From Straminergon stramineum (lineage: Eukaryota > Streptophyta > Bryopsida > Hypnales > Calliergonaceae), in contig OY987273.1 of assembly GCA_963920665.1 (NCBI GenBank), forward strand, positions 16,184,501 through 16,248,500: DNA of 64,000 nucleotides. Reading direction: 5' to 3'. The notes beneath the pieces are model-generated. The model was given only the letters and a program-made list of their open reading frames with translations, searched no databases and was not told where the DNA came from. Of this stretch, positions 1 to 64,000 are shown in pieces. A program made the position numbers and the translations under genes. The number at the start of each line of letters is the position of its first letter. Within the stretch, counting starts at the first letter, position 1.

Positions 1-454
1 CAAGGGATGTAGGCTTAGGTATTTAGGTGCTTATGATACATGGAGCATATAATGGCAATTGATTGTCTGAAGCTTCCATTGCAATTGGAGTTTCCTTATT
101 GATGTTGAAAATATGATTACTTTTTTTTGAATTGCAAAACCAAGAAGAAGTCCCCCCAAAATTGATTGTGTTCCTCTTTCTTTGTATGAAGCATGATACA
201 TTGCAAGATACATATATAATGCAACAATTTTGACTTCATGATTGTCATAGAATCATAGATTTGGTAATTTTCAAGGTGAAGAGAATTTTGAATTTTTTCT
301 TTAATCCTTTCCCTTGATAATTCATAATTGCAATTATAGTGTACAATTTCTTTGGTTGATTACACTACAAAGGATAGTCCATAACTCCATATGTTATTGT
401 AAAAAGCATTCAAGGAATCAAAGTTTACTTGAAGGAGTTGAAGCTTTGTATTAA
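1..454. other. AT-rich spacer, nothing recognised
   Basis: I see no coding frame, RNA gene or terminal repeat here. Open frames are short and AT-driven. Confidence 0.5.
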
Positions 455-631
455 AAAACTAGCCACTAGCCGTCCGCCCGTCTGCTTGTTTGCCCGACTG
501 CATTTACCCAAGGTAAATTTGTGGACGGTGTTTTTTACCCACTGGAGACGCAGCGTCCATAGGGTCTGGATGGTTGGACGGCTAATTTTTGGACGTGATT
601 TTGCTCGAGACGCTCACTTTTGTCAACCCTG
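455..631. mobile_element. hAT element terminal fragment
   Basis: The stretch ends at 631 with TGTCAACCCTG, the same 11-bp terminal inverted repeat that bounds the complete hAT element at 33,590-40,853. Inward it has the same kind of GC-rich GTCCG/GACGG-bearing subterminal DNA (for example CCGTCCGCCCGTC near 470). I could not find a matching opposite TIR or an 8-bp duplication, so this is probably a truncated end or a small non-autonomous derivative. It abuts the putative 3' splice site of the next feature. Confidence 0.6.
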
Positions 632-675
632 CTTATGAGCCTCTCTTTGCTTTTGTCTTGTCTTTATTCATGCAG

Positions 676-1290
676 GTCGTACCAATACTTCCACTATGTA
701 GGAATTCAGAATGTTGACCTCATAAACCTTCATTCCTGTGACAAATTTCCCGGATCTTCAAAACTACAGTCTGTATTTGCAAGTGATCAGAATGACCCAA
801 CCAAGCTTCTTGTTAGAGAATTGTCTTGCTTCTGCATTCTTTGTTTAGAAGAAAATTTCAGCCATAGTGAAAATGGGTTGTACGTGAAAGGCTGGAGGTT
901 TGTGAAGATACACCCCCATGCTATGGACTTTGTGCTTCCAACACATGACCTTGAGGAAGGTGAAGACATTTTGGACTGGGAATACAGTGAAGATGGCACA
1001 GTTAACTTGGTGCAAGTAGGAGACAACTTCGATGTTGCTGCTACTCTTGATAATGACGAAAGCGTATCTTTTTACATACTTCAATGCCAAGCTCCTAAAC
1101 GAATTCTCACTGAAGATTTGAATTGAAGTTGGGAAACCAATTCAAAGCAAGGAACTCAATCATTTCCGGGATTTACTACCAGAAATGGGGACGCCGTAAC
1201 CAATAGAATTATGTGTACTTGGCTAAGTCACAAGTTACGCATGTCAATGCTACAATTGTGCTTGCTTGTAAATTTCAAATGCTCCCTAGA
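676..1290 (+). pseudogene. Exon of cysteine-containing domain protein, frameshifted
   Basis: A polypyrimidine stretch and TTCATGCAG end at 675, a good 3' splice site. From there a frame runs to the stop at 1126. It contains a short cysteine cluster (LSCFCILCLEENF), an acidic middle and the block VGDNFDVAATLDNDESVSFY. After the stop, a second frame to about 1290 continues with plausible coding sequence (ISGIYYQKWG, then NYVYLAKSQVTHVNATIVLACKFQMLP), which suggests one frameshift near 1126. The layout (aromatic start, RELSCFC cluster, GD-F-V block, then a G-YY block) resembles a C-terminal domain I associate with uncharacterised transposon-linked eukaryotic proteins, but I cannot name the family. 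Upstream exons were not found; the hAT remnant lies in the upstream intron or promoter. Confidence 0.45.
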
Positions 1291-2190
1291 TACCATCGTG
1301 TCAAAGGCAACGACTCAATTTACACACTTCTTGATGAAACTTTTGATGTTATCAACAGTGCCCTAGATTGCTTGTGACCTCCTACGTCATGTCCATGAAT
1401 TCCTTTGCATATTGAAGACATCAAAGACTTTGTGCAATGTAATGTACCAGGATAGATATAAGGACTTCTACTATCATCATGTGCTACAGTAGTGTCGAAA
1501 AGAACCACTACCTTCTATGTCATGGATACAAGCATAGTGAAATTGACTTTAGGGATCCCTAGTACCCCAACTATGATGTGTACAAAAAATGTATAGAAAT
1601 TACAGTTCTGTCAATAGTAGTATTGCATTGATTGATAGCTCAAAGCAATAGAAGTAGCAGTTCATTACTCTTAGAAATTCATTACGCTAACCTTGTGGTC
1701 AGTGTATGTAGAGGCATTCTGGAAGTGGCGTTTACTGTGCTCCTACTATAGCTTCTTGTAAAGCGCGACCAGAGCTTCTTGAACTTCTCTCTTTGCTATA
1801 TTTGGGAAGAAACTTGAACTGCACAATTGTACTATAGAGAAACATGACTACTTTGACACTACTATTCTCAACTATCTACGTACTATTGCGTAGTATTTAC
1901 CAATGATGTAGTAGTAGTGTGTACTATTCAATATAAACTACTATACTATTGCATAGTACTTATCAATGACACATTACTAGTGTGTAGTATGAACCATTGT
2001 CCGTACAACTACTGCTAATTGGAAGCACTTCTCCCAATACTAAAACGTAGTAGTAGTCTGCTTCCAATATTGTGTGTACATTACTTATCACCACTTCCTC
2101 ACAAGCAATTGCTAATGCACTTAGATATCATCACTTGTACAAGTCACACTTGTCTACAAACTGTGCTACTACAGTAGCAAAGGAATGGAC
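1291..2190. other. Spacer rich in TACTA/TAGTA motifs
   Basis: No gene is supported. The stretch 1,840-2,100 is enriched for short TAGTAGTAGT and TACTACTA words. It may hold the 3' end or untranslated part of the minus-strand SET pseudogene, but I could not identify a post-SET cysteine cluster. Confidence 0.35.
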
Positions 2191-2196
2191 ATAGTT

Positions 2197-2445
2197 GATT
2201 CTGGAATTCTAGGCTGTAGTCCCATGTCAACTATTCCCGGCCTGTATGTTGCAATTCACAAAAGATGCTACCTACACAACATTCGTTCATGACTTTCAAT
2301 GTCATTGCGTGAAGTGTCCATGAGAAAATGACTGTACAATATGAGATAGAATCCTATATAGGGTTTGCATACTTGCATGATATAGAATAGGATTGTTATT
2401 CTCCACCCACACTGGCATCTCCACATCAGCATACACACTTTTGAT
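2197..2445 (-). pseudogene. SET domain C-terminal half, decayed
   Basis: Three remnants in different frames match the end of a SUVR SET domain. VYADVEMPVWVENNNPILYH (about 2,375-2,440) corresponds to the segment after the NHxC motif. DTSRNDIESHER (about 2,280-2,320) corresponds to the FFTxRDIxAxEE segment. E-stop-LTWDYSLEF (2,197-2,232) corresponds to the catalytic ELTWDY motif. Frame changes between them indicate indels or unrecognised introns. Confidence 0.6.
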
Positions 2446-2532
2446 GTTGTTAGTACCGCTTCACGTCGACAATAGTTTGAGAAGTGGAAAAAATGGAGAG
2501 TGTAAGTCTTACATTAGCGGTGGCACTCATAC

Positions 2533-2780
2533 CTGTGATTCAACCACTTGGCAACATTGGTGATGTCTGTCACATCTTTGCATAGCAGAGAATCATCGCC
2601 CTTCTGTGCCTCAAACTTCTAGTTTGCGTCTAAAGTGATGGAATACTTGGACTGATCTGCTCTTCTCATCAATTTTGCATTGGTGACAATGTCCCCCACA
2701 TATTTAAAAAGAAAAGACCCACGGCGAAGGGTCTCTACTATGTGAATGCCCCAGCCTTTTTCCTTGTTCATGAAAAATAC
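2533..2780 (-). pseudogene. SET domain N-terminal exon (SUVR-like)
   Basis: The exon is bounded by TTCTTATAG before 2780 and by donor GTATGAG after 2533. It encodes VFFMNKEKGWGIHIVETL, then RRGSFLFKYVGDIVTNAKLM, ADQSKYSITLDAN-stop, and DDSLLCKDVTDITNVAKWLNH plus a split Arg. These align with the GWG, EYVGEI(L/V)TN and N-x-A-R-F-x-NHR motifs of SUVR SET domains. The TAG at 2619-2621 stands where the family has Trp in LDADW, so it is a TGG-to-TAG change. Confidence 0.75.
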
Positions 2781-2874
2781 CTATAAGAATATTCAACATT
2801 CCGCACTTGTAATTAGTGCTCTCAAATGTCATTTACGTCAAAAAGAAAGGAAATAAGTATAGTCTATCACTAAC

Positions 2875-3070
2875 CTCCAACATTATTGTCACTCCTCTCT
2901 AGACTACCTTGTTTGGATAGTCCAACATACATAGACATTTCCTATTGCACTCTTGGATGAATTGCAATGGAATATGTCCATCATAGTGTCCATCTCTAAT
3001 CTCTGTGTACATGGAAAGGGCATCACAATAAACAAATCGCATTCTGTAGCCGCTTTGTTGTTTCAGAAAC
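2875..3070 (-). pseudogene. Pre-SET C-terminal exon (SUVR-like)
   Basis: The acceptor CGACTTTGCAG precedes 3070 and the donor GTTAGTG follows 2875. The exon reads FLKQQSGYRMRFVYCDAL, then YDGHIPLQFIQECNRKCLC, YPNKVV-stop-RGVTIMLE. It corresponds to the VYC...GHLIRKFIKECWRKCGC...CGNRVVQRG block that binds the zinc cluster in SUVR proteins. TAG at 2899-2901 replaces the Gln of VVQRG (CAG to TAG), and one of the usual cysteines (CGNR) reads as Tyr-Pro. Confidence 0.7.
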
Positions 3071-3338
3071 TGCAAAGTCGCAAACATTGAACGCATTGAA
3101 AACCCCAAAGTTGTAACTAGAACTATTGTGAAGACTACACGTCATACACTTTTTGTAGTGTTTTCCATCATCCAATTTTTAGTACAAGAATTTTGAATAT
3201 TGAGTATGGCAATGGGAAGGAGAAGTCCCTGACTACTAGGGGCCACCTTAGCACTAGCGAGAATTTTTTGAGGAAAAACAAATGTGCACTTTCAAAAGCA
3301 AATGCACGTACAGATGCTAGAATATGTTCAAAACATAC

Positions 3339-3644
3339 TTGTACAATGTATCGAGGGTGAAAACGGCCATCAATAACGTAATGTCTTTCTCCTTTGCCAA
3401 GCTCACAAGAGCAATCATTGGGCATATTAGAGGAGTCATCCTATACCTGATTGTTTGTTTTGCTCACTAGAGAAACAATTTGCATTTCATTGATAGTGAC
3501 TAAGTTGTGAATTCCAAAAGAGCGTAAATATGTGTAGGACTTGTCTAAGGCAGGCACACCATTTGAGGAATCACCCTCATACAAGAGAACGGGTATGCTT
3601 TCTAAGCCTCTAGACATGTCAATGTGATTAGAGTGCACAAGTCC
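3339..3644 (-). pseudogene. Pre-SET N-terminal exon (SUVR-like)
   Basis: The acceptor CTCTTAACAG precedes 3644 and a strong donor GTATGT follows 3339, giving an exon of exactly 102 codons. It opens with GLVHSNHIDMSRGLESIPVL, then DKSYTYLRSFGIHN, and after a TAG at 3441-3443 continues DDSSNMPNDCSCELGKGE, RHYVIDGRFHPRYIVQ. The order D-(I/M)-S-R-G...I-P...TY...C-C...G-E-Y-Y-x-x-D-G matches the beginning of SUVR pre-SET regions. Confidence 0.65.
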
Positions 3645-3849
3645 CTGTTAAGAGTAGTATATCGTACACCATGTACCAAGCTTTGTACAAATTTGGGAAA
3701 TTCATTATAGTGAAGTGATATCAAAAGTGCAACATGAACCTATGCTTCAGTTCAATACATGTGAAGGCTTCCACTTGCTACCTATACTATTTGAAGAAAG
3801 ACATACCATATGCCGGAATTAAGATCAGTACTTGGGGATTCTATGCTCT

Positions 3850-4025
3850 AGTTAAGGAATCCAACCCCTTTGTCATGACGCATAATAAATGCCATTGTGG
3901 GGGGCCAACATGCCTTGCTCAAGACACCAATCTTGGCTGGGTCCCACGATCTCACTGTAGGATAAAAAGCACTTCCGAGGCCCACATTCATGTGCACAAA
4001 GAAGCCATTGTTGTTGGCGGTGACA
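3850..4025 (-). pseudogene. Open coding-like segment, family unknown
   Basis: The minus strand is open here and reads VTANNNGFFVHMNVGLGSAF, then YPTVRSWDPAKIGVLSKACW and PPTMAFIMRHDKGVGFLN before a stop. The composition looks like real protein. It lies between the pre-SET exon and the upstream candidate exons, so it may be part of the same gene, but I do not recognise it in SUVR proteins. Confidence 0.35.
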
Positions 4026-4675
4026 TGTATCTCACTACAACACTTTTATTTTCCTCACAACACCACCTAGTGCCTACAATCCATTTATTGTGCTGGACCT
4101 TATTGACATTCAGATGTCCTATTGCATATTTCGGTGGTTCTCTTTTAGTACTAGAAGAGAACCACTATTGTAGTACTACTATTTAAAATGGTAGCCAAGG
4201 GCAACATCTACATTCACGCCAACATTGCAATGCGGATATGACTTACTTCTTTGTATCCATTTTGCTCTTCTTAGAGACTAAACTAACAGTAGGACCCGAT
4301 ACAGGACACTTAGCTGCTGGTTTGGTAGTCGCATGTCAAACTCGAAGTACTCTTCCACCTTTGTCACTCAGGGAAACATCCTCGGTGGTAGCATGGGATT
4401 GTTCTTGGTTTCTTGGAAAAAGAAGCATTCATCATGCAAAACAAAATGTGTTTTTCCAATCCGCAGTAATGAAAACAATGTATGCCATCCCCTACATCAC
4501 TTGACATACTAGCAATGTTCGGGAACAAAGTTTTTATTCTTGCTTGCCACAAAGTAAATTTCTACATTTAATGAGTTCAATTGAACTAACATGGAAGACA
4601 CACATGACATTAAGTACCTACAAGACATGTAGAATCTCCTTTCCTTGCAGCTTTCACAGAAATGGATGCAAATGC

Positions 4676-4838
4676 CTACTGCTCCTCAAGGATGTTGTTG
4701 TCATCGTTCATCTTGAACTCTCCAATTGGCGATGGTACTGAGTTCAAGCTTTGTGCAACTTTTTTGAAGCGTTTTAGTGACCTCAGAGACATCAACGCAT
4801 AAGGGTCGTTTGCAAACTCATCAATGCTTTTCCTTGCA
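4676..4838 (-). pseudogene. Candidate upstream exon of the SUVR-like gene
   Basis: A CACCTAG acceptor precedes 4838. The frame reads SARKSIDEFANDPYALMSLR, then SLKRFKKVAQSLNSVPSPIG and EFKMNDDNNILEEQ to a TAG. The charged, low-complexity composition suits the linker between the N-terminal domain and pre-SET in SUVR proteins. The assignment rests on position and strand only. Confidence 0.35.
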
Positions 4839-5065
4839 CTAGGTGACATTTGTAGCAAAGTAAGACTTACTTCAGCTCAGATGTTGTGTTATGCCGTACT
4901 TCGCAAGAAAGAACGTCAATTGTGGAGGAAGTTAGGCAACAATGGAACCCTTGGAGCACTGTTATCGAAAATAATGATGAAGAGGAAGAAAAGATTTTGT
5001 CTTCTGCTAAACTGATTTCTATAGAAGGAAACAAGGGAAGCAAAACTTCATGAAGTGGGTCTTAC

Positions 5066-5568
5066 CTTTGATGGAAGAACATTTTCGTCGTTGTGTCCTA
5101 TATCTAAAGAAACCACAATTTGAGGATGTCCACTTCCGCTTTGTAGAAGCGGATCGTCCTTCTCGAGAGCGAAGAAGTCAGTGTCATCAATGGGGGGGGC
5201 TTCCACCACACGCACTTCATGCACTCTTTCATTCTCTAGTGGAGAAGAGTCTTGCTTACTGTTGTTGCAAGAGGCATCTAACATTGATGAAGTTAGTGGA
5301 ACATTGACGATTGGATACAACATCTCCAAAGTAGATGTGACAGTGCAATTGCTCTTCAATTTGCTGGAAGGGGTGGAGAGTTGTAACCCGAATGGTGTGC
5401 AAGACCTGTCAATGTCTATGACCATTGGTACATGACTTGCATCAAAGTTGTTAATGCGAGGCTTGAATACAACTATGAAGAACGGATGCCTTCCTTCCCC
5501 TAAGAACTTGGAGATGTTGTTGCCACAAGCAGATGTATTCGTAGCGCCTTTGCTGAGTATGGAAGAAC
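5066..5568 (-). pseudogene. Candidate long N-terminal exon of the SUVR-like gene
   Basis: The frame is open over about 167 codons between an acceptor (GACTTTGTAG before 5568) and a donor (AAG/GTAAGA after 5066). It contains segments such as PRINNFDASHVPMVIDIDRS, NSKQDSSPLENERVHEVRVV and GHPQIVVSLDIGHNDENVLP. It is acidic and serine-rich, like the variable linker of SUVR proteins, but no domain is recognisable. Clean splice borders and the open length argue that it was once coding. Confidence 0.45.
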
Positions 5569-5599
5569 CTACAAAGTCCAAGGGCAATGTTGTAAGGAA

Positions 5600-7200
5600 C
5601 TCAATGAGCTATGCTGCATGCTTCCATAGCGTACTTCATGTATAATGAGGAAGATATGACATAATGGACCGATTGCATATGTTGCGACTAAAGAGAGCAA
5701 AGTGGCAAAGGGAATTGTGGAAGGAAAAAAATACAACAATTGCATAGAAGGCTAACGACATCAACACATTGACTTTGAAGAATGCATGAATAAGTCTTTA
5801 TGTATCGCATATGTTTATACTAATGAATCACAAGAAGTGACAAACTTTAATATGTAGCATGTAGTGACACGACACTATTACCTAAAGATGTCTTCAAGGG
5901 TCCTATCGGCAGCTCCCCAATAGTGAGAAGAGGAGAACTTGATCTTGGCATGTCATGGTTGCGTCCACTGAGAAGTGCGTCGTAATGCCCAAATCTCCAA
6001 CTATTCTACCAAAGTGGCGACACTAGTCCACATTGCAGAGCAACGCATATGACATTGCTTTGGAACCATTGTGTTGCACACTATGGATGATACACACACT
6101 AGCAACTATAGAGAATGACATCCTAAAATAGAAAACCATCTAAGCAAATTGAACATTGAAGAACTGGGGGGAAAAGGGGTTGGGCATTGCTGAGGACCAC
6201 TACTTCCTCCTCGTTGCATGAAGGCAATGGCTGCATGAGTACATCATCCTTCCTTGTTGCTAAGTCAAACAAATACACTTTAAGTGCAAGAAGGTGGTTG
6301 GAGGAAGCTATCATCACATTTGATGCTTACTGAAGTTCACCTTCCAATGCCAACTTAGTTGTGGCAAAGGCACTAAGCTTTTTCAAATTGGAGTAGTACA
6401 TTTTCAGTATGGGGCCTAATCTTGATTGCTTCATGTCAGCTTCACTTTGCTCTTGTCTTGCAAGGACGTTGCAATCTTATCCAACCTCAATTAAAGAAGA
6501 CTTGAATTGTTCAACCAGGTGGAAACAAGCATCCCATTGGACAACAGCTTGGGCAACCTCTGCCTTCTTGTACTTGTGTTTCATGACATTCTTGTAGGGC
6601 CTCCAATTTCTGGACGTGCTCTACAACCTCGGCTTTCTTGAAGCATAGAAGAAAGCAAACATGTCAGCACTGCAAATCCGCTGTAGCAAAAGAAGGAATT
6701 TTGTTTTGTAAGATATAGTACTATTGCTGTAGCCATGAATACATAAGAGTATAGAAAAGAAATCCCTAGGACAAGAGACTGAGTACTACATGACTATTGT
6801 CTTACTACTAGGTAGTAGTACTTCTACTAGAAATGAAGTATTATGTCTACAACAGATTACTACAAGTGATAGATAGTTTTTTTGTAGTAGGAGTAGCATT
6901 GAGACGTAGTGTACGTTGTAGGAGCATAAGTGTCACAAAGTGCATAGAAAAAGATGCGATGAAGAAGTAGATCCACAAATAGAATGATGCCATAGGGTAC
7001 TAGATGCAGTAACCTACATTACTAGTGCCATCACTTAGGACAACGATAGCAAGAACTGAATACATGTAGAGTACTAAAGTTGTCATTGGAGTACTAAAGG
7101 AGTCATTTTCACAAATTTTTTCACAGAAGTAAACACAATATACAAGAGTAGTACTTTTGTACAATTCAAACTTCTAGTCCCGAAGTTATAACATTACTAG
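5600..7200. other. Spacer with short minus-strand open fragments
   Basis: No domain or convincing exon was found. A minus-strand open frame at 6,123-6,317 (LDGFLF end) and TAGTA-rich sequence at 6,700-7,150 are the only notable features. It may be intronic sequence of the minus-strand gene. Confidence 0.3.
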
Positions 7201-7208
7201 AGTACTAT

Positions 7209-7382
7209 CACTAGAAGAAAACAGCCTCCATTTCAACAAAATGAACCCAACACAAAATGCAATTTTTTGCCCCAAAACACATAAACTGCATTGGCTACAA
7301 TGCAGTTTCTATGTTTTGGGGCAAAAAATTGCATTTTGTGTTGGGTTGGTTTCTTTGAAATGGAGGCTGTTTTCTTCTAGTG
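7209..7382. mobile_element. CACTA-type foldback element (MITE), 174 bp
   Basis: The two halves form an almost perfect inverted repeat of about 85 bp. It begins CACTAGAAGAAAACAGCCTC and ends with the reverse complement GAGGCTGTTTTCTTCTAGTG. The target duplication is TAT (7206-7208 and 7383-7385). CACTA-starting ends and a 3-bp duplication are hallmarks of the CACTA/EnSpm superfamily. It has no coding capacity and would fold into a long hairpin if transcribed. Confidence 0.85.
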
Positions 7383-7649
7383 TATGTTTTGTACATACCA
7401 AATATTGCATACCATAATTTCTAATTCATACATAGGAAGTGGATAGGCAAAATTTTTTTTTACTACAGAGTTTTGGTAGAAGAAGAAAATAGTACAACTG
7501 GTAGAAGAAAATGACATACTTGTGGGAAGAGACAAAGAATGGGAGAAATCATAGTAACAACAAGCCATGCTTATAGTACCAATGAATATAGACAACGGAA
7601 AAGATGTCTACAAACAGAAATTATAATTGTGGACAACAATGGCGAAATA

Positions 7650-7865
7650 TTACCTCATTGCTAAGTGTTGAAGGTCACTATTTTTTGCATTCTGAAAGAG
7701 AAAGCGGGGCTTCACATCATCCTTGCATCCTTCACCCTCCAGGATGTGACATATGATATCCCCTCCCGAAAACTTGTCACAGGTCGACTTGTTTGCATAT
7801 TCACTGAAGCCCTCCTCCTCGTAGACATCATTGATAGGGACCCCCAAAACACTAGCCAACCATTG
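7650..7865 (-). pseudogene. Open coding-like exon, family unknown
   Basis: The minus strand reads VCIQWLASVLGVPINDVYEE, then EGFSEYANKSTCDKFSGGDI and ICHILEGEGCKDDVKPRFLF before a stop. The composition is protein-like. It could be an upstream exon of the minus-strand gene at 2.2-5.6 kb or part of a separate relic. I do not recognise the family. Confidence 0.35.
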
Positions 7866-8108
7866 GATGCATACCTGTACACATCAACAATAAGACTTCC
7901 GCTACCCCATATTAGTTTCAGTGATGAACTCTGCCTAGTTCACCTTTTGATGTTGAACCTTGTGCAAAACAAATCCAATGGCAAATTCCTTAGCTACATG
8001 AGCAGGTGCATAAGGCCTCTAGTAGCATAGGCAATACAATTTCTCTGCCTCTTTTCGAAGGCTGGTAGAGAGCTTGTCTCCCAAGGAAAAACCGTTCTTG
8101 GATTTCTC

Positions 8109-8666
8109 CTAACTAAAAACTTCTTCCACTTCCTCCAAAGTTATGTCTCTCCCAATCTTCAATTTGTGACTGTTAATACCTTCATATGTAAGACAAAACA
8201 TTGAGGCAAAATTTTTTGCAATCATAAACTGAGGTGGTCGCTTGTCCTCTGACCTCAAGGTTGCTAATTGCTTGTGACAGACGAATTCAGAGATTTCCCG
8301 CTCTGCCATCTCTGCCAACACTTGTTTGTTTGGGGCAGTGCTCATATCATGGTTGTCTTAGCTATCGACTTGAAGGTCAGAAATGCCTTGTCTAGGAGTA
8401 CTATTGTCTGTAGCATCGGAAGTCCCCGATGAGGAGCCAGAAGAAATGCCCCCACATGTGGACTTCTTCCTTGCATTGCAGTCCTTCTCCTTTGTAGATC
8501 TACTTGGGCCTATCAAGGCAGATGAATTGCAGTGAAGAGTTTTCCGTTTGCTTTGCTCCATTGGCATAGGCAATTTTTGAGCTACCGACATATAGGAGTC
8601 GACTTTTGTAGTGCTGACTTTGGTTGGCATGGTTTTCTTTGCCTCTATATGTGTAGTAGCTTGCAT
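8109..8666 (-). pseudogene. Serine/lysine-rich N-terminal coding region with one in-frame stop
   Basis: Two open stretches share one frame and are separated only by a TAA at 8358-8360. The first is low-complexity (KSTCGGISSGSSSGTSDATD). The second reads MSTAPNKQVLAEMAEREISE, FVCHKQLATLRSEDKRPPQF and KLKIGRDITLEEVEEVFS. It looks like a coding region with a nonsense change. Its orientation would allow it to be the start of the SUVR-like gene, but I see no WIYLD domain. Confidence 0.4.
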
Positions 8667-9548
8667 TGCACCTCCACTTTAATTGGTTGGATGAGGAGGA
8701 TGGGTCTTGTAGTTAGAGGTAGGTTATCTAAGCATAACAATTTTCTTCATTTTTCCCATTCCTTGAGTTCTCCTTCAAGCGTCCAATCAATCTGTAGAGG
8801 AAGGTATTGATGTTAGTGGGAGCAAGTAATTTTAGGCCCACTATAAGTGCATCTCAAGAATATCAACATGGAAACATAAAGCAATCCGCCCACAATCCTT
8901 CCTACAGACTCTCTTGTCACTTCTTTCATTTTTTTCTCGAAGGCAATAAGTAACTTCCGGAAGTAAGAAGACAAAGCACAAAGTACGCCTAAAAGTAAGA
9001 ATAGACCACAAAAAATGTACACAAAATGCAACAACCCCTGTCAATGACACATTGCAAACTTGGACATGCACACTTCAGTCATTTGTTGTGTGTAATCCTA
9101 GAAGGAACTAAATTCAATTCCATTCAAGAAAGTGATGGACCAAGTCATTCCTTTGAAGCAATAGAAGAGAATCGCTAACCTCATTGAGCAACTCGTAAGA
9201 AAAGTGAACCAAAACGAAAGAGACAGGAATGCCAAATGAAAAAATTGAGAAAGAAAGGCAAGTCTGTAGGTGCATCCAAGTACACCCTCATAACAAAAGT
9301 GCAAAGGTGCATACAATGTAATTGGCGGTGCATAAGAGGACAAGAGATGGACTACATACATCAAGTGAGGCAAATGCCATAAGAGTATTGCCAAAAAAAA
9401 ATGCAAGAACCCTAAACCTAAAATGCATAATGTCATTTGTTCATATGGTACTATACAAAAAAGAAGCACATGCCTACAGAGGAGCGAATGGTAAAGAAAA
9501 ACAAGTGAGAAGAGGTAAGTACTTACAAGATTGCACGCACCTTTAAGA

Positions 9549-9725
9549 CAAATGATCACAAGTACATCGATCTGATTACGGCAGCAACAATGCCTCCTTG
9601 GCGCCAGTAAACCAACTTATCCATCCTTCCGTCAAGCCAAGGTCTTCCTCTATATGACTTCCCTACCTTGAGAATATGCACCACTACCTCAATCCCTGGC
9701 CAAATAATAGTGAATCTTACCCTAC
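9549..9725 (-). other. Short open frame and plant-type leader sequence
   Basis: The minus strand is open over about 58 codons (RFTIIWPGIEVVVHILKVGK, SYRGRPWLDGRMDKLVYWRQ). On the same strand, 9,860-9,900 holds GCTAGGGTTTTGGGTG, the AGGGTTT-type motif common in plant 5' leaders. This may be the start of the minus-strand gene relic. Support is weak. Confidence 0.25.
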
Positions 9726-9729
9726 CCTA

Positions 9730-12700
9730 CTGGATTCATTAAGAGCCATGAACAAAATCACTTGTGTTTTTTCTCTTTCGTGAGGAGCGATGGAAACTTA
9801 ACATGCCCCGCACCTTCCAAAGCACTCACGAATTTCACATTCTAGAAACAAACATTGCTCTCCGAAGCAACTACGACACCCAAAACCCTAGCTTCCACAA
9901 CAAGCACATACAAAACGATTGAATCGAGTGACACAATATTGTCAACTACCAAATGAATGCTTTCCATTCAAGGGGACTTCATTCAAAGTCCTTCCATTTC
10001 AATTCGGATGAATGAGAAGTGAATAGAAATCAAACGTGATGTACTAGTATAGTAGTACATTCTCGGTGCCATTCATCACCTAGAAGTCCATGTGCCAGTA
10101 GCTAGTACCACCGTTAGAATTCTATGGGGAATTGGGAACATTTTAAACCGGCTACATTCATTGCAAGCACCATAATTTGAAGACATTTGTTAGCACTATT
10201 GTAAATCTCCAATTTCATCAACGATCCACAATGTTGCCGACTTTTGCCTTGTAGAGTTCATAGTACTAAGCAACAAAAACTCAATACTTGGCAAAACGCT
10301 ACAAAAATTGGTTAGTCTTTCTTGCATTCACCCTTCATTATGCATTTCTAGAGAGCTAAGGTCCTAGTGTATTCGATCCTTCCTTGATGCAATAGTAGAA
10401 TTCAAGAAGCAAAAAGGGGATATTGTTTAGACCTCAACACCAACAAGATGGTGTTGAAAAAAATTGTTCTTAGTTGTTTTTTCATCTTATACTTGCAAAA
10501 TGTTGTAGCCCTCTTGCTTAGATTTTTGTAATAAAAGTATTTTTGACCTTTCCAAATGGAGTATTGTGCTTGTACACTCCTCAATTTTCTCTATGATCTC
10601 TTCTTGGGTCACATTCTTTACACTTATTCAAAGTGTTCTTCACCTTTATTTTTCATGTAGTACCCCAACATTCCAATGTATGTGTGCAAACCAGTGTTTC
10701 CAAATGTCTTTGTCAAAATATAGTACTAAAGTGGAGTACTCTGATTTTTGTTCCATCCAAAATGCATTTGGATGAATTTTCTCATTTTGCATGCCAAGGA
10801 TGAAAAAATGCAACACACCATTTGTATATAAAGCCTTGAAAGAGCTCCCCTTCTTTCAATGGAACAAAGTCTAGATATACATTCTTTATCAATAAATTCT
10901 TCTATTTTTGGAAAAGCTCAATGGAGATGTTAGAGGTCTTTACAACAATGGTTACAACAACATCCAATATTGGAATTTTTTTCCTTTTTTTATTGCAAGA
11001 TTTTTTACTATTGGTGCCTTTATTGTTGTCTTCTTCTTTGTACTTTTTTTTACTATTGCATTATTTTCAACAATAGTAATTTCCTTTGCAAAGGTTTCAT
11101 CAAATTTGAGTTGTTCAACAATAGTGGCTAACTTTGAATCCACTTCTTTTCCTTTGTAGGTTGTTGCATTTACTTTCTCCACTTCTTTCCCTTTGTAAAT
11201 TATTGCATTTACTTACTCCACTTCTTGCCTTTTTCTAGGTTGTTGCATTTACTTTCTCAACTTCTTTCTTTATGTAGATTGTTGCCATGAATTACTATCC
11301 AAGATATGGTCAATTCCTTTTTATAGACCTTGTTTAATGCCGCAATTAATCCATAATCAAAATTTTGCATTGATAAACAATTAAGCATTTCTATGAACAA
11401 GTAACACAACCCATACTGCCTCTCAACATGGATGATTCTCACAACAAAGAAATATTGAAAAAAGCATAGAGATACCTATTATTGTTATTCCTACTACAAA
11501 AAAAAACTAAAAACACAAAACTTGATATGAAAAAGAACAAGTCATTGAACAAGACCAAGAGCAAAATCTCATTGAACAAGAATAAGTACAAGACTTTATT
11601 GAGTGCTTACTACAATATGATCAAAGTATTGACAATAAACAACAATATTGAGAGGCAAATTAGAGAAGAGACAAACAAAGAAGTTGCAATTAGAGGGAAA
11701 AGAGAGATGGGAGGGAATTGTACCAATGACAATACTAGCAAGACAAAGTTGTGTCAATGACAGAGAAAGCTAAGATAAGAGAAAGATGATAGAAGAGTTT
11801 AAGGCTTACATCCTAAAATTAGAATTAATAATACACAAGATTTGAACACACAAGTACAATGAGGCGCAAATCAATGGCCAAGGGAGGAATTTCATTGCAA
11901 AATTGAAGATCTAAAGTTAGGGGAGTGGTGATAGGATTTTTTTCATGGAAATTGGTGGATTTCAGAATTTAGTATTTGGAGAGGTTGTTTCTTTTGAAGA
12001 AATATTTAGGCAACGTGATATAGTAATACTTTGTTTACTTTTTTGAACTTTATGTTTGAACTAATACATGAATAGAAAAAACATAAAAAATAACAAATAC
12101 ATTGAGAATTTTTCATAGTAGTACATTGCATAGTAACACATGTCTCATGTCTCTTGTCCAAGTCCTAATTTGGAATCAAATGGACACAAGTTACAAAAAA
12201 TTCATAGTTGTCTTCTCTTTAAAGTACTAGGTATAGTGTAGCCCCATGCACAAGGAATTTAAAGAGAGCATCTTCTATTGAAAAGACTTAAGAATTTCAA
12301 ATCCATGTAGATGATCAACTTTAGTGGTTCAAAAACTATTGATAGTCATTCATTAAATTGAGACAAAATGTTCATTTTGAGTCTTTCTCCTTGCTATTAT
12401 AAACTTTCATTAGAATGAATGAAAGGTTTATAATTGAATCAACCTTAAGGAATCAAAGTTTTATAAATGTTTTAACATATTTAAGTCTTGCTTTATTGAA
12501 TCATCTCAACATTAAACACTTATTGTATTCTAAATGTAAAATCAAAGCATTAGAAAAAATCTGAATCCTATAAGAGGCCACCAGTCTACATGGCAACAAT
12601 GCAATTATAGTGAAATTTTTACTTTTAATTATTTTTAATTTAGAAATCTGATGGGGCAATACTGTTGCCATGACAGATTGAAGATTTGAAAAAACTTTTT

Positions 12701-13375
12701 TTTTTTTATTATTATTATTTTTTGAAATAAAGAATTTAAAAAAAATTCATTTTATCTATATTTGCATCGTGGGGGTGCCAAAAATGAAAATGAAACGGCC
12801 TCCTACAAGGTTTAGATTTTTTGTAATGATAATATGAGACTTTAGATTGTCTCATTTTAATGAGTATGGAATAATGTAGTTTGGAGATACAAATTTATAT
12901 CCACAATTCCACATTTGTATCAATATCAATATCAATATATACTCATATTCATATTCTTTATTTATATTGTATATCATATATGTATCCATATACATAGGAT
13001 ATGGAACATTGACACTACTTAGTTCACTTTTTATAGTTGATGGTAGCATATAAAATAATATTTTCTCTAGATAGTATTTTCCCCATCAAACATCTGTAAA
13101 TTACTTAAGGTAGAAGCATCCATTTGCAAACCTATTACCTATACTCTAACCCAATCTTGAAAAAATGTAAAGATTTAAAAGGCCCCAAATGTACAATTTG
13201 CATTCATGAATGTAAACGACAATTTGGAATATATACTAGTATTTGAACATTACAAGTTTATAACAAATTCACCCACCTTTAGAAGTTTATTAATTTTTTT
13301 TGACAAAATCAAGTTTTTCCATTGCTAATGTATAAAAAATAATATCATTTGTTGGTAGGATGAATAGGAAAGCAA
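9730..13375. other. AT-rich spacer without recognisable genes
   Basis: The frames here (10,908-11,182, 11,482-11,760) are low-complexity Phe/Ile- or Lys/Asn-rich and look random. The only structured item is the tandem repeat at 11,139-11,285. Confidence 0.45.
11139..11285. repeat. Tandem repeat, unit about 40 bp
   Basis: The word TTGCATTTACTT recurs at 11,164, 11,203 and 11,243, each followed by a CTCCACTTCTT-like pyrimidine stretch and preceded by TTTGTAGGTTG-like sequence. This gives three to four units of 39-40 bp. Confidence 0.65.
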
Positions 13376-13378
13376 CCA

Positions 13379-13790
13379 TTCATAGTTAAGTCAAAATTAG
13401 AAAAACATACTCCAAGTAGAATTTCAAACCTCATTTTGGCATAGTAGAATTTTTTTTTCTTAAAAATCTTAAACTAAAAAAAGATGTAAAATCAAACCAA
13501 ATTTCATCTCTAAGAATCCGTTTGACATTTTGAGCCTCCAATTAAAAGTTATGCACAAATTTTAGAGAAAAAGTTTTAAGTTGTCCAAAAAAATGTCCTT
13601 TCCAATGCCTCTCCAAACTTTGCCCATAACTTTTGATTGGAGACTTGAAATGTCAAAAGGATTTTTGGAGATGAAATCTGGTTTGATTTCCTACCTTTTA
13701 TTAGTTCAAAGTTTTTTGAAAAAAGTTATTTTACTATGCCCAAATGAAGTCTGAAATTTTGCTTAAAGTATGTTTAACGGATTGCAAATC
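13379..13790. mobile_element. Foldback element, family A, copy 1
   Basis: The left arm (AAGTAGAATTTCAAACCTCA near 13,414) and the right arm (TGAAGTCTGAAATTTTGCTT near 13,745) are inverted and imperfect over at least 130 bp. The inner arms include ATTTCATCTC and GAGATGAAAT. The same arm sequence forms the foldback at 16,363-16,779. There is no coding capacity, and I could not assign a target duplication. Confidence 0.65.
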
Positions 13791-13799
13791 AACTAAGCA

Positions 13800-16350
13800 A
13801 ATTTTGTTTTTAGTCACAATCAACACATTTATGTTGATTACTACTTTTGTCAAGCAATGCAGCAGCCGGCCCAACACACAAAATTCCAATTTTTCCACAA
13901 TCAACACAAATCCATTGATCTTGTGTTGGTTAGGGCCCCTTTTCTTGTAGTGAACTATTTAAAGTATTGGTTATAAAGTACATAGTGATGTAGAGCTATT
14001 AAAAAATGCTACATCAATTTTGCCTTTACAAGAGGTGTTTGGACAAGTGAGTATTATTTTGGCATGCCTAAGTAGTGGATGATCAACTTACTAGATGCCA
14101 ACTTGAAAATGCCATCTTTGTTCTATAAAATTCAATACCAATAGGTCCCTCTATATAGGGTTGATTGGACATCTACAATACAATAGATAAATCAAAGATC
14201 CAATTGATATCAACTATTAAAGCAACAACCTTGCATATCAACTCACATACTATTGCATAAGTTGATGCTACTACTAACACCTTCACTAAACAAACTAAAC
14301 ATATATTCAGTCAAATTTTTCATCTTTCTAAAGTAGTCAAAGAGTGTTTTCCAAGGATTCCTATCACTTTGCAAATATAATTAATTTACAATGTGTAAGA
14401 CCACTATCTAGCTCTAAAAGTCCTACCCTTACATTTATGAATTAGACATTAAATTATTAAACAAATAAACTATTCATTATTTCAAATATTCAATTTTTAA
14501 AAATTAAATCAATGTCCACTGAAATTGAACTACTTCTATATAATTTTTGTTGCAATACAAACCAAAATATACTTTTTTTACATTCATTTTATTTTTCATC
14601 TCTTAATAACACATCTTTGTCTCTTTGTGCTCTCTTCCTTTACACCACATCAAAGCTAGACTTCCTATTTCAAAAATTCTATTTGCCAATTAAGATTCAC
14701 TTGCCCTTGAAAAGCTATTACAAAATTCTTTCAATTTAGAAAGTAGACTTTCCTAGGGTTATCTTATTAGACAAGTTTTAGTCAATGTCAGTTGATTAGG
14801 ACATTTGTTGAATGAAGTCATATTGGACAATTGTCTAATATATTAGACAAGAATAGAAATGAAAAATTTTTGTAGTTCTTTTTAGCCACAATAAAAACAA
14901 TGGTCCCATGCTGCAAGATGGCGTGGAATTTTTTTTCCATGTGTGTATCGACAATGTTGGATAAAGGTACAAGCGGGTTAAATTTAGCATAAATTTGGGG
15001 TAACTTCAGTTTTTATGGAAGACCTTGAATCAATTAAAAAGGTCTTTTGGGGGTCAAAGGTGGAATGACCTTTAGAATTTCCGAAGCAAAGCCAATTAAT
15101 TGAGAGTTGGGTGACATTGCATTTTATAGTCACAACTTCTTGAAGAGGTTTGGAGGTGACTTTGAGTCCAATTTGTGTGGCATATATGCCTTTGGATAAG
15201 GGATTTAGGATATATGTAGAAGACTCTTTGATTGAAACTTTGAATGCACCATGTTCCAGTGTTGAGAAAACTTTGAATTATAATAGAATCCCACTCGTTA
15301 ACTCCTCAAGGACCAAGGCCATTTTTTTGTGAAAAAATCCTTCAAAACTTCTTCTATTGTTGCATTCTTAGAAATTTTCTACAAAATGTTTTTTTCAAAA
15401 TCTTATTGTAGGATCTTGTAGTAGACATGTACACTAAATAGGGGTTTTAAGGAGACCCATACTAAATATTCAACATTTCACACTATATAAAAATATTTGT
15501 CTTTATTGTACATCAATAATTATTGAAATGTATAGGGGGATGTACATCATGTTTCAAACATCTACACTTTTCTACAACAAGTCCCTTTAATTTTTTGGTC
15601 CCCTTAATATCCCTATTTAGTGTAGAAGAAGTGGTAAGAAATAAGCATATGAAGAGATTTTTTTTTCCTCCCACCATGCTTGACAATTTCAAATGCCTTT
15701 AAATGACCATTGATTGTAGCAAATTTTTTGCATTCAAAAATCTAGGATAGTCAAAAGAATATTAGTCATGTCTCCAAAACATTTCAATCCAAAAAAAGAT
15801 GTGGAGTACATTGAAAAAAATTCTTGAAATGCAACAATTTCCAAAAGTTTACAATGCACAATAGTATTTTTTAGCACATCTACCACCACATAATTTTAAA
15901 ACTTGAAAATCTAAACAATATATTGACAATTATACCAATGCTTTACAAGTTACAAATGTTTTTTGGAAAAAACAAATCCTCTATTTCCTATAAAATTTAG
16001 AAGGACTATGTGAATGATATACGACCCAAGGCTTTGGGCAACCTTTGGAAAATGGGTTCACTTGTGTTCTCAATTTATTCCCAATGTCTTCTTTTCTACT
16101 CCATTGATAACTCTGAGGTTGAACTCTTTCATCCACTTGTCTACCATGGTAGAAAGGCTTAATTAGAGTATCCTCATGGCAACTTGCCAAAGGGGTGCAC
16201 TTAATGAATGGGTGAGCCATCAACAAAAATTTCATGGCAAATGAAGGAATTGTGTCATTGGCATTTGGTGAGAGGTAGGGATTAAAAAGTGATTTTTACA
16301 AGAAAATCCATCATCCATCATGAATCTTCAAAGGATATGGTGTAATTTGA
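13800..16350. other. AT-rich spacer; contains a dispersed repeat at 15,290-15,425
   Basis: No gene is supported. The block TCCTCAAGGACCAAGGCCAT near 15,301, extending to GTAGGATCTTGTA near 15,420, has a diverged same-orientation counterpart at about 60,930-61,060. It is therefore part of a dispersed repeat family. Confidence 0.45.
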
Positions 16351-16362
16351 AGATGAGAGCTG

Positions 16363-16779
16363 GATTGCTCATTGTCTTAACTTAGGAATTGTGTTTGAAG
16401 TAGAATTTTAAACCTCATTTAGGTATAGTAGAATAACTTTTTCAAAAAACTTTGAACTACAAAAATTTGTTAAATCAAGAAAAATTTCGTATCTATAAAT
16501 CTGTTTGAGATTTTGATAGTCCAATCAAAATTTATAGTCAAAATTCAAAGATGTTTGAAAATGTCAAAAATAATTCCCTTCCAACCTTTCTCTCAGACTT
16601 TTTCAGAAATTTTTATTGAAGACTTAAAATCTCAAGAATATTTTTGAAAATGAATATTATCTTGACTAATAACTTTTCTTACTTTAAAGTTTAAAAAAAA
16701 TATTCTACTATGCCTAAATGAGGTATGAAATTCTACTTCAAAAACATAATTTCCACTTTTGACTTAACTATGAGCAATT
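16363..16779. mobile_element. Foldback element, family A, copy 2
   Basis: Inverted arms run inward from ATTGCTCAT (16,363) and ATGAGCAAT (about 16,779). They share TGAAGTAGAATTT, ACCTCATTTAGG and TATAGTAGAATA, the same arm sequence as at 13,379-13,790. This is a non-coding MITE-like family. The middle shows the same order of inner blocks as copy 1. Confidence 0.65.
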
Positions 16780-16784
16780 GACCT

Positions 16785-18880
16785 CCTACTAATTCTAATT
16801 TACATATCCCACATGGGTTGTCCTACTCCCTCTATTCCATATGTATAGAAAGAGCTTCTTTTCACACAAAAAACTCAAAATCAGTTGAAAATGCTCTATA
16901 GAAATGCAAGGTAGTTTTCAATGAGTTGAAAGTTAGTTTTTTATAGATTGATTTTAAATCAATGAAAACTTGGTGTTCTTTCTTGGCTCATTCACCATAT
17001 AGGTGTTCTTAGACATGTGATGGCCTTAAAATTCTAGAGGCTTTGATATGTTGGAGGATTGTTTCTAATCCTTCACCCACTACCCACTTCAACCTTTTTC
17101 CTTCTAACTAGAGCATATGAGCGCCAATTTATCCACCCTTGGTAAATTATGAGTACAACCAAGTTCTTGGGATTTGACTAAATGATTCCTACTTTGGGGT
17201 GTCTAAGTGAGGTTTATTGTGACTTCCAAGCAATGAATCTTTTCTAAGTGCCTAAGTGGACCCAAATGAGCAAAAACCACCAAGTTAACTTCGAATACAA
17301 CCAGGATTGTATTTGGCCGAATGGATGAGGCCCCTGTGGTTTTTTTGTACAAGACACATTAAAGTGAGAATAATAGAAAAACCTTCTAGAGAACTCGTTT
17401 CCCTTTCTAAAAACATAAAATTCATTCCTATCCGATTTCCCTAGCCAAAGTTATGAACGGATGAAGTTTGACCGCTATTGTGTTCATCAAACTTCATCCA
17501 CGATTTAAGTCTAGTTCCCTAATTTAGAATAACTTGAAATTTCACAGGTGTGTCTAAGAGGCTTGGCTCTACCTAAATCTAAAGTTTGGCCTTAATGTAA
17601 AACTTCTCTAAACTTTTCATCCAAACTTCATCCTCCTTTATCTTCTTGGATTTTCAATCGTTTTTTAAGCGAGGGGGTCCTAGGAGCTCTACTTAACTTC
17701 CTTTACCAGCCTATGGTCCTAGCTTCCTTACTCTATTTGAACTTTTAAGTTTTCTATTAGGCTCCCTTGATATTCTAGTTTTGATTTAGCTTCCATCTAT
17801 TTATTATTAGTAGTAAGTTTCTATTTTTTTCTTATAGCCCATAACTCTAGCTTTCTATTTTGGTAAGACACTTTCTAATCCAACTTTCCTACTAAAAGTT
17901 CTTGATGGATGAAGTTTGACCACTAATCGGCACTTAAACTTCATCTGCTAATTTCTTCTAATGTACACTTTGGAATCAACTTTTTCTTTCACTTGTGGAC
18001 TCTAATTAATGGCCTCTTTCCAATTTTCTCAATTTGTTCTAAAATTTTAGGTCTACCTAATTGTCATCCAATTGAAGTCTTAACCTTCATCCCGCGATAA
18101 CTTTTTCATTTTTACTCCAATTTGGGCATGCCTTAAGATTTTGAAGAGCTACAAACCTCCTCTCTAGGGTTTTTAATTCAAAAAGACATTAATTCTAATC
18201 TAAGGGGTCTGACTTGAGGCTAGGTCTTAGTCAAGGTTAGTAGTAGCTAAGTAAGTGGGTTGGGAAAGTTAAAGAGGGGTTTAGCTTCATACCTCAAAGC
18301 TAATGTCATTGATCATGCCTTCTGGGGGTACTTCTTCCTCCGCCATTATCTCTTGTGATATGATGCAACTAATTACCATTTTAATAAAAAGATGAGTCAA
18401 TACAATGGTTGATTCTTTCTACTCCTACCAACTCTATTCCTTTTCTTTCTACTTTATTCCTCTTACATCGTTTGAAGTGGCCCAACTACCCTTGTTCCAC
18501 ATTTTTAGGCCAAATTAAAGGCACGTCATTGTTTCTTACACCTTGAACTACTTCTTACGCTTGCCATCTTGATAATCACCTAATTTTCATCCAATGGTTC
18601 GAACAACGTAGGGAGATTTTTTTTCTATCCTCTCCCTCATCTTCCTCCCCAAAAGTATTCTCCCTCTCCTTGTCAATCCTCCATTCCTATTACCACCTCT
18701 ACCTTCTTTGCCCTTTTCTCCTTTTGTGGGAGGTGGAGAGTTGGCTTCCCTACTCTAATGCTTCGTTAGGAGAGGGTTGAGCTTGATCGTTGCTTTGTTT
18801 CATCTCTCTCTTTTCTCCCCTTCTTCTTTTTAACTTCCCCCTATTTTCCTCTCTCTCTAGGCTTCTAATTTTTCATATCC
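16785..18880. other. AT-rich spacer with two short related hairpins
   Basis: No coding region is seen. Two similar palindromes occur: GGATGAAGTTTGA...TCAAACTTCATCC at about 17,459-17,502, and a diverged copy at about 17,905-17,947 (GGATGAAGTTTGACCACTAA...). They may be remnants of a repeat family. Confidence 0.4.
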
Positions 18881-18884
18881 CCCC

Positions 18885-19205
18885 TTGTTGGACTGACTCC
18901 ACTTGTTGGATCCAACCCAAAGCCAACCTCTGGAGCCTCCTAACTGACCAACCTAACCCCACAGACTCCCCATGTTGGATTAGCCCAACCCCAGAACCTC
19001 AAAACTATACAACCCAACTTCGGAGAACCTTCCAACTATACTGCCCAATTGGAGACCCTTCAACTAACCATCCCAAACTCGGAATCCCTTGACTAGCTTG
19101 TCCAACCCAAGAGACCCATGATTGACTAGCCCAATCACAAATCCCTTGAACTGACCAGTCTAACCTAAGGAACCAGTGATTGTATTGCCCAATTGGAGCC
19201 TTGCC
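18885..19205. repeat. Degenerate minisatellite, unit about 29-31 bp
   Basis: Variants of ACTGACCAGTCCAACCCAAG-like sequence separated by CCCTTGA or CCATGAT words recur through the block. Adjacent units start near 19,060, 19,088, 19,117 and 19,145. Open frames across it on both strands are products of the repeat. Confidence 0.55.
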
Positions 19206-19599
19206 TATACTCAACCCCTTCCCATCGTACTTGATCTTTGCCTGCCAATATCCAACCTATCCCACTAGATAGGGCTAGGATATTGGATAGGGGTGTTTGA
19301 TGCTAGAGGCTTAGTATTGGGCTAGACCTCTTTCTTCTTTGTCTACTACTAAATTATTGCTAATGCTCTTGGGGATTTTTGAGACTCGAGGGGAGGTTTT
19401 TTGCATCTAAGGTTTAGAGAGTATGTTTAGCTAAGTTGGGTGTCAAAGGGATGTTCCCTTGTCCTTCCACCAATCACCCTTCAAGCTTGACTTAACCTTC
19501 TACTTTCTATTTTTGGGGGCTAAACTTTGTTCATTCCCAAATGCATTTTGAGAACTAAACATTGGACATGGAAACCACAGGGGTTTGAGGTTTACCCAT

Positions 19600-19795
19600 G
19601 AAGCAACCTTAATACACAATTAAGACTCTTCCACCCCTAGGGGAGGTTCAAAGCTTTGTTGTGATTTCCAATTTTGGCACACAACTAAGTCTCTTTCACC
19701 CCTAGGGGATTTAAAGCTTCACCATGGTTTCCACTTCTAACACACATCTAAGACCCTTCCACTTCTAGGGGGTTCAAAGCTTCGTTGTCATGGTA
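19600..19795. repeat. Tandem repeat, unit 64 bp
   Basis: AAGACTCTTCCACCCCTAGG and close variants start at 19,622, 19,686 and about 19,750, each followed by a TTCAAAGCTTnG word. This gives nearly three units. Confidence 0.65.
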
Positions 19796-20077
19796 GGATC
19801 CACCAACCTTTATACACTCTCGGCTCATTTTATAGACTACTACACTAAATTTGAGGAACAAGAAAACACTTAAGGCCAAAGGTTAGTGACACATGGCTTA
19901 TACTACTAGAAAATGACGTCCAAATGAACAAAAAAACAATAGTTTTTTGTTAACGTGGGTACTGTATCGTCCATTTTCACAAATTTTTGTTGATTTTGCA
20001 CATTTCAACAAAATGGTTATATTATTTTTGTTGATTTGAATAGTAAAATAACCAAATCAACAAAAATTTGTTGAATC

Positions 20078-20205
20078 TTACAAAATCTTTTTGGAATCTT
20101 TTTGGAATCTTTTTTGGAATCTTTTTTGGAATCTTTTTTGGAATCTTTTTTGGAATCTTTTGGAATCTTTTTTGGAATTTTTTTGAATCTTTTTGAATCT
20201 CCTAG
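20078..20205. repeat. GGAATCTTTTTT tandem repeat
   Basis: About nine consecutive units of 11-14 bp, each GGAATC followed by a T run of four to seven, decay into GAATCTTTTTGAATC at the right. Confidence 0.85.
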
Positions 20206-21629
20206 AATCTTATGGAAAATAGGAATACAAAATTCTCATTCTATTCAAATTTAGGTAGAATATTGTTTGATTTTAATCCCTAAAGGACCAAACTGTGTTT
20301 TTTGGCAACTTAGTGGTTTCAAAGAACTTATTTTGAATGGAGTTTCTTTTCCTTTAAATTTTGTACACAACATGTGCCCAAGGAGGTAGCTTTAAGGTAC
20401 AACAATTTTCATAACTTTTGACAACATGATAAAAAAGTTATTGCATGATATGCAATTTCCATTGATCATTGGGCAATTCAAAAAATTCTTAAGAAAATAC
20501 TTTTTCCAAAAATACAAATTTGAAATAGATATTTTTGATTTATGTATAAATGGAAAGCTTTGAATCATTCAATTTTGATTAATGAGATGAAAGTTTTGAG
20601 GAGTTTTGGTTTGCAGGTAGTTATAGAATCTTCACTCTAAAATAAACTTTGAAGTCCTTTATTTAACCCAATTTTCAATTTTTTTGAAGAAAATAAAATC
20701 ATAGGATGCAAATTGTTTATTACAACATTACAACATTGGGATTGGCATTTTTCAATTCCATAATTAAATTCTTAATTTTCTTTGTATTCAAGTTTTTAAT
20801 TTTATAGTAATGAAATTTGAACAATTCCAAATTCAAATAGAATTGTTGAATAGAATTATTCAAATTTGAAGTTTTTAACACTTATAATTTTTACATATGT
20901 TAAGACCCAACTCCAATTTTTTCTAAATATGAGAATTCAAAAGTAGGCTCGAATCTTCATATATATTTATTTTTTCAATGAATTCAATCATAGGGTCCAA
21001 CTTGTATATAATTAGCTTTGTATAATATACCCTTCCAAAATTGTAAGATAAGAAAATTCATCATTTGTCACATTATAATGCATGCTTGGATTTCAAAAAT
21101 AGTTTTAACTTGTGCCAAACAGTTTTTTTTTTTGGACTAGTGTCCTCTATGTTGGCTTCATGGCACAGGCCAAATTTTAGAGGGATAGATTCATAGTGGT
21201 CAGATTCTGACAGATCTGACGATTTATCACCAAAAAGAAAAACACTGGTGCCAAATGGTTAGATTTCCTCATTGAAATCATTTATTAAAAATAAACAAAA
21301 ATAAAAACTTTTTTGTTCTTTTAACTTACAAGAATTTCAAACATCCTCTCTAAATTTTGTTCATAACTTTTGACTAAAGATTCCAAATTACAAATGGATT
21401 TTTTCAGGTGGAAGTTAACTTTATTTTAAAACTTTTCTAAGTTCAAAGATTTTTGAAAAAAGTTATTCTACTATACCAAAACGGTCACCGAAGTTGGCTG
21501 AAATTACAAACCAAAAAAAAGACAATTGAGAAATGAACTAAATAATTTTTTTTCCCATTATGGTCACTTAACTTGTTGCTTAGTGCAATGGATGGACCCA
21601 AGGTTCAAACCTTGTTGGTGCTAGCCCAC

Positions 21630-21945
21630 CTACGTGGCAGGCTTGTTGAGTTGGAGTTGCCCCGTTGGCGGGCAGCTGAGTTGGCGCGGCTCGTTGGCAG
21701 GCAGTTGATGTGGCGCCGCTCCATTGGTAGGTTGCAGAGTTGGCGTGGCCCATTGGTAGGCAATTGATGTAGCGCCGCCTCGTTGGTGGGCAGCTGAGTT
21801 GGTGCGGCTCATTGGCAGGCAGTTGATGTGGCGCTGCTCCATTGGTAGGTTGCAGAGTTGGCGTGGCCCATTGGTAGGCAATTGATGTAGCGCCGCCTCG
21901 TTGGTGGGCAATTGATGTGGTGCCACCCTATTGACAGGCAGCCCA
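21630..21945. repeat. GC-rich minisatellite with 118-bp higher-order unit
   Basis: Units of 29-30 bp (CGTTGGCGGGCAGCTGAGTT type) occur in a fixed order of four variants. That set recurs with period 118 bp: CGTTGG(C/T)GGGCA starts at 21,663, 21,781 and 21,899. GC content jumps sharply against the flanks. Open frames on both strands are repeat artefacts. Confidence 0.8.
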
Positions 21946-22034
21946 AATTTCTCATGTACTTGTGATTGCCACATGTCAGTTTCTCATTGGCCAGTTACTA
22001 AAGGTTTTTTATTTTTATTTTTATTTAGTTGTCC

Positions 22035-22200
22035 AAATCAACAAAAAAATTAACAAAAAAATTAACAAGTTTTTGTTAAATAATGTCCACACTAACAAAA
22101 AAATTAACAAGTTTTTGTTAAATAATGTCCACATTAACAAAAAAATTAACAAATTTTTGTTAAATAGTATCCAAATCAACACTTTTTTTATTGATTTGGG
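22035..22200. repeat. 42-bp tandem repeat of AACAAAAA/TTTTTGTT hairpins
   Basis: TAATGTCCAC, TAATGTCCAC and TAGTATCC mark units at 22,081, 22,123 and 22,165. Each contains TTAACAAGTTTTTGTTAA-like dyad symmetry. It forms the subterminal region of the CACTA-like element. Confidence 0.75.
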
Positions 22201-22284
22201 TGCTGTTTTTTTCTACTAGTGTTAGTACAATGGCGAACTTAATTTGAAGGCCCTCTAAAGCATCATTGCCAGGTCATATGGGGG

Positions 22285-22600
22285 TAGGGTTGTTCTGGAT
22301 ACACGTCCGTGGTGAAATCGCATCCGAAAATCGGATGGCCGAATGACTAGATGCCCGTTTTCAGGGGATGCGGGCAACGCAGTCAGACGTTGCCTGGTTG
22401 CTGTTCGGGGGGCAGACAAGCCAATGTCTTCTACCCCTGCTCCCTAAAATAAGCGATCTCAGACTTCCGTCCACCACATACTCCAACAAGGATCTACACT
22501 TGGAATCAAATCACAAACCCAAGGTTCTACAACCCCACGCACTTAGGGTCAATAGAATGAGTGCATTTTGGGGAGTTTAGGCAAAGGTGATGCCCAATTG
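22285..22600. mobile_element. Left terminus of degraded hAT element (copy 2)
   Basis: TAGGGTTG at 22,285, followed nine bases later by CACGTCCG, aligns position by position with CAGGGTTG...AACGTCCG at the left end of the complete hAT at 33,590. GC-rich sequence follows (ATCGGATGGCCGAATG, GCGGGCAACGCAGTCAGACG), as in copy 1, and then the transposase 3' end. I could not confirm an 8-bp duplication because the right end of copy 2 is not resolved. Confidence 0.55.
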
Positions 22601-22604
22601 CCTA

Positions 22605-23200
22605 GAAAAAAAATGGGCAGCTTCAAGCGTGTAGAGAAAAAAAAGGAGGTAAATGTGTTAAAAAATTCCATTAAGTATTATAGTCAACATATACAAAAAT
22701 TGCATATTGAAAATTGCATACTCAATGTTGGACTCCTTTGATACAAGTATGCAAGCCCCCAAATTGAAGGAGCTAAAAAACTTATAACCTTATTGAAAGA
22801 AAGGCCACATAACCATTGGTCTAAAAAAAAACACGAGGTGAGTGTGACATATTGACATTGGCAAATTTAAGTTTTGTTGTAAGGTTAGTTACTAATTTCA
22901 TAGAGTTCTATTGCTTTAGAAATTATCTTGTTCAATTTATTTAAAATTCATGACAAAAAATCACACAATGCATTGAATGAAAATTTCTTGAATGTTGTTC
23001 AAAAAACAAAAGATTTTCTTGAATGTCACTTGGAAAGAAAACCAGACAAGTAACTCAAGTAAGGGAACTAGATAGTGTCATATATTTCTTCAAGATAAAT
23101 TGAACAACTTGTACCACTAACATTTCTTAATTCAATATCTCTTTGAATCAAAAGAATTTGAGCACCTATAAATGGCCTAGGTGCAAGCCTCTTCCAAGAT
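22605..23200. other. 3' flank of hAT copy 2 transposase, non-coding
   Basis: AT-rich with no coding signal. It lies between the left hAT terminus and the transposase stop region, equivalent to 33,800-34,150 in copy 1. Confidence 0.4.
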
Positions 23201-23207
23201 TAAATTC

Positions 23208-25504
23208 CTAAGGGTGATAATCACTATCTCCTTTCACCTCTATCCCACTACTATAGTCTCTTGATTGGAATCCGTCGTCATCATCCATTAACGTGTTCTC
23301 TTCATTGTCCAACGTAGGTGATTCATTTCCCCCTTTTTCTTCTTGTACTTTTCTAGTTACAAAAGCTTTCCACTTAGGCTTGTCCATCTTTTGCTCCCTC
23401 TTCGCTTGCAACATGGTTTTCCCTATGTGTTCTCAAAGGCAATCAGACACTTTTCCTTCTTTGAAGGAAAGTACCGAAATAGGCATATGCTTATCAAATG
23501 GGGGTCTTCCTACATTTACTTTCTTCTTTGAGAAGATGGCAAATGGCTCCATTACTCATTTGTTCTTAGATTTAGGAGTTTCTTTCATCATTGCTTTTCC
23601 TACCTTTCGCACCTCTATGGAAAATGCCTCTATTGCATTCGAGGATTGCAATTGAGGGTTAGATGGCCTAATGGAAGATTGTGGTCACCAAGCTTTTTGC
23701 TTCTTCAACATTGATGCCAATGTCTCATCTTCCTCACTATCAATGAATAAAGTAATGTTTAATCTTGAATTCTCCATATGTCCCATTTTGTTCGAAATGT
23801 TCATAGCCCGTGGTTGACGTTGAGAGTTTCCTAAACCCAACAAAGTAATAGGCCCACTGTTAAATAGAGAGAGTGGAACTATTTGAGGACTGCTACATGT
23901 TAGATGTTGCAAACTTGGCACGCTTTCTTTGGTCCCTTGGTCTTTGTAGAGCAAGTTTGGGCTTCCACATTCTATGGAATGAGAACCTATATTGTTCCTT
24001 GTAACATTTGCTTCAAAATTCAAGGTACTTGGTTCCCAATTGCTTTTGCTCTCCAATCTTCCTCCAAACTCCACACTTGTCTTGTCCACATTCATTTGCT
24101 CCCAGCCATTTAGTTTGTCGTTCTTTTCTACTTAGGCCATTGCCATGGACGGAGACTTGTCACTTCCAATCACTTTGTCTCCTTCCGAAGTTCCACCATG
24201 GGCAATTGTAGACCCAATAGGAGTCGATCTTTGGACATTTGTATCCTCCTCATTTGTGTTGAAGACCTTATCACGGCTCAAAAATCCACTTCCATCTACA
24301 AATCTTGCTATGGAAGGTACACCTTAATCGTTTCCACAATGGTCCTCATCTAGTGGAAAGTCGTACTCATCTCGGTCATTGTTGCCCACGTCATCATCGT
24401 ACATATTTCCTCTCTCAAATGATTCACCTCCCAAATTGTATGTGTCACCATCCATATCCTCTTCTTCATCAAAGATTGAGTCATCCTCACTTGCTTCGTG
24501 TGCATGTTCTTCATGTCTGTCAACATCAACACCTTCGTCTTCATCGTCTTCACTACTCTTGTCTTCCACCTTAGACCCCTCGGGTTCTTATAATTCTACA
24601 TTTTCAAGTGGTGCATATTCGAGGGACCACTTCTTTTCATCTTTCTCCTTTGATGCAGCCAAGACTCTTGAATTCATTTACACATACACCAAATCCATGG
24701 CTCTTTTTGTTTTCAACTTGTTTCAAGATTTGTTGTGAACAAAAGAATAGCTACTCCAATTTCGTTCACATGAAGATGAGGATACTAGTTGGCTAAATAT
24801 TCTCCTTGCAATTGGAGCAATTAGCTTCCCACAAGTGCCTCCAAATCCCACCAAGCATGTGCCAATAATTTCTGTTCACTTAGATTTAACATGTTGTGGA
24901 AAGGAAGCTCCCTATGTCAAAAATCCATGAACTCCTTCACAATTTCTACGTAGTCCCTACGCTTACAAATTTGCATGAGAACATGCTTGTATGCATTGGT
25001 TGCCTCAAGATCGTCAACTAGTTCTTTATCTTCAAGTAGGTAGGGGTTCAGGAGAGCTCTTGCATAATGGAGATCGCTCTCCACCATTTCCCATCGGACT
25101 TGGAATGCCTCTCTGAGTGGTTTGGCAAGCTCAGGGCTTAACCAAAAAGGCACAATTTCTAAATCCGCCACATGTTTCTGTATTTTTCTCATAATATGTA
25201 AAACCTTGCTTGTGCATGGCATCTTTGTATCTAAATCACGTAGGACATTCCCAACAATATGCACCAACTCAGCAAAATTGGTGCAGTGCCTCCAAAATAG
25301 TCATTGTTTATTATCTTCTTCGTCTCCGAAGACATTGTGCGACTTTTTGTTTTCTTGTCCTTCAACGTCCTCGTGTATTGTTCCCAACAAGGATCCGTCA
25401 CACTTTGTTGGAGTGCTCCCTTTACCTTCAACAAACGCTGAAGAGTAATGAAATTTGAGGCAAATCTTGTTTCCCTTGGCATCAACAAGTTGAGGTCTTT
25501 TTTG
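23208..25504 (-). pseudogene. hAT transposase, C-terminal half (copy 2)
   Basis: On the minus strand, frames in order match the copy-1 transposase. LMPRETRFASNFITLQRLLK corresponds to LMPGDTRFASQFIMMERLIK. LRDLDTKMPCTSKVLHIMRK corresponds to LRDLDSKSPCMGKVLHIMRK. ARALLNPYLLEDKELVDDLE corresponds to AAALLNPYLLYDKELAHDAD. The charged tail ends SSGIEVKGDSDYHP, against SSGVEVKGDEDWCL in copy 1. Several frameshifts interrupt it. It stops abruptly at 25,504 at the TAGG duplication, and its missing N-terminal half lies at 52,211-53,308 on the far side of the 26.7-kb insertion. The decay of the charged tail shows this copy is older than copy 1. Confidence 0.85.
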
Positions 25505-25508
25505 TAGG
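25505..25508. repeat. Target-site duplication TAGG, left
   Basis: TAGG directly precedes the left end of the 26.7-kb insertion and is repeated at 52,207-52,210 after its right end. Joining the flanks with a single TAGG restores the hAT frame. Confidence 0.85.
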
Positions 25509-25536
25509 AACATCATATTCATTAAAATGGGAGAGT
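25509..25536. repeat. Terminal inverted repeat, left (giant element)
   Basis: AACATCATATTCATTAAAAT followed by GGGAGAGT. The reverse complement of the right end begins with the same 20 bases and then GAGAGTTT. Confidence 0.85.
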
Positions 25537-25653
25537 GTCGCCCTCTCATATTAGTATTTGGCCTTCAAAGGTGCAATTAGTGAATTGAGTGAGTTGTAAT
25601 TTAGCTTGATGATTACTTAATTAATTAAATTAAAGTAGCAATTTCTATTGAAA

Positions 25654-25680
25654 TGAGAGTCATGCAATGAATATAATGTT
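25654..25680. repeat. Internal degenerate inverted copy of the terminal repeat
   Basis: TGAGAGTCATGCAATGAATA followed by TAATGTT resembles the right-end terminal sequence (CTCTCATTTTAATGAATATG then ATGTT) and points inward-out at about 145 bp from the left end. It could be a second transposase contact site or a decayed terminus. Confidence 0.4.
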
Positions 25681-25684
25681 TTGA

Positions 25685-26040
25685 AAAGAAGATTGTATTG
25701 TGTATGGTCAAAAATTGCATGTCTTTTGCAAACAAGTATATATAAAATGCCATATGAAATATATTAATATGGTGTACATATTGCACTTGCAATCTAAATG
25801 TTGCAAGTGTAACGTCCAAACATATTACTCCCCACAAAGAAACCAAAGCTTTGAATACTACTCGTAGTAAGCTATAGTTAAACATTCATGAATCTAAATC
25901 TCCAACCCTTCATTTACAAGAAATCAAAATGATACCCTTCATAGTAATATAAAAGCATATTGTATAGGTATAAGAAAACAAATAACACTCTACCATATGT
26001 AGCTAACAACATATTGAACCTGATCCAACTCATCGAACGC
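25685..26040. other. AT-rich left subterminal region
   Basis: There is no coding signal between the left end of the giant element and the stop of the transposase relic. It probably contains the transposase 3' untranslated region. Confidence 0.4.
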
Positions 26041-26045
26041 TACAC

Positions 26046-28889
26046 TTAAGACAAAGTATACGAAGCCAAACTCTGGTTGATGATTTCAATTTGAGTAGCC
26101 GGGATCTTGAGCAAACATTGGCGTGTGTCCTTTCTAATTTGAGACTTCCACGCTGTCATGAGAACATTCGTTTCTTCCCAAATAGGTGGATCGGCTATAT
26201 CAACCTTCCAATGTAAACCTCTTTTACTGTCCCATCCAGTATTGAAGTCTTGAACATCTTGACTCCTCGATGTTGGGTGAAAGTATTGAATGAGAACACA
26301 ATTCGATTTCTCAGGATTATAGTTCGGATCAGACAATGCCCTTGCAATCCAAACTGGTCGAGTGTCACCATCGACGGGTCAAATTGCGACAAAGTAGCCT
26401 TCAAAGAGATCTCGACCCACCCTAAAGGATGGTTGTGGGCAACCCCGCAAAGGCCCAACGTAGGTGTCATCCTCTCCAAACTCTTCACGATCCTTTCCAT
26501 CTTCTCCTACTTCATCCACTCGAGCCGCTTGAACATGAGCTGCCGGCCAAAAACCATCCCTCAGAATAGTAGAAGTAGCTACTGGTTCCAATAATGTTAC
26601 CTTCACGCCCCGCCAATAGTAGACCAAATGCTCATAGCGCCTTCGATATTCCCCAGTGACATTTGCATTGCACAACTTGTCCCAATATTTGACAAATCCA
26701 GATATCCCTTTCAAAATGTCTTCCACGCCTCTCATAGGACGCTGTGGAACTGGCAATGGTACTCCACGAGGCCACAAACTTCGCCCTTCTACATCTTCTT
26801 TCCTCAATTTGATGCCTCTGCCATCCTACCCTAACCAGTTCTCATCGGTGCACAACAGTTTGTACTTCATGACTGGACACCCCGCTGAATCTAAGTAGAA
26901 CTTCACTTGTTGTGACTTTGTATGTCCAACGAGTATCTCATCTCTGTCCACAAATGAACCTGCAATGAATCCCTTGAAATCAGGCACCTCTTCTATAAGA
27001 TGAGGGATAGTAGGAATGGATTCCACATCCATGAATGACTTCATGAGTGCAGGAACTGTAGGGAAATTCTCCTTCTTCAGCAACATGCTCCATCTTCCAA
27101 ATAGCACATCAATGTCGTCATGTATATGACCCACAATCATGAAGTTCACATACACTTCACGGAAGATCTTGTTTGCAACAAGTAGAGACCAAAAATAGAA
27201 AACATATATGTTCTTGTTGTCCTTGGTGGCATTGTCCATTTGCACATTTGGAATGGGTGGCAACGACATCGCTGGAACTAAGGTAATTGGTGGAGGAGGA
27301 AGGGATGCTTCACACATCTCAGCTCCCTTAAGTACTACACCAAACAAATTTGTCAACCTCGACCTCACAAACAATTGCTAAGAAGAAGACTTTGGTGGCT
27401 CTTCCAAATCTCGTAATAGTTTGGCCATGGAGCCAATGGTGTAGTGTGAATCGTGGGGAAATAGATCCAAGCCGTAATGTGCATAGCGCACATCAGCATG
27501 ACCATGCGCAATCATGCTAGTCACGGACATAGGCAACTTCACTAGGCTACCAAGTTCTTCACTCTTGTGGGAGAAGACTGGAGAAGCGGTTTTAGCATGA
27601 TCCATCTTGTCATGCATAATCCTAAGGCACTCATGTGGGGAATTATGCGATCGGTAACGATTTGCATAGTACAACTCCCTATGAGCACAATTAATGGCAA
27701 GATGCTTGTCCAACTTTCGCGACCACTTCAAAGCACTGTGAGACCCAGAAAATGCTCCCTTCCTTAGTTCCTGCAATTTTTTCACAAATAAAGCACCGAG
27801 AAAAATTATCTCCTAGCTTTTTCACATCGTACTTTGGAAACCTGGATGATCTAATCTTGATCAAGTTAGAAGTTGACACATCCTTCAACCCAAAAACAAC
27901 ATTCGCTTCATTAATTTTTTCAATTTGATCCTTCCACTGAAAGGTAGGCAGAAGAATCATGGACATGACCTTATCCCTAGACTTGAGAGTCCCAGTACGA
28001 TGTGGCATGTGATCTGCCTCTTTGTCTAAAATGTACTTCAATGTTGCGGTAGCTTGTTGAGTGTGTTTCCTTGGCTTCACCAACCCTGAATTATCATGTG
28101 CCATTGCTTCCCGACCATTATTTTAATACGTCTGGTAGCAATAGAATGTGGCCTCTGGGACCCCGGAAATATGCATCCATGCTTTCATACACACATTAAC
28201 CCCCTCAACCGTGACCATCCTTCTCCCTCGGGAGTCCCGATGAACTTGTCTGTGCACCTCCGTCTTCATGAAGGCTCTATGCTTGAACATTGAATTCTGG
28301 TACATGCATTCATAGAAGGCTCGAATCTTCTCCCTTGGAAATGGATGAACGCAATTTTGGCTACAACAAACTTTGCTGGACACTTCATTGATAGATTCTT
28401 GTGTAAGGAGGTCCTTTGATTTCAGAGAGGTCTCACAAGGTGGATTTCGGATGACGCTCGTATATGGACGTGCAGATGACAAGGAGGGCAGGTTTAACAA
28501 ACTCACTTGGATTCGATTGAAATTATCCCTAGCCTCATGGTCGTGCAGGCTTGCCCCACGGCAATGAACAAGCTGACTAGGTACGCTATCAAAGAGTACA
28601 CCTGCTCCAAAGGAATGTCAACTTTGGAATATATCTTTGAAATGTGCACTGCAACATGAGTATCTCCTAGAGGACCATTGGCACCAAGAACCAAATCCGA
28701 GTTCACACTGTGGCAAGTACCTTCTCCAACAAGTATGCCTTCATTGTTATAAAGAGTGACACACTTTGTATTCCATTGGCAACGTGGAAGTCCTTCGCAC
28801 TCTGGAATGCCCACATTCATCCCCTCAAGAGCTTGGAACTCGTCATCTGATGAGTCCATTGCATCAAGAGGAATGACATGGGAGCCCAT
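26046..28889 (-). pseudogene. DUF7869-type DDE transposase, broken
   Basis: The minus strand is nearly open over 2.8 kb. The N-terminal part (LPRCQWNTKCVTLYNNEGIL, VGEGTCHSVNSDLVLGANGP) resembles the DUF8039-like segment of plant transposon proteins. It is followed by a basic Cys segment (VCCSQNCVHPFPREKIRAFY) and a nuclease-like core with PNVQMDNATKDNKNIYVFYF and VYVNFMIVGHIHDDIDVLFG. The QxDN...ENKN...GHxHxDxD pattern is what I associate with DUF7869 RNase-H-fold proteins. The C-terminal part includes WDSKRGLHWKVDIADPPIWE. Breaks: TAA 28,123-28,125, a frameshift in an A run near 27,790, TAG 27,378-27,380, TAG 26,826-26,828 and TGA 26,379-26,381; a GTGAGT donor near 28,505 may explain one more frame change. 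It sits next to the left end of the giant element and is its likely transposase. Family naming is from memory. Confidence 0.7.
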
Positions 28890-28977
28890 AATTCCTACAG
28901 ATCAAGATAATACAGCATTGAGTTCACTTGTAGACAAGAACTAAGCATCAATTGGCATCCAATAATATTTAAAATTT

Positions 28978-30052
28978 CCAATTCAGATTGGCAAGACCTG
29001 AATTGCAACCATTGGATACATTATCTTGAAAATATCAATTCAGATTATCAGAAACTAAATTAAATATATCAAAACTAAACTCTTGACTTGCATCGATACA
29101 ATTTGAATTAACATTAAAACCAAAACACTGCGGAAGATGTCGATTCTCATTGTCCCAATCCGAATTGCAAAGCAAATCGGAAGATGGAAGTTAGTGAACA
29201 TTTAGATCAACAAGACTTGAATTATAAACAATGATTAAAGAACCAAGATATTTTGACTTCTAATAAATGAGACTTCAATGGCGTTCTACATTCACAGATT
29301 TAGAATTTGTGTATTCAGCTCAATACGACTTGAATTAACGTTTCACGTCATAGATTGAGTCCATATCGATTAACTTTAGTAGGACATTAGTTCTAGTCAA
29401 ACATTCCTCATCCGAGTCCATCAGGTGTGCAGTATGTTCACTTCTACAATTTTTGTACATAATGATTCAAGTCATTATGACTTGACTTATACCTAATACT
29501 TCAGAATCAAGAATCTCTCGATGTAGGTATGTTTAATGGACATTGTGATATATCGTTTAGATTTACAATATGTCAATTCAAGTCGATACGACCTAAATTG
29601 TAATCGAAGACTTCAGCTTCAAACTTTTAGATATTTAGTTCAGTAAGATATGCATTATGAATTTTTCAACAGATTTACAACATGTAAATTTAGATTGGTA
29701 CAACCTGAATTGCATTCAAAGCCTTTCAATTCAACATTAAGTTGATTAAGGTCAATGGTTAGTTTTTCTTGAATATAGTAAATTCAAGACAGGTTGATTT
29801 AGGTCGGTACGACTTGAAATTGCAATTGCATTTCAAATATTTACGAACCTATATTTCCATTTAGTTATTTACTAAATTGATATATATGCTCAGGATTTAT
29901 TGGAAATGTAGATTCAGGTCGGTACGACTTGAATTGCTATTTGAAAATTCATATTCCATTATTTTTCAATTTATGTTGAGTACGATTGCAGTCAACATAA
30001 ACGTCTACAAATTCATCCAAACAATGATTCAAGTCATACCGACCTGAATCAC
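28978..30052. repeat. Degenerate ~111-bp tandem array with a palindromic core
   Basis: A dyad of the form ATTCAGGTCG..CGACTTGAAT recurs at about 28,980, 29,091, 29,201, 29,313, 29,464, 29,574, 29,685, 29,796, 29,911 and 30,026. Most steps are 110-115 bp, with one step of 151. The clearest copies are GATTCAGGTCGGTACGACTT at 29,911 and CAATTCAAGTCGATACGACC at 29,574. Sequence between cores is weakly repeated (ATTTACAACATGTA variants). The array lies just upstream of the minus-strand transposase start, so it could be its promoter or a transposase-binding subterminal array. Confidence 0.8.
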
Positions 30053-30059
30053 AAGACTT

Positions 30060-33000
30060 ATATAACCCATGAATATCATGAATTGACTGGATCTAAAGGA
30101 ATTCTATTGATTTCCCATCGAATTGAAGGGGTCCAGGTTTTGCGGCGACAAATTAGGAGCCCCTTTCACACGCATCACTTCTTCCACAAATTTTGGAATG
30201 CAATTGCCTTCAACAAGACAACTCTATCGAAAGACATGGAAATGCACATAGGCGTATAATGAAGGACGCATCACGAAAATGCATCGACCTTATTTCAAAT
30301 ACGGAGTCCAAAGTCATATATCCAAGCATGGGTGCACTCTCAACAGTGCAACTCTAATGAGGAATGAAAAGAAAGCTACATTAGTGCATGAAGTATAGCT
30401 AGAAACAACAATGACAAAAATTTGAGCTACTTTACATGAACTACAACAACAAACTAGAATGACAGAAATTTGAACTACTTCACATGAAGTGCAACTGCAA
30501 ACCAAAAAGGCACAAATTTTAACTAATGCATATGGAATGCGAAGAATACTACCAAAAGATAGAAGCACAAGACGCCTTCGTCACAATTGATGCGAAGATC
30601 TTCAACGACAATGTGACACAACCGTGAAACCAAGCACAAGAGAGAGAGAAGGAAGGGATCATGAAGACAATAGATAATGAGAGTATAATCTCTAAAGCAT
30701 GTGTGGACTTCCACGGGTCTTCTTGGCAGGGGAAAAGAGGCACCAACGGGAATGAAGGACTTTGAATTTCCATCCTTCTAGGGAAGATTCCTCTTCCACT
30801 TGGGAGCACTTTACACATTGGTTTTAGAGGGGGGGCAGTCTGCCATCTATTTTTTCCCGAAGATTCTTCTTCCATCTGACAAAGTAATGTGGACTGAAAA
30901 TTACGAGGCAAACATTGTTCTATTTTTTCCTATCCATTGTCTTTGGGAACAAGGACATGATGGGGCTTTCCTTTTTTTAGCACTTTTGTCCTTAAAGCAT
31001 GGGCTAGTGACTGTGGGAATCCTCCTATTTCGAACTGTCTGGGATCACCTACTCTAAACAAAGCAAAAATATTAGTTGCAAGTCAAACTACAGTGAAAGA
31101 TCTCTCCTTTCTACACAAATTTTGGGGATGATTACTTGCCCTTGTGTCCTATAGAGAAGGATTCTTTGCCAATTGTTAGCAAATAAATGGTTGTTGAATT
31201 GTTTATGGGATAAATGAAAAAATCACCTAAAACAAGGGCAATTATTGAGTATGGTAGGTGAGAGTTTAATGAATATTTTAATTATAAGTCACATGCAGAT
31301 GATTTTATATTCTTAGCATTTATGGAAATGAAGTACATGTCTAAAACGTGACCTTACTTTTTCATAATTAGATAGATGAGTTCACGCTTTTTGGGTTTAT
31401 GTTATGTTTAGGATTAGGGTTTAGGGGTTAGGGTTTAGGTCCACATCTTTCTTTGGAGAAAATTAGATGATGAAACCAAATAAGGATTTGTTACTATAAA
31501 ACTATTTTGTTTCTTATATGATTGACATTGTTAGTATACAAATTAATTGTCAAAAGTTTAAAAGCTTGCATGTATTCTTTATGTCCAAAATATTTAAAAG
31601 TTGTAAATGAATTTTGTCTTGTGGCATTTCATTTTTAGTTACTCGATTAATCTTGCCGAAAGTTTGGTAATGAAATGAACGAACTAGTTGTCAATAATTA
31701 AGATATGAAGGATTTATTGAATTAGAAATGTTGGGAGTATTCGGGGGTTTAATTCGTGTTGTCATTTAGTTCTAAAATGACCTAGTTGATGTTGTTTTAT
31801 GAACACAATTTATAAGGAAAAGAATATAGAATGTACACTAAAATGAATCAATGGCAAATTAAAGAAGTAGAGTTTACATTGTTTTATAGCATTTTTTGTA
31901 TTGAATGTTCTTGAATACACTTAACTAGTGTTTTATCTTTTTTTCAATGCATTACCAATGAAACATTGTTAGGATCCTTTCATATTATATGGCCTTGATA
32001 GTAATTACCTATAATGCATTATAGTCCAATGTCAAAGGGATTATCTAGTTTTCATGTAGAAAGTTCTTATAGTGGTATTTTGAAGGAATCCATAAATGTA
32101 ATTATAATGAAGGCAGTAATAGTTTAGAAAATATATGTATCCTCGAGCAAGGTACCTTACTTTTTAATCTTTTTGGTAAACATTGAAGATTTTTTTATTA
32201 TAAATAGAATACTGTTAATGAATTTTACAATTATAATTGGAGGGCACTTCTCAAATGAATTTTTGAAGATCACGTAATAGTGTTGAAATTCTTCATATAT
32301 ATGGTGAATATTGTCAAAGACATACAGAACCCAACATTTTAAAACACTTGTTCATTTTTTTAGTTGACTTTGGTCTTCACCTACCTTTTTTGCCATTTTC
32401 ATTTGATGTAATTTTTACAAAAATTGTCCTATAAGCCATTTTAATGCCAACGCCCCCTACATGTGATATAGGAGTTGTGTACATGGGGCTTCAACTTCTC
32501 TTGAATCATAATTTTATCAATTTATTGTAGTCAATAAGTACCCTACATTGAACATAATTTGAAGAAAATGTTTACTCCAATTTCTAGAGATTATAGTAGA
32601 AGTAAAGCATTTTATGAATTTATACAAGCTTTTATAAATAATTATTGCTCCTTTGTGTATTCTTTCTAGTATGGATTCTTACCAATTTGATGACCTTCCT
32701 CAATTCAATTTGTAGTGAATGTCCAAAGTACTTGCAAATTCAAACTTCTACCATGCTTGCATAATTTACAATGCCAACAAATAATAATAAATCACTAACA
32801 TTGTAAATGTCTGTTTGTCCCATCATTAATAGTTCTATTCACAAATAAGGAATGCCATACACACCTTCAAATCAACTATTGGAAGTACATGAAATTTTGT
32901 ATTTATTATACAAGGGTAATGGTTAGCTTTGGATACCAAAAACATTGTTTAAAATACAATATCAATCCATTCCATAGTGTTAACGAACTTCCTCTTTTAA

Positions 33001-33581
33001 ATATAACAAGATATGATTTCATAGAATCTAATTGTAATTGACTTTATTACTAATGTAGGAAGGAAAACAAATTAATCTCAATGAAAGAAGTTAAGGGTTT
33101 AGGGTTTAGTTGAAAAAGTAAGTTATGTCATAAGTACCTAGAACCCTTAAATAATAACAAGCATGTAGAGTATCAAATAATTTTATTTTAATATTATTTT
33201 TGAATATGCCTTACATTTATTGTTTACATACAGAAAATAAATAATGTCATGAAATTTTTTTTAATGAATTGTGCACTATAATGCCTACAAATCGCAGAAT
33301 TTACCATTTTTTCTTGCTTCTATCAATATATCCACAGAATTTAATCCTAAAAAACAAAATCATTACAAATATACATTATTACCCTGTTGAGGTACAAGAA
33401 TTTTTTTTTTCATTTCAGGGTCTTTTGTTATTGATCAAAATGAACAATTTAGACAAATTTTGGAGGACTTAAACAAAAACCATCTAATTACTATGTCTAA
33501 AAAATGATACCCAAAGCTAACCATTGCCTGCAAGTTACAGTACAAGTGTCATGTTCCTATGAATTTATAAAACTATAAATG
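30060..33581. other. AT-rich interior of the giant element, no gene recognised
   Basis: No domain is seen on either strand. Short telomere-like words occur at 31,398-31,440 (TTAGGGTTTAGGGGTTAGGG) and about 33,095-33,110 (AAGGGTTTAGGGTTTAG). They are too short to be telomeric arrays. Open frames at 30,314-31,057 lack protein-like composition. Confidence 0.4.
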
Positions 33582-33589
33582 CTTAAAAC
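33582..33589. repeat. 8-bp target-site duplication CTTAAAAC, left
   Basis: CTTAAAAC here and at 40,854-40,861 flank the complete hAT element exactly. The 8-bp length is diagnostic for hAT. Confidence 0.95.
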
Positions 33590-33599
33590 CAGGGTTGAC

Positions 33600-33795
33600 A
33601 AATCTGAACGTCCGCCCCGAATTCACGTCCATCGTCCAAACGTCCGGACGCACGAACTCCAACGGACATAGCGTCCCTAGTGCCGTCCGCAGGCGGACGG
33701 CGCAGTTGCGGCGGACGGGCGGGGCGGATGGTGAAAGGCGAACGGGCGCGGCGGACGGTGGAGTGCGGACAGTGGAGGGCGGACGGGGGGTTAAA
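33600..33795. repeat. hAT subterminal GCGGACGG-rich array, left
   Basis: GGCGGACGG, GCGGACGGGC and GCGGATGG words recur about every 10-20 bp in very GC-rich DNA next to the left terminus. Such subterminal motifs are typical transposase contact sites in hAT elements; that role is inferred. Confidence 0.7.
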
Positions 33796-34155
33796 GGATT
33801 AGGCCATTGAGTAACGAGGTTCAATGTTTATTTATCAATGTTTTTACCAATTGCAGCATGTCATTTGAGCTTAGATTTTTGTTTTTCATATATTTCAATT
33901 GTCATGTAATGTAGTAGTGTATGTTGCTTCATTCAAAAGATAAAACATATTGTGCATTTTTAATTTTTCTATGAAATTTCAGTTTCATTTTGAAACAAAA
34001 TCAAATTTAAAATTCTAATACATGAACGAGATGTATATCATCAATAAACAAACAATTTTTATAATGAAATGATTGAACAATACATTCTCAATATGTGCTC
34101 AATATATCATGAGCAACTAAGCAAAAAAATATTTAAGCTTCTAATTCCTCAATTC

Positions 34156-37100
34156 CTATAGACACCAATCTTCATCTCCTTTCACCTCAACTCCACTACT
34201 CTCTCCGTTAGCTCTCCGTTCAAAATCTTCATTGTCCGAATCATCTTCCGTATCATCTGAATCAAGTATCGTGGTCTTCTTCAAGCCTTTCTTTAAAGTA
34301 GGTTTACTCCCTTCCTTCGAATTTAATTTCTTTTTATTTACTTTCATAGAACCATGACAGGCTTTTTGAATAGGAACTTTTCTTTTCCTTCTATTGAAGG
34401 AAGCATTGACATCCTCATTAAGAGGGGTCTTTTTCTTCACCGGAGAGATAGCAAAAGGCTGCATATCTTTTTTAATTTCCCCCTTACTAGATTCTCGAAC
34501 CACCGCTTTCGATTTGGAGTCGACCTGTCCGTGAACGGTTATCTCCACTTTGACTTTCTTTTGAAGTGGTGGAGTGCTGGTTGTTGCTTTGATGGGTTCT
34601 CCTACCATTCGTTTTTCTAAACGACGAGCACGCAACATTACCAACAGTGGTTGATCACTATCCATATCAGTGAGGCATGTATGTGATGGCACTACTTTTT
34701 GTACATTACCGCCTGTAGAAATTTCTTTCGAAATGTTCATTAGACGTTTTCCATACCCAAAGCTTTGAAAACCCTCTAATCTTGTGATAGCTGGCTTCAA
34801 CGCTATTGGTGGAAGAGCGCTAGATCTCTGTACCTCAGAAATTGACTTCATTGGCTCCTTTCCTTTATCATTGTCCACAATACTTGATTTTGCGAATGCC
34901 ATCTTGGTTGAAGCACTCTTCTTCTGTACCTCAATATTTGATTCACCCTTGTCGGCACTGTTTTGGCCCACATCTTTTGGGACGTCCAACTCACTGACTT
35001 TGTGTCCTTTTCTATCATTTTCTTCGACATTTTCTTCTACCATATCTAGTGCTACAGACCGAGATTTCGAAATTTGAACATCTTCATCTGTTCTGGCATT
35101 GCCAAAAGCATCTCCATTCATTTCCACCTCCTCAACAATAACAATTCCCTTTTTTGATAGAACAGTTTCGCTACTCATGTATGCAGTTCCGTCACAATAT
35201 GCTGCTATTGAAGGTAGATTCTCCTCTACCCCTACTTCATCCTCATCTTCTAAAAAATCATACAAATCGTTCGCATTGCCTTCAACATTAGCATAGCGGT
35301 CATTACGATTATGATACGTATCATCCACCAAATTGGGAATGTCTTCCATAGCGTCTTCATCTTCTGACGGTACTGCACAACACAAGTCATCCTCGCCATT
35401 TACTACTTTAAAGGCCCTTTCCAAATCCTCGTCATCATCCTCATTATCATCTTCGTTCATCGGCCTATCCGAATCCTCTGACTCCACTGTCTCCATGTTA
35501 TCGTTGTACCATTTCTTTTCATCTTTTTCTTTTGATGCGTTTAGGACTTTGGAATTAGTATACGCACACACCAAATCTGCTGCTCTCTCTGGCTTCAATC
35601 TGTTTCGCGATTTGTTGTGAACAAAAGAATAGCTGCTCTAATTCCGTTCACATGAAGATGATGACACTGGTTGGGCCAATATCCTCTTTGCTAATGGAGC
35701 TATGAACTTGCCATAAGCACCTTCAAAATCCCACCAAGCATGTGCCGACAACATTTGTTCTCCCGGATTCAACATATTGTGGAATGGAGGTTCCTTATGT
35801 TGAAAAGCCACGAATTCTCGAACCACTGCTGCGTACTCATCCGGTTTACATATTTTCTCCAAAACACGCTTACATGCTGACATTACATCTGCATCATGGG
35901 CTAGTTCTTTGTCATATAGAAGGTATGGATTCAAGAGAGCTGCGGCAGATTGGAGATCGTTAGCTACCATTTCCCTTCGCACATGAAATGACTGTATCAA
36001 TGGAATTGCCTTGCTCTCTTCCAAACAAAATGGCGGACTTTCTAATCCATACACATGCTTTTCTAATTTCCTCATAATATGCAACACCTTCCCCATACAT
36101 GGTGATTTTGAATCCAAATCACGGAGTGCACATATAATTGGTTCAACCATCTCCACATAATTGATAGAACGGTTCCAAAAATGATCATCAAGAACAATTC
36201 TCCTCACTGCTGCTGCAAGGTTTCTTGGGTTGACTTTGGCTCCACGTTTCCTCTTGAGCGTACGTACATACTCTGCCCATTGAGGATCCACCACCGTTTG
36301 TTCCAATGGTCCTCTCAATTTTATCAAACGCTCCATCATGATAAATTGAGAGGCAAATCTTGTATCCCCCGGCATCAATAAACCAAGATTTGGCGAATAC
36401 TTCCGTAATAGAGCAAGTGGCATATGTCTCCTTTTGATAAATTTGGCTACAAGTATTCCTTCATTCAATTTTTCAGCAATCCAATCCTCTGACCCCCAAT
36501 CCTTAAGCAACAAATTCAACGCATGAACCACACACCCTTGGTAAAAAATATGAGGATACTTTTCAGATATCATATTCCATGCAGAAGAATTCACAGGGGC
36601 GTTATCTGTGGTTACTAACACAATGTTCTTGGGCCCTACTTATTCAATGAATTTTTCCAACACTGCTGCCAAATACACCCCATTCTTTTCACAACCACTC
36701 GTATCTACTGATCCAAGAAATTCTTCACCTGCGGATGATACAAGCATGGCATTGATCAAAGGACGTGTGGTCACAGAGCTCCATCCATCAATAGACACAG
36801 TTGCTCCAAATTTTCGAATGCTGTCTTCAGTCCGTGTGAGCAACTGTGTCTGAATGTTGGTCTTCGCCTCGTTCAACAATTTGTAACGAAGCTCGTGGTA
36901 TGATGGAGGAGTGTATGGTCTACCAAACACAGCCGTTCGCTTCACTGCTTCTTTAAAAGCTGCATTTCGAGCCACAGAAAATGGTATATTTGCCGTATAA
37001 AAAAAATTCGCCCACACAGAATGCAATTTGCGTTTATAACCTTCTTCAAATCCAGTCACTAAGCTGCTTTGTTTATGAGGCCTAGAACTTGATGCCTTCA

Positions 37101-37509
37101 GGGTTTCACGATCATGAGAAGCTTCTGTGGTGAAAGTTTCTTTAGTTCGTGCAAATACTACTTCTCTTGATGCTGGAGACGAGTCTTCGTGGGTTGATTG
37201 CCATACACCCCTTCCGATCGACAATTCTTGGGGGTCCATAGGTGCAGGGTTGCCATCTACAATATCGGTTACAACACTTTTTGGAAAAATTCCTTCGCAA
37301 CGAAGAAATGCAGCACGGACTACTATCGTCAATCGCGGACAATTCCTTACTCCTGTATCGCGTACACCATTTGGACCGGAATACCCTAAATGGCTCAACA
37401 TACAACAAGGCTTTTTGGTCATAACCACCTTGCAAAGCCTACATTGTACCTTATTGTCCGGTGTCACACTATACCAAGGAGAAAAATCCCTGGTCGGTTT
37501 AGGCACCAT
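34156..37509 (-). pseudogene. hAT transposase (BED finger, DUF659-like, dimerisation domain, long charged tail)
   Basis: One reading frame of 1,118 codons is interrupted by only two stops, TAA 36,640-36,642 and TAG 35,638-35,640. Residues about 16-60 form a BED-like zinc finger (VQCRLCKVVM...MLSHLGYSG). The DUF659/catalytic part has ATVSIDGWSSVTTRPLINAM, IVLVTTDNAPVN and QGCVVHALNLLLKD. The dimerisation region ends SSSSCERN-stop-SSYSFVHNK, where the family has Trp, so the TAG is TGG to TAG. After it comes a tail of about 440 residues, first acidic then Lys-rich, unusually long for hAT (typically 600-800 residues in total). The start at 37,509 precedes the zinc finger closely. It probably could move when intact; here it is a recent pseudogene unless the stops are suppressed. 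Confidence 0.9.
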
Positions 37510-37807
37510 AGTGACAATCTTACTTTTTAGCTATATTTAAAAACCAAAAAATACTTTTAATCATAAACCTACAATGTAACAATGTTCACAATATCAATAA
37601 AATCAGTCGTAAAAAGCCTTGCAAAACAAAGCCCCCCCATCCACTAAACTATGCATTACCAAGCAAGGGACACAATAAATTGCAACTCCTAGCCCTTAGA
37701 AATCTTAGCGTTCAGTTTCTTGAGAGTGAATAGGAAGGCTTCTCTTCTAACTCTTATAGTCCCCCAACAGAAGCTGACCGTTCACTTAGGGTTCACATTT
37801 AAAAAAT

Positions 37808-38045
37808 TCAAATTAACGGTCTCACAAAGCGAGCGGATGGGGCGGTGTTAGGGGCGGGTGGTCGGGGCAGACGGCCGGACACAGCGAATGCAGCGGATGT
37901 GCGGGCAGAGCGGGTGGACGATTTTGCAAGCGGACGGGCAGGGCGGACGGGCGGGCAGAGTGGGCAGACGGGGCGGACGGGGAGGACGGACGGGGCGAAC
38001 GGACGGGGCGAACGGGCGGGCAAAGTGGGCGGACGGGGCACTTCA
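37808..38045. promoter_or_regulatory. Intergenic GCGGACGG array upstream of the hAT transposase
   Basis: The same GGGCGGACGG words as in the two subterminal regions are concentrated in the gap between the transposase start (37,509) and the end of the RING gene (38,455). Position and motif suggest that transposase binding could regulate its own promoter. Long frames in all directions across it are artefacts of the GC-rich repeat. Confidence 0.5.
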
Positions 38046-38454
38046 CCCAAGGATCCACCCCTTTTCACATAATACTTTTTATTTTACTATTACAAATCAG
38101 AGAAGAACAAATGAATCATGAATGCATCCATATACAAATAAATTCAAATTCATACATAAAACTATTTTCTTAAGCAAAGAAAAATATATTGTTTGTATAC
38201 ATAAATATATAGGTGATCGCAAAATACAAAAAACATAGCTTCACTACAATTACTTTATATTACTTGATCCTTTTAAGATCTAAACACTTCACACTTTTTT
38301 TTTTTTCCCTCAATGGAAGAACCATTGCTTTCAAAAAACACTATTCTATCCTCAAATCCTACTTTCCATTGGATGGACCACTACCTTCTCCCATATGACG
38401 AGTAGAACTTTTTGTAGTGAGGCGTTCAGCTGATTTTTGACGAGTCGTGAACAT

Positions 38455-40006
38455 CTAACTTGGATGAACTATTAGCCCTCCTATTTGAAGTTCCTTATCC
38501 ACCTTAGATATTTGTTTTTTCATTTCCGGAGAGAAGTCATCATCGTCTTCACGCTTCCTTTTTTGTTTTCTCCTCGGTGATAAATCAACTTCATCTGCCT
38601 TCAAGGCTCTCAAGTTACTCTCCACTCGATCCACCATCGCTTGAACTACCTCATCATCTCCCTTCCCTTGCCAGGCCATGAGGCGATTTCCATCCAATAA
38701 GAAGGCCTTCCAATGTCCTATAATATCAACGATGCGCTTATCAAATGCTGCTGCAACGTCTACAGATGAATGTGGTGTACTCACTGGTCTATCCGTATTG
38801 TAAACAACACGGACCTTTGCAACCTCTTCCAACTTCGACAACAAGAGGGCCCGACCTACGAGAGTGGTTATAGGCCGCATATTGCTCATCGAATTCATCT
38901 CCATGGTTCACCTCCACCCAACTGTCATTTGGTCCTCTCTCCACTTTCTTTTCTGGAAAACGAAAGAACTTTTTGTGTTGCAAACTCCAATGTCCTCCCA
39001 TATTGCGACAAAACAATTCACCGGCTGTGTCATCTACGATACCTCGAGCCCGCAATTCCACCTCTCTATTGTGAGTCATCCACACGTCGGGATCCAGTGG
39101 TTGCTGAGATTCCTCGTACAATCCATGCATCCGTTCATTTGAATTCCATGTGAGTGGCCTCCCCCAATGTAGATAATTTTGGAACTTGAACGGCCCTTGA
39201 TCAAGTGGAAGGGTCCAACGATTGTATTCGTGGTTTGGAGGCATGGCTTCCAAGATACCAAACATTTCGTAGAACCTCGGAGTCAATGGACAATGACACT
39301 CAGCACAGACGGAACGAACTAGCGATGCTTTCACGATGCAAGTAACATGGAAAGTGTGGCGACATTGGCCCATAGTTACAACACCTTCCGGTCCGAAGGG
39401 GCCTTGGCAAAGGCTACAAGAACCTTTCAAGATTGGAGAGGCTAGATCACAAGCATGCACCACTTTCTTGTCTTCGTCTTTGATGTGTGTTGAAAGTGTA
39501 TTGTAAGGGACCCATCCTTCCTCTGCTTCTAAGGCCCAATTGATGTGTGTATCTTCGTCCTTCTTGGTGTGGTTTAACCGCTCAAACATGGCATCCATGT
39601 CTCCCCAACATGTGATCTCCGTATATCCTTTAGAGGGATGTTGGTCAAATATAGTCTTGAACCGATTCAACGAGCTTTCAATGGCATTGCAATTTTCAAT
39701 GGACTCCATTGCCAATGTCTGAAGACCTACCATCGCTCGGGATACTACAAAGGGTTTGTCTTGGAGTTTTTGTACCCATGCTAACCATCGAGACTCCAAG
39801 CCACTAGAAGGCATCAATTTCTCCAAATTCAAGGACAATTTCAATCGGTTCAACTCCGATTCAACAGAAACCTTTGCTTCAATTGCCTCCTCCAATTGAT
39901 GCTTTAATTCTTCAAGTTCATGATCCTCGGTTTGTGTCTCCGCATTCATGCAAACTGTTGAAAGCTTTTCCATTGATGGTTGAGGTGTCGCTTCTAATCT
40001 GCTCAT
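38455..40006 (-). pseudogene. hAT second gene: coiled-coil RING-H2 protein
   Basis: The frame from 40,006 begins MSRLEATPQPSMEKL. It has a coiled coil (ELEELKHQLEEAIEAKVSVE...), then a RING-H2 finger with all eight ligands in order: CSLC, CRHTFHVTC, CAEC. After it comes a conserved block (NRWTLPLDQGPFKFQNYLHW). A frame change near 38,865 leads into LVGRALLLSKLEEVAKV and a basic tail (RRKQKRKREDDDDFSPEMKK). RING-H2 fingers usually mark E3 ubiquitin ligases, so the role is inferred. Copy 2 has the same gene in the same place (53,944-59,043), so it belongs to the transposon. The true start may lie beyond the N gap, because the copy-2 gene extends much further upstream. Confidence 0.8.
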
Positions 40007-40038
40007 CTCATGGCTTTCTTCGACATTTGTAATGTCAG

Positions 40039-40238
40039 NNNNNNNNNNNNNNNNNNNNNNNNNNNNNNNNNNNNNNNNNNNNNNNNNNNNNNNNNNNNNN
40101 NNNNNNNNNNNNNNNNNNNNNNNNNNNNNNNNNNNNNNNNNNNNNNNNNNNNNNNNNNNNNNNNNNNNNNNNNNNNNNNNNNNNNNNNNNNNNNNNNNNN
40201 NNNNNNNNNNNNNNNNNNNNNNNNNNNNNNNNNNNNNN
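40039..40238. other. Assembly gap, 200 N
   Basis: Exactly 200 undetermined bases interrupt the 5' part of the RING gene. The round number suggests a placeholder of unknown true size. Confidence 0.98.
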
Positions 40239-40534
40239 GACTAAGGGAAATCCCTATCTCTATGTCCATGAATTTCATTTGAATAGGAAAAAGAACTCTC
40301 CCCATCAAGGTTCTCTGTCACTAAATTTTTAAGAAATGAATGCCCAATTCTAAATTCTCTATTGAGGGTTTGGAGATGAAAATTTATGCGTTTTTTTTTT
40401 CTTTTTTTTTAATTACAAATTTAGGGAAATCAAAGGTTACTTCCCTACAAATTTAAAGTAGAGTAATATTAGGGGTGTAGAACTTCCTTGTTCTGATTTT
40501 TATGATTTTCATCTACAATTCTATAAAGGACATG

Positions 40535-40840
40535 GAGACAGTTTGTGAATGTGGTCTGGGCGGTCCGGGCAGCGGGACGGGGAGGACATGGCGGTCGAGG
40601 GAGACAGTCGGTCGCGCCGGACGAGCAGCGGCGGACGGTTAGTGGCGGACGGGTAGGGGCGGACGTTTGAGGCGGACGGGCGGACGGGCGGCGCGGGACG
40701 AGCAGCAGCGGATGTATGGTCCAGTGGCGGACGGTCTGGGCAGACGGTCGGGGCAGACGGCGGGAACGTCCACGACGTTTCGCTTGTCATCGGATGTTGT
40801 GGACCCCCGCGTCCGCGTCTGCGTTCGGACGTTCGAACGT
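40535..40840. repeat. hAT subterminal GCGGACGG-rich array, right
   Basis: GGCGGACGG, GGCGGACGTT and AGACGGTCGGGG words recur up to the right terminus, mirroring the left subterminal array. Confidence 0.7.
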
Positions 40841-40853
40841 TGTGTCAACCCTG

Positions 40854-40861
40854 CTTAAAAC
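40854..40861. repeat. 8-bp target-site duplication CTTAAAAC, right
   Basis: Identical to 33,582-33,589. Confidence 0.95.
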
Positions 40862-42280
40862 TTCTTTGTGAGAATTTTTTTCAAACATTTCAATCCCGAT
40901 TGTATGACCTCTTCTAATTTAGGCCAAATTTAAAAGAATTCTCTTTATGCAAAATTAAACCGCCCTCTAGTATGCTTCTCCTCGTCTACAAAGTCAATAA
41001 AAGATTAGAAATAACCTACTATTGTAAAGTCAATGACCACTTCAGAATACTCCTAGAGTTCATGTTTTGAATGTACAAAAAAATCAACAATGTGGAAAGT
41101 TGTAATGTTTTGCAATATCTATGATTACCCAAAATATCTTTTTTTCTTTTTTTTGCAATTTACAACATTAGTAAAAGACTTCAAGGAACCACTTGTTCTA
41201 GTGGAAGCCTTTGATGTCAAATTACAAAGGATGTTGAAACATATATGAAACAGAGAACATAAAACCCAATTTATGGGAACATGATGAAGTGGTACCTTGA
41301 AATGAGGAACAAAGACACCCACTAGTTCTAGAAAAAGATTAAATACTAGACATTCACTCGAACATTGAACTTCTTATTCATTTTGAATGATGCAAAACAC
41401 AAAAATGAGGACGGTTAAGGGTCCTAACCACACCTAAAAATATTTGTGCACTGTAGGAGTGTGAGAATGCTTTGTGAACATAAAGAAGGAAATGGTCAAC
41501 AAATAGATTTTCACCCATAAATTTCTGTATTAGTAAATAAAATTCTATAGAGGGTTCAAGGTGTGCGAGAAAGCTTTGTGAATACAATTAAAAAAATGAA
41601 GAGGTTAAAGATTATGACCTATGAAATTATCTATTAGGGTTAGACCCCTGAACCAATAGGTGAAAATCATTCAACTATTTGGACATGAACAATGAGTTTT
41701 TATAGCTTGAAGTGAATCATTCTTTTTTTCAAATTACAACCTAAAACTAAAATCTTCCCTAAATCAATTCATTAGAATTTGCTATTTAATAAATATGGAG
41801 TATATTCCGAGGTTTAGGGTCATTGTAACTATGTATGTTTATTCTCTTGGCTCATGTTTGTTTTCATGGATAGAAATATAGGAATTGCCAATTGCACTTT
41901 AGTCGTACATAAATGTACTTTTTTTGGACAGAAAATGTCATCCATGGTGTTTAACCCTAGAAGGGTCTGAGTGCCTTCTGGGTCTGTATAGAATATTATG
42001 TATTTGGTGGTATTTGATGAAGAAAAAATTAACCAAATACTTTTCTTCATTAAGTAAATTAATTATCATGATTGTATTATTAAAAAAAAATGTGTCGTAA
42101 GTCATCTATTAAACCACAATTGAAGACTTATAAAGCAATATATTGGTCGTACAAAGGGACCCCAAGAGCCTTTTAAGGATTATAGGTTCATGTATACAAG
42201 AAGCATAAAATTATTACAGTCCTATTGTAGTATAAAATTGTCTATGGACCCTAATAAAGTACTCTAAAATTTTAAAATCC
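40862..42280. other. AT-rich interior of the giant element, no gene recognised
   Basis: No coding signal, terminal repeat or tandem structure was found between the nested hAT and the 54-bp repeat. Confidence 0.4.
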
Positions 42281-42344
42281 CACAACCTTGGGTCTTGTTT
42301 TGCGGGATTGGGGGTCACAGCAGACAGTGAAGGGGTCGTCTCTC

Positions 42345-42770
42345 TCCCGCGTCGTGGAGATTGAGCCTTTGTGCGCTTCACTTAGGGTTTCTTGTTTTTG
42401 CTCGTCTTCTGTGCGCTTTAGTTACGGCGACGTCGAGATTGAGCTTTTGCTTTTGCTTCCGCTCCTTGTCCTTGTCTTTTGTGCGCTTCTCGTGGAGATT
42501 GAGCTTCTGCTTTAGCTCCTCGTCCTCGTCTTTTGTACACTTCCTATGGAGATTGAGCTTCTGCTTCTACTCCTCGTCCTCATCTTTTGTGCACTTACCG
42601 TGGAGATTGAGCTTCTGCTTCTACTCCTCGTCCTTGTCTTTTGTGCGCTTTCCGTGGAGATTTAGCTTCTGCTTCCGCTCCTCGTCCTCGTCTTCTATGC
42701 ACTTCCCGTGGAGATTGAGCTCCTGTTTCCGCTCCATGCTCCTCGTCCTCGTCTTCTATACGCTTCACCT
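42345..42770. repeat. 54-bp tandem repeat
   Basis: GGAGATTGAGCTTCTGCTTC and variants recur with an exact 54-bp step: GAGATT at 42,495, 42,549, 42,603, 42,657 and 42,711, with less regular units before. The period is a multiple of three, so both strands keep an open frame (WRLSFCFYSSSSSFVHLP on plus; a basic RGRGAEAEAQSPR type on minus). Whether it is translated is unknown. It lies in the leader region of the ParB-like gene. Confidence 0.8.
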
Positions 42771-42774
42771 CATT

Positions 42775-43790
42775 GTGCTTTTCCATTGAAGTCCTCTCTT
42801 TATTGTTCACGGCATTGTGCTCTTCGTTGGCGAGGTTTCTTCGTTGTGACCTAGGTTTAGAGTTAGTCTCCTTCCTTGCAAAAGTTTCTCAGTTTCTTTG
42901 TTGTGCTAGGGTTTTCTTGTCTTTGCTTTCATAATGTTATTCTTTCTTTGTTGTGCCTTGTTTAGGCTTATGCTAAACTGCCTTCTTTGTCTAAAATTTT
43001 ATCAATTTTGGTTGTCTTCCATAGCGCTTATTCCACTAAGAAAATGTTCAGGGTTGTTGCTGTGGGCACGAGCTTCATTGACGTGGAGCGCTTTTCATTT
43101 TTTCACATTTGTAAAGCTTTATCTTAGAAAGGTAATGACACTTACACTTCCCTCTATTTGCTTATTATTCCACATACTTTTTGTTCATTGGCAACTGCAC
43201 GTCGTCTTCATTTTTTTTGGAGCTCGATGTCTGCAATTGTTGTTCTTCGTTCTCCTCTTAGAAAGACTTGGGATTTTGTATTTTGTCATAGTTTTTGTGT
43301 TTGTTGTGCTTCACCTTCTAATTCATTTGCAGTGGTTTCATTCTAGGGTTGTGGTTTATTGTCTCGTGTTTGAATTTTCTAGTTTTGCAAAAGACCTTAG
43401 ATTGTGGTCTACGGTTTTAGTACTTGGCACTTGTTCTTGTGTTTTTTGTTTCACGGTTTGTTGTTGTGTGGATTTTGTTTTGAATCACATTCTTTCTTTT
43501 GAGTTCCTTGGTTAGTATGTTCGCTTCTCATGGTTTGTAGTTTGCTGGTTTGCACCATCGCTTATTGTGGTTTCAGGTTTAGGGTTTGTTGTGATTTTGA
43601 GGGTTTTTTGAATTACGTTTGGTGCTTAGGGTTCGCTTAGGGTCTGTTTAGGATCTGTGCAAGGGTTGACCAGGGTTTGCTTATTGCTCACGTAGGGTTT
43701 ACTCAGGGTATCTTCGGGTATCACCAGGTATCAAATGGGTATCAAATAGGTATCATATAAGTATCACAGAACATGATAACGAAAAGTATT
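42775..43790. other. Leader-like T-rich region before the palindrome array
   Basis: The T-rich plus strand carries repeated TTAGGGTTT/CTTAGGG words and GGTATCAnnnnGGTATCA steps (43,710-43,765). The 193-codon plus frame at 42,934-43,515 is hydrophobic and driven by T-richness; I do not accept it as a gene. It may be 5' leader or promoter for the downstream gene. Confidence 0.35.
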
Positions 43791-43804
43791 ATTCACCACT
43801 AAAA

Positions 43805-44190
43805 TGCAGTTCAGGTTGGGGCGGCCTAAACTTCACAAAACTTAAAAGAAATCCTTGAACTGCAACTTTTAAATCACCATTAGCATAAGTGCAATTCAAG
43901 TCGTCCCAACTTGAATTGCACAGAAGTCCAAAAAAAATAGTTCGTGTCACCTGTAAAGCACCATTAACGTAAGTGCAATTCAGATCGTCTTGACCTAAAT
44001 TGTATAGAAGTTCGAAGAAAGCCTAGCCGTGTCACTTATAAAACACCATTCACGTAAATGCAATTCAAGTCGTCCCAACATGAATTGCATAGAAGTCTGA
44101 AGAAAGACAGGCCGTATCACCCGTAAAGCACCATTCACGTACATGCAATTTAGGTTGTCCCATCTTGAATTCCACAGAGGTAAAAGAAAT
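43805..44190. repeat. 84-85-bp tandem array with the same palindromic core
   Basis: Five units start at 43,805, 43,889, 43,973, 44,058 and 44,143. Each contains TGCAATTCAAGTCGTCCCAA followed by CTTGAATTGCA or a close variant, plus a conserved flank (CACCATTCACGTAAATG). The core dyad matches that of the 28,978-30,052 array, while the flanks differ. It precedes the ParB-like gene. Confidence 0.85.
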
Positions 44191-44536
44191 TTAGCTCATA
44201 CACAGTTAGTCAAATACTTTCATTACTACTACTTAGTTCAGTTGAAAATAAAAAGGATAAAAATCAAAGAGAATCCCCTTCAACGCCATCACTATTGGCT
44301 AAAATCAGGTCAACCCAAATTGAAATACACAACTTCATATTATAATCATATATTAGACAAAACATGAGTCATACAACATGACTAAAGATCAAATCCCAAT
44401 GCAATACAGAAGAAGGAGAAAATTAAAGAAACAAACGAATGGACTATGCACAATTCATACACTCATCAAATAAGTATCAACTTGATAAACTGTAAACAAA
44501 TAAAAACCATTAAGAATTTTTTTGACAAAAATTAAT

Positions 44537-44570
44537 GTGCAATTCAGGTCGGGGCGACCTAAACTGCAAT
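44537..44570. repeat. Dispersed palindromic site
   Basis: GCAATTCAGGTCGGGGCGAC followed by CTAAACTGCAAT, a nearly symmetric copy of the core. Confidence 0.8.
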
Positions 44571-44741
44571 GCCAGATAACAATAACAAAGTGCAATTATC
44601 ACTATCAGTATCTTGACCGAAAATATGAATGATAACAAACATCAATCCCCAACATCCAATACTTCAAGTGAAATTAATCTTAACAGAATCTATTTAGATA
44701 AATAGAAATGATAACACTAGAATATCAGTCGTAATGTATCA

Positions 44742-44771
44742 ACGTTTAGGTCAGGCCAACTTGAACTGCAA
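44742..44771. repeat. Dispersed palindromic site
   Basis: CGTTTAGGTCAGGCCAACTT followed by GAACTGCAA, a diverged copy just upstream of the ParB-like gene start. Confidence 0.65.
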
Positions 44772-46320
44772 ATAGCCATAGGAATTGGATTCCATTCATG
44801 GACAATATGTCTGATTTGAACGAGTTCTTTGAAACAATGTATGAACTCACAGATTCAATGTTTATATAGAATGGAAGACCAAATTCAAAATTTGAACGCC
44901 TATTTTACTCATCTGACCACTACAAGACTAGAGGACGAGTTTGACGATGACGAGATGATGATTGAAGGAGATTACTGGGAGTTTAGTGATCCCGACCAAG
45001 TCGAGGCCTGGAGTCTGACTATGGTGCCCCATACAGACAATATGGTCTTTAATATGAAATATAAGAACTCAAAAAATTTTATACCACTTTCTTACGATGA
45101 GAAGGTCAAGGACATTATTAATGATGTCTACCTAGAGATCAAAGTATGCTACGTGACAACCAAGGGTGAATTGGCAACCGACAAGCAATACCACTTCACA
45201 ATTACCTTAAACTTGGAGAAGATCCCTTTCACGATGGTGCCTTTTCTTTAGAGTCTGGAGCCTATGCCTTATAGTAGCGAGATCAAAAACCTAGAGAAGA
45301 AGGTAGACAAGAACTATTATAGTAACGTCGACGGTTCACCTTTGATAGGAAAGTGTCTCTGTACTAAATTGCGCTATCTTTTCAATTCATTCGAAGTACT
45401 AAAAGAGAAGCACCCAATGCAACAATCGTTTCTGGCTCCTTGAATAGTCTCTATTGAATTCAGTAGTTAGGGTGAAGGTCAACCATCTGTGGGGACACAA
45501 ACGCTCGGATCTCAAGGTCGGAGGAAGAGGAATAAGAAGCTACCTCCAACACCAACATCTGTGACACGAAGCAGTCCACTGGGCTCAACCTTTGCAAAAA
45601 AACCTGCAGAGAAGACATCCGAGTAGTCGGGTCCAGGAGAATTGAGTTATGTAGATTTGATGGCAATGGTGCCCTAAGCATTGCAGACGAACCGCAGACT
45701 AGACTTCAAAACTGTGAGTGCGGTCTATAAAAAGTTTTGGGAGACATGCATGGATGTATATTTTTTAGGGGTGGATGAAAAGAAAGTGCTTCCCCTCGAG
45801 CAGTTGATTGAAGCACCCGCTCAATTCAACATCCGAGTCTTAGAGACCCATTTGGTGGAGTCCATGATGAACTAGCTTGTCAACATCCCAGACAAGAGCA
45901 CCAAACAAACCCTCTGCGTGATGCTAGTTGGTCCTACAAAGAAGCCAACAAAGTGGGAAGATATTCAACATGGATTGTTCTACATCATCAACGGTCAGCA
46001 TAGCGTTGCTGCTAGCAGGAAGATGATGGAGGAAGATAGCAGGATTGACGAGACGTCCCAAAAGGAGTTTGAGAAGTGGAATTGTTTTATTGTGTGGTCA
46101 AATGATGTTGAGAAGTTGCAGTCCATCTTCGCCTATTACAATTGCGTTAACCACTTTCAAGCAATACAACCGTCCTAGGCGACTAACATTCTCGGAGCAA
46201 GAACCGTATGGGTGAACATGGGTAGCCCAAAGAATCCAAAGGACGCAGTTGCTATAGGAACAGTCCAAATGGCCCGATGAAATAGAGAGTCATTCAAGCA
46301 AACAACAAAATTTAGGGTGA

Positions 46321-46352
46321 ATAATTCAAATCGGGTCGACCTGAACTGCAAT
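46321..46352. repeat. Dispersed palindromic site inside the ParB-like gene
   Basis: ATTCAAATCGGGTCGACCTG followed by AACTGCAAT lies between coding blocks; the surrounding frame is not clearly coding, so it may be in an intron. Confidence 0.7.
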
Positions 46353-47827
46353 AGTAGTAGTGCCATCTTCAATGCGCAAGTGCCTATGAAGCATAGGACA
46401 ACTGAGCAATTGATTTTTTGAATATTGTCTTCATTTATTCGAAGCTTGACACGTTGTTGAATAATGATATGTAGGAGTTTGAGAAAGTGATGCATCAACG
46501 CTTTGCTATGATAGATGTGAACAAGAATCACATGCTATCAAAGAAGAAGGGGGCGGAAGATAAAATGAGACTTATAAACAAGCTAAAGATTATTACCGCA
46601 CCTGCCCATGTATATAATTTGTGGAGTGAAGTCATCACCAACTCTATGCACGGATAGCTCTTCAATCCAGACACGCTCATGAAGTTCAACGAGAAAGAGA
46701 ACTAGAAGCAGGAGAGTTGCACTCTTAGTCAAGATTATTTCAAGCCATTAGGAAATCTCAGCTATGATGACTTGGGGAAGTTGGCAAAGCATATTTTGAA
46801 TTAGTTGGGAGTCAAACGCACCCTCAAGTATCCGAAGGTGACTATCAAAGCGATATCGTCGGTCCTCGATAGCTATTATAGTACTAAGGAGTGGGTGGAG
46901 TGTCGAAAACGAAAGCAACTGGTGAAGAGAGAGCTTCACCAAATTGACCCAAACCTTGGATTGTTCAACACCAACAACGAACTTATAGTTTCCAACTGGA
47001 GGGAATTCAAGAGAACCTGCAGTATTACAAGTGCAACTATGAACGTGTTGTTAGAGAGGCCCAGTGAGGCTTTTTTTGCACAAGCAAAGCAAGTGAAGAC
47101 CAGAAACAAAACAGCTACAGAGATATCACCTTTAGTAGTAGAGTTTTTTAGAGTCTTCCTCGAGAAACAGAATCATTTTGTAGCTCCAACTAGCATCACT
47201 TATCTCCGACCCTACCGAATTTTGGAGAATAAGCATTTGTTGTGGCTGTGCATGGCATGGACTAGCACCACGGCCAGGGAGGTGAAGTTGGGGGTCATTG
47301 ACTTCATAACTATCCTGGGCATATTGTAGAAAGAGAATTCCACAATGGAGAAGACATTCTTCTACAAAGTCTTGACCTCCATGGAAAAAATGAAGCAGCC
47401 TCTCTTGGAGGAAGTGAAGTCCTAGTTATTTATTTGTGATGATGAGAAGGACCAGGCCCAAGTTCTTGCATATGTCGAGAGGAATGAAGTTCTTAAGACT
47501 TTCCACATGCAATGCGCAGATTATTATTCAGCAAAGAACGAACATCTAATGGATTTGCTAGCAAACAACGCTAAGGCGCTCAAGAAAGTGCTGCTCATGT
47601 TTCTTCAAAGCCTGGATAATGTGTACAAAGCAAGAATATATCCGAAGTTCATAGCTCCAGATACACTGGTGTACAAAGAAGCATGAAGATACAATGAGCT
47701 GCCTTTCAAAATGTACAATATGGAGCTCAAAATGGAATTCTACCTATGGGTTGTGAAGAAATTTTGTAATCGAGAGTCTAGTGTCTTCTCTGTCTTTGTT
47801 GGTGGCAAATTGACGTGTGTTGCATTG

Positions 47828-48020
47828 GTAAGTGACAGAATGCAATTTAGATCGGTTCGACCTGATCTGCACTATTGGACGTAATTCATTTAGTTTCTCC
47901 AGCAATCAAATTTCATAGAATGTCACCATTTATTATACTTCATGCTTATTCAGGTCGGTTCAACCTGAAATGCAATAACCACGTAATTCTAAACTAGACA
48001 TTGATGTGAACACATTGCAG
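47828..48020 (+). other. Intron of the ParB-like gene carrying two palindromic sites
   Basis: The donor GTAAGTGACAG follows GTTGCATTG, and the acceptor GAACACATTGCAG precedes ATGAGTTCAG. Joining the exons keeps frame (KLTCVAL then MSSVNVYIVVPD). Two copies of the palindrome lie inside, at 47,840-47,872 (GCAATTTAGATCGGTTCGAC...) and 47,945-47,976 (ATTCAGGTCGGTTCAACCTG...). Confidence 0.75.
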
Positions 48021-48388
48021 ATGAGTTCAGTAAATGTATACATAGTAGTTCCAGACATCGAATTTGACTTGTGGAGCGACATTGCTACTCTAGCATTGAA
48101 GCTCGACAAAGACAATTTCCTGGACATTGGATACCTTGTTGATGCCACACAGTTTTCGGCAGTGATGGGGTTACAGTCGACACCTTCTTCAACTAGGATG
48201 AGGACTAGGTCTACAACAGGGTCCTTGAGTAGTCGGGTAGAAAAGAGGAAGGCTGCAATCTATGATGAAGAAGAGGAAGACAACGATGAGGAGGAGGGCT
48301 CTAATGATGAAGCAAGTCTTGATGACATGTCGACTACAGGTCGATCTGCCTTCCAAGATCCACCATGGTCGTCTACCTCTTAAGGATT

Positions 48389-49050
48389 GCACGCTTCAAG
48401 AGGAGTGTGTGCTACTCCAATGACTCCTTCCTCGAATACGTGCCCGACAAAGAAGAGGAAGGTAGACCCCATGAAGTTTGTTGTAGAAATGTTAGCTTCT
48501 CTTATGAGGCAATAGGAGAGTATGTGTCTGGACCAAGTGGAAGATACGGCGGAGAATAGAAGGCTCTAGGAGGAGACGAATTGAGGGTTTGCTTCCTTAA
48601 CAAAAAGTATGATTATGAAACAGAAGCAGAACCGAGAAATGTGGCAGCAATATTTGAACAAAAATGAAGCCACGTTGATAGCATCCCTACAGCCTACCTC
48701 TACTTCGCAACAATGCTTGATTCATAATTAAGCTAGTGGATCAAACGATAGCGCAGTGTTTGTTCCGCAAGAGGCTACAAAAGTGTTTACACCACTTCCT
48801 ACTAGCGCCCAAGAATCTAACCCTCCTCCTCCTACCAATGATACTGATGCAGGTCCATCTCTCCTGTTAGAGAAGACAAAATCCACCAATTTAGAGGTTG
48901 CTATGCACGAGGTGGCTGAAGTTACACCAAGAGATATGGAGGATGCCGGCACCAAGCCAAACCTGCTTGTGGAACCAGCCAATGTAGTACTCGAACTGGA
49001 TACGGTTCTTGGCGAAGGTTCACTAGCAAGTTCTGCTCAATAATCACTCG
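48389..49050 (+). pseudogene. Coding-like region, family unknown
   Basis: Frames are interrupted by stops but keep protein-like composition, for example ATKVFTPLPTSAQESNPPPP and LEVAMHEVAEVTPRDMEDAG at 48,756-49,043. It probably belongs to the ParB-like gene's C-terminal exons or to a linker gene before the phosphatase. It is Pro/Ser/Glu-rich with no domain. Confidence 0.35.
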
Positions 49051-49059
49051 ATGTCATTT

Positions 49060-49089
49060 GTTTTAGCTCGACTCGAGCTGATTTGTATC
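49060..49089. repeat. Weak palindromic site
   Basis: TTTTAGCTCGACTCGAGCTG followed by ATTTGTA has the dyad but a diverged core. Confidence 0.4.
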
Positions 49090-49694
49090 ATTGGGTGTTA
49101 TATGTAGATATAGTATAGGTTTAGGATTTTTGCAGTGGAGAGACATGTTTACCAATGAACTATGGAGTGTCAGAGTTTAAATTTTAATTGTATATATTCA
49201 AACTCAATTCCTGAGCTAGTATTATATAGCACTCACACAGAGTATCATTTTGTAAATCATGAATTGCAGGGCCACTGAATTTGCCAATTGTCTCCGCATC
49301 ACCGTGTGCACCTACTATATAATCACATCCTCTATCATTTCCTCTCTCTGTAACTAAAGATGAAGTCCATCGGAGCACGGCCCCCAGAGTTGAAGTGCAG
49401 AATGTGGCTATTGTTCAAGAATGAAAAGCAGCCTTCACAATACCTTGTAGATCCTTTGAAAAACAAGTAAGCGTCAGTCTTCTATCTGTTCATACTTCGA
49501 TTGGTCCTTGTATATATTGCCACTGTGCTCTACCATTTGTACTTTTTGGTGAGTACCAATTTCTATGTGATTTCGCTATACGTCTGGAATGAGACAATAT
49601 AGCATTATAACTATCTACGCATTCGCCCGTTTGATGGTAGGAATCCGGTCCTCCATCTGGTCTTGGAGGAACTTCGGAGGGCGTCAATCGGCCA

Positions 49695-50440
49695 TTCAGG
49701 TCTAGGGTGGTAGAGAAGTGGATCAATGTTATCTTGGACCTAAATGGCATTCTATGTGTTTGTGAAGATTGGAAGTCCAAGGGGTTGTCGCATAAGCGCT
49801 TCAAAGACTCCTCAAGATTGCACTCAGCCATAGAACCCGCTTTAGTAGAACCAAAGGTTGTGTGGGTGAGACCCACTTGCTTTGATTTCCTCTCAGAGCT
49901 AGGAAAAATTGTAGTGATATCGGTGTGGAGTTCTATGAAAAAGTCCACCACTGAGATGATTTGCAAATATCTTCTTCGAGGCTTAGTGGGACCCTTTCTT
50001 ATTCTTGGGCAAGACTCTTGTCAAACTATTAAGAACAAAGATAGAGCCAGAAGGTTGTCTTCCTTGAAGGAGCCATGGACAAATAAAGACTTGTTCTTGA
50101 AAAATCTAGATATGTTATTCAATGGCTCTAGAGGAAGCTTTAGTGCCAACAATACTGTCATTGTGGACGACGGCCCAATAAAACATATAATGAACAAGTC
50201 TGATAATGTCATTCTACCAAACTCTTAGAGTTATAGGGGAAATGGTCCGAGGGATACTTTTCTACTTGAAATACTGCTTCCTTGGTTTAAGCGTCTACAT
50301 GTTGCTCATGATCAAGGGTTGAAGTCATTAAGGGAAAACAGTCCAAGAAGAATTGGGCGGCAAATGCTATGCGATGAAAGGAATCGAAAAGAATACAACA
50401 AGCTCATGGACGTAGTTTGTGCGTCTTCTAGTGTAAATTA
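49695..50440 (+). pseudogene. FCP1/NLI-like phosphatase domain protein
   Basis: The plus frame from 49,707 reads VEKWINVILDLNGILCVCED near its start, WVRPTCFDFLSELGKIVVIS and VWSSMKK in the middle, and NNTVIVDDGPIKHIMNKSDN towards the end. It stops at 50,226-50,228; past that TAG the frame continues (LLEILLPWFKRLHVAHDQGL) to about 50,430. The order DLxxxL, WxRP-x5-FL, V-x-SSM, VDDxPxKH matches FCP1/NLI-interacting-factor HAD phosphatases. The catalytic motif is DLNG, where the family usually has DLDxT, so the second Asp is Asn. Whether this was already inactive in the living element is unknown. It lies downstream of the ParB-like gene on the same strand. Confidence 0.7.
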
Positions 50441-50489
50441 GGTTAGCTCCTAAAGAGCTCAATTCAGATTGGCATGGTTTCATTAGACT

Positions 50490-50520
50490 TTCATTTCAGC
50501 TCGACACGACTTGAATTGTA
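50490..50520. repeat. Dispersed palindromic site downstream of the phosphatase
   Basis: ATTTCAGCTCGACACGACTT followed by GAATTGTA. A weaker neighbour at 50,459-50,482 starts CAATTCAGATTGGCATGG. Confidence 0.65.
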
Positions 50521-50699
50521 CATATTTGTTAACATAGTTATGAATGAAATTGTTTCTTGGTTTCATGGATGCAATAGTGTTCATGCATTTACATTGGTTT
50601 GACGTTAGTCCTTTGATACATGTCCGAGCAAACTCACGCATGTTGTGTTCTTTGTTTTTACGCATTTGGATAGACCTTTGTTTTAATTTTAGTTCTTAT

Positions 50700-51300
50700 C
50701 AGATAATTGGCACTCCGACGACCCATGTCCTAGGAAGTGGACTTGCTTGCACAGCGTCCGCAGACTCCATCTGGGTCTATAGGCAATACTTAATCCTCAG
50801 CACTAGAAACTTCCTGGGATCAGCAACTATCGCGAATTCCACGATGGACTTCTCACCGAAGCCTATCAAGGACAATGTGGTTGACAGCCCTCCTAGTGGA
50901 AGGAAATGACACCACTCTCATGCTCCCCATCTCCATTGTGATCTATGGGCCATCCTACCTCAGTGACACCCTCCGACAAAGTCCCTCAGAGGAAGCTTTA
51001 TGAGGACTTGGGATGTCAAGTCGCTCCAGCAGTGTTGAAGTCTGAGGTTCCATCTATGACACACCATTCACTCCCCAATATAGCACCTTGGATTCCACGA
51101 CACCACGTACCGTCTAAAGGGGGGCAAATGAAGCAGTTGCACGATGGAGTATCTCGCAGTTGCTACTCGACTCCAATTTGGGATGCATGGAAGCGGAAGT
51201 CATTGGAGGCGTAGCGGCGGGACTATTGGCGTAAGTATAAAAAGATGGAAACAGGGTATAGTCGAGGACCAGAGATTTTGATGGCAGTTCAGTAAATCAA
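50700..51300 (+). pseudogene. Coding-like region after the phosphatase, family unknown
   Basis: Two frames look like protein: IIGTPTTHVLGSGLACTASA (near 50,702) and MGHPTSVTPSDKVPQRKLYE (from 50,945) through IPRHHVPSKGGQMKQLHDGV. They are in different frames, so one indel or intron separates them. No domain is recognised. Confidence 0.35.
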
Positions 51301-51596
51301 GAGCAAGTCACACTCGTAATAGTTGTCTATATGACAAATTTTGTTTTTGTAAATAAATGATAGCAATGATAGATACTACATAGAACCCTATGTGAGATAC
51401 AAGGATGGCTTCTTTCATGGGATCGTATGCCCTAAATCTAGGAAAAAATTTTGTACATTGTTGCAATCCTCATACTCAAGGATATGATGTTAGAGACTAT
51501 GTTGAAGGCATCTGCACCAATGAATGCAGTCCTTGATCTATTACAAACTGGGTATTCAAATTAAAGCACCTCATCTTCGTCAGTTGGAGCAGTCTT

Positions 51597-51890
51597 GCAA
51601 GTAGATTGCTTGTGAATATGAGGGCATGGTAATTGAATAATGAAGTGGATGTTGAACTTTGACTGGATCTAGGCAAGGAAGTTGTAGAATTAGAAATATG
51701 CAGGCGTCACTATAAGCATTTTCATAAACAGCAATCTAAAGAAGACTGTGAGGATTGCAATTTATGAGAATGCTCAATGGCGTCTGGATATTTGTTTTTC
51801 TACAACTTCCTTGCCTAGATCCTGCCAAATCTCATCATGCTCTTCATTCTTCAATCACCATGCCCTTGTCTTCTCAAGAAATCTACTTGC
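51597..51890. repeat. Long near-perfect hairpin (arms about 137 bp, loop 18 nt)
   Basis: The arm 51,597-51,735 is the imperfect reverse complement of 51,754-51,890. Shared blocks include GGATCTAGGCAAGGAAGTTG / CAACTTCCTTGCCTAGATCC and GGGCATGGT / ACCATGCCC. Both arms, read outward from the loop, encode a similar peptide (right arm LQLPCLDPAKSHHALHSSIT; left arm LQLPCLDPVKVQHPLHYSIT). It is therefore an inverted duplication of a once-coding segment. A transcript would form a long double-stranded stem. It lies 0.3 kb inside the right end of the giant element. Confidence 0.8.
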
Positions 51891-52178
51891 AGTGTCTAAC
51901 ACGTTTGATGGAGATCAAGAACTTAGTTGCTAGGAATGTAACTTACAATAGGCCATGTGTGTACAAGGATTTGTTGATAATATACATATAATACATAGTT
52001 ATTTGCTTATGATGTTTCATTTATTGGATTACAATTCACATTTATTGCATGATGTTTTGAAATTTTGTATTTCTTCAAAGGTTTTGTATGTGATTGTTGT
52101 GCTTTCTAGAGTCAAGGGACCACGTATTATTTTCACATTTACAATAAATAGTACGTTTAAAACTCTTATTTAAGTGGA

Positions 52179-52206
52179 AAACTCTCATTTTAATGAATAT
52201 GATGTT
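52179..52206. repeat. Terminal inverted repeat, right (giant element)
   Basis: AACTCTCATTTTAATGAATATGATGTT-type end; its reverse complement begins with the same 20 bases as the left end at 25,509. Confidence 0.85.
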
Positions 52207-52210
52207 TAGG
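52207..52210. repeat. Target-site duplication TAGG, right
   Basis: TAGG matches 25,505-25,508. Confidence 0.85.
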
Positions 52211-53308
52211 TCCAAAATATTGCAAGTGGCATGTGTCACTTTCTAAAAAATGTAAGAACCATGCGGGCTTTTTCCACTACATCTGTCACCGAGGCTTGCT
52301 TTCCCTAATCTTTAAGCAACAAATTCAAGGCGTGCACCACGCAACCTTGAAAAGAAATATGTGGATACTTCTCTATTATAATTCTACACCCTAAGGAGTT
52401 TACAAGAGCATTGTCCATTGTGATTTGTACCACATTCTCCGACCCCACCTTCTGTTTGAATTCATCCAAAATAGTTACCAAATACTCTGCATTTTTTTCG
52501 AACCCACTTATATCCATGGATCCCAAGAATTTCTCCCTCGCAGAAGACACAAGCATGGCATTCACCAATGGTTGATTTGTAAGTGAGCTCTATCCATCAA
52601 TAGAAAGGGTTGCACCAGATTTTCTTATACTATCCTCAGTCCTCTTATGTAGCTTCACCTCAAGATCTTCCTTTGCTTGGTCCAACAATTTTGTTCGTAG
52701 GGCAAGATACGATGGAGGGTTGTATGATTTTTTGAACTTTGCTGTCTTCTTTACTACTTCTTTGAATGCCATAGATTGAGAAACTGCAAATGGTATGTTT
52801 GCCGAATAGAAGCAATTAGTCCATACCGCATCCAAATTTCATATGTCTACTTCTTCAAAACCATCTACTAGTCGGCTTGTCTTTGAGGCCTACTCGTGGA
52901 AGACGGTAGGGTTGGACATTGTCCACTTGATGTTTTAGCATTAAGATTTATCTTTGAAGATGCATGACCTATTTGTTCTGGCATTGGGCTTGAATCTTCT
53001 TGTGTTGAACGTAGTGAGTCCCTTCCATTTGAGATGTTGCTAGCAACTCTCACTATATTTTGGCCATCCACGTTGTTAAGGGCCAATGTTGGTGGAAACA
53101 TCCTTTTACAAAGGCCAAAAAGACTCTGAATTGATGATGTCAATTTTAGACTTAGGCTTATTTCTTTGTCTCGAACACCTTCTTTGCCTTCATATCCCAG
53201 GTGACTCAACATCTGGCTCTTCAGATTTGCAAACACCAAGTCACATGCCTTGCATTGCACTTTACCGCTTGATGGAACACTATACCAACTACAGAAGCCC
53301 TTACTCAT
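52211..53308 (-). pseudogene. hAT transposase, N-terminal half (copy 2)
   Basis: The frame from 53,308 has the BED-like finger (VQCKACDLVF...MLSHLGYEG). Then follow VWTNCFYSANIPFAVSQSMA-type sequence and the DUF659 part with SIDG-stop-SSLTNQPLVNAM, NVVQITMDNALVN and QGCVVHALNLLLKD. All have clear counterparts in copy 1. It ends HMPLAIF just before 52,211, where the giant element begins. There is at least one frameshift between 52,868 and 52,835, and TAG stops lie near 52,588 and at 52,305-52,307. The C-terminal half is at 23,208-25,504. Confidence 0.85.
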
Positions 53309-53940
53309 TGTGAAAAGCTTCCTTCAAGTTCAAGTTTCAATCCCATCTCAAGTTTCAATCAATCGATCAAGTCACATATATGAAATATAATGTATATGTG
53401 AAGCCTTGGAAACCGGAGTCCCCTTGTCCATTAAACTATACATTACCAAGCAAGAGACACAAAAATTGCAGCTCCTAGCCCTTGGAAATCTTAACATTCC
53501 ATTTCTTAAGAGTGCTTGCAAATGTCTTCTTCCTTACTCTTATACTTTTGAGCTACTGAGTGCCCTATGGTTTGAAAGTTATCGTTGGACAATTGCCAAC
53601 AGATGAGCGGATGGGGTGGACAGGCTATCTTCTTTAAAATTAGTTTTGTAGTCTAGGGTGGCGAGGGTGTATGGATTATTAGATTATCCTTTATCAAAGG
53701 GTTACAAAACAAGTACAAAGTGGTACAATAAAATATTCATTTGAATTTTGAACGAACAATAAACTAGAAATTGGATATACCATGTATCCTTGAATTCAAC
53801 ATAGTCAAGTGAAATTTTAATAATGAAGCAAACATATATATATAATGAAATGAAATGAAAACATATTTTCCTTGCATACATGTATATGCATTACAAGTAC
53901 ATCTCCATGAATACAGTGGATGATGTCGTAGTTGTGAAAA
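53309..53940. other. Intergenic region of hAT copy 2
   Basis: Equivalent to 37,510-38,450 in copy 1, including the similar block CATTAAACTATACATTACCA at about 53,430. The GC-rich GCGGACGG array is largely missing; only GATGAGCGGATGGGGTGGAC near 53,602 remains. Confidence 0.5.
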
Positions 53941-53943
53941 CTT

Positions 53944-56900
53944 CTAAAACACACAATGCATAATTATATTTTCAACGCCACAAATATAACTATGTAAGTC
54001 TATGCTATAAAATTCAACATTTCCCTCATAGTTTTGGCCACCATTATTTTCCTCCACATGACGAGATGTCCCCTCCTTCTCCATGAGTCTTGTACTTGTT
54101 CGACGAGGGTGCGAGTGAAGACTATGTCTACCACTTGTCCCTCCAAGGCTAGCTTCTACCTCCATGTCAACCCTCTCAAATTGTCGTTTTGTTTCCAGAG
54201 AGTGATCATCCTCTTTTTCAATCTTCCGTTCACTCTTCTTTAGAGTTATGTCGACTTTGTTGGCCTTCAAAGCCATCACAGCACGATCCACATTGTCGCA
54301 CCCTTTAGTAACACTTACCCCTTAAGTTCACCTTCCAATGCTTTCCAAGCACTTAACACTTTAGTGACACCAAGGGTCACACTCTCCTAACACTGCACAT
54401 GCCACGCACCTCCAATGTTAGGTTCCAACTCGAGTTATAGGATTTCCCATTCCTTTGTGACTCCCAACACTTCCATTCCAACCTTTAACTTCCACAAGAC
54501 ACCGGGCATGTCATTTGATGACATGGGGCGGAACTTCAATTGATGTCTAAGCACTTGGTGGAGGCACTACTCCCCATCGGTGCTAACCACCCTTGAATGA
54601 GACTCAACTTCCCACTAGGCCCAACCCAACTCATTTCGGAACTCACCAAACAAGACACACACCATGGCCTAGTGTAGAGTGGGATACCGTCCAACCGGTA
54701 TCAAGGAGTGCACAAGCACTCTACGGTAACACATAAGTGGTGGTGAGGCTCCAACACTAACCTCACCACCCGGGGCCACTTAGACTCACCATGGCACCAT
54801 CTAAGAAAGAGGAGGGAGACCACCCCTCCTCATAGTACTCTTTGTGGGATTCGGCACCCCCCCATACTAGAGGTCACCGGGAACCCTCAAGGTGCTCCCC
54901 ATCTTGGAAGACCACCTAATTCCAAGTGGTATCCCCCAAACTGGACCTCCAAAGACTCCTGATCTTTCCATCGAGATAACTTTTAGCTTCGATCTCCAAA
55001 TCCCAAGTGCGAGCCCACTTTCGTGATCTAAATTTTCATAGATCATTGTGGACTATTCACTTTCCCCAATACGACAAGTATTGAGGAAGTTATAGCCCTC
55101 CAAAGGTACAAGTCCCTTGGGAGGTGTAGTTCTCCGGGGCTCCACCCTCTTTGGATGCTTATAACTTATATCTCATAGCTTGTCTCTTCATGAGCCTTAG
55201 AATTCTAGAAATTTTGTCTTCTTAGCTTTCCAATGATATGCGGCATGCCCTATTTGGCTCAAAGGAATCCTCCCAAACCTTGTTTCCCACATCCCCATGC
55301 CTCGAGACGCAACCGGGACACTTCTAACTTTGAGGAGCCATAACTTTTGACTCCCAACTCGGATTCTTGCGTTCTTTGAACCCATGGACGCGTCTTCTCA
55401 CAAGCTTTCCAAGCATGTGCAACACGCTCCCCTAATTCATCTGGATCAAAGCGCTGCAACACTCTGACCACTTGGGATTGTTAGTCTCCCTCACCCCATC
55501 TCTTGCAAGGCTTGGGGAGTCACCCCCAACGTCCCCCTTGCTCACCAAGGTGGCATGGGCATGCCTTGTAATGAGGGTTGTGACACACATCATCCATCAA
55601 TTTTTTTATTGTTGCATCCTCACATTTCACATGGAGCCGAAAGGGACATTTTCCTCCCCTAAATAAGACCACAACTTCATTATAACCTCATTCATTTTGT
55701 GTCAAATGCTTTGGCAACATCTTCCATTTTATTTTTTGTCATTGAGTTACTGTATAGGTCCACCACGAAACCAACTTTTGTTGCTTCTTCTAATTTTGAT
55801 AAAATGAAGGCCCGCCCTACCAATTCCGTATTGTATCCCTCTAATTGCTTAATGACCTTAGGATTTCACTCCACCTCCACCAAGAGGTCATTTGGACCTT
55901 ACTTCATCCATTCTTTTTTAGGAATTCGGAAGAATTTTTGATGTTGTGAGTTCTAATGCCCTCCCATGCTACGACAAAACAATTTTGAAGACTTGCTATT
56001 AGGAATCCCAAAGGCACGCAATTCTACCTCCACATCTCGTGTCATCTAGAAGAACTTATCTTTAGGGGTGGTAGGGCCATTGGACATCTCATGGGATTGT
56101 TGTTTAGCATCCTACTTCATTGGTTTTCCCCAATGCAAGTAGTTTTGGAAGTTGTGTAGCCCTTGGTCAAGTGGAAGGGTCCACCTATTGTATTCGTGTC
56201 CCGATGGCATACAATGCAAAATCCATAGTATTTCATACAACCTTGGACTTAAAGAAATGTGACACTCCAAACAACGACGTTGAAATTCCACTGATCTTTG
56301 AATGCAAAAGTCATGGAAAGTGTGGCGACATTGACCCAATGCTATAGCTCCTTCAGGCCCGAAACAACCTTGACAAAGAAAACAATGACCTTCCAAGATG
56401 GGAGTATTCAGGAAAACTACCCAACTCAAGTTGTTTGTCGTGTTGATGGAAGTGAGCTGACAACGTACTATAAGGGACCCATCCTTTTTCTAGTTCCAAG
56501 GCCCAATTGATGTTCTTTGTATCATTCATATCATAGGTCTTGCCCTAGTTTAAGTGCTCATACATTCTATCCATGTTCCCCCAAACCGTAAGTTTTAAAT
56601 TAGGGTCCTTTCTTTCGTCCTCTAACTTCTCCGCAAAACGCAAATGAGAGCTCCTCACATTCTTGTATGCTGCATCTGATTTGAGTACATACCTCAAGAG
56701 CCCTTTTATGAGACTAAATGATATAGAGGATTGTTCCTGGAGTTGCCTCGTCCACATCACCCAACATAAGTTTGCCTTTTCCATTAGAAGGATTTCACTT
56801 AGGAACTCTACTTGTTCTATTTGTTTCATTGTGGACTCGGCCTCATTCTTTGCTCGGATTGCCAAATCCAATTGATGCTTTAAGTCTTCAACTTTATAGT

Positions 56901-59043
56901 CTTTTGTTTCTGTAGAAGCATCTTAGACAGAGGAAAAACCTAAAAGTTTAGGGCTCCCAATAGGCCATGGGAGTTCAATTATCGCATCCACGGCTTTGCC
57001 TTTGTAAAGAGGAAGAGAGAGTTCATCGCTCTCTTGAGTTGATTGACTTGCGTGTGATAAACTTGCTCTGCCATTCCATTGTTCAACTGCCTTCTCATTC
57101 TCCAATATCAACAATGTTTTGCGAAGCCGTTCTAACATCTCCTTAGATGTCTTCAAGTCCAATGCCAATTTCTCATTTGTAGCCTTTAGATCTTCATTCA
57201 TGAGCTTCAAAGTCTCATTTTCTTCCTGGAACCTCTTATTGTCATTGTTCAAGGTCCTCCAATAGACACAATTGGACACCGTTTCATATTGCTTCTACAA
57301 TATCTCATATTTTGCCTTGAGGTCATCATGGTCTTCCTTGGAATAACACACCTCCCTCAATTCTTGATTCTCTTGTTCAAGAAAAACAATATGCTGAAGC
57401 TCTTTCACTTTCTCATCCTGTAGTTTGTCTGCAAATTCGACAAACTTCCTAAAAGCCAAAGCACCATGTAAAATGGATGGCGTCATTTTAGAAAATGTAT
57501 CCATTATTTTTGCGTGGGCATGTGTCACTACAGCCACAATTCTAGTTGTACATAATAGTGAATAAGCCGTTCCAAACATCTTGCCAAATCCCATTGTTGC
57601 CTTGCTTGAAGTAGAATTGTGCCCTTCATTTGTAGTGTTTCCTTCATTACTCGTGCCACCTTCATTTCCATTGGCAGTTGCACCTTACCCAATTTCAAAT
57701 TGGTTCCATCGGAGGGGACATTGCAACAAATTCTCCAACTCTTCCAATGGAGGCATCTTTTGCAATGACTCTAAATCCTTCAGACCCAACAACACCAGCA
57801 ATGGATGGTCTTCCAAATTTGGTGTCTCTTCGTTGTTGTGGACAACAACCTCGTTCTCTGAGTCCATCCATGTACCTATTAGTTCACTAGGGTACTCTTC
57901 ATTCTTGTTTGGTAACGTTGGTACTTCATTTGTTGAGCTTTGAATTGGGCTTGGTCTTCTCGTTGAGTGAACGGGTGAAGGAACATTGAACATGATGTCT
58001 TTGGCATTGCTGTTCAAAAACCTATCAATAATATGTGTGTCGTAGCAATTTCTTCTATAAAATCCTCTTCCTTTTGCTTTCGTGGCTTCAACGTTGATCC
58101 ATGTTCCGTGGGACGAGGTGACTTTTTTGGAGTGTTCTCCACCCGCACCCCTTTTGTCACGTTTAGTGTAGGATTCAAATCTTTTGATGGAGTCCTAAAC
58201 CCCTCTCCCTCCACACCTACTGAAAAAAAAGTGCTCCTTGCTTTGGTGTTACATGGAGTACTTGACTCTACCGCCTTCTTTTATCCATGCACAACTTCCG
58301 CACTACGTACTTTGGATTGAAGAGGGATGTGAATGTGGTCAACATCATTCTTTGACGCGACATTTGCTTCATATGCTCTAGGGAATTGTGCCTTTGGATT
58401 GAATGTATCAAGAATGTCTTTCTAATGTTGACCAATTGCAAGTGGAACTGACGCTACCATAGAGTACATGCTCCAATCCACCTTGCGAGCCAAAATCTGT
58501 TCAACATGAACCATGCTTGCCAAGCTGTACTTAATTCTACCCTTGCTCATAGCCTTGTTTGGAAAAAGGGTTTGCCACACCTCCATGGAGCGATGGACAA
58601 AATGATCATTGAGACAATTTGCCGGTTTAAAATAATATTCACGAGTGTGAAGAGTGTGACAATCTCGAGGCCACAACTTCCCAATGTGATACATTTTTAT
58701 ATATTTTTTGCATAGTTTGAAGGTCTAGTACTCCACATCCTCCGTCTTCCAATCGATCTCCGCCTTGATGTTGACGTCATCCAAAATATCAAAACGCAAC
58801 TATTGTTCCACCCCCTCTGGTTTAGATCTTTTGTTGCTTTCAACTACAACACCATCCGCCCCTATCATGACTGCTTGATCGTTGAACGTCCCTTTGGAAC
58901 TTGAAGTTTCCATTTTCCAACTTCACACCCATGAACCAATTCTTAGAAAATAAAAAATGAATATCATGTTTACATGTCTGTAGGTAACCAAGGTAGTAAA
59001 TCCAATGTGTAATGAAAGATATTTGACTCCCACTCTCTACCAC
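53944..59043 (-). pseudogene. hAT second gene, RING-H2 protein (copy 2), interrupted by a solo LTR
   Basis: From the 3' end: a basic tail (DRAVMALKANKVDITLKKSE) is cut by the solo LTR, then LVGRAFILSKLEEATKVGF, matching copy 1. The RING-H2 finger at about 56,250-56,400 reads CFLCQGCFGPEG, QCRHTFHDFC, CLECHISLSP, followed by NRWTLPLDQGLHNFQNYLHW. Upstream come coiled coils (LNNDNKRFQEENETLKLMNE) and a Ser/Pro-rich linker. The N-terminal block (WPRDCHTLHTREYYFKPANC, then QILARKVDWSMYSMVASVPL) is absent from the visible part of copy 1. Stops and frameshifts are numerous. Conservation of ligands and flanking block in two diverged copies argues the protein mattered to the transposon. Confidence 0.75.
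54294..55585 (-). mobile_element. Solo LTR of a retrotransposon, 1,292 bp
   Basis: Read on the minus strand it begins TGTCACAACCC and ends GGGTGCGACA. It is flanked by a perfect 5-bp duplication CACAT (54,289-54,293 and 55,586-55,590). TG...CA ends, 5-bp duplication and lack of internal domains are those of a solo LTR left by LTR-LTR recombination. It splits the RING gene of hAT copy 2: the frame EDATIKKLMDDV is on one side and DRAVMALKANK on the other. The strand is the one giving the more LTR-like start and is tentative. Gypsy or Copia cannot be decided. Confidence 0.85.
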
Positions 59044-59059
59044 GTAGGAGCAACTAGCG

Positions 59060-59285
59060 CGTGAAGCAGTAGTAGCACATCTAACGTGGCAATGATGCCC
59101 AAATGGGAGAGTGAAAGTGAGGAGAAAGCCCGTGGCTGTCCACCAATATACCCATTTGCTTCCAGACCTAGAATAGGTCCAAGACCGGACCTATCTCAAA
59201 CCACATGGATGTGGCTTGAGCCAACGGACAGCCAACCCGACAGCGAGGCGGACAGCCCGACTACAACATACGAATGATTGCTTCA
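59060..59285. other. GC-rich block, possible right end region of hAT copy 2
   Basis: GC-rich sequence with GGACAGCCAACCCGACAGCG and GGCGGACAGCCCGAC, similar in style to the hAT subterminal DNA. Two short hairpins (GACCTAGAATAGGTCC; CTCAAACCACATGGATGTGG...TTGAG) are present. No clear TGTCAACCCTG terminus was found, so the end of copy 2 is unresolved. Confidence 0.4.
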
Positions 59286-59289
59286 ACTA

Positions 59290-62200
59290 GAGTAGCGATC
59301 CTTCCCACCAAATTTGAAAAATTTCAGGGACTTTGGAGGCCATGACGCATCAGATTCTCTTAAATACATTTTTCCAGCTAGTGAGATTCTTCTTGATACC
59401 CTACAATTACACAATTTCAGTATCCAATGTTTTTCCCTTTAATCAAGCATATTAGAAATATAAATAGAGAAGTTATGACAGGAATTCAAGTATGCATTTA
59501 GAGAGCTTGAAGTTTACTAGTTTAGGGTGAAACTCTTAACCCTAGATCCTAAACCCTACTAACCCTTGAACCCTTATCTACTCCATTTTAGCAAATGACA
59601 TCATTATTAGAAGATTGCAAATATGGGTTCAAAATTGAAAATTATTTGATTTATTTTGTATAAACTAGAGATGTTGGACAATGGAGATTGCAAAGGTTAT
59701 AAAATTAGAAAAGCTACAATATCATTGATGAATGATGAAGTGAAAGATTATAAGGTTGAAGGGTGAGATTGACTTAAGTATTTTGAATTCTCAAAGCTCC
59801 ATTGTTTCATCATTTAGCAAAATGGATTTCAACCATGTTTTAATGAATTTATTGTTTGATAGGATTTGATTAAAGTTCTTTTTAAACCCTAAATGCCCAA
59901 AGCACAAAATTCAAGTGTTCTAAAAACTTTGAAGTTAAATAAAATCGAACAAAAATACCAAATTGTTATTATTAATAGTTTATATTTTAATTATTTGTGG
60001 AAAATTGTTTTTGAAGTCTCATTTTAGGATCAACAAGGTGAACAAGCTGATCTTCTTATCTTAAAAATGAATGATTATGTTTTTTCTATTGAAGACTTTG
60101 TGCAAGGATGCCCATTGCAATCTTCAATTCCCGTAGTGTTGAGGGCTCTTGGAAATTAGCTCAAATACACTAGATCTAAGGTCTTTCAAGAAAAATCACT
60201 TTAGAAAATAGAAATTCATTTTAAAAAATCGAAGATGAGATTTTGATTTTTTAGATTTTTGAAAAGACATAGGTTCATTGGGTTTGTGCATGCTAACTTG
60301 CTAAGCCCTATAATTCTTTTTGTGATGAACTTTTGAGAATGTACATGCAAATAGAGAAATGAAGAATTTTCATATTTTTTACACCCTCATGATCAAGCAT
60401 TAAAATCTTTTATTCTGAAAGTGATATTATTATGGGTTTTTTTCCTATGTGATCTCTAACATGTCTAGTTTGAATTTGTACCATTACAATTCAAAAGGAA
60501 TTGGTATAATTTATTAAAATGTTGAGTTTGTGTTCAATTTAGAGCAAATTTCAAGAAGCTCCACACATGCCTTGGGCATGTAGGGGTTAACATAGAATGA
60601 TAGATAAACAAATCACCTTTCCTAGAAATCTAGAAATCTAAAATGTTATTGTCCTTTCAATCTTTATATGGGAGAGAAAGTTATAACACATTGACCCAAC
60701 TATACAACATTTGAAGAAGACTTGGTTTTTAACTTTTAGTTTGGCATTCACAAAAAAAATCCTCAAAGGACCTTAGATTTAAACCAAAAGATTTTTAAAA
60801 AGACGTATTTTTATGTACATAAAATGCTTTAAATCATTCCATCTTAGATTTGTTTTGCAAAACTTAGAGAGAACCTTAATTTCTAAGTGATCAAAGCATG
60901 TTCTAAATTAAATAATTTGTAGAATTCACTAGTTAATTCTTAAAGGACCAAGGCCATTTTTCTGTGAAAAAACACTCAAAACCGTCAATTCTGTTGTGTT
61001 CATGCTAGAGAACTAAAAGAATAATTTTTTTAGAATCTAATGGTAGGATCTTGTACTTTACTTGTCTCAAACCAAGTGGTAAAAATTTCAAGGTTTAGGG
61101 CGGTGCAAATCGAAATATATTAGCATTCAAAGTTATTTTTTCAAGGAGATGCTCATATTGACCGGAAAACAAGATTGTTCATAACTTTCACATCACCAAT
61201 GTACATGGAATGAATCAAAGCTTCACATGTAGACAAGAATATAATTTCTAAGAGCAAAAAATTTGAAGAATGTAATTTCAAATTTTTGTGAATTTATTTT
61301 TTTGCCCTTTGATATGAAAGTTATATTTAAGATGGCATAACTTTTGCTCCAAGACAACGATTGAAAGAAAAATTTATTCCCACAAAGGCACAAACCTAAT
61401 CCGTTTTTCTATCTTATAAGAAAGTTTTAAAAAGTTTCAATAAAAATTGAGGTCCTAGGAAGTAGGAACTTGCCCAAAATCCATTTTGTCCCCCAAGGGG
61501 ACAATGGTCCTTTAGGGGTAAACTCCATTTTAGGATGAATGATTTTTTGTCCTCACGCTCCCAAAAGACAGCACATTCATTGGCATAACAATCTCATAAT
61601 TCACATTAGCATCTATTAATTAGTTAGAATGTCCTAGAATCTTTAACCTATGTGTAGTGAACAAATTTTGTAAGAGTGAAACTTTGAGTGTCTTTGTTGA
61701 TATATTTAATTATTTTACACTTTGAACTCAATGTTTGATCATGCATTCATGTAGAGTTAGTAATTCTAAGCCCTTTAGTAAAAAAAGAATAAATTTCAAG
61801 CCCTCCATTATAATAAATAAAAATTGAAGTGAAAGGGGCTCAAAGTCTGCATAATTAATAAATATAAAAGTGAAATATGCAAAAATGGAAAACCATGTTT
61901 CATTCACTTTACATATCATAATGTTGCAAACTACATTGTTGAAGGCTTTAAAGATTCTTCCACACATTGTCATTTTCAGTTTGTCATGGTACTATAATAT
62001 AAGATGTAAAAAGTTAAATATTCCCTCACCCCTAAATTTAAAAAATAATTCTTTCGCTCTTCACTATTATTATTTATCAATGCTATATAACTAATGTAAG
62101 TGTCAATTTTGAGTGGTTTCTTATAAAACAATGGGTTGTGAACTAAAGGGGTTATGTGTTGCAAATAGAGTCATACTTCGTTTTTGGTGTTACAAACCTT

Positions 62201-62380
62201 AATATTTGTGGAAAAAATGATTTACAAGGAAGATGCACTTTAGATTTTCAATGAAAAAATTTGAAATGGGATTTGTAAGTTTAATTTGGATCCATCAAGT
62301 CTCTATTGAATTTGCTTTCCATCTTTCATTTTGTAGTTTGACTATTTGAACTTTGAAGATTCACTAACTATAAATTAGAA
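59290..62380. other. AT-rich spacer with dispersed repeats
   Basis: No gene is supported. It contains AACCCTAGATCCTAAACCCT (telomere-like words, about 59,540-59,575), one half of a direct-repeat pair (59,878-60,195) and the second copy of a dispersed repeat first seen at 15,290-15,425 (60,930-61,060). Confidence 0.4.
59878..60195. repeat. Direct repeat, left member
   Basis: Contains TTTGTGCAAGGATGCCCATT, AGTGTTGAGGGCTCTTGGAA and CTCATTTTAGGATCAA. All recur in the same order at 63,705-63,990 with moderate divergence. Confidence 0.65.
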
Positions 62381-62384
62381 GTGG

Positions 62385-62640
62385 AAGCCCCGTTTGCCCA
62401 CCACTTGTCTACCCATCGGCCTGTCCGTCGGGCGAACACACCTCCCATTTGCTCTAATCGTCCGGACTGTGCAATGTGATAGGCTGAGGCATTCTGGCCA
62501 CTGGATCTTCCCGTCTGCCATCCGCTCGTCCGATTCGGATAGCGATGTTAGTCTAGGCGGACAGTATAAAGGGAGGTGTGGATGGCTCAGTCTATACAAT
62601 TGTTTGCCTTTCGGAGTGGGTTGATCCAACGCCAATTGAT
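62385..62640. promoter_or_regulatory. GC-rich island with TATA motif
   Basis: GC content rises sharply. GTCCG/GGCGGACAG words resemble hAT subterminal DNA, so part may be an hAT remnant. GGACAGTATAAAGGGAGGTG near 62,562 has a TATA box in promoter-like context, about 220 bp upstream of the ATG at 62,788. Confidence 0.3.
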
Positions 62641-62787
62641 ATCTGTGCGCCCCTTCCGACTTGGAGTGTGATCAATTGTGAATGAATTAACTTAATTTAC
62701 TTATAATTTTTTAATCACCTTCTAAATTTTGAAATTTATAAACTTCTCATTCAATCTTTGGATTAAGAGACGACAAGACAGGTTACC

Positions 62788-62946
62788 ATGCCTTCTAAAG
62801 GAATTCCCAATCCTTTCAAAAAAAGTACAAAGGGGAAATCACAAGGCATGGATTGGGATACTTTTCTCAACGAATTCAAGGTAGCTGAAGAGGATGGCAA
62901 TATGAGCCCAAAACTTCAAATTGGTAATGATTTTCGAATTGTTTGA
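62788..62946 (+). CDS. Possible first exon, unknown protein
   Basis: The frame begins ATG after ACAGGTTACC and reads MPSKGIPNPFKKSTKGKSQG, MDWDTFLNEFKVAEEDGNMS, PKLQIG. It then either runs on seven codons to a TGA at 62,944-62,946 or splices at GTAATG (62,924). The composition is more protein-like than neighbouring frames, and a TATA motif lies upstream. No domain is recognised and no second exon was found, so this is tentative. Confidence 0.3.
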   Translation: MPSKGIPNPFKKSTKGKSQGMDWDTFLNEFKVAEEDGNMSPKLQIGNDFRIV

Positions 62947-62949
62947 ATC

Positions 62950-63704
62950 CTCCACATTGTTTGGCAGTATTGGCTTTCATGAAAAGCACTAAATCATGAC
63001 ATTATGAGAAGTGCAATTCTTTGTGTTGATGGTTGTTGGATTGGCAAGTTTTTGTTTTAAATTGTATGGTTTGTCAATAGATTATGTATGGTTGAAGATA
63101 TTGAAGAAGGCAATGTAAATGGAACCCTTAAACTTTTGTAAGTTTATCACTTCATTAGTTGAATTCAAATTAGCCTTTGAAGAACTATATTCCCCTCGGT
63201 GTTAAAATGAGCTTTGGTGAATTGGGGCGGTTTTCATGACTTCAATTAAGCCCATTTTTGGTTACAATTTGTGGAAGTTGTGCTTCAAATGGAATTATGA
63301 AATTTTAGGTAGGCATGTAGCCACATACAAGATGAATTTTCATTTTTCATTTTTTATCGTAAATTTCTAATAATTTTGTGAAGATAGAAAAATTCATAAG
63401 CTTTGTGGGAATATAATTTTTTTCCACTATCAATGGCTTGAACCCAAAGTTATGACTAAAGTGGCCAAGAAGCTCCTAATAGGGGACAAAAGCAGGAAAA
63501 ACAAATTTGAAAATCTCTGAAGTGGAAAAATACAATCTTTTTTTACAAAGAATATAATTTTGTCGATTTGAAAAGCTTTCATTCATTTAATTTAGACTCC
63601 TTCTGAGGAAGTTCTAGGCATTTAGAGGACTTACAACATCTTCATGAAAGATGATTTTTTTTTTTTTTTGTTTCTTTTGTAGACCCTTAAGTCAAATAGT
63701 CAAT
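62950..63704. other. AT-rich spacer, nothing recognised
   Basis: No coding signal was found on either strand. Confidence 0.4.
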
Positions 63705-63990
63705 TCTCCTCTTTAACCTCTAAATGCTGAAGGGAACAGATTATGGTGTTTCAAAAACTTGGAAGTTCAATAAAACATTAGAAACCAACCAAATTGCTAT
63801 TATTATTAGTTTATATTTTTGGAGAACTCTTTTTGAAGTCTAGTTTTAGGATCAAAAGGTTGATCTTAAAAATAAAGGATTATGATTTTTCTATTGAAGA
63901 TTTTGTGCAAGGATGCCCATTGCAATCTTGACTTCCTGTAGTGTTGAAGGCTCTTGGAAATGAGCCTCAAATACACTTGATCTTGGAGGC
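63705..63990. repeat. Direct repeat, right member
   Basis: Shares TTTTGTGCAAGGATGCCCAT, GTAGTGTTGAAGGCTCTTGG and AGTTTTAGGATCAA with 59,878-60,195 in the same orientation, about 3.8 kb apart. It may continue beyond the window. It could be a family of dispersed repeats or a decayed LTR pair. Confidence 0.6.
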
Positions 63991-64000
63991 AAAAACAGTA

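What the first reader, a model, noticed from the sequence alone, without database searches (positions are those of the whole stretch)
25509..52206. A 26.7-kb transposon-like unit proven by an interrupted hAT reading frame
Seen directly: inverted ends AACATCATATTCATTAAAAT, TAGG on both sides, and a transposase frame that stops at 25,504 and resumes at 52,211. Taking out the unit plus one TAGG gives HMPLAIFWTYKKDLNLLMP, collinear with HMPLALLRKYSPNLGLLMP in the second hAT copy. The empty site can thus be reconstructed within the window. Ends this far apart with a 4-bp duplication and a DDE transposase relic inside indicate a giant cut-and-paste element of about 19.4 kb before the nested hAT arrived.
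Basis: partly seen in the sequence, partly recalled or inferred. Interest (0 to 1): 0.92.

Follow-up and report, generated by a model that had tools for sequence, protein, structure and literature searches.

The report
Giant moss transposon carrying ParB-like gene
The window holds one worn-out copy of a very large (about 19 kb) "jumping" DNA element that is repeated through this moss genome, and the element carries a bacterial-looking DNA-binding protein next to rows of palindromic DNA sites, which hints at a self-control system not expected in a plant transposon.

Summary
Window 25509-52206 has 25-bp inverted ends (24/25 identical) and a TAGG duplication; it splits a hAT frame, and the empty site exists ungapped in other copies of that hAT. 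Without the nested 7.26-kb hAT it is 19,426 bp. The genome (a moss, by protein kinship) holds many relatives: the first 100 perfect end places make 19 convergent pairs 17-21 kb apart; 16 of 20 pairs read have exact 4-bp duplications; 8 of 10 read at length match the window element from both ends inwards (six differ in a middle of about 3 kb). Both families read carry a DUF7869 gene (predicted DDE/DDD-transposase fold), an opposite-strand gene with a ParB/sulfiredoxin fold, and an NIF-like phosphatase gene. New: 15-20 copies per family-1 element of a 29-bp dyad, mostly upstream of the DUF7869 and ParB genes, with subfamily-typical letters. Structure fits the Sola superfamily (transposase homology untestable here); a giant Sola1 element with a ParB-like gene is published from a brown alga. 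Best reading: giant Sola-type element with a ParB/operator-like control system. The window copy is dead.

The parts
25505..25508 (.). left copy of the 4-bp target duplication TAGG
25509..25533 (+). left terminal inverted repeat, 25 bp
   Evidence: 24-25 bp perfect ends in 20 of 20 other pairs read
26049..28901 (-). DUF7869 gene (PF25273), presumed DDD transposase; this copy broken by stops and changes of frame
   Evidence: Pfam 9e-31 on one piece; frames; 4 stop codons and 1 gapped codon against the 951-codon open copy; fold
28978..30052 (.). first cluster of 29-bp dyads, upstream of the DUF7869 start
   Evidence: reference copy
33582..33589 (.). left target duplication CTTAAAAC of the nested hAT
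33590..40853 (-). nested hAT element, younger than the giant element (not part of it)
   Evidence: missing at the same place in two sister copies
43806..44770 (.). second cluster of dyads, upstream of the ParB-fold gene
44820..46418 (+). first part of the ParB-fold gene (broken here)
   Evidence: genome search: C11:16229320-16230918, 83% identity to the open stretch of the reference copy, 8 stops; fold
46336..46349 (.). dyad half-site at the end of that first part, in a presumed intron
   Evidence: intron inferred from the Physcomitrium protein P0134
46500..47840 (+). second part of the ParB-fold gene (approximate bounds)
47842..47973 (.). two dyads just after the second part of the ParB-fold gene
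49641..50225 (+). NIF/FCP1-like phosphatase gene
   Evidence: Pfam PF03031 7.9e-10
51596..51891 (.). about 300-bp imperfect inverted repeat near the right end, also in the family-1 copies joined
   Evidence: inverted self-matches
52182..52206 (-). right terminal inverted repeat
52207..52210 (.). right copy of the target duplication TAGG

Best explanation
The unit is a degenerate copy of a family of giant DNA transposons, of Sola type by structure, in a moss. SHOWN: 25-bp inverted ends, 4-bp duplication, empty site, full-length relatives, shared genes in fixed order, arrays of 29-bp dyads with subfamily-typical letters. INFERRED: the DUF7869 protein is the DDD transposase that binds the ends and moves the element by cut-and-paste with 4-bp staggered cuts; the ParB-fold protein binds the dyads as a dimer and, from sites upstream of both the transposase gene and its own gene, controls their expression (as the repressor KorB does on plasmid RK2) or spreads along the element as ParB does from parS; the phosphatase acts on a host protein such as RNA polymerase II, purpose unknown. 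This copy can no longer make its own transposase and could at most be moved by other copies.
Confidence: 0.8

Rival explanations
1. The two ends belong to different elements, or the assembly joined the two hAT halves across unrelated DNA.
For: None found.
Against: Eight of ten pairs read at length match the window element from both ends inwards, same ends in the same order; exact duplications at 16 of 20 pairs; ungapped empty sites in the five other hAT copies read; dyads on both sides of the nested hAT and, at that stringency, nowhere else in the window.
Confidence: 0.01
2. The dyads are not protein-binding sites but hairpins (DNA or RNA) or remnants of tiny inserted repeats.
For: A 13-bp arm with a 3-base centre could fold back; changes that agree in both arms (25 of 30 dyads in A/E, 14 of 17 in B/C) would also keep a stem.
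Against: Specific letters (TTCA..TCG) are kept beyond pairing across subfamilies; G.T mispairs are no commoner than A.C (61 and 59 cells); similarity drops to 0.28-0.40 from 30 bp away.
Confidence: 0.2
3. The ParB-fold and phosphatase genes are captured passengers without a role in the element.
For: Giant elements often carry extra genes of unknown function (passages of PMC12477816).
Against: Both genes recur in the second family, at 24-50% (ParB segments) and 47-76% (NIF segments) protein identity; ParB lies beside DUF7869 in 35 of 48 loci, with pN/pS of 0.18-0.46.
Confidence: 0.12
4. The unit is an endogenous virus or Polinton/Maverick rather than a transposon.
For: Large size, several genes.
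Against: 4-bp, not 6-bp, duplications (6 bp is recalled); none of the ORFs scanned with Pfam gave a polymerase or capsid match (not every ORF was scanned); three scans of viral contigs confirmed no relative.
Confidence: 0.01

Closest known systems
Sola DNA transposon superfamily (passages of PMC10741241; Sola2 passages of PMC3627910)
   Same: 4-bp duplications, inverted ends (reported range 11-1124 bp), DDD-type transposase, some members over 15 kb, reported from the moss Physcomitrella.
   Different: Transposase homology could not be compared here; no held paper names DUF7869 or PF25273.
Sola1-1_Ec32, 21.5-kb giant element of the brown alga Ectocarpus (passages of PMC12477816)
   Same: Giant Sola-type element with a gene on the strand opposite the transposase whose product has a ParB-like domain.
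   Different: The algal protein also has a DNA methyltransferase domain; none was found in the moss ORFs scanned. The passages seen mention neither palindrome arrays nor a phosphatase.
ParB-parS and KorB-operator systems of bacteria and plasmids
   Same: ParB fold, KorB among the matches; many copies of a palindromic site; sites upstream of genes.
   Different: Dyad is 29 bp with a 3-bp centre, not the 16-bp parS (abstract in listing); no ParA found in the ORFs scanned; the conserved motif is NGQHSVAA, not the ParB GERR box (recalled); a eukaryotic transposon.
KDZ and EnSpm giant elements of algae (passages of PMC12477816)
   Same: Size, extra genes, nested insertions, broken transposase genes probably served in trans.
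   Different: Different transposases by name; no relationship tested.

Membership tests
Sola superfamily | 4-bp target site duplications | tested here: met
   Window TAGG and 16 of 20 other pairs exact; of the 4 exceptions three differ by one base (GAAG/GATG, AACA/AACG, CTCT/CTTT), one is unlike (AATG/TGAT)
Sola superfamily | terminal inverted repeats | tested here: met
   24-25 bp perfect in 20 of 20 pairs read
Sola superfamily | DDD-type transposase | tested here: inconclusive
Sola superfamily | transposase homologous to Sola1, 2 or 3 | not testable with these tools
   I had no Sola sequence; founding paper not held
hAT (for the outer and nested elements only) | 8-bp duplication, hAT-type transposase | tested here: met
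   Nested copy: CTTAAAAC, ends CAGGGTTGACA, DUF659 in both copies; the 8-bp duplication of the outer copy was not found; that DUF659 marks hAT-type transposases is recalled
ParB/sulfiredoxin-fold proteins | ParB N-terminal fold | tested here: met
   Foldseek 7bm8 E 2.4e-4, 7ol9 4.5e-4, probability 1.00, though rmsd is high (8.8, 10.7); sulfiredoxin 3hy2 E 4.7e-3, TM by target 0.60
ParABS partition system | ParA ATPase partner | tested here: inconclusive
   No ParA match among the ORFs scanned with Pfam; not every ORF was scanned
ParABS partition system | ParB binding to palindromic sites | not tested
   Dyads exist; binding needs an experiment
Polinton/Maverick | 6-bp duplications (recalled) | tested here: not met
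   4-bp duplications; also no polymerase in the ORFs scanned

The most novel reading that the evidence does not exclude
A lineage of giant plant transposons carries its own ParB-parS-like system: an element-encoded ParB-fold protein recognises many palindromic sites on the element, with specificity letters that shifted as subfamilies diverged, so that each subfamily marks, silences or regulates (or protects from host silencing) only its own copies.
Probability: 0.5. Interest if true: 0.85.

Novelty: new variant of a known kind. Interest (0 to 1): 0.68.

Why it matters
It suggests a function (transposase) for DUF7869, a domain without one, documents a very large DNA transposon lineage in a moss, and shows a bacterial-type DNA-binding fold beside subfamily-typical palindromes in a eukaryotic element. 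That makes a testable case of how giant transposons control themselves, and of whether ParB-like proteins work in eukaryotes.

Tried and rejected
Composite or misassembled unit: rejected. Viral origin: no support; scans of viral contigs with P0016, A2 and A3 confirmed no relatives (83 and 14 pattern matches in the last two, none confirmed). PDB sequence search with the DUF7869 profile gave one match at E 0.47, taken as chance. Pfam gave only sub-cut-off matches (E 0.075 and 0.57) for the ParB-fold protein, and NCBIfam none. Search for the outer hAT's own 8-bp duplication gave no convincing pair. A test of whether dyads are conserved after insertion was undecided (4 of 8 comparisons each way). 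Paper searches for giant moss transposons, ParB in transposons and ParB/parS in eukaryotic elements: among the rows listed (the lists are capped; 10-20 rows of up to 300 papers, 11 of 11) I saw nothing on a plant ParB element; PMC12477816 (alga) was the closest. DUF7869 is in no held paper. Passages of PMC7466625, PMC6431247 and PMC11071193 added nothing decisive; no paper was read whole.

Full report
Check of the observation. The ends, the TAGG duplication and the split hAT frame are as described. The two ends are identical at 24 of the first 25 bases. Joined flanks with one TAGG match 40 places in the same genome (40 scored of 284 candidates; 82-89% identity), every one spanning the junction; the five copies read are ungapped there. 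The nested hAT (33590-40853) has its own 8-bp duplication and is absent at that spot in the copies at C1:20619677 and C3:44208652. The ancestral element is therefore 19,426 bp.

The family. The window lies at C11:16184501-16248500 of a 326-Mb, 59-contig assembly. DUF7869 hits named with an organism are from Physcomitrium patens and Ceratodon purpureus, so the host is a moss by inference; the species was not identified. The 20-base end occurs 914 times with up to 3 mismatches, against 300 for the reversed pattern. Only the first 100 perfect places are listed: among them 31 neighbouring pairs under 80 kb point inwards, 3 outwards and 5 the same way, and 19 inward pairs lie 17-21 kb apart. Ends of 20 pairs were read: all have 24-25 bp perfect ends and 16 have an exact 4-bp duplication. 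Ten pairs were fetched at length. Eight match the window element from both ends inwards at about 78-95% by segment; in six of these a middle stretch (window 32796-33589 plus 40862-42985, about 3 kb) found no megablast match, in C1:20619677 and C3:44208652 most of it did. The other two are a second family with the same ends: C3:478327 had no megablast match to the window, and C3:20755410, not joined, was compared. The second family shares ParB-fold segments (24-50% protein identity) and NIF segments (47-76%) with family 1; C3:20755410 has DUF7869 at 67% DNA identity, while C3:478327 showed only a 21-residue match at its tail end.

The opposite-strand gene (44820-47840) has no Pfam or NCBIfam family above cut-off but 63 relatives; of those named with an organism two are Physcomitrium and one is attributed to an uncultured Leptolyngbya. 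Its model matches ParB, Noc, sulfiredoxin and KorB, locally and with high rmsd for ParB. An opposite-strand hit lies upstream of DUF7869 in 35 of 48 loci (83 ParB hits from 81 scored of 538 candidates). The NIF-like phosphatase (49641-50225) has 164 relatives. Several contig lengths recur among the DUF7869, ParB and NIF hit lists (for example 313938, 312168, 559682, 770944, 8979), which suggests, without proof, linkage in other assemblies. Against the open copy (eight comparisons each), pN/pS is 0.18-0.46 (ParB parts), 0.30-0.66 (DUF7869), 0.26-0.77 (NIF) and 0.43-1.54 for a further ORF.

The dyads. A half-site search (up to 3 mismatches in 14) found 27 hits in the window, all in the element and none in the nested hAT or flanks. 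The eight family-1 copies hold 15-20 dyads GCAATTCAGGTCG-3 bases-CGACCTGAATTGC, the window element 17, shuffled copies 0-1. In the reference copy 19 were found: eight upstream of DUF7869, seven upstream of the ParB-fold gene, one at the end of its first part, two just after its second part and one after NIF. Pairwise identity is 0.72-0.85 at the dyads and 0.28-0.40 from 30 bp away. Genome-wide: 991 hits per strand against 2 reversed; of the 52 distinct sites in its capped listing 47 fall in 24 of the 31 inward pairs (492 kb in all; I chose the 23 up to 26 kb and one of 42 kb), the other five are on C11, where the end list stops at 2.06 Mb. In five diverged loci (L049-L058; A and E, and B and C, are close to each other, so about three subfamilies) dyads of the same plan lie in the same two places. 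Arm letters: GC in 55 of 60 arms (A/E), GG in 29 of 34 (B/C), GC 8, GA 5 and AC 4 of 22 (D), AC 28 and AG 24 of 66 (family 2), GG 17 and AG 13 of 46 (window element); both arms agree in 25 of 30, 14 of 17, 4 of 11, 16 of 33 and 6 of 23 dyads. At that looser setting the reversed control gave 0-1 per group, the window outside 2 in 37 kb (its control 1) and the nested hAT 1. Against selection since insertion: between copies the dyads diverge more than their flanks in 4 of 8 comparisons.

Comparison with the known. Review passages describe Sola as DDD transposase, 4-bp duplications, ends of 11-1124 bp, some over 15 kb, found in Physcomitrella (PMC10741241). Passages of PMC12477816 report a 21.5-kb Sola1 element in Ectocarpus with an opposite-strand gene for a ParB-like and methyltransferase protein. 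The moss element resembles these; homology to a Sola transposase was not testable. I therefore file it as a new variant of a known kind: what I did not see described in the passages and listings is the subfamily-typical dyad array beside a ParB-fold gene, the phosphatase, and a role for DUF7869.

Noticed in passing
contig C11 (17.4 Mb, about 5% of the assembly), which holds the window: 22 of 48 scored DUF7869 loci and 38 of 83 ParB-fold hits lie on this one contig, as do 26 of the 40 hAT copies: perhaps a sex or otherwise repeat-rich chromosome.
   Followed up: partly
44820-47840 versus 26049-28901: Between the same copies the ParB-fold gene differs far more at silent sites (pS to 0.26) than DUF7869 (to 0.09), as if the element were a mosaic formed by recombination.
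   Followed up: no
56115-56489, and 38792-40240 in the nested hAT: Both hAT copies share a second gene region; the outer one has a RING-H2-like match below the curated cut-off, an unusual partner gene for a hAT.
   Followed up: partly
54288-54863 and 55308-55588: A piece of the right flank matches an insertion inside the giant element copy at C3:30465314: another repeat, unidentified.
   Followed up: no
51596-51891: About 300-bp imperfect inverted repeat near the right end, also seen in the family-1 copies compared.
   Followed up: no
42441-42789: 54-bp tandem repeat array in the variable middle part of the element.
   Followed up: no
40039-40238: 200-base run of N inside the nested hAT, an assembly gap or withheld stretch.
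   Followed up: no
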